Shown: positions 1-64,000 of the stretch, one piece after another | Layout of the letters: the number at the start of each line of letters is the position of its first letter | How positions within the stretch are numbered: the first letter of the stretch is position 1 | DNA from: Crambe crambe | Taxonomy: Eukaryota > Porifera > Demospongiae > Poecilosclerida > Crambeidae | Direction of reading: 5' to 3' | Assembly (NCBI GenBank): GCA_963924555.1 | Contig: OZ004593.1 | Span: 1,918,480-1,982,479 of the forward strand | DNA: 64,000 bases | Made by a program: the position numbers and the translations under genes | The notes under the pieces: model-generated | Databases searched by the model: none | Told to the model about the DNA's origin: nothing | Seen by the model: the letters and a program-made list of their open reading frames with translations, nothing else

Positions 1-2560
1 CTACACTATAAATTTACGGTTAACTACTGCATATAATATACATAATTATATGTATGATTAATGTATTAATTGTCAATTTTTTGATGATCATCTATAATCA
101 CGCTCCAACCATGCTACTGATTCATCAGTATTTTTTTTTCTGAAATTTGAACCGACAGCTAAATGGCTGAAAATACTGTTAGCTATTCATGGTGAAATCA
201 GAGTTCACAGGGGCACTGCGAACCCTTACTAGTGGAGTGGGAGAATAAGATTAGATAGTTGTATCTACACATTAATATTTTCATACTTGACCGTAGCTAT
301 CAATATTACACTATAAAAATAAATGTATAAAAACAACCCATTAACTCAGATAACCTAAAAATGGGTTGTTCCTACACATTTGTTTCTACAGTGCAATGAA
401 GCCCTGTATCAGTGATTTATATAGCTATGATGAAGATCATTCTCATTAAGAGCTAGCATCTTAATTATTACAGTATACTCCATTGTTATTTTGGGTGGGT
501 GGAGTATCATGGAAAGAGTGTCATAGCTACCAAGTCTGCCATAGTTTATCACATGCACACTTGCACAGCAACATGGAAGTCACCACAGTCATCAAAATCC
601 CAAACCACCACAACAATCACCAACAGTCCACAGACAGCTAACCACACTCACTGATTGTTTACAAACTTAGTATAGCAGCTATAGCTGTTATACTCTTTTG
701 ATTGCATATGAAAACTATAACTATAAAAGGTAATCATGGAACGAATGCAGCAGCTCTTACATAATGTACTAGCAGCACATTGTAAGCAGGGAGCATACAA
801 ACCTACAGCATGCACTCTCTTTCTTTCACATTGCATGTGGTCAGCCATTCATAAGCATGAGATCAGGAAACACACAAGTTACTTTAGCTCTCAGCCACAC
901 TGAAGGTTGATCATAGCTAGAGCTACAAAATTACTACAAGTAAACTGATCAAAAAATAAATGGATGAGATTATGCAAACATAAAATCAACAATGTGGACA
1001 CAATAATATGTAAGTGGATACCTCTAGTCCACACCACAAGTCAATCATTGTTGTTTGCATCCTATGATTTTCTGACTCCATACATCAAAAGGGACCATCA
1101 TGCACCATGTAAAAAAAAAAAGAAGCATATATGTAGACATTCACCTCTCTTGACTGTGTATGTACGTGGCTAGCTATAAAAATACCACCCACAGCACTGG
1201 AACTCCAGCAACTTCCACTGTGAACCACATACGTACCCAATTGTTTACAAGCTCCACTGCGCCTCCTACAGTTTACACTAAGATGTGTTAAGTATACCTG
1301 ATTGTGGAATGTCAGGATGTACGTAAAACCACACTTGTCATTTAATCAAATCTGTTTACTGATAGCTCTCAAGAATTAGCTATCATGATATGTGAGAACA
1401 ATAGCTGTTATGTGGCCACAAGACTGACCAGTAAGCAGTAAACATCAATAGTCATTTCCATTCATTAATTTTGTACAGCTAATTCATGTGAGACTGCATG
1501 TGGTGATTATAATGTTTACGTACATTGTGTTTATAGCTACACTTGGTACTTGATGACTTAATTACTTATCTACCTGACACACTCAATAGAAACTGTGAAA
1601 AAGACAGGTTATTTGGTAGACATGTTTTATTCTCTTTTCACAAAGTCCATCTACTTGGTTAACCATCTCTCGTCTAGTCAGGTCTCCTCAAAAAAGATAA
1701 GCCCGACATTTTCTCTTTTGACAATAATTTTATCTCCCCACATTATAAAGAAAGAAGACTTCAGGGAAACCCAAATCCCTCATGGAAGAAAAGCAAGTAT
1801 GTCACTAGTCACTTCCAGTGGTCAACTGATCATAAAACTGAATTTCCAAGTATTGTGTATCATCAAGATTTCTTATTAGGTGACTACAACAATCATTCAA
1901 TTGGCCAAGTTATCTTATTATGTATGTATTTTGCAACACTGAATGTTTGGAATTCTATGTCCTATGTCCGCTACTTCTTAACACGTCATTAACTTCTTTA
2001 ATCTTTAATGTTGGGAGTGAGAGTATAAGAGACTACTGTACTATATCCACTTATGTAGAAACTGTCCATGATAAAGATATAGAGACCACTCCATTAAGAT
2101 CTACTTATAGTATTTGGTTCATGTAAATATTGTAATAAAAACACCTGAGTCTGCCATAGAGTTAATATGTGCCTCTTTATGCATACTGCACAGCCACAAC
2201 GTGGAAGTCAGCCTTACCGTAAATATAGCAGACTAGCTAGATCCCCAACTACCACAATAGTCACCCACAGCACTGGAACTCTGGTAGCTTCCACCCGATT
2301 GTTTACAAGCTCCACTGTGCCTCCTACAATTTACACTAAGATGTTTTTAGTATACCTGATTGTGGAATATCAGAATGTACATTAATATAGCCAAGCCACA
2401 CTGATCAACCTTGTGATATGGCTCTAAGTGACTCAAGTGGTCAAGTGTGGGAATTTTGTTTATAGCTACATAGCTGCATGGATTACCATACACTTGTAGC
2501 TTATTAGCTACAATGTTTCAATGCATACTATATAGAGTAAAGGTGGACTTTAATTACTAG
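1..2560. repeat. Segmental duplication block U1 upstream of gene A
   Basis: This stretch is a near copy of 33600-36600 (upstream of gene C) and, from about position 405 on, of 52410-54490 (upstream of gene D). Shared landmarks include the TTTTTTGATGATCATC segment near 80, the GGGTGGGTGGAGTATCATGG segment near 495 and the block around 1560-1900. I see no convincing coding exon: the short frames are not conserved between the three copies. A single unit of the 21-23 bp minisatellite lies at about 780-800, where the copy upstream of gene C has about 18 units. Fragments of the same family also occur at 21240-21566 and 26050-26230, so part of the block may be a dispersed element. Confidence 0.8.
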
Positions 2561-2812
2561 CTACAAAGTCTGAAACAAGCATCAGCTTTACTTTACATTA
2601 GAAGTGAGATGTCTGCATCATCCTAGCTAATTGATAACTTTCTCCATTCAGAGTTAGTTGTGAGGATGATCATGAGGATTGCTCATTTCAATGTAGCATA
2701 CAATAATTATTTTGATTGCAGTTCACATTCCACATAATGCTACTACACATGAAAAAGCCTACAATGCAACATATGCAACAGCTCTACATAAACTGTAAAC
2801 AGGGAGCATACG

Positions 2813-3310
2813 TTATCAGAGAGTGCGGTAGCACTCTCTAAGTAGGGATGGCAGGTCAAAGTCCGTAGGACAGTATAAACTAAAAACTCTTCTTTCTCTT
2901 CTACCCTTACTCTACAGGTTCTCAGAAGGCTACAGTGAATTATTATATCTACAAAGAAGAGAGGAGAATGTTCAAAAGCCAAAAATTCATTCGCCAACAT
3001 AAGAAAAAAACGAGTTCTAAAATTGACTTTTCGTTCTTTTTCTTTATCAGAGAGTGCGGTAGCACTCTCTAAGTAGGGATGGCAGGTCAAAGTCCATAGG
3101 ACAGTATAAACTAAAAACTCTTCTTTCTCTTCTACCCTTACTCTACAGGTTCTCAGAAGGCTACAGTGAATTATTATATCTACAAAGAAGAGAGGAGAAT
3201 GTTCAAAAGCCAAAAATTCATTCGCCAACATAAGAAAAAAACGAGTTCTAAAATTGACTTTTCGTTCTTTTTCTTTATCAGAGAGCGCGGTAGCGCTCTC
3301 TATGTAGGGA
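2813..3310 (-). repeat. 231-bp tandem repeat, two full units plus the start of a third
   Basis: A 231-bp unit repeats with starts near 2814, 3045 and 3276. As 231 is divisible by three, the minus strand shows a repetitive open frame of 77 residues per unit, which I take as a by-product. Each unit opens with a 9-bp-stem hairpin (2818-2839, 3049-3070, 3280-3301). A single diverged copy of part of the unit lies at about 52285-52410, next to the asteroid-like pseudogene, so the sequence probably entered with that duplicated segment. Confidence 0.85.
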
Positions 3311-3423
3311 TGACCTATGACCCTCCATAGGACTAATACAAAATGAAGTTGGATTTTCTCAGAAAACAGTAAGTTGTAGCTGCTATGACTGCTCACCCTG
3401 TCTTTTATGCACATTCTTATCAT

Positions 3424-4140
3424 GCAGGAGAATTTTGGAGGCTGAAAGACTCAACACGGAAGAATAGTAAAAGCGCACTTTTTCATGATTTCTTATTTTC
3501 TTGTTCTTAATCATAATGGCACGATCTGGAGAAAAATTGGGCCACGCTTGGGCCATGTTCTATATATGAATCTGCTCCATTTTACTCGGACCAGGTCCAC
3601 GTCCCATCGGTTTAGCCTCTAGTTCACTCAAAAAAAAAGCTGCTATCTTAGTACAGTAGACGCCATTAAACATAACGCGCATGCGTAAATAACGAAGTTG
3701 CCATGACTCTCGATCACTCAAAGTTCTCAAACAAAACTCAAAAGCCATTAATTTTCTTCTGAGGTCATAACAAAAAACTAATCAGTTCTAAGATAAGGCT
3801 ATCTGTACTAAGGACAGCGTTTAAATTTTGAATGGTAAGTAACGCTCGAGTTCCCGTGAGGTGTGCATTATTTAGAAACGAAACCTGGCGGGCTGATAGA
3901 GCAGCTCAGCTGTATCTATTTAGAACTGAAGGCTTTAGTCTCACTAAATTGTTTACCAGGCTTGATTGTAATGTGATCCAACATTGCAACACAAGACTTA
4001 GTATAACTGGTATGTAATGGGAAAAAAAAAAAGCTATAGATGTACAGCACTGACCACCTCCTGAAAAAGAAATCACAAAGAATAATGGGCCTGGCATAAC
4101 AAGTAGCCAGCTAGCTATAATGAGATGGATATAATGACCT
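3424..4140. other. Unassigned intergenic sequence
   Basis: Between the 231-bp repeat and the long hairpin I recognise no gene. Two short frames (3560-3748 minus and 3832-4017 plus) are open, but they lack any domain I know and no second copy in the window supports them. Confidence 0.5.
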
Positions 4141-4175
4141 GCAAAAAATGAATAAATAAATAAAAAATGAAAGAA

Positions 4176-4455
4176 ACAAGTAAAGAAAAAACATTTATTC
4201 AAATAAATGAAGGTGATGTAGGGATGACTATAGTAACTGGTCAAAAAAGAGATGAAGCAAGAACTGAATAGATGAGATTATGCAAGGATGAAGTCGAATC
4301 CGGGTGCAGTCACTAGGTGTGACGTGCCCACATTCGACTTCATCCTTGCATAATCTCATCTATTCAGTTCTTGCTTCATCTCTTTTTTGACCAGTTACTA
4401 TAGTCATCCCTACATCACCTTCATTTATTTGAATAAATGTTTTTTCTTTACTTGT
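4176..4455. repeat. Perfect 124-bp inverted repeat with 32-bp loop
   Basis: Arms 4176-4299 and 4332-4455 are exact reverse complements, and the loop is 4300-4331. The arm sequence is related to the unit upstream of gene C near 36880-36960, where it is present once and not folded back, so the hairpin arose here by fold-back duplication. The lack of mismatches means it is recent or maintained. A transcript would form a long perfect double strand. Confidence 0.95.
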
Positions 4456-4616
4456 AAAAATTACGTAAGCAGGGACTGTTCAGGTGGAGTTTCCCTAAAG
4501 AGTTGCATAAGGTTTGCTCACAGTACAGGCCTGTAGCCAGCAGGTGGCTCAGCAGGCTTGAGCCCCTTTGATTTAGGAAATAATTATAGCATAAGAATAG
4601 TAGCTAAGGAAGATTA

Positions 4617-4868
4617 TTAATTTGTTGCCAGTCTGTCTTATTTATACCAATCCTTCCCCATGCCAATGCATTATGCATCGTTCAAGTGATAATATGATGC
4701 ATCCTTCAGTTATAACAACTGTCATACGGTAGCTATACACTTGTTATGTAATGCATGAACAAACTCTTTAAAGTTTAATTTTTAGCTGTCATTATTATAA
4801 CACTATAACTCTTAATTGTGTACAATTCTTAAGTGTGACTCACCATGAAGAGTGTCATGATGTGGAAT
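4617..4868 (-). promoter_or_regulatory. Inverted copy of the cluster promoter, with TATA box 4639-4646
   Basis: The reverse complement of this stretch aligns along its length with the promoters of gene C (38270-38490) and gene B (17500-17700). It includes the TATA box TATAAATAAGA and upstream blocks such as GACAGTTGTTATAACTGAAG. It therefore points away from gene A. Inverting about 4617-5250 would put the promoter back directly upstream of the gene A coding sequence, which implies a local inversion with loss of the 5'UTR and the first codons. Confidence 0.9.
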
Positions 4869-5125
4869 GGAATACTGGAATGGTGGAATGGACTAGTGGA
4901 ATGGAATACTGGAATGGTGGAATGATCTAAGGGGCATATTTCATCATGATCGTCCAGCACGTTCAATGTCTCAGCATACAATTTTTGTCTTCTTAGTGTG
5001 CTAGATATAATTTTTAGAGGCTGTATGATAATTATGTATCCCCCCACTTTTTTTAGTAGCTGTCTCCACCCCTGAGTGACTTAGATCTGACCTTGTCTGG
5101 ATTGGCCAGTGGTCCACAATTAACA
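4829..5125 (-). repeat. Dispersed repeat with GGAAT-type satellite, copy 1
   Basis: The minus strand matches 32358-32660 (plus) closely, including a run of TGGAATGGAATAC-like units at 4861-4925. A shorter copy (TTTTGTCTTCTTAGTGTGCT) lies near 25995-26050. The frame visible on the minus strand is probably not a gene, because its tail is the satellite. It sits between the inverted promoter and the broken start of gene A, so it may have taken part in the rearrangement. Confidence 0.8.
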
Positions 5126-5222
5126 ATTTCTTCACCATTGATATTGATCCAGGTATGTAGAAGCTGCATTGGACTGTTGGGGCCAATTAAGTATTCTGAT
5201 TAGAGGGGTGACCTAATTCTAA

Positions 5223-8200
5223 GGGTCCAGATTAGAGGGACTACGTAATATAAAGCAAATAATTCCTGCTGGTTTTCGTAGTAGATATCATCAGGCCCGT
5301 ACTGGTGTTCGCAGTCTCAAAAACAACATATTAGAGAGGGTGAAAACTGTAGCTTCAACATTAGGAGTAAATCAAGATAAAGAATATAAAAAGGCCATTA
5401 ATGCCAAATACAATGAAGCTGCTAATGCCAACATATTGTCTGAAGCTAAATCAGAAACCTTAAACAATCTCCATAATGCAGCAACCACCAAGGAAATAGG
5501 AGGGATAATTGAGAATCATGAAAAATGTAGTAAAGAGATATTTCAGTGGTTTAAAATAAAGGAACATGAAGAATGGTCTGATTTAATGAAGGCAAGTTTT
5601 GCTGGAAACTCAGAAAACATTAAGACTTTAATAGGAAGAGGAACTGATGTCAACCAGCAAGATAATAATGGCAACTCACCCCTGCTCTTAGCAAGTCAGA
5701 ATGGCCACACTGAAGTAGTCAAACTACTGCTGAAAAAAGGTGCTCAAGTGGACATACAGGGATTTAATGGATTTACTGCTTTAATGTGTGCAGCTAGGAA
5801 TGGTTACACTGAAATAATCAAGCTGCTGCTGGATAAAGGTTCTCAAGTGAACATGCAAGATTGTAGTGGAGAGACTGCCTTAATGATTGCAGGTCAGAAT
5901 GGTCACACTGAAGTAATCAAACTACTGTTGGAAAAAGGTGCTCAAGTAGACATGCAGTGCTCTAATGGATGGACTGCTTTAATGAGTGCAGGTCAGAGTG
6001 GTCAAACTGAAGTAGTCAAACTACTGCTGGAAAAAAATCCTCAAGTGGACACACAGGAAATATTTGATGGACGGACTGCTTTAATGATTGCAAGCCAGAA
6101 TGGTCACACTGAAATAGTCAAACTACTGCTGGGAAAAGGTGCTCAAATCGATATACACCCTTATTATGTAGATATTGAAGAACTCTATGGAGCTGATATG
6201 GACGTTAATATGACTGCTTTAATGATTGCATGTCTATATGGTTACACTGAAATAGTCAAACTACTGCTGGAAAGAGGTGCTCAAGTGGACATGCCGATCT
6301 CTAATGGATGGACTGCTTTAATGAGTGCAAGTCAGAATGGTCACACTGAAGTAGTCAAACTACTGCTGGAAAAAGGTGCTCAAGTGGACATGCAGGACTC
6401 TGGTGGTTTGACTGCTTTAATGATTGCAGGTGGGAATGGTCACACTGAAGTAGTCAAACTACTCCTGGAAAAGGGTGCTCAAGTGGACATGCAGAAACCT
6501 GATGGATGGACTGCTTTAATGAGTGCAAGTCAGAATGGTCAAACTGAAGTAGTCAAACTACTGCTGGAAAAAGGTGCTCAAGTGGACATGCCGATCTCTA
6601 ATGGAAGGACTGCTTTAATGAGTGCAGGTGGGAATGGTCACACTGAGGTGGTCAAACTACTCCTGGAAAAGGGTGCTCAAGTGGACATGCAGAAACCTGA
6701 TGGATGGACTGCTTTAATGATTGCAAGTCGGAATGGTCACACTGAAGTAGTCAAACTACTGCTGGAAAAAGGTGCTCAAGTGGATATGCAGGACTCTGAT
6801 GGATTGACTGCTTTAATGATTGCAAATCTGGAAAGGCACACTGAAGTAGTCAAGCTATTGCTGGAAAAAGGTGCTCAAGTGGACATACAGAACTCTAATG
6901 GAGTGACTGCTTTAATGAATGCAAGTCTGAACAATCACACTGAAGTTGTCAAACTACTGCTGGAAAAAGGTGCTCGATTAGATATACAAACTTCTGATGG
7001 ATGGACTGTTCATTTGACATCAATTTACACTAGACTGTTGCTGGAAAAAGGAGAGACTGCCTTAATGATTGCATGTCGGAATAATCACACTGAAGTAATC
7101 AGACTACTGCTGGACAAAGGTGCTCAAGTGGACATGCACAACTCTAATGGATGGACTGCTCTAATGATTTCAAGTCAGAGTGGTCACACTGAAGTAGTCA
7201 AATTACTGCTTGAAAAAGGTTCTCAAGTGGACATGCAGAACTCTGATGGAGTGACTGCTTTAATGAGTGCAAGTCAGAACAGTCACACTGAAGTAGTCAA
7301 AATACTGCTGGAAAAAGGTGCTCAAGTGGACATACAGAACTCTAATGGATGGACTGCTTTAATGACATCAACTCAGAATAGCCACACTGAAGTAGTTGAA
7401 CTGCTACTAGAAGAAGGAGCTCATATAAACATTCTGAACAATGATGGACTGTCTGCTTTAACATTAGCATTAAAAAATGATCATAATGAATTGATCAAAC
7501 TGCTATTAAAGAAAGGAGCACAAGTTGATGTGACAGGATCAGCTCTAATTAATAAATTTACTCGACTGGGTGATATTGAAACTGTTGAAATGTTAATTGA
7601 GAGAGATATTCCAGTTGCATCACTAAGTCAGGCTTAAATGATAGCATGTGAAATTGGCCACGATGATGTTGTAGAACTTTTACTGGAAAATGGTGCTCAA
7701 ATGGACATGCAGAAGTCTAATGGATGGACTTCTTTAATAAGTGCAGTTCAGTTGGGTCATATAGAAGTAGTCAAACTACTGTTAGAAAAAGGTGCTCAAA
7801 TGGACATATCGAACTCTAAAGGATGGACTGCTTTAATGATGGCAGGTCAGTGGGGTCATATTGAAGTAGTCAAACTACTGCTGGAAAAAGGTGCTCAAGT
7901 GGACATACAGGACTCTTCTGGATGGTCTGCTTTAATGATCGCAGGTCACACTGAAGTAGTCAAACTACTGCTGGAGAGAGGTGCTCAAGTGGACATGCAG
8001 AACTCTGATGGAGTGACTGCTTTAATGATTGCAGGTGTTAATGGTCACACTGAAGTAGTCAAACTACTGCTAGAAAAAGGTATTCAAGTGGACATGCAGG
8101 AGTCTTCTGGATGGTCTGCTTTAATGATTGCAGGTCAGAGTGGTCACACTGAAGTAGTCAAACTACTGCTGGAAAAAGGTGCTCAAATGGATATACAGAA

Positions 8201-11200
8201 CTCTAATGGATGGACTGCTTTAATGATAGCAACTCAGAATGGTCACACTGAAGTAGTCAAACTACTGCTGGAGAGAGGTGCTCAAGTGGACATGCAGAAC
8301 TCTGATGGAGTGACTGCTTTAATGATTGCAGGTGTTAAGGGTCACACTGAAGTAGTCAAACTACTGCTAGAAAAAGGTGCTCAAATGGACATATCGAACT
8401 CTAAAGGATGGACTGCTTTAATGATGGCAGGTCAGTGGGGTCATATTGAAGTAGTCAAACTACTGCTGGAAAAAGGTGCTCAAGTGGACATACAGGACTC
8501 TTCTGGATGGTCTGCTTTAATGATCGCAGGTCAGAATGATCACACTGAAGTAGTCAAACTACTGCTGGAGAGAGGTGCTCAAGATAACATGCAGAACTCT
8601 GATGGATGGACTGCTTTAATGATTGAAAGTCAGAATGGTCACACTGAAGTAGTCAAACTACTGCTGGAAAAAGGTGCTCAAGTGAACATACAGAACTCTG
8701 ATGGATGGACTGCTTTAATGATTGCAGGTCAGAATGGTCACACTGAAGTGGTCAAACTACTGCTGGAAAAAGGTGTTCAAGTGAACATACAGAACTCTGA
8801 TGGATGGACTGCTGTAATGATAGCAACTCAGAATGGTCACACTGAAGTAGTCAAACTACTGGTGGAAAAAGGTGCTCAAATGGATATACAGAACTCTAAT
8901 GGATGGACTGCTTTAATGATAGCAACTCAGAATGGCCACACTGAAGTATGTGAACTGCTACTAGAAAAAGGAGCTCATATAGACAATGATGAACATTCTG
9001 CTATAACATTGCCACCAGTTGATAAAGATTGTGCTGAATTGATCAGTCATCTATTAACACAAATTGATGAGACAGGAAGAGCTCTTAATGAATGTACTCG
9101 ACTGGGTGATATTGAAACTGTTAAAATGTTGATTGAGAGAGATATTCCAGTTGCATCACTAAGTCAGGCTCTCATGATAGCATGTGCAATTGGCCACTAT
9201 GATATTGTTGAACTTCTACTGGAAAAGGATGCTCAAATTGACGTTAAGTCTAATAGATTAACTGCATTAATGATTGCAGGTCAGTGTGGTCGTATATTCG
9301 AACTAGCGCTGGAAAAAGGTGATCAACTGGTTATAGACATGCAGAGATCTTATGGATGGACTGCCTTAATGAGTGCAAGTCAGAATGGTCACACTGAAGT
9401 AGTCAAACTACTGCTGAAAAAAGGTGCTCAAGTGGACATGCAGGACTATGATGGATTGACTGGTTTAATGAGTGCATGTAAGGATGGGCATGCTGAAGTA
9501 GTCAAACTACTGCTTGAAAAAGGTGCTCAAGTGGACATACAGGACTCTGATGGATGGACTGCTTTAATGTTTGCAGGTCTGAATGGTCACACTGAAATAG
9601 TCCAACTACTGCTGGAAAAAGGTGCTCAAGTGGATGAAGTGAACTTTGAAGGACAGACTGCTTTAATATTTGCAGGTCGGTATGGTCACACTGAAGTAGT
9701 CAAACTACTGCTGGAAAAAGGTGCTCAAGTGGACATACAGAACTCTGATGGATGGACTTCTTTAATGATTGCAGGTCAGAATGGCCACACTGAAGTAGTC
9801 AAGCTACTGCTGGAAAAGGGTGCTCAAGTGGACATGCAGGACTCTAATGGATGGACTGCTTTAACGATTACAGGTGAGAATGGCCACACCGAAGTAGTCA
9901 AATTACTGCTGGAAAAAGGTGCTAAAGTGGACATACAGAACTCTGATGGATGGACTTCTTTAATGATTGCAGGTCAGAATGGCCACACTGAAGTAGTCAA
10001 GCTACTGCTGGAAAAGGGTGCTCAGGTGGACGCGCAGAGATCCAATGGATGGACTGCTTTAATGAGTGCATGTCAGAATGGCCACACTAAAGTAGTCAAA
10101 CTACTGCTGGAAAAAGGTGCTCAAATAGACATGCAGAACTCTGATGGAGTAACTGCTTTAATATATGCATGTATGATGATGTGGCCTATTGAAGTAGTCG
10201 AACTACTGCTGGAAAAAGGTGCTCAAGTGGACATACAAACCTCAGATGGATGGACTGCTTTAATGAGTGCAAGCCAGCATCGTCACACTGAAGTAGTCAA
10301 ACTACTGCTGGAGAGAGGTGCTCAAGTGGACATGCAGAACTCTGATGGAGTGACTGCTTTAATGATTGCAGGTGTTAAGGGTCACACTGAAGTAGTCAAA
10401 CTACTGCTAGAAAAAGGTGCTCAAATGGACATATCGAACTCTAAAGGATGGACTGCTTTAATGATGGCAGGTCAGTGGGGTCATATTGAAGTAGTCAAAC
10501 TACTGCTGGAAAAAGGTGCTCAAGTGGACATACAGGACTCTTCTGGATGGTCTGCTTTAATGATCGCAGGTCAGAATGATCACACTGAAGTAGTCAAACT
10601 ACTGCTGGAGAGAGGTGCTCAAGTGAACATGCAGAACTCTGATGGATGGACTGCTTTAATGATTGAAAGTCAGAATGGTCACACTGAAGTAGTCAAACTA
10701 CTGCTGGAAAAAGGTGCTCAAGTGAACATACAGAACTCTGATGGATGGACTGCTTTAATGATTGCAGGTCAGAATGGTCACACTGAAGTGGTCAAACTAC
10801 TGCTGGAAAAAGGTATTCAAGTGAACATACAGAACTCTGATGGATGGACTGCTTTAATGATTGAAAGTCAGAATGGTCACACTGAAGTAGTCAAACTACT
10901 GCTGGAAAAAGGTGCTCAAGTGAACATACAGAACTCTGATGGATGGACTGCTTTAATGATTGCAGGTCAGAATGGTCACACTGAAGTGGTCAAACTACTG
11001 CTGGAAAAAGGTGCTCAAGTGGACACACAGAACTCTGATGGATGGACTGCTTTAATGCTTGCAGGTCAGTGCGGTCACACTGAGGTGGTCAAACTACTGT
11101 TGGAAAAAGGTGCTCAGGTGGACATGCAGAGATCCGATGGATGGACTGCTCTAATGAGTGCAAGTCAGAATGGTCACACTGAAGTAGCCAAACTACTGCT

Positions 11201-14200
11201 TGAAAGAGGTGCTCAAGTGAACATGCAGAACCCTAATGGATGGACTGCTTTAATGATTGCAGGTCAGAATTGTCACACTGAAGTAGTCAAACTACTGCTG
11301 GGAAAAGGTGCTCAAAAGGATTTGCGGAAATCTGATGGAGGGACTGCTTTAATAAGTGCAGGTCGGAATGGTCACACTGAAGTAGTCAAACTACTGCTGG
11401 AAAAAGGTGTTCAAGTGGACATACAGAGCTCTGATGGATTGACTGCTCTAATGAGTGCAAGTCAGAATGGTCACACTGAAGTAGTCAAACTACTGCTGGA
11501 AAAAGGTGCTCGATTAGATATACAAACTTCTGATGGATGGACTGCTCTAATGATTGCAAGTCAAAGTGGTCACACTGAAGTAGTCAAATTACTGCTTGAA
11601 AAAGGTGCTCAAGTGGACACACAGAACTCTGATGGATGGACTGCTTTAATGCTTGCAGGTCAGTGTGGTCACACTGAAGTGGTCAAACTACTGTTGGAAA
11701 AAGGTGCTCAGGTGGACATGCAGAGATCTGATGGATGGACTGCTCTAATGAGTGCAAGTCAGAATGGTCACACTGAAGTGGTCAAACTACTGTTGGAAAA
11801 AGGTGCTCAGGTGGACATGCAGAGATCTGATGGATTGACTGCTCTAATGAGTGCAAGTCAGAATGGTCACACTGAAGTAGTCAAACTACTGCTGGAAAAA
11901 GGTGCTCGATTAGATATACAAACTTCTGATGGATGGACTGCTCTAATGATTGCAAGTCAAAGTGGTCACACTGAAGTAGTCAAATTACTGCTTGAAAAAG
12001 GTGCTCAAGTGGACACACAGAACTCTGATGGATGGACTGCTTTAATGCTTGCAGGTCAGTGTGGTCACACTGAAGTGGTCAAACTACTGTTGGAAAAAGG
12101 TGCTCAGGTGGACATGCAGAGATCCGATGGATGGACTGCTCTAATGAGTGCAAGTCAGAATGGTCACACTGAAGTAGCCAAACTACTGCTTGAAAAAGGT
12201 GCTCAAGTGAACATGCAGAACCCTGATGGATGGACTGCTTTAATGATTGCAGGTCAGAATCGTCACACTGAAGTAGTCAAACTACTGCTGGGAAAAGGTG
12301 CTCAAAAGGATTTGCGGAAATCTGATGGAGGGACTGCTTTAATAAGTGCAGGTCGGAATGGTCACACTGAAGTAGTCAAACTACTGCTGGAAAAAGGTGC
12401 TCAAGTGGATATAAAGGATAATGACGGATCGACTGTTTTAATGATGGCAAGTAGAATGAGTCACTCTGAAGTAGTCTGTCTTCTATTAGAAAAAGGTGCC
12501 CAGGTTGACTCATTTGATCATAATGGATGCACTTCTTTAATGATTGCAAGTCAGTATGGTCACACTGAAGTAGTCAAACTACTGCTGGAAAAAGGTGCTC
12601 AAGTGGGCATGCAGGACTCTGATGGATTCACTGCTTTAATGTGTGCAGCTAAGAATGGTTACACTGAAATAGTCAAACTGCTGCTGGACAAAGGTGCTCA
12701 AGTGGACATACAAGATTGTAGTGGAGAGACTACTTTAATAAGTGCAGGTCGGAATGGTCACACTGAAGTAGTCAAATTACTGCTGGAAAAAGGTGCTCAA
12801 GTGGATTTACAGAACTCTGATGGACAAACTGCTTTAATGAGTGCAGGTCTTAATGGTCGTACTGAAGTAGTCAAACTACTGCTGAAAAAAGGTGCTTTAG
12901 TGGATATAAAGGATAATTATGGATTGACTGTTTTAATGATGGCAAGTAGAATGGGTCGCTCTGAAGCAGTCTATCTTCTATTAGAAAAAGGTGCCCAGGT
13001 TGACTCATTTGATCGTAATGGATGCACTTCTTTAATGATTGCAAGTCAGTATGGTCACACTGAAGTAGTCGAACTGTTATTGGCAAAAGGTGTTCAAGTT
13101 AATATGCAAGACAGCAATTATAAATCTGCTCTGATAATGGCAAGCGACTTTGGATGGAATGAAATAATCATAAAGTTATTAATTGAAAACTGGGCTGAAA
13201 TTGACCTTGAAGATAGAAATGGGAAAACCCCCTTGATGTATGCTAGTTCCAGTGGAAATGCTGATGCTGTTAAACTACTCGTTGAAGAAGGTGCTAAATT
13301 TGACAAGCAAGATAACAATGGCTGGTTTCCTTTGATGTATGCAGCACAAGCTGGTCATTGGGAAGTATGTGTTCTTCTTGTAGCATACGGTGCAAACTTA
13401 TACATGAAAAATCATAATGGGGATACCATATTTGATGTTTGTCTAGAAGCCGAATTTTTCTGCTTCAAGTACTTCAAGTACTTTTTGGTATGTTAAATAT
13501 TTCTTTTGTACATAGTCATTACTGCCAATCTTATTTCTAAAACAGTTGCAGGTAGCATTGAGTAAAGACAGTTGTGATATTCGTAAGTCAATCAGCAGTA
13601 GAAAAATTTAACTTGTTGATTTAATTCTGTTATGTACATGTGTATAGGTGTAGACCACAGTCATCCAGGGATATTCTTTTTCAAAATGCCTATAATGCAG
13701 CTCCTTACAGTTGAGCACACATCAATATCTCGATTGGAAGATATGGGGATAGAAATAACTATTGCAGAAAACTCATTAAAAGAACCTCTGGAGCTCTCTA
13801 TTCATCCTTGCTTCAGTGGACCATTTGACTTACCTCGTAAATACAAGTCAGCAAGTCCAGCCTACCTCATTAAACACAGCAAGAATGTAGACTTTCTGAA
13901 GGATTTGACAGTCAAGATACAGCACTATGCTTGCCTACAGAAAGAAAAGGACTGTGAAGACATGACGTTCCTCTCTGCCAGCTCCATTCCCCAATACAGA
14001 GAATCCAGTCCTGTCTATGTCTTCAGAGAGATAAAAGGGAAAAAGGGAAGATTCAGGCCTGGAGACCAGGTGGGAGAAGTGTCATTGAGACATTTCTGTT
14101 TTCTAAAAATAGGAAAGAGGAAGAGAAAGAAGCACAAAGGTATATACTAGCTACAGGTAAAATTTTAGTTTTGCATTCTCTAATGCAGATAAGAGATATT

Positions 14201-15641
14201 ACTCTGCAAGGTTGTATCGAAACTTACACCATGGCATCCCTTCTCAAGTGTCTGCTGTATTCTGCATATGCATATGCCATCCAATTTACATACAGGTATA
14301 CCTCACATCTTTATCTTACTGTGTAACTATAGGGATGCATGTGAGCACAAAGAAAATATATTCCTCTTAGTATCAAAACTAGGAATAAGGCTATATAAAT
14401 AAGAGGCTATAGCTACATTCTCACTACAATTTTGTGCATTGTAACAGGTGTGTAATGATAGAATCACAAAAGAATATAAAGGTATAGATGAAGGACAACA
14501 GGCACGAAGTGAAGTTAATACACGGATCTCCTCAGATGAAGTAATACTTAGAATCATAGGTGAAGAAGGATGGAACATTAGATTTGATAAAGAACCGACA
14601 AAAGTAAATAGTTGTAGCTATGCATTATTCAGAACACAAAATTTTGCCTGTTCTCTTTCACAGATTTTGAAGGATGATATTCATCTCCCTGAACTATTGG
14701 ACTTTGAAGTTTCCGATTTTCATGATTACCCTCCAAAGATTCTAATTTATGTGCAACCAACTGGTATAGCTTCTGTTCCACCTAAACTAGAAATCATAGG
14801 TCTTGACAGAGAGTGCTATTTTGAACTCCCAGCTCCAAGTAAGTCACCACTAGCTATGTAGCTACAGCATGTACCTAGAAGTGACTATAGATCTTAATTA
14901 TAGGTGTGGGCTACAGCAAGTATATATAATATTTACCCAGAGAGATAATTTGGTCCAGTAGTATAAGTAGTAGCTATATGGTACTGTATTTAAAAAATAA
15001 TAATAACTATACCTAATTTATGATAATATTTTTATCAAAACCCTCTAGCTCAGTGCCAGCCTTCAGTGGATGATCAATCACACACCACCTCATCAAGTGA
15101 ACCAATGAATGTAAGAATAAAATTAATCTAATCAAAAAAATCATAATAACATTCCCATCATAATAATAGGTGGCTCAATCTTCACCATTGAAAAGTAAGT
15201 GGAGGTGCAGCTGTTAGCTACATGTATTAGTAATTACGCTTTGCCCCTTTTATTACATAATAGATGAAGAACTGTTGTTTGATGATGGAGCCTTAGGTTA
15301 GTAGCTAGCTAACTAACTAGATATATCGATATTGTATAAAAATCCTTTTAGAAATTGATGATTTGGGAGATGTATTTGACTATGTGGAGACATTATCAGC
15401 TCGGTGGAAGGTGCTGGCCACTAAACTGCGTATCAAACTACATAATGTTGAAATCATTCAGAAGAACAATCCAGGGGATGTAATGACTTGCCTGAATGAA
15501 GTACTGGGTCAATGGCTCAAGTTGAACTATGATTATCAGAAACATGGAAGACCAAGCTGGCAGACATTAGCCAAGAGCGTGCAGAGTCTGGATCAGGGGC
15601 TCTTTGAGAAGATCGCCAGGGACCATCCTCCTAAGGAATAA
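5223..15641 (+). CDS. Gene A: giant ankyrin-repeat / ZU5 / UPA / death-domain protein, 5'-truncated and with one nonsense codon
   Basis: Ten exons fit by splice sites, frame and comparison with gene C: 5223-13487, 13546-13582, 13648-14139, 14189-14295, 14448-14603, 14664-14838, 15049-15110, 15170-15194, 15264-15296 and 15352-15641. The big exon holds a helical, lysine-rich N-terminal region and about 79 ANK repeats. The small exons encode ZU5, UPA, an acidic/serine linker and the death domain. An in-frame TAA at 7635-7637 replaces a TTA (Leu) found at the same place in B, C and D. Homology to the other paralogues starts only at about 5250, so the ATG is missing, and an in-frame stop lies at 5220-5222. 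An internal ATG at 5586 or the ATG directly after the stop (7638) could still serve as a start. The death domain and all splice sites are intact, so decay is recent, or the gene is expressed from another start. The family role is inferred to be a cytoplasmic scaffold or death-fold signalling protein. Confidence 0.85.
5640..13450 (+). repeat. Ankyrin repeat array of gene A, about 79 units of 99 bp
   Basis: Units of 33 codons repeat with very low divergence. Each has the second-helix motif GHTEVVKLLLEKGAQ and a first-helix motif TALM in place of the canonical TPLH. Two kinds of non-canonical linker interrupt the array, for example at 7500-7640 and 9085-9180 (GSALINKFTRLGDIETV then ERDIPVASLSQ). 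Larger duplications are nested: 8247-8820 is nearly identical to 10287-10860 (offset 2040), and a block near 11021 recurs at 11615 and 12011 (offsets 594 and 396, six and four units). Confidence 0.95.
13648..14139 (+). other. Gene A exon 3: ZU5 domain ending in His-Phe-Cys plus basic linker
   Basis: The acceptor TATAG is at 13643-13647 and the donor follows AAAG at 14139. The translation shows a typical ZU5 order: a strand start around SISRLEDMGIEITI, a segment around SASPAYLIKHSK and a C-terminal strand SLRHFCFLK. HFC is encoded at 14091-14099. A run of Lys/Arg (GKRKRKKHK) follows. Comparison with gene C supports the exon, with the same phase and few differences. Confidence 0.85.
14189..14838 (+). 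other. Gene A exons 4-6: UPA domain
   Basis: Exons 14189-14295, 14448-14603 and 14664-14838 join in frame (phases 1, 0 and 0 on entry). The product begins YYSARLYRNLHHG, passes CICHPIYIQ and ends near GLDRECYFELPAP. The order ZU5-UPA-death is the one known from UNC5, PIDD1 and ankyrins, which supports the UPA assignment although the sequence is divergent. Confidence 0.7.
15352..15641 (+). other. Gene A exon 10: death domain
   Basis: The exon starts after TTTTAG and runs to a TAA. It encodes a six-helix death-domain pattern: WKVLATKLRIKL, then VEIIQKNNPGD, then CLNEVLGQWLK, then PSWQTLAKSVQSLD. It is almost identical to the gene C copy but ends in PPKE, where C reads on to NHLKSV. Confidence 0.9.
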
Positions 15642-16150
15642 TCATTTGAAATCTGTTTAACTATAGCATAATAATAATTATATTCAGATTTTCAAGAAAT
15701 CATGACCATGTGACTATGAAAGAATGATTGGTGACAGCAAAGTTACTTCCAAGTATACAGCAATCAGCATTCTCAAGATCGTGCATGCAACCTAATAGTT
15801 AATGTACTTATGATCAGTCTCTAACAATCAATCAATCAATCAATCAATCAATTAATCAATGTATCAACCAATCAATCATTATTCAATCAAACAATCATTA
15901 TCTGGCTAGCTAATATTCTTGGGGAAAAAAAGCTTTGAAGTCTTGTTGAGTCCATTGTTGTGGTATGAATAATATCAAAGCTCTTGTGCCACACAATAGC
16001 TGATAGATGAAATTGATAGCAGCACATTGACACAAAGCTATCTACACGAGATCATTGTTATAATTTGTACTATGATAATGGTGCTCAATACTCAGGAGCT
16101 ATGGAATGATATATCATAGGCTTAATACCTGGATCCTACCAATAATAGCT
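15642..16150. other. Intergenic, with (AATC)n microsatellite at 15824-15900
   Basis: The sequence downstream of gene A is shared with that downstream of gene C (49214-49520), except that the tetranucleotide run AATCAATC is expanded here. No gene seen. Confidence 0.7.
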
Positions 16151-16378
16151 ACTTACCATGTATCCCTGCATGACCAGCTTTCCATTGTAGAGCAAAGCAG
16201 GAGAAAGTACTGTAAGAGGAAGGGGAAGAAGCCCATTAAGTTGAACATAGGTCTTGTAAATACACTGCCATTCAAGAGTGTGTAGATTCTTCATCCATAG
16301 TGGATTCACTTCGCATTTTGGCTAAGTCTCTTCCATCACACTTGAAGCAGACAGTGAAGCAAAGGGGGAAACACATTG
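16150..16378 (-). pseudogene. Fragment of asteroid-like (ASTE1 family) gene, C-terminal part
   Basis: The minus strand matches the 3' part of the longer copy at 50800-51030. Shared peptides are CFKCDGRDLAKMRSE and, in another frame, the segment around the Leu-Tyr-Asn/Asp-Gly-Lys-Leu motif. The fragment is frameshifted and runs straight into the minisatellite at 16375. Its place downstream of gene A mirrors the full-length pseudogene downstream of gene C, so it dates the insertion before the duplication of the unit. Confidence 0.7.
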
Positions 16379-17392
16379 TAAGTAGAGAGCAACACATTTG
16401 TAAGCAGGGAGCAACACAAATTGTAAGCAGGGAGCAACACATTGTGTAATAACTCGATAGAACAAAATATAATATACTCAACTAAATCTGAACTAGGACA
16501 ATGATACAGAGACTTAAATACAGTCTGGATAAAACCACGTGGAATGTATGCATACAATAAATGATAATGTGACGTCATAGTTTACATAGTTATCACACAT
16601 TGTAAGCAGGGAGCAACACATTGTAAGCAGGGAGCAACACAAATTGTAAGCAGGGAGCAACACATTGTAAGCAGGGAGCAACACAAATTGTAAGCAGGGA
16701 GCAACACATTGTAAGCAGGGAGCAACACACATTGTAAGCAGGGAGCAACACAAATTGTAAGCAGGGAGCAACACATTGTAAGCAGGGAGCAACACAAATT
16801 GTAAGCAGGGAGCAATACATTGTAAGCAGGGAGCAACACATTGTCAGCAGGGAGCAACTAGGATTGAATAAATTATGCTAAATTTTTTCCCTATTATTCT
16901 ATTCTCTGATTCTCATTTTAGTTACATATTCTTTGAAAAAAATTAATGAGAATGCAACAGTTACAAGAAAGGATTTTATGAGTACCTATAGTTATACTGT
17001 AGCATCAGTGAAGACTCTACATAGTCTTCTAGAGCAAGAGTTTGTTGCTCTTTAATAACCACAGTCACTTACATACATCAACATGCTTACATGACACTTT
17101 TACATAGTGTGGTCTAGTTACCAGCTAGCCAGCCATATTGCTTGTAAAGTTGTACTCCAGTTGCATTATCACACACATACAGAACTTTGGCCTAAAATTC
17201 CCCCTATTATTCCAGCATTATTCCCTGATTCTTTGGCATACCTATTATTCTCAATATTATGCTAGCATAATTTATTCAAGCCTAGGAGCAACAGGGAGCA
17301 ACACATTGTAAGCAGGGAGCAACACATATAGTAAGCAGGGAGCAACAAATTATTGTAAGCAGGGAGCAACACATTGTAAGCAGATCCTTAGC
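16375..17392 (+). repeat. 21-23 bp minisatellite (GTAAGCAGGGAGCAACACA), clusters at 16375-16445, 16590-16860 and 17283-17392
   Basis: Units alternate between 21 and 23 bp, differing by two A residues before the next TTGTAAGC. I count roughly 13 units in the middle cluster and 3-5 in each of the outer two. The minus strand gives long Leu/Cys-rich frames with no stop, which are artefacts of the repeat. Other arrays of the same unit lie at 34376-34745 and 52785-52890. Confidence 0.95.
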
Positions 17393-17499
17393 TAGTAGAG
17401 TCCTTATACATTAATTATAGAGAAAGTAAGAAGACCTTGAAAACCTAAGAAATAATCATGACACTTTCATGGTGAGTCAGATCTGTCACACCTAAGGAT

Positions 17500-17743
17500 T
17501 GTACACAATTAAGAGTTGGTATTGATTGTGATAATGACAGCTAAAAAATTTAAAAGTTTTGTTTATGCATTATGTACATAACAAGTGTATAGCTAACGTA
17601 CGACAGTTGTTATAACTGAAGGATGAATCATGTTATCACTTGAACGATGCATAATGCATTGGCATGGGGAAGCATTGGTATAAATAAGACAAACTGGCAG
17701 CAGATTGTGGTTTAGGCCTATAGCTGGCAAGTTTGTAAGCTAT
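17500..17743 (+). promoter_or_regulatory. Promoter of pseudogene B, TATA box 17679-17686
   Basis: The 240 bp before the ATG at 17744 match the gene C promoter block for block, including GACAGTTGTTATAACTGAAG and the TATA box in GGTATAAATAAGAC about 60 bp before the ATG. The palindromic stretch ATGCATAATGCAT lies about 25 bp upstream of the TATA box. Confidence 0.85.
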
Positions 17744-20700
17744 AATGGAATCTCTGAATATACAGAGACCACAAACAAGACCTCATCGCAACAACAAGAT
17801 AAGCAAATAATTCCTGCTCTTCGTGATAAAATTCATCAGGCCCGTACTGGTGTTCGCAGTATCTCAAAGACAGTATCAAAGAAGGTGAAAATTGTAGCTT
17901 CAACATTATTAGGAGCACATCAAGATAGAGAACATAAAAAGGCCATTAATGTTAAATACAATGAAGTTGTTAATGCCAGCATATTATCTGAAGTAGAGTC
18001 AAATTCCTTGAACCCCCTTAATGCTGCAAATGCTGAGGAAATAGGAGGGATAATTGAGGATCAAAGTTTCAAGAGGTTTAAAATAAAGAAACAGGAAGAA
18101 TGGTCTGATTTAATGAAGGCAAGTTTTGCTGGAAACTATGAAAACATTGAGAATTTACTAAGTGGAGGAACTGATGTCAATCAGCAGGATAATAATGGCA
18201 ACTCACCTCTGCTCTTAGCAAGTCAGAATGGTCACACTGATGTGATTAAACTACTGCTGGAAAAAGGTGCTCAAATGAACATAGAGGACGCAATTCTGCT
18301 ATAATAATAGCAATTGAATATGGCCAAACTAAAGTAGTTGAATTACTGCTAGAAAAAGGGGCTACAACACAGAGCTCTAATGGATCAACAGCATTAATGG
18401 CTGCAATTTTAAATGGTCACACTGAAGTAGTCAAACTACTGCTGGAAAAAGGTGCTCAAGTGGACATACAGGATTCTTCTGGATGGACTGCTTTAATGGA
18501 TGCAGGTCTGAAAGGCCACACTGAAGTAGTCAAACTACTGCTGTAAAAGGTGCTCAAGTGGACATAGAGGACAATTCTGGATTGACTGCTTTAATTAATG
18601 CAGCTTGGAATGGTCACACTGAAGTAGTCAAACTACTGCTGGAAAAAGGTGCTCAAGTAGACATACAGGACTCTTCTGGATTGACTGCTTTAATGAGTGC
18701 GGCTTGGAATGGTCACACTGAAGTAGTCAAATCATTGCTGGAAAAAGGTGCTCAAGTGGACATACAGAACTCTAATGGATGGACTGCTTTAATGATATCA
18801 ACTCAAAATGGTCACACTGAGGTAGTTAAACTACTGCTGAAAAAAGATGCTCAAGTGGTAGAGGGCACTTCTGGATTGACTGCTTTAATTAATGCAGCTT
18901 GGAATGGTCACACTGAAGTAGTCAAACTACTGCTGGAAAAAGGTGCTCAAGTAGACATACAGGACTCTTCTGAATTGACTGCTTTAATGATTGCAGGTCA
19001 TAATAGTCACACTGAAGTAGTCAAATTACTGCTGGAAAAAAGTGCTCAAATGGACATAGAGGACTCTTCTGGATGGACAGCTTGCAGGTCGGAATGGTCA
19101 CACTGAAGTAGTCCAACTACTGATGGAAAAAGGTGCTCAAGTGGACATACGGGACTCTTCTGGATTGACTGCTTTAATAAGTGCAGCTTGGAATGGCCAC
19201 ACTGAAGTAGTCAAACTACTGCTGGAAAAAGGTGCTCAAGTGGACATAGAGGACACTTCTGGATTGACTGCTTTAATTAATGCAGCTTGGAATGGTCACA
19301 CTGAAGTAGTCAAACTACTGCTGGAAAAAGGTGCTCAAGTAGACATACAGGACTCTTCTGGATTGACTGCTTTAATGAGTGCGGCTTGGAATGGTCACAC
19401 TGAAGTAATTAAATTATTGCTGGAAAAAGGTGCTCAAGTGGACATACAGAACTCTAATGGATGGACTGCTTTAATGATATCAACTCAAAATGGTCACACT
19501 GAGGTAGTCAAACTACTGCTGGAAAAAGATGCTCAAGTGGTAGAGGACACTTCTGGATTGACTGCTTTAATTAATGCAGCTTGGAATGGTCACACTGAAG
19601 TAGTCAAACTACTGCTGGAAAAAGGTGCTCAAGTAGACATACAGGACTCTTCTGGATTGACTGCTTTAATGAGTGCGGCTTGGAATGGTCACACTGAAGT
19701 AGTCAAATTATTGCTGGAAAAAGGTGCTCAAGTGGACATACAGAACTCTAATGGATGGACTGCTTTAATGATATTAACTCAAAATGGTCACACTGAGGTA
19801 GTCAAACTACTGCTGGAAAAAGATGCTCAAGTGGACATGCAGCAATCTGATGAATGGACTGCTTTAATGCATGCAGGTCAGAATGGTCTCACTGAAATAG
19901 TCAAACTACTGCTGGAAAAAGGTGCTCAAGTGAACATACAGAACTCTAATGGATGGACTGCTTTAATGATGTCAACTCAAAATGGCCGCACTGAAGTAGT
20001 TGAACTGCTACTAGAAAAAGGAGCTCATAGCTATAGACATTCTAAATGATGATGGACTGTCTGCTTTAACATTAGCAGTTAAAAAGGATCATACTGAATT
20101 GATCAAACTGCTATTAAAGAAAGGAGCACAAGTTGATGCGACAGGATCAGCTCTAATTAATAAATTTACTCGATTGGGTGATATTAAAACTGTAAAAAAG
20201 TTAATTGAGAGAGATATTCCAGTTGCATCACTAAGTCAGGCTTTAATGATAGCATGTGAAATTGGCCACAATGATGTCGTTGAACTTCTACTGGAAAAAG
20301 GTGCTCAAATAGACATGCAGAACTCTAATGGATGGACTGCTTTAATGATTGCAGGTCATAAGGGTCACATTGGAGTAGTCCAACTACTGCTGGAAAAAGG
20401 TGTTCAAATGGACATGCAGCAGTCTGATGGATGGACTGCTTTAATGAATGCAAGTCTGAAAGGCCACACTGAAGTAGTCAAACTACTGCTGGAAAAAAAT
20501 GCTCAAGTAGACATGCAGGACTCTTCTGGATGGACTGCTTTAATGAATGCAGCTAAGAAAGGTCACACTGAAGTAGTCAAACTACTGCTAGAAAGATGTG
20601 CTCAAATGGACATGCAGAAGTCTGATGTATGGACTGCTTTAATGATTGCAGCTAAGAAACGCCACACTGAAGTAGTCAAACTACTGCTGGAAAAAGTTGC

Positions 20701-20758
20701 TCAAGTGGACATACAGGACTGTTCTGGATGGACTGCTTTAATGAATCTACACTCTTAG
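17744..20758 (+). pseudogene. Gene B: ankyrin-repeat pseudogene with several frameshifts and no ZU5-UPA-death exons
   Basis: The start MESLNIQRP is preserved, but relative to gene C there is a 1-bp deletion near 17801, a 7-bp deletion near 18288, an indel that creates a stop near 18543 (CTGCTGTAA), a deletion near 19082 and a 4-bp insertion near 20028. The pieces between them (17804-18290, 18305-18540, 18558-19080, 19123-20025, 20060-20758) are still recognisable ANK repeats. Homology stops at about 20740, and no ZU5, UPA or death exon follows. It is therefore a 3'-truncated, non-functional member. A favoured local repeat type (TALINAAWNGHTEV) occurs only here and has itself been amplified. 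Confidence 0.9.
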
Positions 20759-20858
20759 CTAGTTTGCTATCCTCCCAGCATACATGTATGGGCTGATTTG
20801 ACATTTATTTCTCAGTTAGTTTTACTTCCTTAGCTAGTGTGATATTTATAATAACAAA

Positions 20859-21706
20859 GTGTAGGGAGTCCCCCCTTATAAGGTTAATGAGAAAATTCTC
20901 ATTTCCTGCACTGATAATGAAATTTGTGATTGTGGTTGAAAATGGGCATGGCTCCAGATAGCCAAAGCTCTACTCACTGAATATTATTATACAGAGGAAA
21001 AAGAAAAGTAACAGTTCAGCAACGAGAGTGAACTTCAGTCAAATAACACCTTACCCTTCACAAATATTACCAACCAAACTATGAGCTAGACCCCGCTCTC
21101 TCTGATACGTATTAGCAGTACTTATAAAATGGCAGGAAAAAAATTCATGGTGAAATACTGAAATAGTCACTGTGAACCTGCATTTTTTATACTTGACATA
21201 CTTTATCTGTATAGGTGATTTAGCTTTGATGGAGAATATTTATTATGGTACTTGGCTCATGATTATTTTGGGTGGGTGGAGTACCATGTCATACAAGATT
21301 TTGCAGAATCTTTGTAACGGAACTTGAAGACCCCTTATTTGGAAGTAGCCTGTAGCAGAGTAGTGGTAGCTAGAAGAACAATATTATAGGCCTGGACCAC
21401 AGCAGTATTGCTACAAAACCTTGTAGCTACCAAGTCTGCCATAGTTTATCATGTGCCACTTAATTATTTGCACAGCAACATGGAAGTCACCACAGTCACT
21501 GATTGATTCCAAAAATCCCAAACCACCACAACAATCACCAGATAACCACACTCACGGATTGTTTACAAACTAGAGATTGTGAAAATTAGAGCCATGGCCA
21601 CTTCCACATACCTTCAACCACGATCATGAAAATTAAATTTCATGCATCAGTACAGTGAGAATTTTACAGTGGGGGACTCCACTACACTTATGAGGCTATG
21701 AATATT
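20859..21706. repeat. Region bounded by imperfect inverted repeats of about 100 bp
   Basis: The left end (20859-20955, with GGGAGTCCCCCC and GATTGTGGTTGAAAATGG) is an imperfect reverse complement of the right end (21569-21690). The interior carries a copy of the upstream block (21240-21566, with GGGTGGGTGGAGTACCATG). This looks like a non-autonomous transposon-like unit, but I did not find clear target-site duplications. Confidence 0.5.
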
Positions 21707-22117
21707 CACCTTCTAACATTCCACATTGCGCATGCTCAGCCATACTCACACCCTTATTAGTTAAATGATGGGAGTGGGAGAATAAGATTAGCTATAATTA
21801 TATAGAGCTAGATAGCAATATTGATGACTCTCAAACACACTGGCAGAATTAAGGTAATAACTCTATCTTGATAGTACAACTCTTACAGCTTCCTCCCTTA
21901 AAGTTTACTCACAACCACATTAGCAGAAGGTAATTCTCACCTTTCCTCTTGATAATACTCTTAAAGCTTCCTCCCTTGTTATGGTTGAAAACACAAACAG
22001 GTTGAAAACATAAAACAAAAAATACAAGGAAAAGAAAATTTGTTTAATGAGTTTTTAACAACAACAACAAACAACAACAACTGATGAAGAACAGGAATTT
22101 TAATAATCTGGCCTTAG

Positions 22118-22340
22118 CAAAGGAGTTTGTAGTGTATGTGGCAGTTGAGAGCCATCATAACAACCATTGTGTGTGGAGCTTTAAATGTTGAAGTTATCCA
22201 CGCCTCATTACTTTGGATTGCCATAGCACCGGATACACAAATTACTGGGATGGTCCCATGAATTATCAAGTACCAGCAGGCATGTAATGTCATTAATGGA
22301 CTCACACAGGAGTCTACAGCTTCCATGATAACCACCGAGA
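22118..22340 (+). pseudogene. Dermatopontin-like pseudogene, left palindrome arm
   Basis: The + strand frame reads ESHHNN..VWSFKC, a stop, then YTNYWDGPMNYQVPAG, another stop, and GVYSFHDNHRE followed by GTAAGT. The same peptide order and the same splice donor are in the intact gene at 25210-25892. In-frame stops and a deletion of about 165 bp relative to the right arm make it non-functional. Confidence 0.8.
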
Positions 22341-22424
22341 GTAAGTCCCCAATACCCAAAGATTACTTTATTCTGTTATGATCTCACACTGCAGGGATTG
22401 TCTCAGTAATTCACATATCCAGTG

Positions 22425-22694
22425 CTATATATGGCAATCCAAAGTAATGTAGTGTGGATAACTACAACATTTGAAGCTCCACACACGATTTTCCTGACGG
22501 TCGTTATGATGGCTCTCAACACCATTAAGGTAGCCATTTGCACCACATGAAAAATGAATCAGTTGATCATGATTATTCACATTACGTGACCAAACGCAAT
22601 GTGCTCGGGAAATCAATCTCCTACACTCCACCTCCAAATCCAATCTTCCACTAATAAAATTGTATACTGATACATGCACTACAAACTCTATCAT
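22425..22694 (-). pseudogene. Dermatopontin-like pseudogene, right palindrome arm
   Basis: The minus strand keeps an open frame with CVWSRNVNNHDQLIHFSC, GYLNGVESHHNDRQENRVW and SFKCC. This is the repeated His-His-Asn / Arg-Glu-x-Arg-x-Trp pattern of dermatopontins. It has no signal peptide and stops where the intact gene continues, so it is a partial copy. Confidence 0.8.
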
Positions 22695-23514
22695 ATTATT
22701 AAATTTCCTGTTCCTCGTCAGTTGTTGTTTTTTTTTTTCAAATTAAAAACTCATTAAAAACAAATTTTCTTTTCCTTTTTGCATTTTTTTGTTTATTTTC
22801 AACTTCTTTATGTTTTCAACCATAAGGAGGAAGCTTTAAGAGTATTATCAAGAGGAAAGGTGAGAATTACCTTCCGCTAATGTGGTTGTGAGTAAACTTT
22901 AAGGGAGGAAGCTGTAAGAGTTGTACTATCAAGATCGAGTTATTACCTTAATTCTGCCAGTGTGTTTGAGAGTCAACAATATTGCTATCTAGCTCTATAG
23001 CTAATCTTATTCTCCCACTCCCGTCATTTAACTAATAAGGGTTCACAGTACATGAATTGTAATATATAGCTAGTTGCATGGTTCCAGAGTTTTTGGAAAA
23101 GGGGGGCCGTGTGCTTGCACCATGCATGCTCCATGGAGTCTCCGTTACAGCTGGTACCACTTTTCTGGATTTTTAAAATTAATGTGTTTAATATGTATGT
23201 TCACTGAAATCCAACAAACTATACTAACACTTAATTAAGATCATAATACTTCAGATACATTTCAGGGGCTTATCCAGGGGGAATGAAATGGGTCACTCTG
23301 ATAATTATTCATAAGCAACACATTGTAAAACTTATCAGATGCCATATCGCTGGGTCTGAAATTCAACATACATAGAAATCAGTCCTTTAGGGCCGTAAAC
23401 AAGTTTTTAGGTTTAGGTGCTAGCAAGTGTTCACCTATGAGATTGTGTAAATTATTTGTGATCACACCACATACTTAAAAAAGCAATACAGTGTAACCTG
23501 TTTTCTATCCATAC

Positions 23515-23943
23515 ATGTACTACAAGCATATTAGGGTTGTTTTTAGATCAGGGGTTAGTTTGAGATCCAAACTTTCTAAGATTAAGGATAAGTTACCATC
23601 TGATCAAAATTCTAATGTTGTTTATAGGGTACCTTGTAGTTGTGGGAAATTTTACATTGGTGGAACGGTGAGAAGGCTGGAAGCTAGGCTGAAGGAGCAT
23701 AAGGAAGCTTGCCTACGAGGAGAACAAGAGAAATCTGCTGTTGCTGATCATGCCTGGAGTAATCATCATCCTATATTATGGAAGGAAGCTTCAGTTGTAG
23801 ATCAAGCTAGGACTAGGAAGGAGCTGCTTCTAAAAGAAGCGCTTCATATTGGTTTATCTTCAGAAGAGCAGCGTTTTAATAGGGATGTAGGTCTAGAACT
23901 TCAAGGTTGCTGGGTTTCTACGCTTAAAGCCTTAGGGAAATAG
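23515..23943 (+). CDS. GIY-YIG endonuclease domain of Penelope-like element (partial ORF)
   Basis: The frame encodes 142 residues with VVYRVPCSCGKFYIGGT, then RRLEARLKEHKEA, the signature of the GIY-YIG nuclease of Penelope-like elements including its Cys-x-Cys pair. In complete elements this domain follows the reverse transcriptase and nicks DNA for target-primed reverse transcription. The upstream RT is absent, so this is a remnant, although the endonuclease frame itself has no stop. The codon read as Met at 23515 is inside the original protein and is not a true start. Confidence 0.85.
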   Translation: MYYKHIRVVFRSGVSLRSKLSKIKDKLPSDQNSNVVYRVPCSCGKFYIGGTVRRLEARLKEHKEACLRGEQEKSAVADHAWSNHHPILWKEASVVDQARTRKELLLKEALHIGLSSEEQRFNRDVGLELQGCWVSTLKALGK

Positions 23944-24058
23944 TGTTTACGACTTCAGGTATTGGCATGCTATAATATAATATCCATAGGCGTATGCATG
24001 TGCGTTGTCTAGATAACGAGCGTAGCTATATAAGGACGTTTCTGTGTGCATTTTTTGT

Positions 24059-24104
24059 ATCACCCTGATGAAGGCTAGAGTATTCTGGTCGAAACGTTGG
24101 TGGT
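24059..24104 (+). ncRNA. Type I minimal hammerhead ribozyme motif of Penelope-like element
   Basis: The core CTGATGA is at 24065-24071 and GAAA at 24091-24094. Stem I pairs 24059-24064 with 24099-24104 (six pairs, one wobble). Stem II pairs about 24073-24079 with 24084-24090 around a GTAT loop, with an extra A (24072) beside the core. Stem III is reduced to AC/GT (24094-24097). The cleavage site predicted from the fold lies after T24098. Very short stem III hammerheads, thought to act as dimers, are described in Penelope-like elements. The activity here is inferred. Confidence 0.75.
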
Positions 24105-24424
24105 TTGTTTCATAAGCTAATTTTATGAGAACTAATTCTATTGAATTTTTATCATGTTAGCTGAGAATAAGCAGAGTTTGAATTTTCAAGCATTTGTTAT
24201 TTGAGAATTTTTTGAGAGTGCTTTGCACAGGCACATAATTAGCAACTGCATAACAACAATCAGTATAAGCAGTATCTTTTCAGACCTGTTAGAGGCCTAA
24301 AGTCACCTAAATAAACAAGTATCTAGTTACACCATCATCTTATGGCTAGCATCTTTATTTTTGATTTTTTTGTTCAGCCCTGCAACATGGCTGTTGGCAA
24401 TTATCATGACTAGGTTGGTTATTA

Positions 24425-24650
24425 CATCCACCCACTAATAAGAGTACTGAAGTATGAAATTGTTGCTGCAAGTTATGTGGTATTCATCCACCCACTAATA
24501 AGAGTACTGAAGTGTGAAATTGTTGCTGCAAGTTATGTGGTATTCATCCACCCACTATAATTAGAGTAATGAAGTGTGAAGTTGCATTGCTGCAAGTTAT
24601 GTGTAATGAAGTGTGAAATTGAAATTGCATTGCTGCAAGTTATGTTCGAA
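24425..24650 (+). repeat. 60-bp tandem repeat, three to four copies
   Basis: The unit with CATCCACCCACTAATAAGAG and TTGCTGCAAGTTATGTG repeats at 60-bp spacing from 24425, and the third and fourth copies are diverged. No coding potential. Confidence 0.85.
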
Positions 24651-24654
24651 AATT

Positions 24655-25060
24655 CTTCAGTATTTTTAGCCAAATTTTGGCACTATTTATTATTTACCCT
24701 GATTCAGCTGAGCATCTGCATGCAGACTTAAAGTGCTTGTACTTGTGATGATTTTGTGGCTAGAAAAATTTTGACATTCATGCATAATGGAAATAACTAC
24801 CGCCCACCTGCATGGCTGTGAGGAAGTAGTCTGCCCCACCCGAGACTAGTGAGGAAAAATCCTGTCCAGAAACATGAATGTCATTAACACTGGCCTAATT
24901 GCACCTCCAACTAACATAGAAATGCTAATAATAATTATTATTATAGTATAATACACCCACACATGCCATAGCCATAATTATTGGTCCGGCCAATGCCTGA
25001 CCTGCCTGACCGCTTCCTCCGGCCTGAGTACAAAAAGAACCAACTTCAAGTGATACACAG
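24655..25060. other. Intergenic sequence upstream of the dermatopontin-like gene
   Basis: I see no gene here. The stretch around 25010-25075 directly before the gene is less AT-rich and may hold its promoter and start of transcription, but no TATA box is evident. Confidence 0.4.
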
Positions 25061-25209
25061 TTCAGTCACACTCAGTGGTGTATCATCAAGATTTCAAAAT
25101 TTCTTCTCTTAGCTATGTAGCTATGTGACCATAATCATTTGATTATTTTTTAACTCATTCTTTTGCAGCTGCTGTGCCTTATCTAGCTAATTAATATATT
25201 TCTGTTCAG

Positions 25210-25892
25210 GGCTTCCAGTGGAATCCTGTGTCTACTTCTTCTGGTGTTTTTCTCAGCTATTCTTGCCACCTGGTCTCTGCCATTAGAAGATGATAACACC
25301 TTAGAATCATCTCCTTATATCGAAGCCTCTGCCAAGGTGCGACAGCAACGATATTATGATAACCATTATGATGGACGGCTTTTAAAAGAGTGTCCTTCTG
25401 GGAATCCATTTTCCCGTGTCATAAGTCATCACAATAATCGCCGTGAAGATAGAATTTGGAGGTGGGAGTGTGGGAAAGCATTTTCCTCTACTTCACATCA
25501 GCAATGCCGTTGGCATAAGAATGTGAATGGCTATGATAAACCAATGTTTTTCAAGTGTGATGCAAATAAGTACCTTAGTGGAGTCTATAGCCACCACAAC
25601 AACCGCCGTGAAGATCGTGTGTGGAGCTTTAAGTGTTGTGGTTCTCTACATTATGCTATCAAGAATTGCTATAACACTGAATATGTAAATGACTGGGATA
25701 AGTACATGCACTACACTGTACCCTCTGGCAAGGTCATAACAGGAGTTTACAGCTACCATGACAATCACAGGGAGTAAGTACCTGATGCTATAGATCATGA
25801 ACTTGCCATTATGTACTGTTATTTCCTTACACTGTAGGGACAGGAGATGGAGGTTCACTGTCTGTGACTATAAGTATAAGTATCATTATTAA
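25210..25892 (+). CDS. Dermatopontin-like secreted protein
   Basis: Exons 25210-25773 and 25838-25892 join (GGGA|GTAAGT ... TGTAG|GG) to give about 206 residues, the usual dermatopontin length. The N-terminus is a hydrophobic signal peptide (GILCLLLLVFFSAILA). Two copies of the family pattern follow: SHHNNRREDRIWRWEC and SHHNNRREDRVWSFKCC. The C-terminus reads YHDNHRED then RRWRFTVCDY. No ATG stands in frame in the 25210 exon. If an upstream exon ends in AT, the start codon would be split across the intron (AT|G), and two such AT|GT sites lie at 25116 and 25124. Dermatopontins are extracellular matrix or aggregation proteins. The palindrome at 21748-23048 contains decayed relatives, so the locus has duplicated locally. 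Confidence 0.85.
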
Positions 25893-25984
25893 TATGAAGG
25901 ACCAGGATATGTGTGTGATACGTTCATTGTGTATGTGTAGATTATTTCTAGAGGTATAATTTGATTTGTGCTGTCATCTCAGCA

Positions 25985-26230
25985 TGCAGTTTTTGTCTTC
26001 TTAGTGTGCTAGATATAAATAAGGACCATTTTTAGAGGCTGTGTGACAATTATGTATTAGTCTACACTATATATATGATTAATGTGTTAATTGTCAATTT
26101 TTTGATGATCATTTATAATCACACTCCAACCATACTACTGATTCATCAGTATTTTTTTCTGAAATTTAAACTGAAATTTATACGTTAGGTAAACTCACTA
26201 TTTAGCTACATTGTATACTGTTATTCATGG
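25985..26230. repeat. Fragments of two dispersed repeats
   Basis: Positions 25995-26050 copy part of the repeat at 4960-5040 (minus), and 26055-26210 copies the left edge of block U1 (1-170). The join shows that the two repeats have met more than once. Confidence 0.7.
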
Positions 26231-26337
26231 TTAATATCCCTAGGAATCATCCCGCTGTGTAGCTGGTCCCCCCCAGATCCAATTGGAGAGGGGGGACAGA
26301 TTGGTAATGTTCAGAGGCCACCCGCTAGCAAGCTGAG

Positions 26338-26567
26338 TGTGGTGCCGGGTGCCATTGCTCCAGTGATACCCGCCACGTACCACCTGCCAGGCCATTAGCC
26401 GATAGCTTCAGTGATACCAGCCACGTACCACTTGCCAGGCCATTATAATTAAGCTGCAGTGATACCAACCACGTACCACTTGCCAGGCCATTACTATAGT
26501 GCTGTATTAGCCACATTGGCCATAGTGCCAGCATTCAGCATAAAGCCAGTTAGCACCCGGCACCACA
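26338..26567. repeat. Small element with 15-bp inverted ends and a three-copy inner tandem repeat
   Basis: GTGGTGCCGGGTGCC at the left end is complementary to the stretch at 26553-26567. Inside, a unit with CAGTGATACCAGCCACGTAC and TTGCCAGGCCATTA recurs three times at about 60-bp spacing. This could be a miniature inverted-repeat element. Confidence 0.6.
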
Positions 26568-26645
26568 GTATGTGGGCTAGGGGAGTGTAGTTGGAACAAC
26601 CCTCCAGTGGTGCTCTGCACCACACTCCCCAGCCTTAGTGAGGTC

Positions 26646-26647
<2 letters not shown>

Positions 26648-26727
<80 letters not shown>
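26648..26727 (+). repeat. (ATT)n microsatellite
   Basis: About 26 uninterrupted trinucleotide units. Confidence 0.98.
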
Positions 26728-26873
26728 TACTACAACTATAGCTTGCTACATAAATTATTTCAGGTTATCAGCGATCCAAGTTATACCTAGCCTACATGTA
26801 CATTGGTGATTTCAAGAGGTATAATCATAAAGTAAAACACAACAAAGTGATTATGGAGGGTTCCTCTGTGCCG

Positions 26874-27565
26874 CTAAAGTCTTAGAGACACCAAGGATTG
26901 TCTGATGGGGAGTACAAATGTGAAACTGAAGAAACCCAGGCAGCAAGCAGCCCAAAGCATGCGATTATCGAAGGAGGGTGGAGCTTGAGACCACACTACA
27001 TGCATTTTCCTGAGGTGCCACGGGGTGATTGGGAGACGCTTTCTCCTGGGAGAGCCAGCCGATAGTCGCTTGAAGCCTCTAAGGACATAATCCAGGTAAG
27101 GAAAGGATGTAAGTGACGGATCAGGTAGCCCTGCTATAATTTGAAGGTGACGAACTGCACTAAGGTAAAGTCGGACTGATTGTGGTGATAACGCTGATTG
27201 GAATAAAGTGGCTACGAAACGACAGAGAACGGATTCGGCTAAAGGCAGAGGTGGGAAATGGTACTGCTGGCAAAAAGCCAGGTACTGACACTTGCCACTT
27301 TCATATGATGTCATTGTGGCAGGGGCAATCCCATTCCCAAGGAGTTGAGAAACAATTGTGTCCAACTGGAGGACCCCCAGCCTGGTCTCACTGTAATCAG
27401 GATATCGTGCAGGGACTTGGGGATGTGAAAGCGTGGCACCTGTGAGACAAAAGGAGAGAACAGTGACACCTTATTGCGAGAGATGGCATCTACAACCACG
27501 TTAAGTACCCTGCTGCCAGCACAACAGGGACCAATTCTTTTGCCGCAATATCTATAGTGCTCCAA
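26874..27565 (-). pseudogene. Tyrosine recombinase remnant of the DIRS element
   Basis: The frame at 27365-26874 shows the core-binding helices of phage-integrase-like recombinases (TMTSYESGKCQYLAFC, LSPQSVRLYLSAVRHLQ, and LPITPWHLRKM). Upstream, 27565-27311 holds DAISRN and SLHDILITVRPGWGSSSW, the usual join between RNase H and recombinase in this group. It ends where the first catalytic Arg region would be, so the Arg-His-Arg-Tyr tetrad is missing. Confidence 0.75.
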
Positions 27566-27873
27566 TTATCAGGCCACAGGACCTGCAGCCAGCCTGTTTC
27601 TTGTGAGATAGCACCACAACCCCAGTTGCCAGCTGCATCACTGAAGACATAGTGATTTGGCCTTGACACTGGAAAAAATGAAGACCCGTTCCAGGCTTGA
27701 AGAAAGCATCTCCACCATGCTAGATCAGCTCTTGCACATGCTGTGAAGTGGATGTGGTGGTTGGGGTTTGCAGATCGATGGAGCAGGGCAAATAGCTGAC
27801 GCAAGAAAGTCCTGCCTGGCCGAATCACTGTTGCTGCGTGAGAGAGGTGGACTCCAACTCCCGCATAGTACAA
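27490..27873 (-). pseudogene. RNase H domain remnant of the DIRS element
   Basis: The frame contains HLSHAATVIRPGRTFLRQLF, WWRCFL and VFSDAAGNWGCGAI with a following AAKELVPVVLA, the DIRS-type RNase H. It is in another frame than the RT part, and the downstream end is fused by deletion. Confidence 0.75.
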
Positions 27874-28910
27874 GATCTCTTATGAGTGAATGACACAAGG
27901 AGCTCACGCAGGCGCAATAGCTTGTCCTCAAGGAGCCTCAACTCAAAAGACATAGTATCCATGAGAATGCCCAGAAATGTGATGACTGATGCAGGCCCTT
28001 CAGTTTTGTGAGCTGCTACTGGGACCCCAAGATGCTTCAGGGTCACCATAGTTAACCGGAGGGACTCAGCCCCTTTCTCTGAAGTAGGCGGGGCTAGAAG
28101 AAGAAAATCATCCAAGTAATGGAGCAGAAGCTGAATCCCTGCCTGGTGTAGGGCCCAAGCTATCATGTCGGCCACCGCTGAAAAAATTTTCGGTGCAGAA
28201 CGAAGACCAAAGGGTAAAGCCCGATCAATGTATGTGTGACCTTTCCAGGTCACACCTAAGAGGTGGTGATCATCAGGATGCACTGGGACAATACGATAAG
28301 CGTGTTTTAAGTCAAGTTTAATTAGGAGGGCCCCTCTACCAAGTTGGAGGATAGTAGAGACTGCATCATCCACTCTAGCATATGTAATTGATGCTACGTA
28401 CATCCTTGCCAATGCTAGCATTCACGGATCGCAATTGTGGGTAGGAGAGGTCTACAATCAGACGCCACTTACCAGTCTGGTGTGGCTTAGGTACCAACCC
28501 TAATGGGCTAGTATGGACGAGAGCCGATGCAAACTCGTCCAAAGGGCCAACCATATGCCCCTCCTCAACTTCAGTGGCAATATGCTCTGTAGTAACGTCT
28601 TCATTATTAGTGGCTGATGGGTGATTTCTATTGGACTGATGGAGCCTAGCCCCTTCCCATTTGAAGCCGATGTGGAAACCTTGGGAGAAACCCTGCCGTA
28701 TGTAGTTTGCAAAGCATTGGTCTGGATGGGAACACAGAGATCTCTCCCAATGATCCAGATGAACCGGAGAAGAGTAAATGGGCCAGCTGACCTGGGAATG
28801 TGGTGGCCTGCACGAGTCAAACTCAAAGAGATCATGCATATAGATATACTGGCCAGCGACAATGTTAGCTGCATGGAAAGTGATAGCACCAACAGAATCT
28901 AGGAAATTGA
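27825..28910 (-). pseudogene. Reverse transcriptase of the DIRS element (frameshifted)
   Basis: A probable exon starts after the acceptor TTCCTAG at about 28900. The first part holds ANYIRQGFSQGFHIGF and PLGLVPKPHQTGKWRLIVDL. A frameshift near 28400 leads into the second part with IKLDLKHAYRIVPVHPDD, ALPFGLRSAPKIFS and the catalytic LLHYLDDFLLL. It is inactive as it stands. Confidence 0.8.
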
Positions 28911-28931
28911 AAATAACGAAACTAAAAACAA

Positions 28932-28976
28932 CCAATAAACAAACAAACAAACACACAAACAAACAAAACCCCGAGC
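28932..28976 (-). repeat. (CAAA)n-like microsatellite
   Basis: Short run of AAAC/ACAC units inside the DIRS remnant, in the inferred intron before the RT exon. Confidence 0.8.
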
Positions 28977-29199
28977 TCCCAGGGCTAGCATAAACAAATA
29001 AACCAACCAACAAATAGATAACAAGAAGCCAGTAGCTAATTAGTCAGAGTAGCCACTGATATAGTATAGATGTACCTAGACATGACAAGTTATTGAGAAT
29101 TGTAGGTATTGTTCAAGATTGATAACTATAGAAAATCAAAGGTACTACAAGGTCATTGCAATAGCATATTGGAAACAGTCAAGAGAATTCATGCAGATA

Positions 29200-30167
29200 G
29201 CCAAGAGGAGGACAGGCCAGCTAGGAGGTGGTTGAGACTGCTCGTGGGACAGAGTGTGGGGTACCACGTGCAGCTGGTAGGGATCTACTGGTCTGATTGG
29301 CCACATTGCAGTCTCTCTCCCGATGGTTCTGGTAACAAGTTGAGCATACATGTCGGAATGTGCAAGTGTTGGGGTATATGCACTGCCCACGGTTCCATGA
29401 GCTACAAATGCTGTAGAATTGTGACCCTCGACGACGTGGGGCAGATCACTGTGATTGTATTAGGGCCCCACGACGAGAGGATGAGACTTGAGGGTGGCTG
29501 CTGCCAGACTGTACGATGACAGGTTGCTGAAGATAGGTTAGTGCACAGCCCGAAGCCGAATGATCTGCCTCTCGCCACAAGGTGCAGAATACTGGAGGGG
29601 TGGGAAACTGGGTTACTAAAGTTGCTGCTTGGAGTCCAGGGTGAAGCGTATTCCACGGTAAACTGGAGTCCAGTGCAACCTGCTGCCTGAAAATCCGATC
29701 GTAATCTAGCCATCCCAGACCTCCATGGCGTTGGGCTTCACGGATCATTAGCCTGGCATAGGCTAACATGTCACGAATGTGTGGGTCAGTGGTTTGAATG
29801 GCTACATAGGCCAAGAAGCAGTAGAGCCAGGAGGGAAGAGATGTAACCTCCCTTAGTCGGGGCTTGACCGATCCCGGTAAACCTGGCAGCATTGGTTGAG
29901 AGCCAAGTGAATCAAGATGCTGAATCAGTTAAATATTGTCAGCCAGCAGGTCACGCATCTCCACAAACTGGCCAGACAAAATCTTCTCCACCCATTTCCG
30001 GGGAAAAGGTGCAGTGGCTGGAGACAAACTCACACCAGCTGGTGGAGAGGCAATGGGTGATACGGTATTTGCAGGTACCCCTGACTGGTGAACCATGGGA
30101 TCTGCAGATGTGGAGGCTTGAAGTGCAGTCACCCAAGAAACTGCTGGAAGTGCCTGGCCCGAGATAG
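29200..30167 (-). pseudogene. Gag-like exon 2 of the DIRS element, with CCCH zinc finger
   Basis: The exon starts after an acceptor (ACTTCAG) at 30167. It reads KWVEKILSGQFVEMRDLL, a stop (29929-29931), LGWLDYDRIFRQQVALD, a second stop near 29446, and then, in the same frame, a CCCH finger with spacing C-x7-C-x5-C-x3-H (about 29330-29406) followed by a second Cys/His group. The finger is visible only when reading through the second stop. Such fingers are expected to bind nucleic acid in gag-like proteins. Confidence 0.7.
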
Positions 30168-30871
30168 CTGAAGTGGTATGTACGTACAGAAGCAATATCA
30201 GTGTAAGGGGGGAGACAACCAAGGCCAAAGTACCCTGTGTGAAGGTAGAAGGTCCACAAAGTTTGGGAGTAATGAGACGTAAAGGGTAGACAAACCATAA
30301 TTATTAGCTTTATAATGCTAGCTACATGCAGTGGGACCCAAATAAGAAACCGCGCACTCCTGCAGGGAGGTGCTAGCTAATCCACCACTACACCCACAAG
30401 ATCTAGAACCACAAGCTGGCCACATAAGCACTGGACTGGAAAACACCACTGGTCACATGCATGCATGACAGGCAGACTGAAGAGTTAACACAGATAATCA
30501 TATATGCCAGACGTACATAGCTGAGTCTGCAGTGCTCACATATATAGTTAGCTCACATAGCAAGCCAGCTATATACCATATTAGCTATAATCATATTCTG
30601 CTGTCAATTATACGTGAAAATAATTTTGTATACTTGTCCCTGTACAAGAATTATCATGTTCATGCAGCTACCAGCAACTGTAAATAACACATACGTTAGT
30701 TATTTGTATGTAAATAATTATGTATACCATGAAATATTAGCTACATTAGGATATCGCTAACCAATGGCAAGCTAGGCAGCTGAGTCTGCAATGCATGTCC
30801 CGCAATGGGTAGCAGCCACACAAGCAAGCTATAAACTGACCAGCTACATAATAGATAATACAGTCACTCAC
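30168..30871 (-). other. Probable intron within the gag-like gene
   Basis: The donor CTG|GTGAGT at 30872/30871 and the acceptor ACTTCAG|CT at 30168/30167 keep the phase-1 reading frame across about 700 bp. Nothing else recognisable lies inside. Confidence 0.6.
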
Positions 30872-31085
30872 CAGTCACAGAACAGGTTGTTGGAGGCTCC
30901 GAGGAACTCGGAAGATTCTCTTGCGCGGTGGCCGATGATGACGAAACCATCTGACTCTGACTTCGGACTTGTTCCCGCATCAGCTGTAAGAGCTGCTCCA
31001 ATGACATGGAGGTGAGAGGGGTATCTAGTCCTGCTGAAGTGGAGCCGTCAGCCGCCGAAGTGTCATTGGTAGTGACCAGGCGAGT
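30872..31085 (-). pseudogene. Gag-like exon 1 of the DIRS element
   Basis: The open frame contains MSLEQLLQLMREQVRSQSQ and a Ser/Thr-rich tail, and ends at a GTGAGT donor that splices in frame to the exon at 30167. A stop lies directly upstream next to a possible acceptor (GACAG), so a further 5' exon may have existed. Confidence 0.55.
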
Positions 31086-31094
31086 GGACTGTCA

Positions 31095-31325
31095 TGGCAA
31101 AATTAGTCCCCCATAAACTGGTCCCCCAGGACAAGTTTTGGCTGCCAAAGTTGGTCCCTGGACAAATTTTGGCAGCCAAAATCAGTCCCCAGGATCAATT
31201 CTGGCAGCCAATTTAGGTCCCCCCCCTGCCAAAAATAGTCCTCCCTGAAGGACCACTTATGGCTGCCAATTGTGGTCTGCTTTCTAAAGGGGACCAATTT
31301 TGGCTGCCAATATTAGTCCCCCAAT
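31095..31325. repeat. Degenerate tandem repeat of about 40 bp (TTTTGGCTGCCAA...GGTCCCC)
   Basis: Five to six diverged units with the core TTTTGGCTGCCAA and a GGTCCCC/AGTCCCC run. The core is itself partly self-complementary (TTGGC/GCCAA). Confidence 0.75.
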
Positions 31326-31358
31326 TTATACTGTTGAAAATGTTAATGTCAGGAAAAG

Positions 31359-32090
31359 TTATTTGCAATTACAACATAGCCATGGCTTCTTAGAATCAAA
31401 TGCCTTCTTTGGTATATTTTTATAACAAGAAACATGAAACCATTGTTTACAGTTGGTGCATTCTATCATAAATTTTCCCATCTCAGGCATCCTGCATGAG
31501 CAATGGATAGCAACTTCTTGTATAGCCTTTATCATACTTTGCCTTATTCTTTGTTTTCGCAGGGTTGGGAAGAGTGTCATATTTTTATTTTCCAAGCATT
31601 TAAACAAATGACTCCTCAATTTCTTTTGGTCAAAACAAAAATTCTGAGGCATTTCCCCAAAAACTAGAGCCGTAGCATATGCTATAGCAAAGAGGCCACA
31701 ATCAGATGATCCAGATTGAAGCTGAACATCGATAAAATGAAGAATAATTGAAGAATGTGGTGTTATAAGAATAGAAGCAATCTGCCGTTGCAATTCATCA
31801 CATGCAGTCGAATAAACACTATCATAAATATTGACAACAGGATGATTAGTGCCTATAGTTGAAATAGTGACCCAATGACCGGCTCCAGTATTAAGAATTT
31901 GAATAAATTCACCACATTGAACTTCAAAAATAAGAGTCAAGCCAAGTGAAACTTTCTGCAAACCTTGAATTGGGCAGACTTTTTTAAGCAAAATCTGGGC
32001 AGCATCAACTATGTTGTCATTAAGCCAACCTGTTTCACTCTGTAATACTTCCTTGTCAAATTTTCTCAAGCCTATAATTCTGGGATCCAC
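31359..32090 (-). pseudogene. Ulp1 (C48) cysteine protease with C-terminal PHD finger, transposon-type fragment
   Basis: The frame of 243 residues has the Ulp1 triad: His in GHWVTIS (about residue 72), Asp in NIYDSVYS (about 90), the Gln of QLQSGSSDCG and the Cys (about 131). Residues 195-243 form a C4HC3 PHD finger (CSC, ECTNC, WFHVSC, CCNC). Ulp1-PHD combinations are common in transposons of invertebrates. Two stops lie directly upstream in frame (IESSKDI then stops), and a Pro/Ser-rich frame precedes, so the 5' part is broken. The protease itself is uninterrupted with all key residues, and a host gene or an active exon is not excluded. Confidence 0.7.
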
Positions 32091-32118
32091 ATATATCTAT
32101 TAGATATCCTTGCTCGAT

Positions 32119-32350
32119 TCAATTTCTTCTTTCAGAAAAAAGCCGATTTGATTGAAGAGATGATGTTGGAGATAACTGAACAGGAAGCAATTTAGAAGAT
32201 ACTGGAGGCAAATGAGTGGGAGGTGACACAATACCTAAAGATGGTGAAAGTAAATTAACTGGAGAAGGCGAGTGAACTGGAGAAGGTAGCATTTCCAACT
32301 CGAGAGGGAAGAAATCTGTATAGAGCTCTCGTTATGCGTATTCCAAGTTA
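32119..32350 (-). pseudogene. Pro/Ser-rich open stretch upstream of the Ulp1-PHD frame
   Basis: A minus-strand frame with PSPVHSPSPVNLLSPSLG and repeated SP pairs ends in TGA at 32119-32121. It may be the N-terminal linker of the same protein, now out of frame. Not recognised otherwise. Confidence 0.4.
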
Positions 32351-32357
32351 CTTGTTT

Positions 32358-32660
32358 TGGACCACTGGCCAATCCAGACAAGGTCAGATCTAAGTCACTT
32401 AGGGGTGGAGACAGCTACTAAAAAAAAGTGGGGGGATACATAATTATCATACAGCCTCTAAAAATTATATCTAGCACACTAAGAAGACAAAAATTGCATG
32501 CTAAGACATTGAACGTGCTGGACGATCATGATGAAATATGCCCCTTAGATCATTCCACCATTCCAGTATTCCATTCCACTAGTCCATTCCACCATTCCAG
32601 TATTCCATTCCACTATTCCATTCCACTATTCCATTCCACCGAATCAGACTAGCCAGCTGA
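32358..32660 (+). repeat. Dispersed repeat with GGAAT-type satellite, copy 2
   Basis: Nearly identical to the reverse complement of 4829-5125. The CATTCCATTCCA-like satellite at 32550-32640 is slightly longer here. Confidence 0.85.
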
Positions 32661-33300
32661 TCAAGCAGCTCAACGGGCTCCAACATAGAGCTATGAATTT
32701 AGCTACAGTTAACCTTGCCTCTTTTCCACTATATCATTCTGACCTGGGTTCAAGCGATGGTGTAACTGGTATGTCTAGTTATAGATTCAAATTAATAATA
32801 ATTCATTGGCATAGCAAAAAAGCAAAATAATTGCATAGTTGTCAACTGTCCCTATTTTGGAGGGACAGTCCCTCTTTTGTAGAGCCTGTCCCTCCAAAAA
32901 TGTCAGCATTTCTATTGTTGTCCCTCAACAAGACATAAAATAGTGCACTAAATTTGGCTATTTTGTCCAATTTTCTCACTTTATCATCGATTATGTCCCT
33001 CCCTTTGATTTTGGAAGGTTAGCAACTATGTAATTGTAGCTGTCTGGCGTAGCCGACCCTTTACCAACACAAGAGTACCTGGTGCTGGCCAATTAACTAA
33101 CCACACAACGTTATTTAACCACAAAACCTGCTGGATAGAAGATATGATCGGTGGCCGTTCAAGCGATTCGAGATGTTGCACAGAGGAGGCAGCTAAGGTT
33201 AGGATATGAGCCTTGCAAGCTTTAAAATCAGCATAGTGTCAACAGTGGTGGAGAACTAGGGGGGCAGGAGGGGGGGGGCTTGAGCCTTCTAATTTTGAAA
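32661..33300. other. Unassigned repeat-rich intergenic DNA
   Basis: The stretch holds inverted GGAGGGACAG / CTGTCCCTCC elements near 32855-32900, which suggest a small hairpin-forming transposon. No gene seen. Confidence 0.5.
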
Positions 33301-33307
33301 GTCTATG

Positions 33308-33317
33308 CCCCCCCCCC

Positions 33318-33348
<31 letters not shown>

Positions 33349-33358
33349 ACACACACAC
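33308..33358 (+). repeat. Poly-C followed by (CA)n
   Basis: About 26 C residues followed by about 12 CA units. Such runs are prone to assembly error. Confidence 0.9.
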
Positions 33359-33599
33359 TCTATGTGATATGCATGATATTTTTATTAACATTCTTGTCTT
33401 GGATATTCCCAGACACTCCTAGCTAGCTACTCAACACTTGAAATTTCTGGTCTCCAATAATCTTAGAATTTAACATAAAACCTCCTCAGATTGCACCAGA
33501 TTGCTTCTAATGGACCCCAAAATCCAAACATTTCCTTGGGGGGGGCATGCCTCCAGACCCCCCTAGATGACGCTATGGTACAAAAAAAATCTTGGGGTA

Positions 33600-36500
33600 G
33601 TCTATAAATTTACGGTTAACTACTGCATATATACATAATATGTATGATTAATGTATTAATTGTCAATTTTTTGATGATCATCTATAATCACGCTCCAACA
33701 ATGCTACTGATTTATCAGTATTTTTTTCTGAAATTTGAACCGACAGCTAAATGGCTGAAAATACTGTTAGCTATTTATGGTGAAATCAGAGTTCACAGGG
33801 GCACTGCGAACCCTTACTAGTGGAGTGGGAGAATAAGATTAGATAGTTGTATCTACACATTAATATTTTCATACTTGACCGTAGCTATCAATATCACACT
33901 ATAAAAATAAATGTATAAAAACAACCCATTAACTCAGATAACCTAAAAATGGGTTGTTCCTACACATTTGTTTCTACAGTGCAATGAAGCCCTGTATCAG
34001 TGATTTATACAGCTATGATGAAGATCATTCTCATTAAGAGCTAGCATCTTAATTATTACAGTATACTCCATTGTTATTTTGGGTGGGTGGAGTATCATGG
34101 AAAGAGTGTCATAGCTACCAAGTCTGCCATAGTTTATCACATGCACACGTACTTGCCACAGCAACATGGAAGTCACCACAGTCATCAAAATCCCAAACCA
34201 CCACAACAATCACCAACAGTCCACAGATAGCTAACCACACTCACTGATTATTTACAAACTTAAAGTATAGTAGCTATAGGTGTTATACTCTTTTGATTGC
34301 ATATGAAAACAATGCATCCTATAACTATAAAAGGTAGTCATGGAACGAATGCAGCAGCTCTTACATAATGTACTACGTAAGCAGGGGAGCAACAGATTGT
34401 AAGCAGGGAGCAACACATCGTAAGCAGGGAGCAACACATTGTAAGCAAGGAGCAACACTAATATTGTAAGCAGGGAGCAACACATTGTTAGCAGGGAGCA
34501 ACAGCAGGTGAGCAACACATTGTAAGCAGGGAGCAACACATTGTAAGCAGGGAGCAACAGATTGTAAGCAGGGAGCAACACATCGTAAGCAGGGAGCAAC
34601 ACATCGTAAGCAGGGAGCAACACATTGTAAGCAAGGAGCAACACTAATATTGTAAGCAGGGAGCAACACATTGTTAGCAGGGAGCAACAGCAGGTGAGCA
34701 ACACATTGTAAGCAGGGAGCAACACATTGTAAGCAGGGAGCATACAAACCTATAGCATGCACTCTCTTTCTTTCACATTGCATGTGCTCAGCCATTCATA
34801 AGCATGAGATCAGGAAACACACAAGTTACTTTAGCTCTCAGCCACAATGAAGGTTGATCATAGCTAGAGCTACAAAATTACTACAAGTAAACTGATCAAA
34901 AAATAAATGGATGAGATAATGCAAATATAAAATCAACAATGTGGACACGATAATACGTAAGTGGATACCTCTAGTCCACACCACAAGGCAATCATTGTTG
35001 TTTGCATCCTATGATTTTCTGACTCCATACATCAAAAGGGATCATCATGCACCATGTTAAAAAAATGCCTACGTATATGCAGACATTCACCACTCTTGAC
35101 TGCATATGTAGTAGCTAGTAAGCTAGCTATAAAAATACCACCCACAGCACTGGAACTCCAGCAACTTCCACTGTGAACCACATACGTACCCAATTGTTTA
35201 CAAGCTCCACTGTGCCTCCTACAGTTTACACTAAGATGTGTTAAGTATACCACCTGATTGTGGAATATCAGGATGTACGTAAAACCACACTTGTTATTTA
35301 ATCGAATCTGTTTACTGATAGCTCTCAAGAATTAGCTATTAGGATATGTGAGAACAATAGCTGTTATGTGAGAACAATAGCTGTTATGTGGTCACAAGAC
35401 TGACCAGTAAGCAGTAAACAGCATCACTTAATAGTCATTTCCATTCATTAATTTTGTACAGCTAATTCATGTGAGACTGCATGTGGTGATCATAATGTTT
35501 ACGTACATTGTGTTTATAGCTACACTTGGTACTTGATGACTTAATTACTTATCTACCTGACACATCACTCAATAGAAACTGAAAAAGAGATGTTATTTGG
35601 TAAACATGTTTTGTTCTCTCTTCACAGAGTCCATCTACTTGAAATTAACCATCTCTCGTCTAGTCAGGTCTCCTCAAGCCCGACATTTTCTCTTTTGACA
35701 ATAATTTTATCTCCCCACATTATAAAGAAAGAAGACTTCAGGGAAACCTAAATCCCTCATGGAAGTAAAGCAAGTATGTCATTAGTCACTTCCAGTGGTC
35801 AACTGATCACAAAACTGAATTTCCAAGAACTGTGTATCGTCAAGATTTCTTGTTAGGTGACTACAACAATCATTCAATTGGCCAAGTTATCTTATTACGT
35901 ATGTATTTTGCAACACTGGATGTTTGGAATTCTATGTCTGCTACTTCTTAGCTAATGTGTTGTCATGGTTAATGTTGGGAGTGAGAGTATAAGAGAGATA
36001 CTAGCTAATAACATACTTCATGTTGTACTATATCCACTTATGTAGCTAATTATAATATTTACATGAACCAAGCACTATAAGTAGATCTTAATGGAGTGGT
36101 CTCTATATCTTTATCATGGACAGTTTTAAAACACCTGAGTCTGCCATAGAGTTAGTACGTATGTGCTTCTTTATGCATACTACACAGCCACATGGAAGTC
36201 AGCCTTACCGTATAGCAGACTAGATCCCCAACTACCACAATAATCACCCACAGCACTGGAACTCTGGCAACTTCCACATATGTATGTACCCAATTATTTA
36301 CAAGCTCCACTATGCCTCCTACAGTTTACACTAAGATGTGTTAAGTATACCACCTGATTGTGGAATATCAGGATGTACATTAATATTATGAAACCACACT
36401 GATAAACCTTATGATGATGTTTGTTTGCATATGGCTCTAAGTGGCCAAGTGTGGGAATTTTATTTTAGCTAGCTGGATTACCATACACTTGCTATAGCTA

Positions 36501-36600
36501 TGTAGCTACACTGTTCTGATACATTACATACTATATACAGTAAAGGTTGACTTTTATTACTAGCTACAAAGTCTGAAATAAGTATCAGTTTTACATTAAC
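33600..36600. repeat. Segmental duplication block U2 upstream of gene C
   Basis: Aligns with 1-2560 and 52410-54490. It differs from U1 mainly by the minisatellite expansion (34376-34745) and short indels. No conserved open frame. Confidence 0.8.
34376..34745 (+). repeat. 21-23 bp minisatellite, about 18 units with a higher-order repeat
   Basis: The same unit as at 16375. The block of about 165 bp with the variants AAGGAGCAACACTAATATTG and TTAGCAGG is present twice, so a multi-unit block was duplicated. The matching site in U1 has one unit and that in U3 about five. Confidence 0.95.
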
Positions 36601-38260
36601 TGACTCGAAGTGATACATATATAGATGATGTCTGGCTAATTGATAACTTTCCCATGTGCTAATTAGCTAGAGTGAATATGGTAAAGGTAATGCCAAAGAC
36701 TGGATGATAATGAGGATTGCTCATTTCAATATAGCACACAATTTTTATTGCAGTTCACATTCCATATAGCTAATGCTCCTCATTTATACCACAGTGACAC
36801 ATGAAAATGCCTACATGCAACACATGCAACAGCTCTTAGCTACTATTACATAAACTGTAAACAGGGAGCATAAGTTATGAAGGTAGGGATGACTGATAAA
36901 CATCAAAAAAGAGTTGGAACAAGGTGAGATTATGCAAAGATGAAGTTGAAATGTGGGCACAATAGTGAGTAACTACTGGTGCACAAGTCATGAAAGGGAT
37001 CACCATACAAAATAGCTTTTGTCCACCATAGCCAACATGATTTCTACTAGCTAGCTAGCTATAATGTTGACATTCACCACTAGCTAAGTTTACTCCTTTG
37101 ACTGGCTATAAAAGTACCTCTTTAGTTGTTTAGTGATGGCTATTTAATTAATCTACATTTTATTTATCAATCTTGCTATAGCTACATGATGACTTAGCTA
37201 CGTGATGACTTAGCTACTTAGCACACACTCTGTAGAAACTGTGAAAAGACAGGATTGGTAAACATGTTTTGATCTCTTTTTCCTTCACAGCTTGAGGGTA
37301 TAGCTACACAATTAGCTACAGCCTAAGGGTTCACTATTAGTACTGTTGCAACCATCATAAAACTAATTCTCTCCTCTGATCCTTGCACCCTTAGCTAGAA
37401 TATTCCCCTTAAAAAATCCCACGTGTGTGCGCCCCTTTGGATTTTTTTAGATAGGTGCAAAGGATCAGATAGCTGGCTACTGTACTAGTGAATGTTAGTA
37501 ACTATAGCTAGCTACCTCAAATTGTCAGTGGGGGAAAAGCATGATTACCAACCTGGTTTTCACAGTTTCTGAGTGAAGTGTCAGATAACCAATCAAGTCA
37601 CTCGATAAATAATGACAAACAAAATAGCTAATCACCACAGTATCAGCATAGCTATCTATAACTCAAAATTGAATACTATAGTATCATCACTATCAGGAAA
37701 CAGATTTGAATAAAGAAAGAACTAGGGAAGAAAATGATATGTGCCTCACTATTTCATAAATCCCTTTGAGAGTATAGAATATTGAGACTGACACATTGGG
37801 GAGAGATAAACTTTGTTTTGTGTGTGTGCGTGCATGGGTACACAAGAATTTTAGTTCTCCTTAGTCCTTACTTCCCATAGACAAATTCCTCCTGTGATGT
37901 CAGCCTCAATGCTTCATACATGCTACCCTCCTCCTGCACTGAGACTGCATGGAAGGACAGCAACTCCATCTTAGTTACCTACAAAATTAATCCTGCAGCA
38001 TAATAACAGCATGTTTATAGTGATGGTGCAGGAGTAGTCTAAATGATGACTTCAATATACAAGTGAAGGTTATGTAGCTACATATTATGCCATTATTATA
38101 CCAGGTGTAATAATTAGCTATTCATAATACTATCATGGGTTATAGCTAATTTTATTAGCTCCTTAGCTAGTAGAGTCCTTATACATTAATTATAGAGAAA
38201 GTAAGAAGACCTTGAAAATCTAAATCCTTAACGGAAATAATCATGATACTTTCATGGTGA
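36600..38260. other. Upstream region of gene C
   Basis: The stretch matches parts of 54490-55740. A minus-strand exon-like piece at about 37857-37991 starts after TTTTGTAG and encodes KMELLSFHAVSVQEEG and a C-terminal EEFVYGK before a stop. The start of it recurs near 55565. I do not recognise the protein and give it low weight. Confidence 0.4.
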
Positions 38261-38269
38261 GTTTAGACC

Positions 38270-38531
38270 TAAGGATTGTACACAACTAATTAAGAGTTGG
38301 TTGTGATAATGACAGCTAAAAATTAAACTTTAAAAAGTTTATTTATGCATTACATAACAATTTAAGTGTATAGCTACCATATGACAGTTGTTATAACTGA
38401 AGGATGTATCATGTTATCACTTGAACAATGCATAATACATTGGCATGGGGAAGCATTGGTACGTATAAATAAGATAAACTGGCAGCAGATTGTGATTTAG
38501 GCCTATATAGCTAGTTTGTAAGGTACGTATA
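38270..38531 (+). promoter_or_regulatory. Promoter and 5'UTR of gene C, TATA box 38464-38471
   Basis: A block of about 260 bp shared with genes B (direct) and A (inverted). The TATA box TATAAATAAGA lies 61 bp before the ATG. Upstream are GACAGTTGTTATAACTGAAG, ATGTTATCACTTGAAC and the ATGCATAAT palindrome half. The near identity across paralogues suggests common regulation. Confidence 0.85.
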
Positions 38532-41500
38532 ATGGAATCTCTTAATATACAGAGACCACGAACAAGACCTCACCGCAACCGCAAGACAAAGCAAATAATT
38601 GTTGCTGGTCTTCGTAATAAATATAATCAGGCCCGTACTGGTGTTCACAGTATCTCAAAGACAGTATCAAAGAAGGTGAAAATTGTAGCTTCAACATTAT
38701 TAGGAGCACATCAAGATAGAGAACATAAAAAGGCCATTAATGCCAAATACAATGAAGCTGTTAATGCCAGCATATCGTCTGAAGTAGAGTCGAATTTCTT
38801 GAACCCCCTTAATGCTGCAAATGCTGAGGAAATAGGAGGGATGATTGAGGATCATGAAAGATATAGTAAAGAAAAATTGAGACTTCAAAGTTTTAAGAGG
38901 TTTAATATAAAGGAACAAGAAGAATGGTCTGATTTAATGAAGGCAAGTTTTGCTGGAAACTCTCAAAACATTAAGAATTTACTAAGTGGAGGAACTGATA
39001 TCAATCAGCAAGATAATAATGGCAACTCACCCCTGCTCTTAGCAAGTCAGAATGGTCACACTGATGTGGTTAAACTACTGCTAGAAAAAGGTGCTCAAAT
39101 GAACATTGAGGACTTTTATGGAAATTCTGCTATAACAATAGCAAGTGAGCATGGCCACACTGAAGTAGTTGAACTACTGCTAGAAAAAGGTGCTCAAACA
39201 CAGAGCTCTAATGGATTGACAGCATTAATGGCTGCAATTCAAAATGGTCACACTGAAGTAGTCGAACTGCTGCTGGACAAAGGTGCTCTAGTGGACATGC
39301 AAGATTGTGATGGACAGACTGCTTTAATGATTGCAAGTCAGAATGGTCACACTGAAGTAGTCAAACTGCTGCTGGACAAAGGTGCTCAAGTGGACATGCA
39401 AGATTGTGATGGACAGACTGCTTTAATAATTGCAGGTCTGAATGGTTACACTGATATAGTCAAACTACTGCTGGAAAAAAATGCTCAAGTGGACATACAG
39501 CAAAGTTATGATGGACAGACTACTTTAATGATTGCAAGTCAGAATGGTCACACTGATGTAGTTAAACTACTGCTAGAAAAAGGTGCTCAAATGAACATTG
39601 AGGACTTTTATGGAAATTCTGCTATAACAATAGCAAGTGAGTATGGCCAAACTGAAGTAGTTGAATTACTGCTAGAAAAAGGTGCTCAAATACAGAGCTC
39701 TAATGGATCGACAGCATTAATGATTGCAAGTCAGAATGGTCACACTGAAGTAGTCAAACTACTGCTGGAAAAAGGTGCTCAAATGGACATACAGAACTCT
39801 AATGGAATGACTGCTTTAATGATGTCAACTCAGAATGGCCACACTGAAGTAGTTGAAATGTTACTAGAAAAAGGTGCTCATGTAGACATTCTGAACAATG
39901 ATAAACTGTCTGCTTTAACATTAGCAGTTAAAAATGATCATACTGAATTGATCAAACTGCTATTAAAGAAAGGAGCACAAGTTCATGTGATAGGATCAGC
40001 TCTAATTAATGAATTTACTCGACTGGGTGATATTGAAACTGTTAAAATATTAATTGAAAGAGATATTCCAGTTGCATCACTAAGTCAGGCTTTAATGATA
40101 GCATGTGAAATTGGTCACAATGATGTCGTTGAACTTCTACTGGAAAAAGGTGCCCAAGTGGACATACAGGAATCTTATGGAGAGACTCCTTTAATAATTG
40201 CAGGTCAGAATGGTCACACTGAAGTAGTCAAACTACTGCTGGAAAAAGGTTCTCAAGTGGACATACATACCTCTGATGGATGGACTGCTTTAATGATTGC
40301 AGGTCAGAATGGTCACACTGAAGTAGTCAAAGTACTGCTGGAAAAAGGTGATCAAATGGACATACAGAGCTCTGATGGATGGACAGCTTTAATGGTTGCA
40401 GGTTTGAAAGACCACACAGAAGTAGTCAAACTACTGCTGGAAAAAGGTGCTCAAGTGGACATACAGAGCTCTGATGGATGGACTGCTTTAATGATTGCAG
40501 GTCAGAATGGTCACACTGAAGTAGTCAAAGTACTGCTGGAAAAAGGTGATCAAATGGACATACAGAGCTCTGATGGATGGACAGCTTTAATGGTTGCAGG
40601 TTTGAAAGACCACACAGAAGTAGTCAAACTACTGCTGGAAAAAGGTGCTCAAGTGGACATACAGAGCTCTGATGGATGGACTGCTTTAATGATTGCAGGT
40701 CAGAATGGTCACACTGAAGTAGTCAAACTACTGCTGGAAAAGGGTTCTCAAGTGGACATACATACCTCTGATGGATGGACTGCTTTAATGATTGCAGGTC
40801 AGAATGGTCACACTGAAGTAGTCAAACTACTACTGGAAAAAGGTGCTCAAATAGACATACAGGACTCTTCTGGATTGACCGCTTTAATGGTTGCAGGTTT
40901 GAAAGGCCACACTGAAGTAGTTAATCTACTGCTGGAAAAAGGTGCTCAAATGGACATACAGGACTCTTTTGGATGGACTGCTTTAATGATTGCAGGTCAG
41001 AATGGACACACTGAAGTAGTCAAACTACTGCTGGAAAAAGATGGTCAAATGGACATACAGGACTATTCTGGATGGACTGCTTTAATGGTTGCAAGTCAGA
41101 ATAGTCACACTGAAGTAGTTAAACTACTGCTGGAAAAAGGTGCTCGAAAGGATTTACAGAACTCTGATGGATTGACTTCTTTAACAATAGCAATTCAGAA
41201 TGGCCACACTGAAGTAGTTGAACTGCTACTAGAAAAAGGAACTCATGTAGACATTCTGAACAATAATGGACTGTCTGCTTTAAAATTAGCAGTTAAAAAG
41301 GATCATACTGAATTTATCGAACTGCTATTAAAGAAAAGAGCACAAGTTAATGTGACTGCTTTAATGATAGCAGGTCAGAAAGGTCACACTGAAGTAGTCA
41401 ATCTACTGCTGGAAAAAGGTGCTCAAGTAGACATGCAGAACTCTGATGGATTGACTGCTTTAATGAATGCAGGTCGGTATGGTCACACTGTAATGGTCAG

Positions 41501-44500
41501 ACTACTGCTGGAAAAAGGTGCTCAAGTGGACATGCAGAACTCTAATGGATTGACTGCTTTAATGAGTGCAGGTCGGAATGGTCACACTGAAATAGTCAGA
41601 CTACTGCTTGAAAAAGGTGCTCAAGTGGATATACAAACCTCTGATGGATGGACTGTTTTAATGATTGCAAGTCGGAATGGTCATACTGAAGTAGTCAAAC
41701 TACTGCTGGAAAAAGGTGTTCAAGTTGACATACAAACTTTTGATGGATGGACTGCTTTAATGATTGCAGATCTGAATGGTCACACTGAAGTAGTCAAACT
41801 ACTACTGGAAAAAGGTGTTCAAGTTGACATACAAACTTTTGATGGATGGACTGCTCTAATGAGTGCAAGTCAGAATGGTCACACTGAAGTAGTCAAACTG
41901 CTGCTGGAAAATGGTGCTCAAAAGGATTTACAAAACTCTAATGGATTAACTGCTTTAATGAGTGCAGGTCGGAATGGTCACACTAATGTAGTCAAACTAC
42001 TACTGAAAAAAGGTGTTCAAGTGGACATGCAAACTTCTGATGGATGGACAGCTTTAATGGTTGCTGGTCTGAATGGTCACACTGAAGTAGTCAAACTACT
42101 GCTGGAAAAAGGTGCTCAAAAGGATTTACAGAACTCTATTGGATGGACTGTTTTAATGATATTAACTCAGAATGGCCACACTGAAGTAGTTGAACTGCTA
42201 CTAAAAAAAGGAGCTCAAGTAGACATTCTGAACAATGATGGACTGTCTGCTTTAACATTAGCAGTTAAAAATGATCACACTGAATTGATCAAACTGCTAT
42301 TAAAGAAAGGAGCACAAGTTGATGCGACAGGATCAGCTCTAATTAATAAATTTATTCGACTGGGGGATATTGAAACTGTTAAAATGTTAATTGAGAGAGA
42401 TATTCCAGTTGCATCACTGAGTCAGAATTTAATGATAGCATGTAAAATTGGCCACAGTGATGTAGTTGAACTTCTACTGGAAAAAGATGTTCAAATGGAC
42501 ACACAGAACTCTAATGGATGGACTGCTTTAATGACAGCAGGTCAGTGGAATCACATTGAAGTAGTTAAACTACTGCTGGAAAAAGGTGCTCAAGTGGATT
42601 TACAGAACTCTAATGGATGGACTGCTTTAATGATAGCAGGTCAGTGGGATCATATTGAAGTAGTTAAACTACTGCTGGAAAAAGGTGCTCAAAATGATTT
42701 ACAGAACTTTGATGGATGGACAGCTTTAATGATTGCAGGTCAGAATGGTCACACTGAAGTAGTCAAACTACTGCTGGAAAAAGGTGCTAAAGTGGACATA
42801 CAGAACTCTGATGGATGGACTGCTTTGATGATCGCAGGTTGGAATGGTCACACAGAAGTAATTGAACTGCTACTAGAAAAAGGAGCTCAAGTGGACATAC
42901 AGAACTCTGATGGAGTTACTGCCTTAATATTGGCATTTGAAACCAATTCTACAGAAGTGATCAGGTTACTATTAGTGAATGGTGCTCGTATTCCAATGCC
43001 AAACAGATTTGTAGCATCTAGTCTTACTTTCCTGGGAGATGTTGAAATGGTTAAACTGTTGATAGAGAATGGTGTTCCTGTTGACATAAAATTAGCATCA
43101 CTTGATAAATCAGCTCTAATGTTTGCAAGTGAAATGGGCCACACTAAACTAGTTGAATGTTTATTGGAAAAAGGTGCTCAAGTGGACATGCAGGATAGGA
43201 ATGGAGCATCTTCTTTAATGTTTGCAAGTGAAAAGAATCACATCAAAGTGATCAAAATGCTACTTGAAAAAGGTACTCAAGTTGATATGCAGAACTCTAA
43301 TGGATGGACTGCTTTAATGAGTGCAGGTCGGAATGGTCACACTGAAATAGTCAGACTACTGCTGGAAAAAGGTGCTCAAGTGGATATACAAACCTCTGAT
43401 GGATGGACTGTTTTAATGATTGCAAGTCGGAATGGTCACACTGAAGTAGTCAAACTACTGCTGGAAAAAGGTGTTCAAGTTGACATACAAACTTTTGATG
43501 GATGGACTGCTTTAATGCATGCAGGTCTGAATGGTCACACTGAAGTAGTCAAACTACTGCTGGAAAAAGGTGCTCAAAAGGATTTACAGAACTCTAATGG
43601 ATGGACTGTTTTAATGATATTAACTCAGAATGGCCACACTGAAGTAGTTGAACTGCTACTAAAAAAAGGAGCTCAAGTAGACATTCTGAACAATGATGGA
43701 CTGTCTGCCTTAACATTAGCAGTTGAAAATGATCACACTGAATTGATCAAACTGCTATTAAAGAAAGGAGCACAAGTTGATGCGACAGGATTAGCTCTAA
43801 TTAATAAATTTATTCGACTGGGTGATATTGAAACTGTTAAAATGTTACTTGAGAGAGATATTCCAGTCGCATCACTAAGTCAGGCTTTAATGATAGCATG
43901 TGAAATTGGCCACAATGATGTCGTTGAACTTCTACTGGAAAAAGATGCTCAAATGGACATGCAGAAGTCTAATGGATGGACTGCTTTAATGATAGCAGTT
44001 CAGAATGGTCACACTGAAGTAGTCAAACTACTACTGGAAAAAGGCGCTCATATGGACATACAGAATTTTTATGGATGGACTGCTTTAATACTTGCAGCTA
44101 TAAATGATCACATTGAAGTAGTTCAACTGCTGCTGGAAAAAGGTGCTCAAAAGGATTTACAGAACTCTGATGGATGGACTGCTTTAATGAGTGCAGGTCA
44201 GAATGATCATACTGAAATAGTCAAATTATTACTGGAAAAAGGTGCTCAAATGGACATACAGAACTCTAATGGATGGACTGCTTTAGTGATTGCAGGTCAG
44301 AATGATCATACTGAAATAGTCAAACTATTACTGGAAAAAGGTGCTCAATTGGACATACAGAACTCTAATGGATGGACTGCTTTAATGAGTGCAGGTCAGA
44401 ATGGCCACACTGAAGTAGTCCAACTACTACTGGAAAAAGGTGCTCAAGTGGACATACAGAACTCTGATGGATGGACTGCTTTAATGATTGCAGATCAGAA

Positions 44501-47500
44501 TGGTAATACTGAAGTAGTCAAACTACTGCTGGAAAAAGGTGCTCAAGTGGACATACAGAACTCTGATGGATGGACTGCTTTAATGATTGCAGGTCAGAAT
44601 GGTCACACTGAAGTAGTCCAACTACTACTGAAAAAAGGTGCTCAAGTGGACATGCAAGAATGCAATGGATGGACTGCTTTAATAATAGCAGGTCAGCGGG
44701 GTCTTACAGAAGTAGTCAAACTACTGCTGGAAAAAGGTGCTCAAATGGACATACAAACCTCTAATGGATGGACTGCTTTAATGTTTGCGAGTAATAATGG
44801 TCATACTGAAATTGTCAATCTGCTACTAGAAAAAGGTGCTCATATGGACATTTTGAATAGTAATGGATCATCTGCTTTGATGTTATCATTTAAAAATAAT
44901 CATACTGAAGTGGTCAAACTGCTGATAAAGAAAAGGGCCCAATTTGATATACGAGACAAATTTGTAATATCTAATTTAATTAAATACACCCAGGAAGGAG
45001 GTGTTCCAGTGGACATTAAATTAACATCACTAGGTCGATCGCTTCTAATGATGGCAAGTAATGAGGGTCAGACTAAACTAGTTAAATTTTTACTTGAAAA
45101 GGGTGCTCAGGTTGACATGCAAGATAGGAATGGTTCATCTTCTTTAATGCTTGCAAGTAGTAACAGTCACAGTCAAGTGATCAGATTACTCCTGAAAAAA
45201 GGTGCTCAAATTGATTTACAGGACTCTGGTGGATATACTGCTTTAATGATTGCAGGTCGGAATGGTCACACTAAAGTAGTCAAAATCCTGCTGGAAAAAG
45301 GTGCTCACATTGACTTACAGGACTCTGGTGGATCGACTGCTTTAATGATGGCAAGTAGAATAGGCCACTCTGAAATTGTCTACCTTCTACTAGAAAAAGA
45401 TGCTAAGGTTGGCTTATGTGATTGTTTAATGAGTGCAAGTCAGAATGGTCACATTGAAGTAGTCAAAATGTTGCTGGAAAAAAGTGCTCAAGTTAATATG
45501 CAAAACACTAAAAGATGGACTGCTTTAATGATAGCAAGTCAAAATGGTCACACTGAAGTTGCCAAACTTCTACTAGAAAAAGGTGCTCATATGGATATCT
45601 TGAACAGCGATGGATTGTCTGCTTTAATCTTAGCAGCTAAATATTATCATACCGAAGTGGTCAAATTGCTGTTAAACAGAGGGGCTCAATTTGATATTCT
45701 AAACAAATTAGTAGTATCAACTTTAATTGAATTTACACAGCTGGGAGACATTGAAATGGTTAAATTATTAATCGATAGAGGTGTTCCAGTGGATATTAAA
45801 TTAACATCACTTGATCAATCAATCCTAATGTTGGCAAGTAATGAAGGTCACATTAAACTAATTGAATTTCTACTTGAAAAGGGTGCTCAAGTGGACATGC
45901 AAGATAGAAATGGTTCATCTTCTTTAATATTTGCAAGTAGTAATGGTCACATTCAAGTGATCAAACTACTGCTGGAAAAAGGTGCTCAAATTGACTTACA
46001 GGACTCTGGTGGATATACTGCTTTAATGATTGCAGGTCAAAATGGTCACACTAAAGTAGTCAAACTACTGCTAGAGAAAGGTGCTCAAGTGGACATGCAG
46101 GAATACGATGGATGGACTACTTTAATGATTGCAGGTCAGAATGGCCACAATGAGGTAGTCAAACTACTGCTGGAAAAAGGTGCTCAAGTGGACATGCAGG
46201 AATACGATGGATGGACTGCTTTAATGATTGCAGGTCAGAATGGCCACAATGAATTAGTCAAAATGCTACTGCTGGGAAAAGGTGCTCAAGTGGATATACA
46301 AACCTCTGATGGATGGACTGCTTTAATGATTGCAGGTCAGAATGGTAACACTGAAGTAGTTGAACTACTACTGAAAAGAGGTACTCATGTTGACTTACAG
46401 GACTCTGATGGATCGACTGCTTTAATGATGGCCTGTAAAATGGGTCACTCTGGAATAGTTTCCCATCTACTAGAAAAAGGTGCCCAGGTCGACTTATGTG
46501 ATTGTAATGGATGCACTTCTTTAATGATTGCAAGTCAGTATGGTCACACTGAAGTAGTCAAATTGTTATTGGAAAAATGTGCTCAAGTTAATATGCAAGA
46601 CAGTGATTATAAATCTGCTCTGATAATGGCAAACGACTTTGGAGAAAATGAAATGATCACTAAGTTATTAATTGAAAACTGGGCTGAAATTGACCTTGAA
46701 GATAGAAATGGGAAAACCCCCTTGATTTATGCTAGTTCAAGAGGAAATACTGATGTTATCCAATTACTCATTGATGAAGGTGCTAAATTCGACAAGCAAG
46801 ATAACAATGGCTGGTTTCCTTTGATGTATGCAGCACAAGCTGGTCAACTGGAAGCATGTCGTCTTCTCATAGCATATGGTGCTAATATACAGATGGAAAA
46901 TCATAATGGGGATACCATATTTGACATTTGTTCTCAAGAATACTTCTTCCAGGACTTGGTATGTTATTCCTTGTGTACACAGAGTCGTTACTATTGATCT
47001 TATTTTTAACAGTTGCAACTTGCATTGAACAAAGACAGTTGTGACATTCGTAAGTCAAATTATATATAACTTGTTGATTATAATTCTTTTCATGTACATG
47101 TGTATATAGGTGTAGACTCCAATCATCCTGGGATATTTTTTTTCAAGATGCCTATTGTGGAGAACCTTACAGTTGAACACACATCAATATCTCGGTTGGA
47201 AGATATGGGGATAGAAATAACTATTCCAGAAAACTCATTGAAAGAACCTCTAGAGCTCTCTATTCATCCTTGCTTCAGTGGACCATTTGACTTACCTTAT
47301 GGATACGAGTCAGCAAGTCCAGCCTACCTCATTAAACACAGCAAGAAAGTGGACTTTCTGAAGGATGTGACAGTCAAGATACAACACTATGCTTGCCTAC
47401 AGAGTGAAGAGGACTGTGAAGATATGGTGTTCCTCTCTGCCAGCTCAATTCCCCAATATATAGAATCCAGTCCTGTGTATGTCTTCAGAGAGATTCAAGG

Positions 47501-49213
47501 AGAAAAGGGAAGATTCAGGCCTGATGGCCAGGTTGGAGAAATATCATTGAGACACTTCTGCATTCTAAAAGCAGGAATAAAGAGGAAGAGAGAAGAGGAA
47601 GCCTCAGATAAGGAAGTCTCAGATACTCCAAAAAGATATAAAGGTAGCTACATAGGATAATAGATTATTAACTGAAGCATTTTATTAATCACCAATTCAT
47701 GCAGATAATGGATACTACTCTGCAAGGCTGTATAGAAACTTACACCACGGCATCCCTTCTCAAGTGTCTGCTGTATTCTGCATGTGCATATGCCATCCAA
47801 TTTACATACAGGTATACCTCACATCTTTGTCTTACTGTGTAACTATAGGGATGCATGTATGTAAGCACAAGGAAAATATAAAATTCCTCTTAGTATCAGA
47901 ACTAGGAATAAGGCTAAGCTATATAAATGAGAGGATATTCTCACTACAAGTTTGTGCATCCTAACAGGTGTGTAATGATAGAATCACAAAAGAATATAAA
48001 GGTATAGATGAAGGACAACAGGCACGAAGTGAAGTTAACACACGGATCTCCTCAGATGAAGTAATAATTAGAATGACAGGTGAAGAAGGATGGAACATTA
48101 GATTTGATAAACAACCAACAAAAGTAAATAGCTGTAGCTAGTTCGTTGCAGTATTCAGAACACATAAAATTTTGCCTATGTATATTTTCGCAGATTTTAA
48201 AGGATGATATTCATCTTCCTGAATTGTTGGACATTAAAGTTTCCGAATTTCTTGATTACCCTCCAAAGATTCTAATTTATGTACAACCAACTGGCATAGC
48301 TTCTGTTCCTCCTAAACTAGAAGTCATAGGTCTTGACAGAGAGTGCTATTTTGAACTCCCAGCTCCAAGTGAGTGACCACTAGCTATACAACATGTACCT
48401 AGAAGTCACTGTAGGTCTTAATTATAGGTGTGGGCTACAGCAAGGGTATATAATATTTACCCAGAGAGAATCATATGTACTAAATAATTTGGTCCACAGC
48501 AGTATAAGTATATATGGTACTGTACTTTCAAAATAATGATTACTATAATTATATATACCTAATTTATGCGGATAATATTTTTATCAAAACCCTCTAGTTC
48601 AGTGCCAGCCTTCAGTGGATGATCAATCACACACCACCTCATCAAGTGAACCAATGAATGTAAGAATAAATCTAATCAAAAAAATTGTAATAATATTCCC
48701 ATCATAATAATAGGTGGCTCAATCTTCACCATTGAAAAGTAAGTGGAGGTGCAACTATTAGCTACATGAACTAGTAATTATGCTTTGCCCCTTTTATTTG
48801 CATAATAGATGAAGAACTGCTGTTTGATGATGGAGCCTTAGGTTAGTAGCTAGCTAGCTAACTAGATATATCGATATTGTATAAAAATCCTTTTAGAAAT
48901 TGATGATTTGGGAGATGTATTTGACTATGTGGAGACATTATCAGCTCGGTGGAAGGTGCTGGCCACTAAACTGCGCATCAAACTACATAATGTTGAAATC
49001 ATTCAGAAGAACAATCCAGGGGATGTAATGACTTGCCTGAATGAAGTACTGGGTCAATGGCTCAAGTTGAACTATGATTATCAGAAACATGGAAGACCAA
49101 GCTGGCAGACATTAGCCAAGAGCGTGCAGAGTCTGGATCAGGGGGTCTTTGAGAAGATTGCCAGAGACCATCCTAAGGTATATAATGATAATAATCATTT
49201 AAAATCTGTTTAA
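38532..49213 (+). CDS. Gene C: intact giant ankyrin-repeat / ZU5 / UPA / death-domain protein
   Basis: Ten exons with consistent phases: 38532-46958, 47013-47049, 47110-47643, 47705-47811, 47968-48123, 48194-48368, 48598-48659, 48714-48738, 48809-48841 and 48897-49213. The product is about 3290 residues. It has a basic N-terminus (MESLNIQRPRTRPHRNRK), a Lys-rich helical region to about residue 130 and about 81 ANK repeats to residue 2809. ZU5 covers about 2825-2978 with His-Phe-Cys at 2970-2972, a KRKR...PKRYK linker follows, and UPA spans about 3000-3145. An acidic/serine linker leads to the death domain (3186-3275). There is no signal peptide or membrane segment, so it should be cytosolic or nuclear. 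The start ATG is that of the conserved MESLN block downstream of the TATA box. A possible donor at AAG|GTATAT (about 49175) could give another C-terminus. The overall order resembles vertebrate ankyrins and PIDD1. A role in death-fold signalling is inferred. Confidence 0.92.
38940..46940 (+). repeat. Ankyrin repeat array of gene C, about 81 units of 99 bp
   Basis: The dominant unit carries TALM(I/S)AG and GHTEVVKLLLEKGAQ. The linker module GSALIN(K/E)F..LGDIETVK..IERDIPVASLSQ occurs at about 39995-40090, 42330-42425 and 43785-43880. A second module (LGDVEMVKLLIENGVPVDIK and relatives) occurs near 43030-43090, 44990-45020 and 45735-45800. A two-unit block of 198 bp is duplicated in tandem at about 40274-40670. 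Confidence 0.95.
47110..47643 (+). other. Gene C exon 3: ZU5 domain with His-Phe-Cys and bipartite basic linker
   Basis: The exon follows TATATAG and ends AAAG|GTAGCT. ZU5 runs from about the VEHTSISRLEDMGIEI segment to SLRHFCILK, with HFC encoded at 47553-47561. The linker has two basic clusters, KRKR and PKRYK, separated by about 15 mostly acidic residues, the pattern of a bipartite nuclear localisation signal. Confidence 0.85.
47705..48368 (+). other. Gene C exons 4-6: UPA domain
   Basis: Exons 47705-47811, 47968-48123 and 48194-48368 encode the same UPA-like segment as in gene A, with few substitutions. Confidence 0.7.
48897..49213 (+). other. Gene C exon 10: death domain
   Basis: The domain residues FDYVETLSARWKVLATKL to SLDQGVFEKIARDHP match gene A except for one or two changes. 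This is much closer than the surrounding introns and suggests purifying selection. Confidence 0.9.
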
Positions 49214-50690
49214 CTATAACATAATAATAATTATATTCAGATTTAAGAAATCATGACCATGTGACTATGAAAGAATGATTGGTGACAGCAAAGTTACTTA
49301 ATTCCAAGTATATACAGCAATCAGATCATGCATGCAACCTAATAGTTAATATGCTTATATCTCAGTCTTTTAATCAATCAAAATTATTTATTTTTGACCA
49401 TTATCTGGCTAGCTAGCTAATATTTTCAATGAAGAAAAAAAAAGAAAAAAAAAAGAAAAAAAGAAGACTACTTTGAGTCTTGAGTCCATTGTGATGGTAT
49501 GTATAATATCAAAGCTCTTGTGTCTCATTCCAATAACACCATAATAATAACTAGGCCCAGATAAATATCTATTGAGCCTATAATTCTTTCTCTAATGCTC
49601 TCACACACTATCCATAATGCTTTCAAGAGTACCCATAATTCTCATAAATTGCTCAATAGATCATTCAACGATGGTTATAGCTACTGTAACATAACAGAGG
49701 TTTGAAAGTAGTCCTCGAGAGCACTTTCTTGGTTGCTGCTGAAAGTGTTTGCTAGGAGTGACACTCGGCTGAAGACAGCTGAATTAAAGTTATGAACTTG
49801 CAGGCTTGTGACCACAGTGTGGAGTGCAAGATAGAGTGGCAACTCCTTCCTGTTGAGTGGACAAGTGCACACTGGTGTCACTACAAACTGTTCTAGCAGG
49901 AATGTACGTATGAAGATTCTATTTTAGCTAGAAGAGTTGGCTGAAAGGCAGACCATAATTGCTCAATGTTTGGAGATACCTAAAATGCTCGAAAAAAATT
50001 GCCAGTATAGCTACAATTGATAATTCAGCCATGACACAAAGCTATAGCTACATGAGATCATTATATGTAATACTTAAACTATGAGGGCTGTGCAGCCTAC
50101 AATGGAAATGTATTGGCTTCCTGATCCGCATCCGAAGTAATATGAGGCTCAGCCTATGTAAACAACAAGTATGGCTAGCATGGTACTTTGATCTTAACCA
50201 CAAGTAGGATTTAATAATAATTAAAGCTTAGCTACATGACATGATTATTGTACTATAATAATGGTGTTATGAAGTGACTCTATATCTATGAAGTCTAGGA
50301 TCAAGACTTAGGAACTACGGAGTGGTATCATAGGCTCAGCTAACTTGGATCCTAGCTCAAATTCCAATGAACTTATAGTTAGCTACTTACTACATATACT
50401 GAAATACAACATATTAGGGACTGAGTAACTAATAATACTATTGTGATATCCCTCTAACATCGACTATAGCTACGTCAGTTCTGGGTTCTGACTGCTAGCA
50501 CTGTCTTTCACTAGTCAAATTGTAAGAGAAATCTCATTATAGCTAGTGCGCACATGTACAAGATAAAAAGACATACAAAAGCAACTGAGCATGAAAATAC
50601 AATGATGATGTCATACAAAAATGAATAAGATATTATACCACAATTCTAGCTAGCTCTATAGAGACTGAGAGAATGCATGCAGAGATTTGC
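49214..50690. other. Intergenic region downstream of gene C, with an unrecognised exon-like frame on the minus strand
   Basis: A minus-strand frame at 49681-49887 starts after a good acceptor (CTAGAACAG) and encodes CTCPLNRKELPLYLALHTVV up to a TAG. It could be a last exon of the asteroid-like gene or of something unknown. Otherwise there is an A-rich run at 49430-49465 and no other gene. Confidence 0.4.
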
Positions 50691-50696
50691 TATGTA

Positions 50697-52170
50697 TTAT
50701 TGATCAAGAACTGTACCAGTTAACTTCTTATATAATTCATTGACACACTCGGACAAATTCATTCGGCCAACTAGAGCATTGAGATTACGAGGCATGGCAA
50801 AGTACATGACTAGCTTTCCATCGTAGAGCGAAGCAGGAGAAAGTACTGTGAGAGGAAGGGAAAGAAGCCCATTAAGACGAACAGAGGTCTTGTATATACA
50901 CTGCCATTCAGCAAAGGTGTGTAGATTCTTCATCCATAGTGGACTTCTTCTGAACTCCTTATCAATAGTGAATTCACTTCGCATTTTGGCTAAGTCTCTT
51001 CCATCACACTTGAAGCAGATAGTGAAGCAAAGGAGCAAAGATTTGACTAAGTGACAGGAAGGTTGAGAAATTGCAGACCAAAATACGGTTGCAGCCACTG
51101 CTAACTTCAAGCAGGCCTCGAGATCTTGAAACAATTTTTCATCACACTTCAAGATGGAATAAAGGATATTTTCTCTTTCAGGTGAACTTAAAGTTGGAAT
51201 CTCTTCAAGAGTTGGTAAAGGGTTACAATTATAGGATCGACTACTCTACCGGTGATTCTTAGTCCAACTCTGACATATTCCTGCACAGAATCCATATGTG
51301 GATTGATCAATCCATAGATATACCTTCGAATGGATTGGCTAGCTAAGGTACAACTTTCTTTATTGGTGTCATCAACATAAACGAAGAATGAACTTGCGTA
51401 GCACCATTACAGTCATGACAAATTTGGACACGAGTCCTGCTCTGTAATTCATTAAAATTGGTATCTTCTCGTTGTCATAAGTATGGAGATCAGTGACTTC
51501 AGCGATATCACTTACAGAGAGAGCTCTTTCTGTATCATACATTTCTTGTAAGTGTGCACAGTTTTCTTTCAGTTGTTTCTTCTCATCATCACTCAAATCA
51601 TTCATGTTGGATACTCTTTCTTTGAAGCTTGCTAAAGAATAGAATAAGTAAGCATAACGGACGGCTGGACGAGCTTTATGATAATCTTCACCTCCCAATT
51701 GCACTTTTCGAAGAATAAAGGACCTGAACTGATTGTTTTTATTTAAATGGCGATGAAAAATAATCATTATAAGACGCACACTAACATCTCTATGACTACC
51801 AGTAAATCCAAATTGTTCACAAAATTCTTCATAATGATACACTTTTGCACTCGCAGATTTTTAGATAAATCTAGATTCTTTTTCATGATGCAACCTCTTT
51901 TTAACTTGTACATAAAGTCATTTGAAAGGACTGGACATTCATAGAAGTTGGCCATTTCAGCAATTATGCAATCTGTTCGACCGTCAACTACGACATGCTG
52001 TATTTCGAGATCAATCAAGACTTGTAAGTAAACATTAGAAGCAAGGGGTGGAAAGATGTCGCTTTCATTCTTTTCATTATTATAAATTTTTTACTGTGAA
52101 TGGATCGAATTTTTTCTTCATGTCGAGAGTTTACAATGTCAAAAGCATTAGTAAGCTTATACCATAGCAC
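50697..52170 (-). pseudogene. Asteroid-like (ASTE1 family, XPG-fold) pseudogene
   Basis: Reading down the minus strand: WYKLTNAFDIV and EEKIRSIHS (about 52170-52090), DIFPPLASNVYLQVLIDLEI and VVDGRTDCIIAEMANFYECP followed by VLSND (52060-51915), then VYHYEEFCEQFGF (51845-51805), QSIRRYIYGLI (about 51330) and the C-terminal frame 51152-50697 (WQCIYKTSVRLNGLLSLPL, LYDGKLVMYFAMP). This is the order of asteroid-family proteins, relatives of FEN1/XPG nucleases. At least three frameshifts separate the pieces and no introns are seen, so it is a decayed copy. It faces gene C tail to tail, and the fragment after gene A (16150-16378) lies in the same relative place. Confidence 0.75.
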
Positions 52171-52409
52171 TGATTTTATATAATACAAGCTTAGTTGGAA
52201 TAAATAGCAAAAGGCACGCCTGGAAGTAGTGCTCTATCAATGTTATAGCGAATGATTTTTGAACGTTCTTCACTCTACTGTGTAGATGTAATGATTCACT
52301 GTAGCCTTCTGAGGACCTTTAGAGTAAGGATAGAAGAGAAAGAAGAGTTTTTAGTTTATACAGTCCTATGACCTTTGACCTGCCATCCCTACTTGCATTC
52401 TCTGATACT

Positions 52410-54490
52410 ACTTGTATCGGTGATTTAGCTATGATGAAGATCATTCTCATTAAGAGCTAGCATCTTAATTATTACGGTATACTCAATTGTTATTTTGGGT
52501 GGGTTGAGTATCATGGAAAGAGTGTCATAGCTACCAAGTCTGCCATATAGTTTATCACATGCGCACTTAATTATTTGCACAGTAACATGGAAGTCACCAC
52601 AGTCATCATTGATTCCAAAATCCCAAACCACCACAACAATCACCAACAGTCCACAGACAACCACACTCAATTACAAACTTAGCTGTTATACTCTTTTGAT
52701 TGCAGTTGAAAATTATACATCCTATAATTATAAAAGGTATAGTCATGGAACGAATGCAGCAGCTCTTACATAACGTACTACACAAATTGTAAGCAGGGAG
52801 CAACAGCAGGTGAGCAACAGATTGTAAGCAGGGAGCAACACAAATTGTAAGCAGGGAGCAACACATTGTAAGCAAGGAACAACACGTAAGCAGGGAGCAT
52901 ACAAACCTATAGTATGCACTCTCTTTCAGGAAACACACAAGTTAATTTTGCTCTCAGCCACACTGAAGGTTGATCATAGCTATAACTACAAAATTGCTAC
53001 AAGTAAAACAGGTCAAAAAACAAAAGAGAGGGAATGGATGAGATTATGCAAACATGAAATCAACAATGTGGACACAATAATAAGTGGATACCTCTAGTTC
53101 ACACCCACAAGTCAATCATTGTTTGCATCCTATGATTTTCTGACTCCATACATCAAAAGGGATCATCATGCACCGTGTAAAAATAATGCCTATATGCAGA
53201 CATTCACCACTCTAGACTGCATATGTAGCTAACTATGAAACTACCACCCACAGCACTGGAACTCCAGCAACTTCCACTGTGAACCACATACGTACCCAAT
53301 TGTTTACAAGCTCCTCTGTGCCTCCTACAGTTTACACTAAGATGCATACCTGATTGTGGAATGTCAGGATGTATGTAAAATCACACTTGTCATTTAATCA
53401 AATCTGTTTACTGATAGCTCACAAGAATTAGCTATTATGATACGTACGTGAGAACAATAGCTGTTATGTGGCTACAAGACTGACCAGTAAGCAGTAAACA
53501 GCATCACTTAATAGCCATTTAGTGTAGTTAATTCATGTGAGACTACATGTGGTGATTATAATGGTTTACATTGTGTTTATAGCTACACTTGGTACTTGAT
53601 AATTTAATCACGTAGTTATCTACCTGACACATCACTATATAGAAACTGTGAAAAAAAGATGTTATTCGGTAAACATGTTTTGATTTTTTAATTCTTCTTC
53701 ACAGAAGAACTTCTACTTGAAGTTAACCATTTCTGGTCTCCTCAAAAAAGATAAGCCCGACATCATCTCTTTTGACACTTACTTTATCTCCTAACATCAT
53801 AAAGAAAGAAGACCTCCCAGCGGTCAACGATCATGAAACTGAATTTCCAAGTACGTACTCTGTATCATCAGATTTCTTAGGTGACTACAACAATCATTCA
53901 CTTGGCCAAGTTATCTTATTAAGTGCACGTATTTTGTAACACTGGATGTTTGGAATTCTATGTCCACTACTTCTTAGCTAATGTGTTGTCTTTTTTAATG
54001 ATCAATGTTGGGAGTGAGAGTATAAGAGACGTACTAGACAATAATTACTGTCTCATACTTCATGCTTTACTATATCCACTTATGTAGAAACTGTCCATGA
54101 TAAAGATATAGAGACCACTCCAATAAGATCTACTGGCACATAAATATTGTAATCGAAACACCTGAGTCTGCCATAGAGTTAGGTTTACAAGCTCCACCAT
54201 TGTGCTTCCTACAGTTTACACTAAGTATACCTGATATTGGATTATCAGTAATTAAAGTCAACCTTTACTATATGTACATAGTATGTATCAAAACAGTATA
54301 ACTACGTATAGCAAGTGTATGGTAGCTATAAACAAAATTCCCACACTTGGCCATTTGAATAATTGCAATCACATAGAGCCACATCCAAACAAACATCATC
54401 ACAAGGTTTATCAGTGTGGTTTATTCATATTAATATACATCCTAGCTACAAAGTCTGAGATGAGTACCAGTCTGACTTGAAGTCAGTGAT
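52410..54490. repeat. Segmental duplication block U3 upstream of gene D
   Basis: Aligns with U1 from about position 405 and with U2. It contains about five minisatellite units at 52785-52890. No conserved coding frame. Confidence 0.75.
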
Positions 54491-55216
54491 ATGTAGATGA
54501 TGTCTGGATCATGGTAATTCCTCATTCAGACACACACTTTAATTTGATTGCAGTCCACATTCCACATAATGCTATCCTATCCTCATTTATACTACACCAT
54601 ATGAAAAAGCCTAGGAAGCTATGGTTAAAGAAGAGTTGGAACAAGGGCCGAATGCAAAGAGGAAGCTGAAATGTGGGCACAACAGTAAATGTACGTAAGT
54701 GGGTGTGATTTAACTTCTAGTTCACACCCATGCACAAGTCATTTAGCTATACATGAAAGGGATCACCATGCAAAAACTTAGCTTTGTCTGCCATGAAACA
54801 ATTATTAGCTATGCAAGTTTCTTGTTGACATTAGCTAAATCTGTTTACTGATGGCTATCGATAATAATTATTGTTTATCAATCTTGTTATAGCTACTTGA
54901 TGACTTACATCACTCTGTAGAAACTGTGAAAAAGACAGGTTTGGTAAACATGTTTTGATCTCTTTTTTCCTTCACAGCAGCTTGAGGATATCTATATTAT
55001 CAGGTAGCTAGCTAGCTATACATTTAGTCATAAGATGCTAATAAAGTGAGACTATGGTTATTGAGTGACTTGATTGGTTATCTGACACATCACTCGGAAA
55101 CTGTGAGAAGCCAGGTTGGTAAACATGTTTTTCCCCCAACAGAACCCACCCACTGCATAGTGACTATGAGGTAGCTAGTTACAGAGAGATAAAAGTTTGT
55201 GTGTATATATAATATC
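54491..55216. other. Upstream region of gene D, distal part
   Basis: Shares segments with 36600-37840, including TTTTTTCCTTCACAG near 54963. No gene recognised. Confidence 0.5.
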
Positions 55217-55435
55217 CTATAAACTTCCATTGCCACTGTCTTCAACACTACAAATTTCTGGCACAGTGGGACCATGTGCAGAGGCTTTCAATCCCCCAAA
55301 ACCAGCTTCACTGGTGTCAATGTTGATGGAATAGGATTTGTTAGCTTGAAGCCTGCCTTCAGGGAAGTTTGCTTTAACCTTAGCAGGGTCATTGACAGTG
55401 AATTCAAATGGGCTCTGAGGGATGGCATAGACATC
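55217..55435 (-). pseudogene. Filamin-type immunoglobulin repeat, exon fragment
   Basis: The minus strand reads SPFEFTVNDPAKVKANFPEG, NKSYSINIDTSEAGFGGLKA, HGPTVP and EDSGNG before a stop. The order of a PF-x-F-x-V start, the xxDTxxAGxGxL core, the GP turn and a DxGNG end is that of a filamin repeat. It is bounded upstream by the (AC)n microsatellite and ends in a stop where the last strand should be. It is absent from the equivalent place upstream of gene C, so it is an isolated fragment. Confidence 0.7.
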
Positions 55436-55448
55436 ATGTGTGTGTGTG

Positions 55449-55489
<41 letters not shown>

Positions 55490-55530
55490 CGTGTGTGCGT
55501 GCGTGCGTGCGTGCGTGCGTGTGTGTGTGT
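55436..55530 (+). repeat. (GT)n/(GC)n microsatellite
   Basis: Long GT run with GTGC variants. Open frames on both strands here are artefacts. A short GT run is at the matching place upstream of gene C (about 37818). Confidence 0.95.
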
Positions 55531-55734
55531 CCTCCTACACTGAGACTGGAAGGTCAGCAACTCCATCTTCACTTATAGTTACAAACGAAATTAATCCTGC
55601 AGCATAATAACTGTATTTATGGTGATGGTGCAGGAGTAGTCTAAATGATGATATATACGAGTGAAGGTATAATAATGTTAGCTATTAATTGTATCTCCTT
55701 AGTAGAGTCCTTACATTACAGAGAAAGTTACTAA

Positions 55735-55853
55735 GAAGACCTTGAAACCCAAATTCTTAATGACACTCTCATTTGAGTCAGATCTGTCACACCTAAGGAT
55801 TGTACACAATTAAGAGTTACTGTTATAATAATAACAGCTAAAAATTAAACTTA
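55735..55853 (+). promoter_or_regulatory. Distal half of the cluster promoter, separated from gene D
   Basis: Matches the part of the gene C promoter at about 38215-38335 (CTAAGGATTGTACACAATTAAG, then GACAGCTAAAAATTAAAC-like), and homology breaks at 55853. The proximal half resumes at about 56655. Confidence 0.75.
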
Positions 55854-56650
55854 TATTACGAAATATTGGTCAGGCCTGGGTCTGATTGGCCTGACCTGTT
55901 TCACTGCCTATGAATTATGACATCTAGCTACTTAATTCTATTTGCCAGGCCTCAGTGCAAGAGAGGTGATTTCATTTTCAGTTTCTTCATCATCTCAAGC
56001 TGCATGCTCTTTTTCACTTTAGGCATCCCTTTAAAAACATAATTATTATACAATAAACCTAGCTACATAGCTATAGGTATAAACTATAATGTTGATGTTT
56101 GGAGCACAAAAACTCCATTCTAATAGCAAACTATGAGAAGAAAGTGTTCATCATGTTGTATGATCATGCTTTAGCTGTGAGTTTGCAGTTACAGCTTCAT
56201 CATAAAGCTTAACAAAAACACTTGAAAGCCTGACAAAGTTCATGCCTCTAAATGTTGTTGATGGCTTATATTTTATACAGATATTGCTATTGATAAAAAT
56301 GATCCATGCCATATCATGTGTGTACATGTAAACTTCATAGTTTCTGCTTTATAGAAGAACATTACTGCAACAGAAGAGTGTGAAAGCTGCACAAATCTTT
56401 TTTGGTACATAATGGACACTATTGCGGTTATAATTTCCGAGTTGATCTACGATAGAAGGCATCATATATAACTATAAAATGCTATAAAAGAGTTCAAAAC
56501 ATTACTATGCTTTTTTTGCTTACCGAAATTCGCTCACAAAGACATCTACCTCTTCCAAATCCGAGTATTGCGTAGCAACCCGGATGTGCCGCGAGGATTT
56601 GTATTAGCCCTAATGGGCGCACGTGAGCTGGTTACGTAGTCTGTATAATA
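55854..56650. other. About 800-bp insertion splitting the gene D promoter
   Basis: The insertion has no match in the other promoters. It starts near a hairpin (GGTCAGGCC ... GGCCTGACC at 55869-55897) and ends in a CpG-richer stretch (56560-56640). No coding frame recognised. It may be a transposon or an alternative promoter. Confidence 0.55.
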
Positions 56651-56654
56651 CGCA

Positions 56655-56752
56655 TTAGCACGGGGAAGCATTGGTATAAATAAGACAGACTGGCAGCAGT
56701 TATAGGCCTATACCGGTAGCCAGTTGCAAGCTATATGCATACATAAGCTATA
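56655..56752 (+). promoter_or_regulatory. Core promoter of gene D, TATA box 56675-56682
   Basis: GGGGAAGCATTGGTATAAAT and ACTGGCAGCAG are as in genes B and C. The TATA box is 71 bp before the ATG. Confidence 0.8.
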
Positions 56753-59700
56753 ATGGAGTCTCTGAATACACAGAGACCACCAATAAGACCTCGTCGCAAC
56801 CGCAAGATAAAGCAAATAATTCCTGCTGGTTTGCGTAGTAAATATCATCAAGCCCGTACTGGTGTTCACAATCTCCAAAAGAGTGTGTTGAAGAGTGTGA
56901 AAACTGTAGCTTCAACATTAGGAGTACACCAAGATAAAGAATATAAAAGGGCTATTAATGCTGAAGCTGTCAATGCCAGCATATTTCCTGAAGTGGTGTC
57001 AGATTCATTGAATCTCCCCAATGCTGTGAATGCCAAGGAAATAGGAAGAGAAATACCGGACCATAAAGAGAGTCTACTTCAAAATTTCAAGAATCAAGAT
57101 AAAAAATATAAAAGGGCTGAAGCTGTCAATGCCAGCATATTGCCTGAAATGGTGTCAGATTCATTGAATCTCCTCAATGCTGCGAATGCCAAGGAAATAA
57201 TAGGAAGAGAAATACCGTACCATGAAGAAGAAATACATGAACAAGAAGAATGGTCTGATTTAATGAAGGCAAGCTTTGCAGGAAACATTAACACTGAAGT
57301 AGTCAAACTACTGCTGGAAAAAGGTGCTCAAGTGGACATGCAGGACTCTGATGGATGGACTGCTTTAATGTTTGCAGGTCTGAATGGTCACACTGAAATA
57401 GTCCAACTACTGCTGGAAAAAGGTGCTCAAGTGGATGAAGTGAACTTTGAAGGACAGACTGCTTTAATATTTGCATGTCGGTATGGTCACACTGAAGTAG
57501 TCAAACTACTGCTGGAAAAAGGTGCTAAAGTTGATATAAAGCAAGCATTTGATGGACGGACTGCTTTAATGGCTGCATGTCAGAATGGTCACGCTGAAAT
57601 AGTCAAATTACTGCTGGAAAAAGGTGCTCAAGTTGATATACACCCAGAATATAATAATACTAATTACTACTATGGATTTGAATCGACTGACACTAACAGC
57701 TATATGACTGCTTTAATGAGTGCATGTTATTATGGTTACACTGAAATAGTCAAATTACTGCTGGAAAAAGGTGCTCAAGCTCAAGTGGACCATTGCTATG
57801 TATGGACTCCTTTAATGATTGCAGGTCAGAATGGTCACACTAAAGTAGTTGAACTACTGCTGGAAAGAGGTGCTCAGGTGGACATGCAGGACTATAGTGG
57901 ATATACTGCTTTAATGTATGCATGTCCACATGGTTACACTGAAGTAGTCAAACTATTGCTGGAAAAAGGTGCTCAAGTGGATATGCAGAACTCTAATGGA
58001 TGGACTGCTTTAATGAGTGCAGGTAAGAATGGTCACATTGAAGTGGTCAAACTACTGCTGGAAAAAGGTGCTCAAGTGGACAAGCAAAACTCTAATGGAG
58101 GGACTGCTTTAATGAGTGCAGCTGAGAATGGGCACACTGAAGTTGTCAAACTACTGCTGGAAAAAGATGCTCAAGTGGACATACAGAGCTCTGATGGATG
58201 GACTGCTTTAATGTTTGCAGCTGAGAATGGGCACACTGAAGTAATCAAACTACTGCTGGAAAAAGGCGTTCAAGTGGACATGCAGAACTCTGATGGATGC
58301 ACTTCTTTAATGATTGCAGGTCAGAATGGCCGCACTGAAGTAGTCAAGCTACTGCTGGAAAAGGGTGCTCAGGTGGACGTGCAGAGATCCAATGGATTGA
58401 CTGCTTTAATGAGTGCATGTCAGAATGGCTACACTGAAGTAGTCAAACTACTGCTGGAAAAAGGTGCTCAAATAGACATGCAGAACTCTGATGGAGTAAC
58501 TGCTTTAATATATGCATGTATGATGTGGCCTATTGAAGTAGTCGAACTACTGCTGGAAAAAGGTGCTCAAGTGGACATACAAACCTCAGATGGAGTGACT
58601 GCTTTAATGATTGCAGGTCAGAATGACCGCACTGATATAGTCAAGCTACTGCTGGAAAAGGGTGCTCAGGTGGACGTGCAGAGATCCAATGGATTGACTG
58701 CTTTAATGAGTGCATGTCAGAATGGCTACACTGAAGTAGTCAAACTACTGCTGGAAAAAGGTTCTCAAATAGACATGCAGAACTCTGATGGAGTAACTGC
58801 TTTAATATATGCATGTATGATGAAGTGGCCTATTGAAGTAGTCGAACTACTGCTGGAAAAAGGTGCTCAAGTGAATATACGGAACTCTGATGGATGGACT
58901 GCTTTAATGGTCGCAGGTCAGAATGGTCACACTGAAGTAGTCAAATCATTGCTGGAAAAAGATGCTCAAGTGGACATACAGGACTCTAATGGATGGACTG
59001 CTTTAACGATCACAGGTGAGAATGGCCACACTGAAGTAGTCAAACTACTGCTGGAAAAAGGTGCTAAAGTGGACATACAGAACTCTGATGGATGGACTGC
59101 TTTAATGATTGCAGCTCAGAATGGCCACACTGAAGTAGTCAAGCTACTGCTGGAAAAGGGTGCTCAGGTGGACGTGCAGAGATCCGATGGATGGACTGCT
59201 TTAATGAGTGCATGTCAGAATGGCCACACTAAAGTAGTCAAACTACTGCTGGAAAAAGGTGCTCAAAAGGATTTACAGCTGGAAAAAGGTGCTCAAGTGG
59301 ACATACAGAACTCTGATGGATGGACTGCTTTGATGATTGCAGGTGAGGATGGTAACACTGAAGTAGTTGACCTGCTTCTCGAAAAAGGAGCTCATGTAGA
59401 CATTCTGAACCATGATGGAATGTCTGCTTTAACATTAGCAGTTGAAAAGAATCATACTGAATTGATCAAACTGCTATTAAAAAAAGGAGCACAAATTGAT
59501 GCAACAGGATCAGCTCTAATTAATAAATTTACTCGACTGGGTGATATTGAAACTGTTAAAATGTTACTTGAGAGAGATATTCCAGTTGCATCACTGAATC
59601 AGGCTTTAATGATAGCATGTGAAATTGGCCACAATGATGTTGTTGAACTTCTACTGGAAAAGGGTGCTCAAATGGACACGCAGAACCCTGATGGATGGAC

Positions 59701-62700
59701 TGCTTTAATGATTGCAGGTAGGATTGGTTACACTGAAGTAGTCAAACTACTGCTTGAAAAAGGTGCTCAGGTGGACATCCAGAGATCCGATGGATGGACT
59801 GCTTTGATGATTGCAGGTCAGAATGGTCACACTGAAGTAGTCAAATTACTGCTGGAAAAAGGTGCTCAAAAGGATTTACAGAACTCTGATGGAAGGACTC
59901 CTCTAATATTGGCATTTGAAACTAATTCTACAGAAGTGATCAGGTTACTTTTAGTGAATGGTGCTCGTATTCTAATGCCAAACGTATTTGTAACATCTAG
60001 TCTAATTAAATTCACTTTCCTAGGAGATGTTGAAATGGTTAAACTGTTGATAGAGAATGGTGTTCCTGTTGACATAAAATTAAACTCACTTGATAAATCA
60101 GCTCTAATGTTGGCAAGTGAAATGGGCCACACTAATCTAGTTGAACTTTTATTGGAAAAGGGTGCTCAAGTGGACATGCAGGATAGGAATGGAGCATCTT
60201 CTTTAATGTTTGCAAGTGAAAATAATCGCATCGAAGTGATCAAAAAGTTACTAAAGTACGATACTCAAGTTGAACTTCAGAACCATCGTGGATGGACTTC
60301 TTTAATGTTAGCTATTAGAATGGGATATGTTGAAGTAGTCAAAGTATTACTAGAAGAAGATATTAAAGTTGACACACAAGAAAAGCATGGATGGTCAGCT
60401 TTACTGTTGGCAAGTCATTATGGTCATACTGAAGTCATCAAACATCTACTTCGAAGAAAAGCACAAATTGACATGCAGAACAGTGATAAATGGTCTGCTT
60501 TAATGTTAGCAAGTGTTAATGGTCACAATGAAATGGTTGAACTGTTATTAGAAAATGGTGCTCAAGTTGACACGCCAAATAAGGATGGATTGACTGCTTT
60601 AATGTTAGCTAGCACCAATGGTCACATTGGAGTGGTTGAAATTCTGCTTAAAAGAGGAGCTCTAGTTGACATGCAGACTAATGATGGAACAACAGCTCTA
60701 ATGATAGCAACTAATAATAAATGTACTGAAGTGGTGAAGCTGTTGCTACAAGGAGATGCTCAAGTTGATATCCAAAATAATGATGGATGGTCTCCTCTTA
60801 TGATAGCAAGTCAGAAGGGATCCACTGAAGTAGTCAAAGCACTGCTAGAGCAGGCAACTCAAATTGATTTGCAGAATAGAAGTGGATGGACTGCTTTAAT
60901 GATTGCAAGTCAGAACGGTCACATTGAAATAGTCAAACTACTGCTGGAAAAAGATGCTAAAGTTGACATGCAAAAAAACTGTAATGGATGGTCTGCTTTA
61001 ATAGTAGCTGGTCAGAGAGGCTTTGTTGAAGTGGTTAAACTACTTTTAGCAAATGGCAGTGATAAGGATCATATACATCATTACTTTGGATGGTCTACTT
61101 TGATGTTTGCAAGTTGTATCGGGCACACTGAAGTAGTGAAGCTTTTGATAGAAAGAGATGCTCAAGTTGACATGCTTGATAGTAAAGGATGGTCTTCTTT
61201 GATGTTAGCCAGTCAGTTCAGCTACACTGAAATAATCAAAATGCTACTTGAAAAGGGTACCGAAGTTAATATGCAAAACTCCAATGGATGGACTGCTTTA
61301 ATGATAGCAGCTCAGAATGGCCACACTGAAGTAGTTGAACTGTTACTAGAAAAAGGAGCTCATGTAGACATTCTGAACGACGATGGAATGTCTACTTTAA
61401 CATTAGCAGTTGAAAAGGGTCATATTGAATTGATCAAACTGCTATTAAAGAAAGGAGCACTAGATGGATCAGCTCTAATTAATAAATTAACTCGACTGGA
61501 TGATATTGAAACTATTAAAATGTTAATTGAGAGAGATATTCCAGTTGCATCACTAAGTCAAGCTTTAATGATAGCACATGAAATTGGCCACCTTGATGTT
61601 GTAGTACTTTTACTGGAAAAAGGTGCTCGAATGGATAACTCTAATGAATGGTCTGCTTTAATAAGTGCAGTTGAGTTGGGTTATATAGAAGTAGTCAAAC
61701 TACTGTTAGATAAAGGTGTTAAAGTGGACATATCGAACTCTAAAGGATGGACTGCTTTAATGATGGCAAGTCAGCGGGGTCATATTGAAGTAGTCAAACT
61801 ACTGCTGGAAAAAGGAGCTAAAGTGGACATGCAGGACTCTTCTGGATGGACTGCTTTAATGATCGCAGGTCATAATGGTTACACTGAAGTAGTTGAACTA
61901 CTGCTGGAAAAAGGTGCTCAAAAGAACATACTGAACTTTGATGGCTGGACTGCTTTAATGGTTGCAGGTCAGAATGGTCACACCAAAGTGGTCAAACTAC
62001 TGCTGAAAAAAGATGCTCAAGTGGACATACAGAACTCTGGATGGACTGCTTTAATGATCGCAGGTCAGAATGGTCACACTAAAGTAGTCAAACTATTGCT
62101 GGAAAAAGGTTCTAAAGTGGACATGCAGAGATCCAATGGATGGACTGCTTTAATGATCGCAGGTCAGAATGGTCACACTAAAGTAGTCAAACTATTGCTG
62201 GAAAAAGGTCCTAAAGTGGACATACAGAACTCTGATGGATGGACTGCTTTAATGATCGCAGGTCAGAATGGTCACACTAAAGTAGTCAAACTATTGCTGG
62301 AAAAAGGTTCTAAAGTGGACATACAGAACTCTGATGGATGGACTGCTTTAATGATCGCAGGTCAGAATGGTCACACTAAAGTAGTCAAACTATTGCTGGA
62401 AAAAGGTTCTAAAGTGGACATACAGAACTCTGATGGATGGACTGCTTTAATGATCGCAGGTAAAAATGGTCACATTGAAGTAGTCAAACTACTGCTGAAA
62501 AAAGGTGCTCAAGTGGACATGCAGATATCTATTGGATGGACTGCTTTAATGAGTGCATGTCAGAATGGTCACACTGAAGTAGTCAAACTATTGCTGGAAA
62601 AAGGTTCTAAAGTGGACATACAGAACTCTGAAGGATGGACTGCTTTAATGATCGCAGGTAAAAATGGTCACATTGAAGTAGTCAAACTACTGCTGAAAAA

Positions 62701-64000
62701 AGGTGCTCAAGTGGACATGCAGATATCTATTGGATGGACTGCTTTAATGAGTGCATGTCAGAATGGTCACACTGAAGTAGTCAAACTACTACTAGAAAAA
62801 GGTGCTCAAGTGGACCAGCAGATATCTGATGGAGGGACTGCTTTAATGATCGCAGGTGAAAATGGTCACACTGAAGTAGTCAAACTACTGCTGAAAAAAG
62901 GTGCTCAAGTGGACATGCAGATATCTATTGGATGGACTGCTTTAATGATCGCAGGTCAGAATGGTCACACTAAAGTAGTCAAACTATTGCTGGAAAAAGG
63001 TTCTAAAGTGGACATACAGAACTCTGATGGATGGACTGCTTTAATGATCGCAGGTGAAAATGGTCACACTGAAGTAGTCAAACTACTGCTGGAAAAAGGT
63101 GCTCAAGTGGACATGCAGAGATCCGATGGATGGACTGCTTTAATGATTGCATGTCAGAATGATCACACTGAAGTAGTCAAACTACTGCTGGAAAAAGGTG
63201 CTCAAAAGGATTTACAGAAATCTGATGGAAGGACTGCTCTAATATTGGCATTTGAAACTAATTCTACGGAAGTGATCAGGATACTATTAGTGAATGGTGC
63301 TCGTATTCCAATGCCAAACAGACTTGTAGCATCTAGTCTAATTAAATTTACCCTCCTTGGAGATGTTGAAATGGTTAAACTGTTGATAGAGAATGGTGTT
63401 CCTGTTGACATAAAATTAAACTCACTTGATAAATCAGCTCTAATGTTGGCAAGTGAAATGGGCCACACTAAACTAGTTGAACTTTTACTGGAAAAGGGTG
63501 CTCAAGTGGACATGCAGGATAGGAATGGAGCATCTTCTTTAATGTTTGCAAGTGAAAATAATCGCATCGAAGTGATCAAAAAGTTACTAAAGTACGATAC
63601 TCAAGTTGAACTTCAGAACCATCGTGGATGGACTTCTTTAATGTTAGCTATTAGAATGGGATATGTTGAAGTAGTCAAAGTATTACTAGAAGAAGATATT
63701 AAAGTTGACACACAAGAAAAGCATGGATGGTCAGCTTTACTGTTGGCAAGTCATTATGGTCATACTGAAGTCATCAAACATCTACTTCGAAGAAAAGCAC
63801 AAATTGACATGCAGAACAGTGATAAATGGTCTGCTTTAATGTTAGCAAGTGTTAATGGTCACAATGAAATGGTTGAACTGTTATTAGAAAATGGTGCTCA
63901 AGTTGACACGCCAAATAAGGATGGATTGACTGCTTTAATGTTAGCTAGCACCAATGGTCATGTTGGAGTGGTTGAAATTCTGCTTAAAAGAGGAGCTCTA
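56753..64000 (+). CDS. Gene D: giant ankyrin-repeat protein, 3' end beyond the window
   Basis: The frame from the ATG at 56753 agrees with the ANK frame at every point checked up to base 64000, giving about 2416 codons without an observed stop. The start MESLNTQRPPIRPRRNRK matches gene C. The N-terminal region contains a local duplication of about 150 bp (56939-57085 and 57104-57235: KRA..AEAVNASI then LN..NAKEIGREIP). The first ANK repeats are shortened (SFAGNINTEVVKLL joins two repeats). About 68 ANK units follow. ZU5, UPA and death exons are expected past the window by analogy with A and C, but are not seen. Confidence 0.88.
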   Translation, partial: MESLNTQRPPIRPRRNRKIKQIIPAGLRSKYHQARTGVHNLQKSVLKSVKTVASTLGVHQDKEYKRAINAEAVNASIFPEVVSDSLNLPNAVNAKEIGREIPDHKESLLQNFKNQDKKYKRAEAVNASILPEMVSDSLNLLNAANAKEIIGREIPYHEEEIHEQEEWSDLMKASFAGNINTEVVKLLLEKGAQVDMQDSDGWTALMFAGLNGHTEIVQLLLEKGAQVDEVNFEGQTALIFACRYGHTEVVKLLLEKGAKVDIKQAFDGRTALMAACQNGHAEIVKLLLEKGAQVDIHPEYNNTNYYYGFESTDTNSYMTALMSACYYGYTEIVKLLLEKGAQAQVDHCYVWTPLMIAGQNGHTKVVELLLERGAQVDMQDYSGYTALMYACPHGYTEVVKLLLEKGAQVDMQNSNGWTALMSAGKNGHIEVVKLLLEKGAQVDKQNSNGGTALMSAAENGHTEVVKLLLEKDAQVDIQSSDGWTALMFAAENGHTEVIKLLLEKGVQVDMQNSDGCTSLMIAGQNGRTEVVKLLLEKGAQVDVQRSNGLTALMSACQNGYTEVVKLLLEKGAQIDMQNSDGVTALIYACMMWPIEVVELLLEKGAQVDIQTSDGVTALMIAGQNDRTDIVKLLLEKGAQVDVQRSNGLTALMSACQNGYTEVVKLLLEKGSQIDMQNSDGVTALIYACMMKWPIEVVELLLEKGAQVNIRNSDGWTALMVAGQNGHTEVVKSLLEKDAQVDIQDSNGWTALTITGENGHTEVVKLLLEKGAKVDIQNSDGWTALMIAAQNGHTEVVKLLLEKGAQVDVQRSDGWTALMSACQNGHTKVVKLLLEKGAQKDLQLEKGAQVDIQNSDGWTALMIAGEDGNTEVVDLLLEKGAHVDILNHDGMSALTLAVEKNHTELIKLLLKKGAQIDATGSALINKFTRLGDIETVKMLLERDIPVASLNQALMIACEIGHNDVVELLLEKGAQMDTQNPDGWTALMIAGRIGYTEVVKLLLEKGAQVDIQRSDGWTALMIAGQNGHTEVVKLLLEKGAQKDLQNSDGRTPLILAFETNSTEVIRLLLVNGARILMPNVFVTSSLIKFTFLGDVEMVKLLIENGVPVDIKLNSLDKSALMLASEMGHTNLVELLLEKGAQVDMQDRNGASSLMFASENNRIEVIKKLLKYDTQVELQNHRGWTSLMLAIRMGYVEVVKVLLEEDIKVDTQEKHGWSALLLASHYGHTEVIKHLLRRKAQIDMQNSDKWSALMLASVNGHNEMVELLLENGAQVDTPNKDGLTALMLASTNGHIGVVEILLKRGALVDMQTNDGTTALMIATNNKCTEVVKLLLQGDAQVDIQNNDGWSPLMIASQKGSTEVVKALLEQATQIDLQNRSGWTALMIASQNGHIEIVKLLLEKDAKVDMQKNCNGWSALIVAGQRGFVEVVKLLLANGSDKDHIHHYFGWSTLMFASCIGHTEVVKLLIERDAQVDMLDSKGWSSLMLASQFSYTEIIKMLLEKGTEVNMQNSNGWTALMIAAQNGHTEVVELLLEKGAHVDILNDDGMSTLTLAVEKGHIELIKLLLKKGALDGSALINKLTRLDDIETIKMLIERDIPVASLSQALMIAHEIGHLDVVVLLLEKGARMDNSNEWSALISAVELGYIEVVKLLLDKGVKVDISNSKGWTALMMASQRGHIEVVKLLLEKGAKVDMQDSSGWTALMIAGHNGYTEVVELLLEKGAQKNILNFDGWTALMVAGQNGHTKVVKLLLKKDAQVDIQNSGWTALMIAGQNGHTKVVKLLLEKGSKVDMQRSNGWTALMIAGQNGHTKVVKLLLEKGPKVDIQNSDGWTALMIAGQNGHTKVVKLLLEKGSKVDIQNSDGWTALMIAGQNGHTKVVKLLLEKGSKVDIQNSDGWTALMIAGKNGHIEVVKLLLKKGAQVDMQISIGWTALMSACQNGHTEVVKLLLEKGSKVDIQNSEGWTALMIAGKNGHIEVVKLLLKKGAQVDMQISIGWTALMSACQNGHTEVVKLLLEKGAQVDQQISDGGTALMIAGENGHTEVVKLLLKKGAQVDMQISIGWTALMIAGQNGHTKVVKLLLEKGSKVDIQNSDGWTALMIAGENGHTEVVKLLLEKGAQVDMQRSDGWTALMIACQNDHTEVVKLLLEKGAQKDLQKSDGRTALILAFETNSTEVIRILLVNGARIPMPNRLVASSLIKFTLLGDVEMVKLLIENGVPVDIKLNSLDKSALMLASEMGHTKLVELLLEKGAQVDMQDRNGASSLMFASENNRIEVIKKLLKYDTQVELQNHRGWTSLMLAIRMGYVEVVKVLLEEDIKVDTQEKHGWSALLLASHYGHTEVIKHLLRRKAQIDMQNSDKWSALMLASVNGHNEMVELLLENGAQVDTPNKDGLTALMLASTNGHVGVVEILLKRGAL
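57270..64000 (+). repeat. Ankyrin repeat array of gene D
   Basis: About 68 units of 99 bp. A segment of at least 785 bp (59880-60664) is repeated almost exactly at 63216-64000, offset 3336 bp. Four nearly identical single units lie at about 62120-62460, and a two-unit block repeats at 198 bp (near 62520 and 62718). Diverged units between 60240 and 61300 contrast with the homogenised ones around them. Confidence 0.93.

What the first reader, a model, noticed from the sequence alone, without database searches (positions are those of the whole stretch)
13648..49213. His-Phe-Cys at the ZU5 end: candidate autoproteolysis site with a cysteine nucleophile
In genes A (14091-14099) and C (47553-47561) the last ZU5 strand reads SLRHFC. 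In PIDD1, UNC5CL and the ZU5-UPA (FIIND) module of NLRP1/CARD8, the corresponding place carries His/Ser-Phe-Ser, where the protein cleaves itself between Phe and Ser. Here the domain order ZU5-UPA-death is the same and Cys stands in place of Ser. A thiol can start the same acyl shift, so these giant ANK proteins may split into an ANK-ZU5 part and a UPA-death part that stay together until a signal releases them.
Basis: partly seen in the sequence, partly recalled or inferred. Interest (0 to 1): 0.85.

Follow-up and report, generated by a model that had tools for sequence, protein, structure and literature searches.

The report
Candidate self-cleavage site in death proteins
Two very long repeat proteins, and dozens of their relatives in the same animal-like genome, carry a conserved His-Phe-Cys about where related human immune proteins cut themselves in two, so they may be cell-death switches that self-cleave with a cysteine instead of the usual serine; no cleavage has been tested.

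Summary
In detail: SLRHFC is encoded at 14091-14099 and 47553-47561, at the end of a ZU5 exon in two ANK-ZU5-(UPA-like)-death genes. Gene C is open over 3288 residues; gene A has a stop in its ANK part. The triplet is a family feature: of 93 sites read in this genome 66 have Cys, 12 Ser, 15 neither. In the branch holding A and C, one site-less clade set aside, His, Phe and Cys are each kept in 52 of 53 rows. Ser prevails in a sister branch; two copies 93% identical differ as QFC/QFS. Alignments put HFC on the SFS cut site of CARD8/NLRP1 (36-39 of 40 resamplings), but with the triplet masked only the neighbourhood remains (99 of 160 runs within four residues), so the register rests on the motif. 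The structural test failed (pLDDT 38.7), no Pfam UPA, FIIND or S68 match reached cut-off, the CARD8/NLRP1 catalytic His has no clear counterpart, and a clade without the site keeps its UPA-like exon. Thiol-started autoproteolysis is the best single explanation (0.5), unproven. A thiol active site for the ZU5 superfamily and a ZU5 expansion in sponges were described in 2012.

The parts
7638..13487 (+). Gene A, ANK-repeat coding stretch downstream of an in-frame TAA at 7635-7637 (upstream open part 5223-7634)
13546..13582 (+). Gene A, small linker exon between ANK and ZU5
   Evidence: frame and splice sites
13648..14139 (+). Gene A, ZU5 exon ending SLRHFCFLKIGKRKRKKHK
14091..14099 (+). Gene A, His-Phe-Cys (CAT TTC TGT): candidate scissile bond Phe-Cys
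14112..14138 (+). Gene A, basic patch GKRKRKKHK right after the site
   Evidence: a basic cluster is present in 46 of 56 tails of the main family outside the Ser branch and the site-less clade
14189..14295 (+). Gene A, UPA-like exon 1 (YYSARLYRNL...)
14448..14603 (+). Gene A, UPA-like exon 2
14664..14838 (+). Gene A, UPA-like exon 3 (DIHLPE...DYPPK...GLDRE)
15352..15640 (+). Gene A, death-domain exon
   Evidence: Pfam Death 17.4 bits, E 0.0049, below cut-off 22.6; paralogous exons
38511..46958 (+). Gene C, ANK-repeat exon, open throughout
47013..47049 (+). Gene C, small linker exon
47110..47643 (+). Gene C, ZU5 exon
47553..47561 (+). Gene C, His-Phe-Cys (CAC TTC TGC)
47705..47811 (+). Gene C, UPA-like exon 1
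47968..48123 (+). Gene C, UPA-like exon 2
48194..48368 (+). Gene C, UPA-like exon 3
48897..49183 (+). Gene C, death-domain exon (3' end approximate)

Best explanation
Genes A and C belong to a large family of long ANK-ZU5-(UPA-like)-death proteins in which the end of ZU5 carries an autoprocessing site whose nucleophile is Cys in most members read and Ser in a sister branch. Proposed working: the ZU5 fold buries the Phe and strains the Phe-Cys bond; the His two residues before the Cys helps take the thiol proton; the thiol attacks the preceding carbonyl (N-to-S acyl shift) and water hydrolyses the thioester. The ANK-ZU5 part and the UPA-death part stay together through strand pairing until the first is removed or rearranged, freeing a basic-headed UPA-death fragment. 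Shown here: architecture, place of the site at the ZU5 end, conservation, Cys/Ser interchange. Inferred: the chemistry, the cleavage, the release and the death signal.
For: HFC at both loci at the ZU5 end with in-frame splicing to UPA-like and death exons. ZU5 homology to Ankyrin-1, ZO-1 and, weakly, UNC5B. Site survey: 66 C, 12 S, 15 other of 93. In the Cys branch without the site-less clade H, F and C are each kept in 52 of 53 rows, with 1 change per column against a median of 6; 17 of 72 columns, these three included, have at most 1. Cys codons 33 TGC and 33 TGT over all 66 Cys rows, all 12 Ser codons AGY, one base from TGY. Near-twins L093 QFC and L097 QFS, 93% identical over 60 columns. 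Ser-type genes L094 and L089 have a UPA-like exon downstream and, further on by coordinates, a death exon 74 and 76% identical to gene A's. UPA-like first exon downstream in 50 of 50 loci L031-L080, two of them genes A and C. Resampled alignments put HFC on SFS of CARD8/NLRP1 in 39 (global) and 36 (local) of 40 runs with FIIND proteins alone, 33 and 33 of 40 with UNC5B added. dN/dS 0.17-0.61 in 15 of 15 pairs of six close copies of the ZU5 exon. The same region is cut in rat NLRP1 (PMC8081665, section read) and CARD8 (PMC3210808, sections read), where Ser, Thr and Cys are named as possible nucleophiles of this chemistry.
Against: No cleavage data. Structure model unusable, pLDDT 38.7. With the triplet masked the exact register appears in 1 of 80 runs (references plain) or 9 of 80 (references masked); within four residues in 63 of 80 global but only 36 of 80 local runs. 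hhalign against the FIIND is not significant, E 0.2-0.63, and its local match is another place, CARD8 LPHFISL; the UNC5B register is ambiguous. No Pfam UPA, FIIND or Peptidase_S68 match over cut-off in the genome. No clear counterpart of CARD8 His270 / rat NLRP1 His942 in the main family (inference), and the -2 residue, here His, matters little in CARD8 and, by that paper, in Nup98; in 5 of the 9 Ser rows of the sister branch it is not His. A 13-row clade lost the site, 12 of them with the UPA-like exon. Over all 77 tree rows the Cys column is unexceptional, 8 changes against a median of 9. C-to-S is also the commonest change at two of three other Cys columns of the domain (C91: 16 of 40 non-Cys rows; C98: 7 of 14; at C50 it is Ala, 7 of 12), so the interchange alone does not prove a nucleophile. 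No UPA-like exon was found within 3 kb of HFC loci L081 and L085.
Confidence: 0.5

Rival explanations
1. HFC is a structural end-of-strand motif of an uncleaved ZU5-UPA module, as in UNC5A-D and the ankyrins; Phe packs the core and Cys/Ser is a small residue at a tight spot.
For: UNC5B and ankyrins have ZU5-UPA without the motif (sequences); the site-less clade keeps its UPA-like exon; exact register not independent of the motif; F is conserved like other core columns; C-to-S is common at two other Cys columns.
Against: Outside the site-less clade the position holds C or S in 78 of 80 rows, the others Tyr and Gly, never Ala, Val or Thr; His, Phe and Cys are each kept in 52 of 53 Cys-branch rows; Cys is also kept in 9 loci without the other cysteines of the domain.
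Confidence: 0.33
2. The His-x-Cys pair has another thiol role: metal ligand, redox switch or lipid attachment.
For: His and Cys stay together in the Cys branch and lie on one face if the stretch is a beta strand (inference).
Against: 9 loci with Cys at the site have none of the three other ZU5 cysteines C50, C91, C98, although several have a second Cys three residues on; Ser replaces Cys in a sister branch and would not serve such roles well (inference).
Confidence: 0.1
3. The gene copies are decaying repeats and the motif is a fossil without current function.
For: Gene A has an in-frame stop in ANK; several paralogous exons contain stops.
Against: Gene C is open for 3288 codons; dN/dS below 1 in 15 of 15 pairs of close copies; Cys kept with synonymous turnover.
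Confidence: 0.05

Closest known systems
PIDD1 (MEROPS S68; ZU5-UPA-death, cleaved at HF/S)
   Same: ZU5 then UPA then death domain; His-Phe before the nucleophile; repeats before it (LRR in PIDD). HF/S of PIDD and its LRR are stated in PMC3210808 (passages read).
   Different: Cys instead of Ser in A and C; one ZU5 found, PIDD has two (PMC3482391, passage read); ANK instead of LRR; Pfam Peptidase_S68 gives no match over cut-off.
FIIND of NLRP1 and CARD8 (cleaved at SF/S)
   Same: ZU5-UPA followed by a death-fold domain; Phe before the nucleophile; aligned place; one paralogue reads SFS (L095).
   Different: Cys nucleophile; counterpart of the catalytic His270/His942 not found in the main family; death domain, not CARD; the new N-terminus would be Cys-Phe or Cys-Ile, not Ser-Pro as in NLRP1 (sequence); no FIIND profile match.
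UNC5A-D and ankyrin-1/2/3 (uncleaved ZU5-UPA-death)
   Same: Domain order; ANK-ZU5-UPA-death is the ankyrin order; sequence match to the ZU5.
   Different: UNC5B (QLG) and ankyrins (RFW, place by eye) have no such triplet there; that they are uncleaved and that ankyrins have two ZU5 domains is recalled.
Lineage-specifically expanded ZU5 proteins of sponges (Zhang et al. 2012, PMC3482391)
   Same: Large ZU5 expansion with a proposed defence role; the paper assigns a thiol autopeptidase active site ('CxH motif') to the ZU5 superfamily (passages read).
   Different: Its alignment is in an additional file that I could not read; the passages I read do not mention a Cys/Ser split, ANK repeats in these proteins or a site-less clade.
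UNC5CL
   Same: ZU5-UPA-death, reported to self-cleave at HFS (recalled, not seen in a call).
   Different: Membrane anchored, Ser nucleophile (recalled).

Membership tests
ZU5 domain (PF00791) | Match to the curated ZU5 profile or solved ZU5 structures | tested here: met
   Gene C 18.6 bits, below cut-off 21; gene A's exon alone no match; 10 of 13 members match at E<=1, best 3.2e-4; profile of 28 rows finds Ankyrin-1 9.5e-6 and ZO-1 1e-5.
UPA domain (PF17217) | Match to the UPA profile | tested here: not met
   No match in genes A and C, in 13 members or over cut-off in the genome.
UPA domain (PF17217) | Follows ZU5, about 140 residues, strand pattern like UNC5B/CARD8/ankyrin UPA | tested here: inconclusive
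   Place and length fit; strand pattern compared by eye only; hhalign not significant.
Death domain (PF00531) | Match to the Death profile | tested here: inconclusive
   Exon alone 17.4 bits, E 0.0049, cut-off 22.6; homologous exons at many places in the genome.
Autoproteolytic ZU5 (PIDD/NLRP1/CARD8 type) | Phe followed by a nucleophile at the ZU5-UPA junction | tested here: met
   HFC in A and C; 78 of 93 readable sites have C or S, 76 of them after Phe; exact register motif-dependent.
Autoproteolytic ZU5 (PIDD/NLRP1/CARD8 type) | Serine nucleophile | tested here: not met
   Cys in A and C; Ser in 12 of 93 relatives.
Autoproteolytic ZU5 (PIDD/NLRP1/CARD8 type) | His general base: in the triplet (PIDD) or at CARD8 His270 | tested here: inconclusive
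   Triplet His present in 52 of 53 Cys-branch rows; no clear His270 counterpart in the main family; in CARD8 the -2 residue matters little and His270 is crucial (PMC3210808).
Autoproteolytic ZU5 (PIDD/NLRP1/CARD8 type) | Observed self-cleavage into two associated fragments | not testable with these tools
   Needs expression.
FIIND (PF13553) | Match to the FIIND profile | tested here: not met
   0 matches at E<=1 in the genome (the control genomes also gave none, so this is weak); hhalign E 0.2-0.63.
Peptidase_S68 (PF10461, PIDD) | Match to the S68 profile | tested here: not met
   One sub-threshold match elsewhere in the genome, E 0.64, 18.3 bits of 31.9.

The most novel reading that the evidence does not exclude
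A thiol version of the PIDD/NLRP1 self-cleavage module exists. Because Cys is the nucleophile, the freed UPA-death fragment starts with cysteine, followed by a basic patch; an N-terminal Cys is the kind of substrate of the oxygen-sensing dioxygenase ADO and the Cys/Arg N-degron, so the death fragment could be an oxygen- or NO-gated cell-death signal. The genome has one place matching PCO_ADO over the cut-off and three matches to the ATE1 arginyltransferase family.
Probability: 0.06. Interest if true: 0.85.

Novelty: new variant of a known kind. Interest (0 to 1): 0.58.

Why it matters
If cleavage occurs, it would show that self-splitting ZU5-UPA death switches are not tied to a serine, give an animal counterpart of the NLRP1/CARD8/PIDD logic with ANK repeats as the likely sensing arm, and offer natural Cys, Ser and site-less versions in one genome, including near-identical Cys/Ser twins, as a ready experiment on how the nucleophile sets cleavage rate. 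The question becomes testable with one expression construct.

Tried and rejected
Structural superposition: AlphaFold2 on the ZU5 exons of A and C gave pLDDT 38.7, so no fold search was run. A second prediction (gene C's exon alone) was not accepted and not repeated.

Homologues elsewhere: the search for related loci found none in genome contigs or viral contigs; searches failed because the alignment was too diverse.

Profile-profile tests against UNC5B, ankyrins and FIIND: only the ZU5 core of UNC5B is found (E 3.4e-5, probability 72, 83 columns, ending before the site); UPA and site not significant. A position-weight scan gave the SFS register in CARD8/NLRP1, but only 4 offsets existed there, and it failed in UNC5B and ankyrins: not used as evidence.

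Zinc-site idea: weakened by the subfamilies lacking the other cysteines. Idea that site loss goes with death-domain loss: the chromosome-3 site-less cluster shows no match, but searches scored only 150 of 538 and 150 of 965 candidates, and site-less L092 has a death match downstream (C19:4990279); left open. A search for S-to-C mutants of these proteins gave nothing relevant among the 12 listed of 19 papers.

Rows dropped: 6 of 100 loci did not align (L002, L003, L014, L016, L017, L023); L047 ends before the third residue; 17 of 94 were left out of the tree. The survey is not random: the 30 best of each of two searches, the next 20, then 20 picked for spread, from 150 scored of 276 candidates and 64 Pfam matches.

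Full report
What is there. The window is G000:C16:1918480-1982479 of an unnamed 143-Mb, 119-contig genome. SLRHFC is encoded at 14091-14099 and 47553-47561. Each ZU5 exon is preceded by long ANK-repeat coding sequence and a 37-nt exon, and followed by three UPA-like exons, three small exons and a death-domain exon, with GT/AG splice sites and an open frame. Gene C is open for 3288 codons, counted from the stop before its ANK exon. Gene A has an in-frame TAA at 7635-7637 in ANK; downstream it is open for 2408 codons.

Domain identity. Gene C's ZU5 scores 18.6 bits against Pfam ZU5 (cut-off 21), gene A's exon has no match. Ten of 13 spliced members match ZU5 at E<=1, best 3.2e-4, gene A being among the three without. 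A profile of 28 ZU5 exons finds Ankyrin-1 (9.5e-6), ZO-1 (1e-5), Ankyrin-2/3 and, weakly, UNC5B (0.098) in the PDB. The death exon matches Pfam Death at E 0.0049, below the curated cut-off. The part between has the place and length of a UPA and a similar strand pattern by eye, but no profile finds it, so I call it UPA-like. Its first exon (YYSARLYR...) follows the ZU5 exon in 50 of 50 loci L031-L080, two of which are genes A and C (tblastn E<1; 49 at E<=0.013).

Is HFC more than chance? The genome holds a large family: 150 scored of 276 candidates match the ZU5 exon. I read the site in 93 of 100 fetched loci: HFC 62, HFS 5, RFS 2, QFS 2, SFS, NFS, EFS, QFC, EFC, HLC, TPC one each, SLQ 9, SLR 3, SLD 1, HFY 1, HLG 1. 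So 66 Cys, 12 Ser, 15 neither. The sample is the best matches plus a chosen spread, not random. On a tree of 77 main-family rows, built without the triplet on 69 columns, the states need 5 changes (shuffled mean 22.5). One branch (100/99) holds 9 Ser, 1 Cys and 1 HLG; the other holds 52 Cys and 14 without a nucleophile, 13 of them one clade (99/79). In that second branch without the 13-row clade, H, F and C are each kept in 52 of 53 rows with one change, against a median of 6; 17 of 72 columns, these three included, have at most one change. Over all 77 rows the Cys column is not exceptional (8 changes, median 9). Cys codons are 33 TGC and 33 TGT, all 12 Ser codons AGY. L093 (QFC) and L097 (QFS) are 93% identical over 60 columns. 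The ZU5 exons of six close copies look to be under purifying selection (dN/dS 0.17-0.61, 15 of 15 pairs below 1).

Is it the cleavage position? In rat NLRP1 the chain is cut between F968 and S969, Phe sits in a hydrophobic pocket, and the first UPA strand pairs with ZU5 (PMC8081665, section read). In CARD8 the cut is F296/S297, with F296 corresponding to UNC5B Leu677 (PMC3210808, passages and two sections read). In 40 resampled alignments HFC falls on SFS of CARD8 and NLRP1 in 39 (global) and 36 (local) with FIIND proteins alone, and in 33 and 33 when UNC5B is added; against UNC5B itself the register is ambiguous: QLG (Leu677-Gly678) in 10-14 of 40, another place (TPC) in 21-26 of 40 global runs. 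When the triplet is masked, the exact register appears in 1 of 80 runs with plain references and 9 of 80 with masked ones; the aligned residue lies within four residues of the cut Ser in 63 of 80 global and 36 of 80 local runs. hhalign against the FIIND is not significant and prefers another place. So the neighbourhood has partial independent support, the exact register rests on the motif. The structure prediction was unusable.

Catalytic residues. CARD8 His270, rat NLRP1 His942, is essential, whereas the residue two before the nucleophile matters little in CARD8 and, as that paper reports, in Nup98. The main family shows no clear His at the His270 place; some distant subfamilies with Cys at the site (L001, L010, L013, L028) have a His nearby (inference). 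The His of HFC would then have to serve; the same paper calls the His of HFS in PIDD and Nup98 functionally important. In the Ser branch 5 of 9 Ser rows have no His at -2 (RFS, QFS, NFS, SFS, EFS), which weakens the case for those genes. The interchange of Cys and Ser is suggestive, not decisive: at two of three other Cys columns Ser is also the commonest replacement (C91 16 of 40, C98 7 of 14; at C50 it is Ala, 7 of 12).

Natural controls. Thirteen paralogues in one clade lost the site (SLQ, SLR, SLD). A UPA-like exon lies within 3 kb downstream in 12 of the 13 (the thirteenth, L030, has a weak match, E 0.011), and L092 has a death match downstream. They would be uncleavable, like UNC5A-D. 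The Ser-type genes L094 and L089 have a UPA-like exon and, by coordinates, a death exon 74 and 76% identical to gene A's, so Cys and Ser versions share one architecture. Of the 9 Ser rows in that branch 6 have the UPA-like exon within 3 kb; L091, L095 and L098 gave none, nor did HFC loci L081 and L085. Right after the site a basic cluster occurs in 46 of 56 tails of the rest of the main family (55 Cys, 1 Tyr), 8 of 14 of the Ser group, 3 of 13 site-less and 0 of 10 distant-subfamily tails; it could serve as a nuclear-localisation signal on a freed fragment (inference).

How it most likely works. ANK repeats sense or bind; ZU5 self-cleaves at Phe-Cys by an N-to-S acyl shift; the halves stay paired; removal of the N-terminal half frees UPA-death for assembly. 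Only the anatomy and conservation are shown here. I put 0.5 on cleavage by this route, 0.33 on an uncleaved structural motif.

Novelty. Self-cleaving ZU5-UPA is known with Ser in PIDD, NLRP1 and CARD8. Zhang et al. 2012 (PMC3482391, passages read) already describe a thiol autopeptidase active site for the ZU5 superfamily and a lineage-specific expansion of ZU5 proteins in sponges with a possible defence role. In the papers listed by my searches (titles, starts of abstracts and, for a few, passages) I saw no report of the Cys/Ser split or of cleavage at HFC; most subscription papers are not in the library. Hence a new variant of a known kind. The boldest reading, an N-terminal-Cys degron on the death fragment, is speculation: the genome has PCO_ADO and ATE1-family matches, and ADO acts on N-terminal Cys (starts of abstracts).

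Noticed in passing
7635-7637: In-frame TAA in the ANK part of gene A, in a stretch that stays open in gene C; gene A may be a broken allele, a pseudogene or an assembly error.
   Followed up: partly
G000:C3:7485101-7825614: A tandem cluster of ZU5 paralogues on contig 3; the 10 whose site I read lack the Phe and the nucleophile (SLQ/SLR) and UPA-like exons lie in the cluster: natural uncleavable relatives.
   Followed up: partly
L010, L015, L018, L021, L025, L026, L029, L001: Distant ZU5 subfamilies also read HFC, followed by a second Cys (HFCFVC, HFCFTC, HFCSFC), with no match to this UPA-like exon within 3 kb.
   Followed up: partly
17684-20758: ANK-repeat open frames on the + strand in several pieces, with no ZU5-exon match beside them; looks like a broken or partial third copy.
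   Followed up: no
57291-63243: Further 99-bp ANK-type tandem arrays on the right side of the window; the ZU5 exon at C16:1985881 (L035) lies 3.4 kb beyond the window's right end.
   Followed up: no
26874-30376: Minus-strand open frames that look like a retroelement; 27828-28421 matches reverse transcriptase (Pfam RVT_1, 4.7e-14); three neighbouring frames scanned had no match.
   Followed up: partly
25187-25774: Dermatopontin-domain open frame (Pfam DERM, 9.5e-40).
   Followed up: partly
31362-32096: Minus-strand open frame ending in a PHD finger (7.2e-7); the part before it looks like a Ulp1/SENP-type protease by eye (recalled pattern).
   Followed up: partly
16594-16858 and 34377-34742: Two arrays of the same 21-bp unit (GTAAGCAGGGAGCAACACATT), one downstream of gene A's 3' end.
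   Followed up: no
G000, contig 14: Many death-domain exons 54-66% identical to gene A's on a contig with no ZU5 match listed, suggesting the death domain is shared with another gene family.
   Followed up: no
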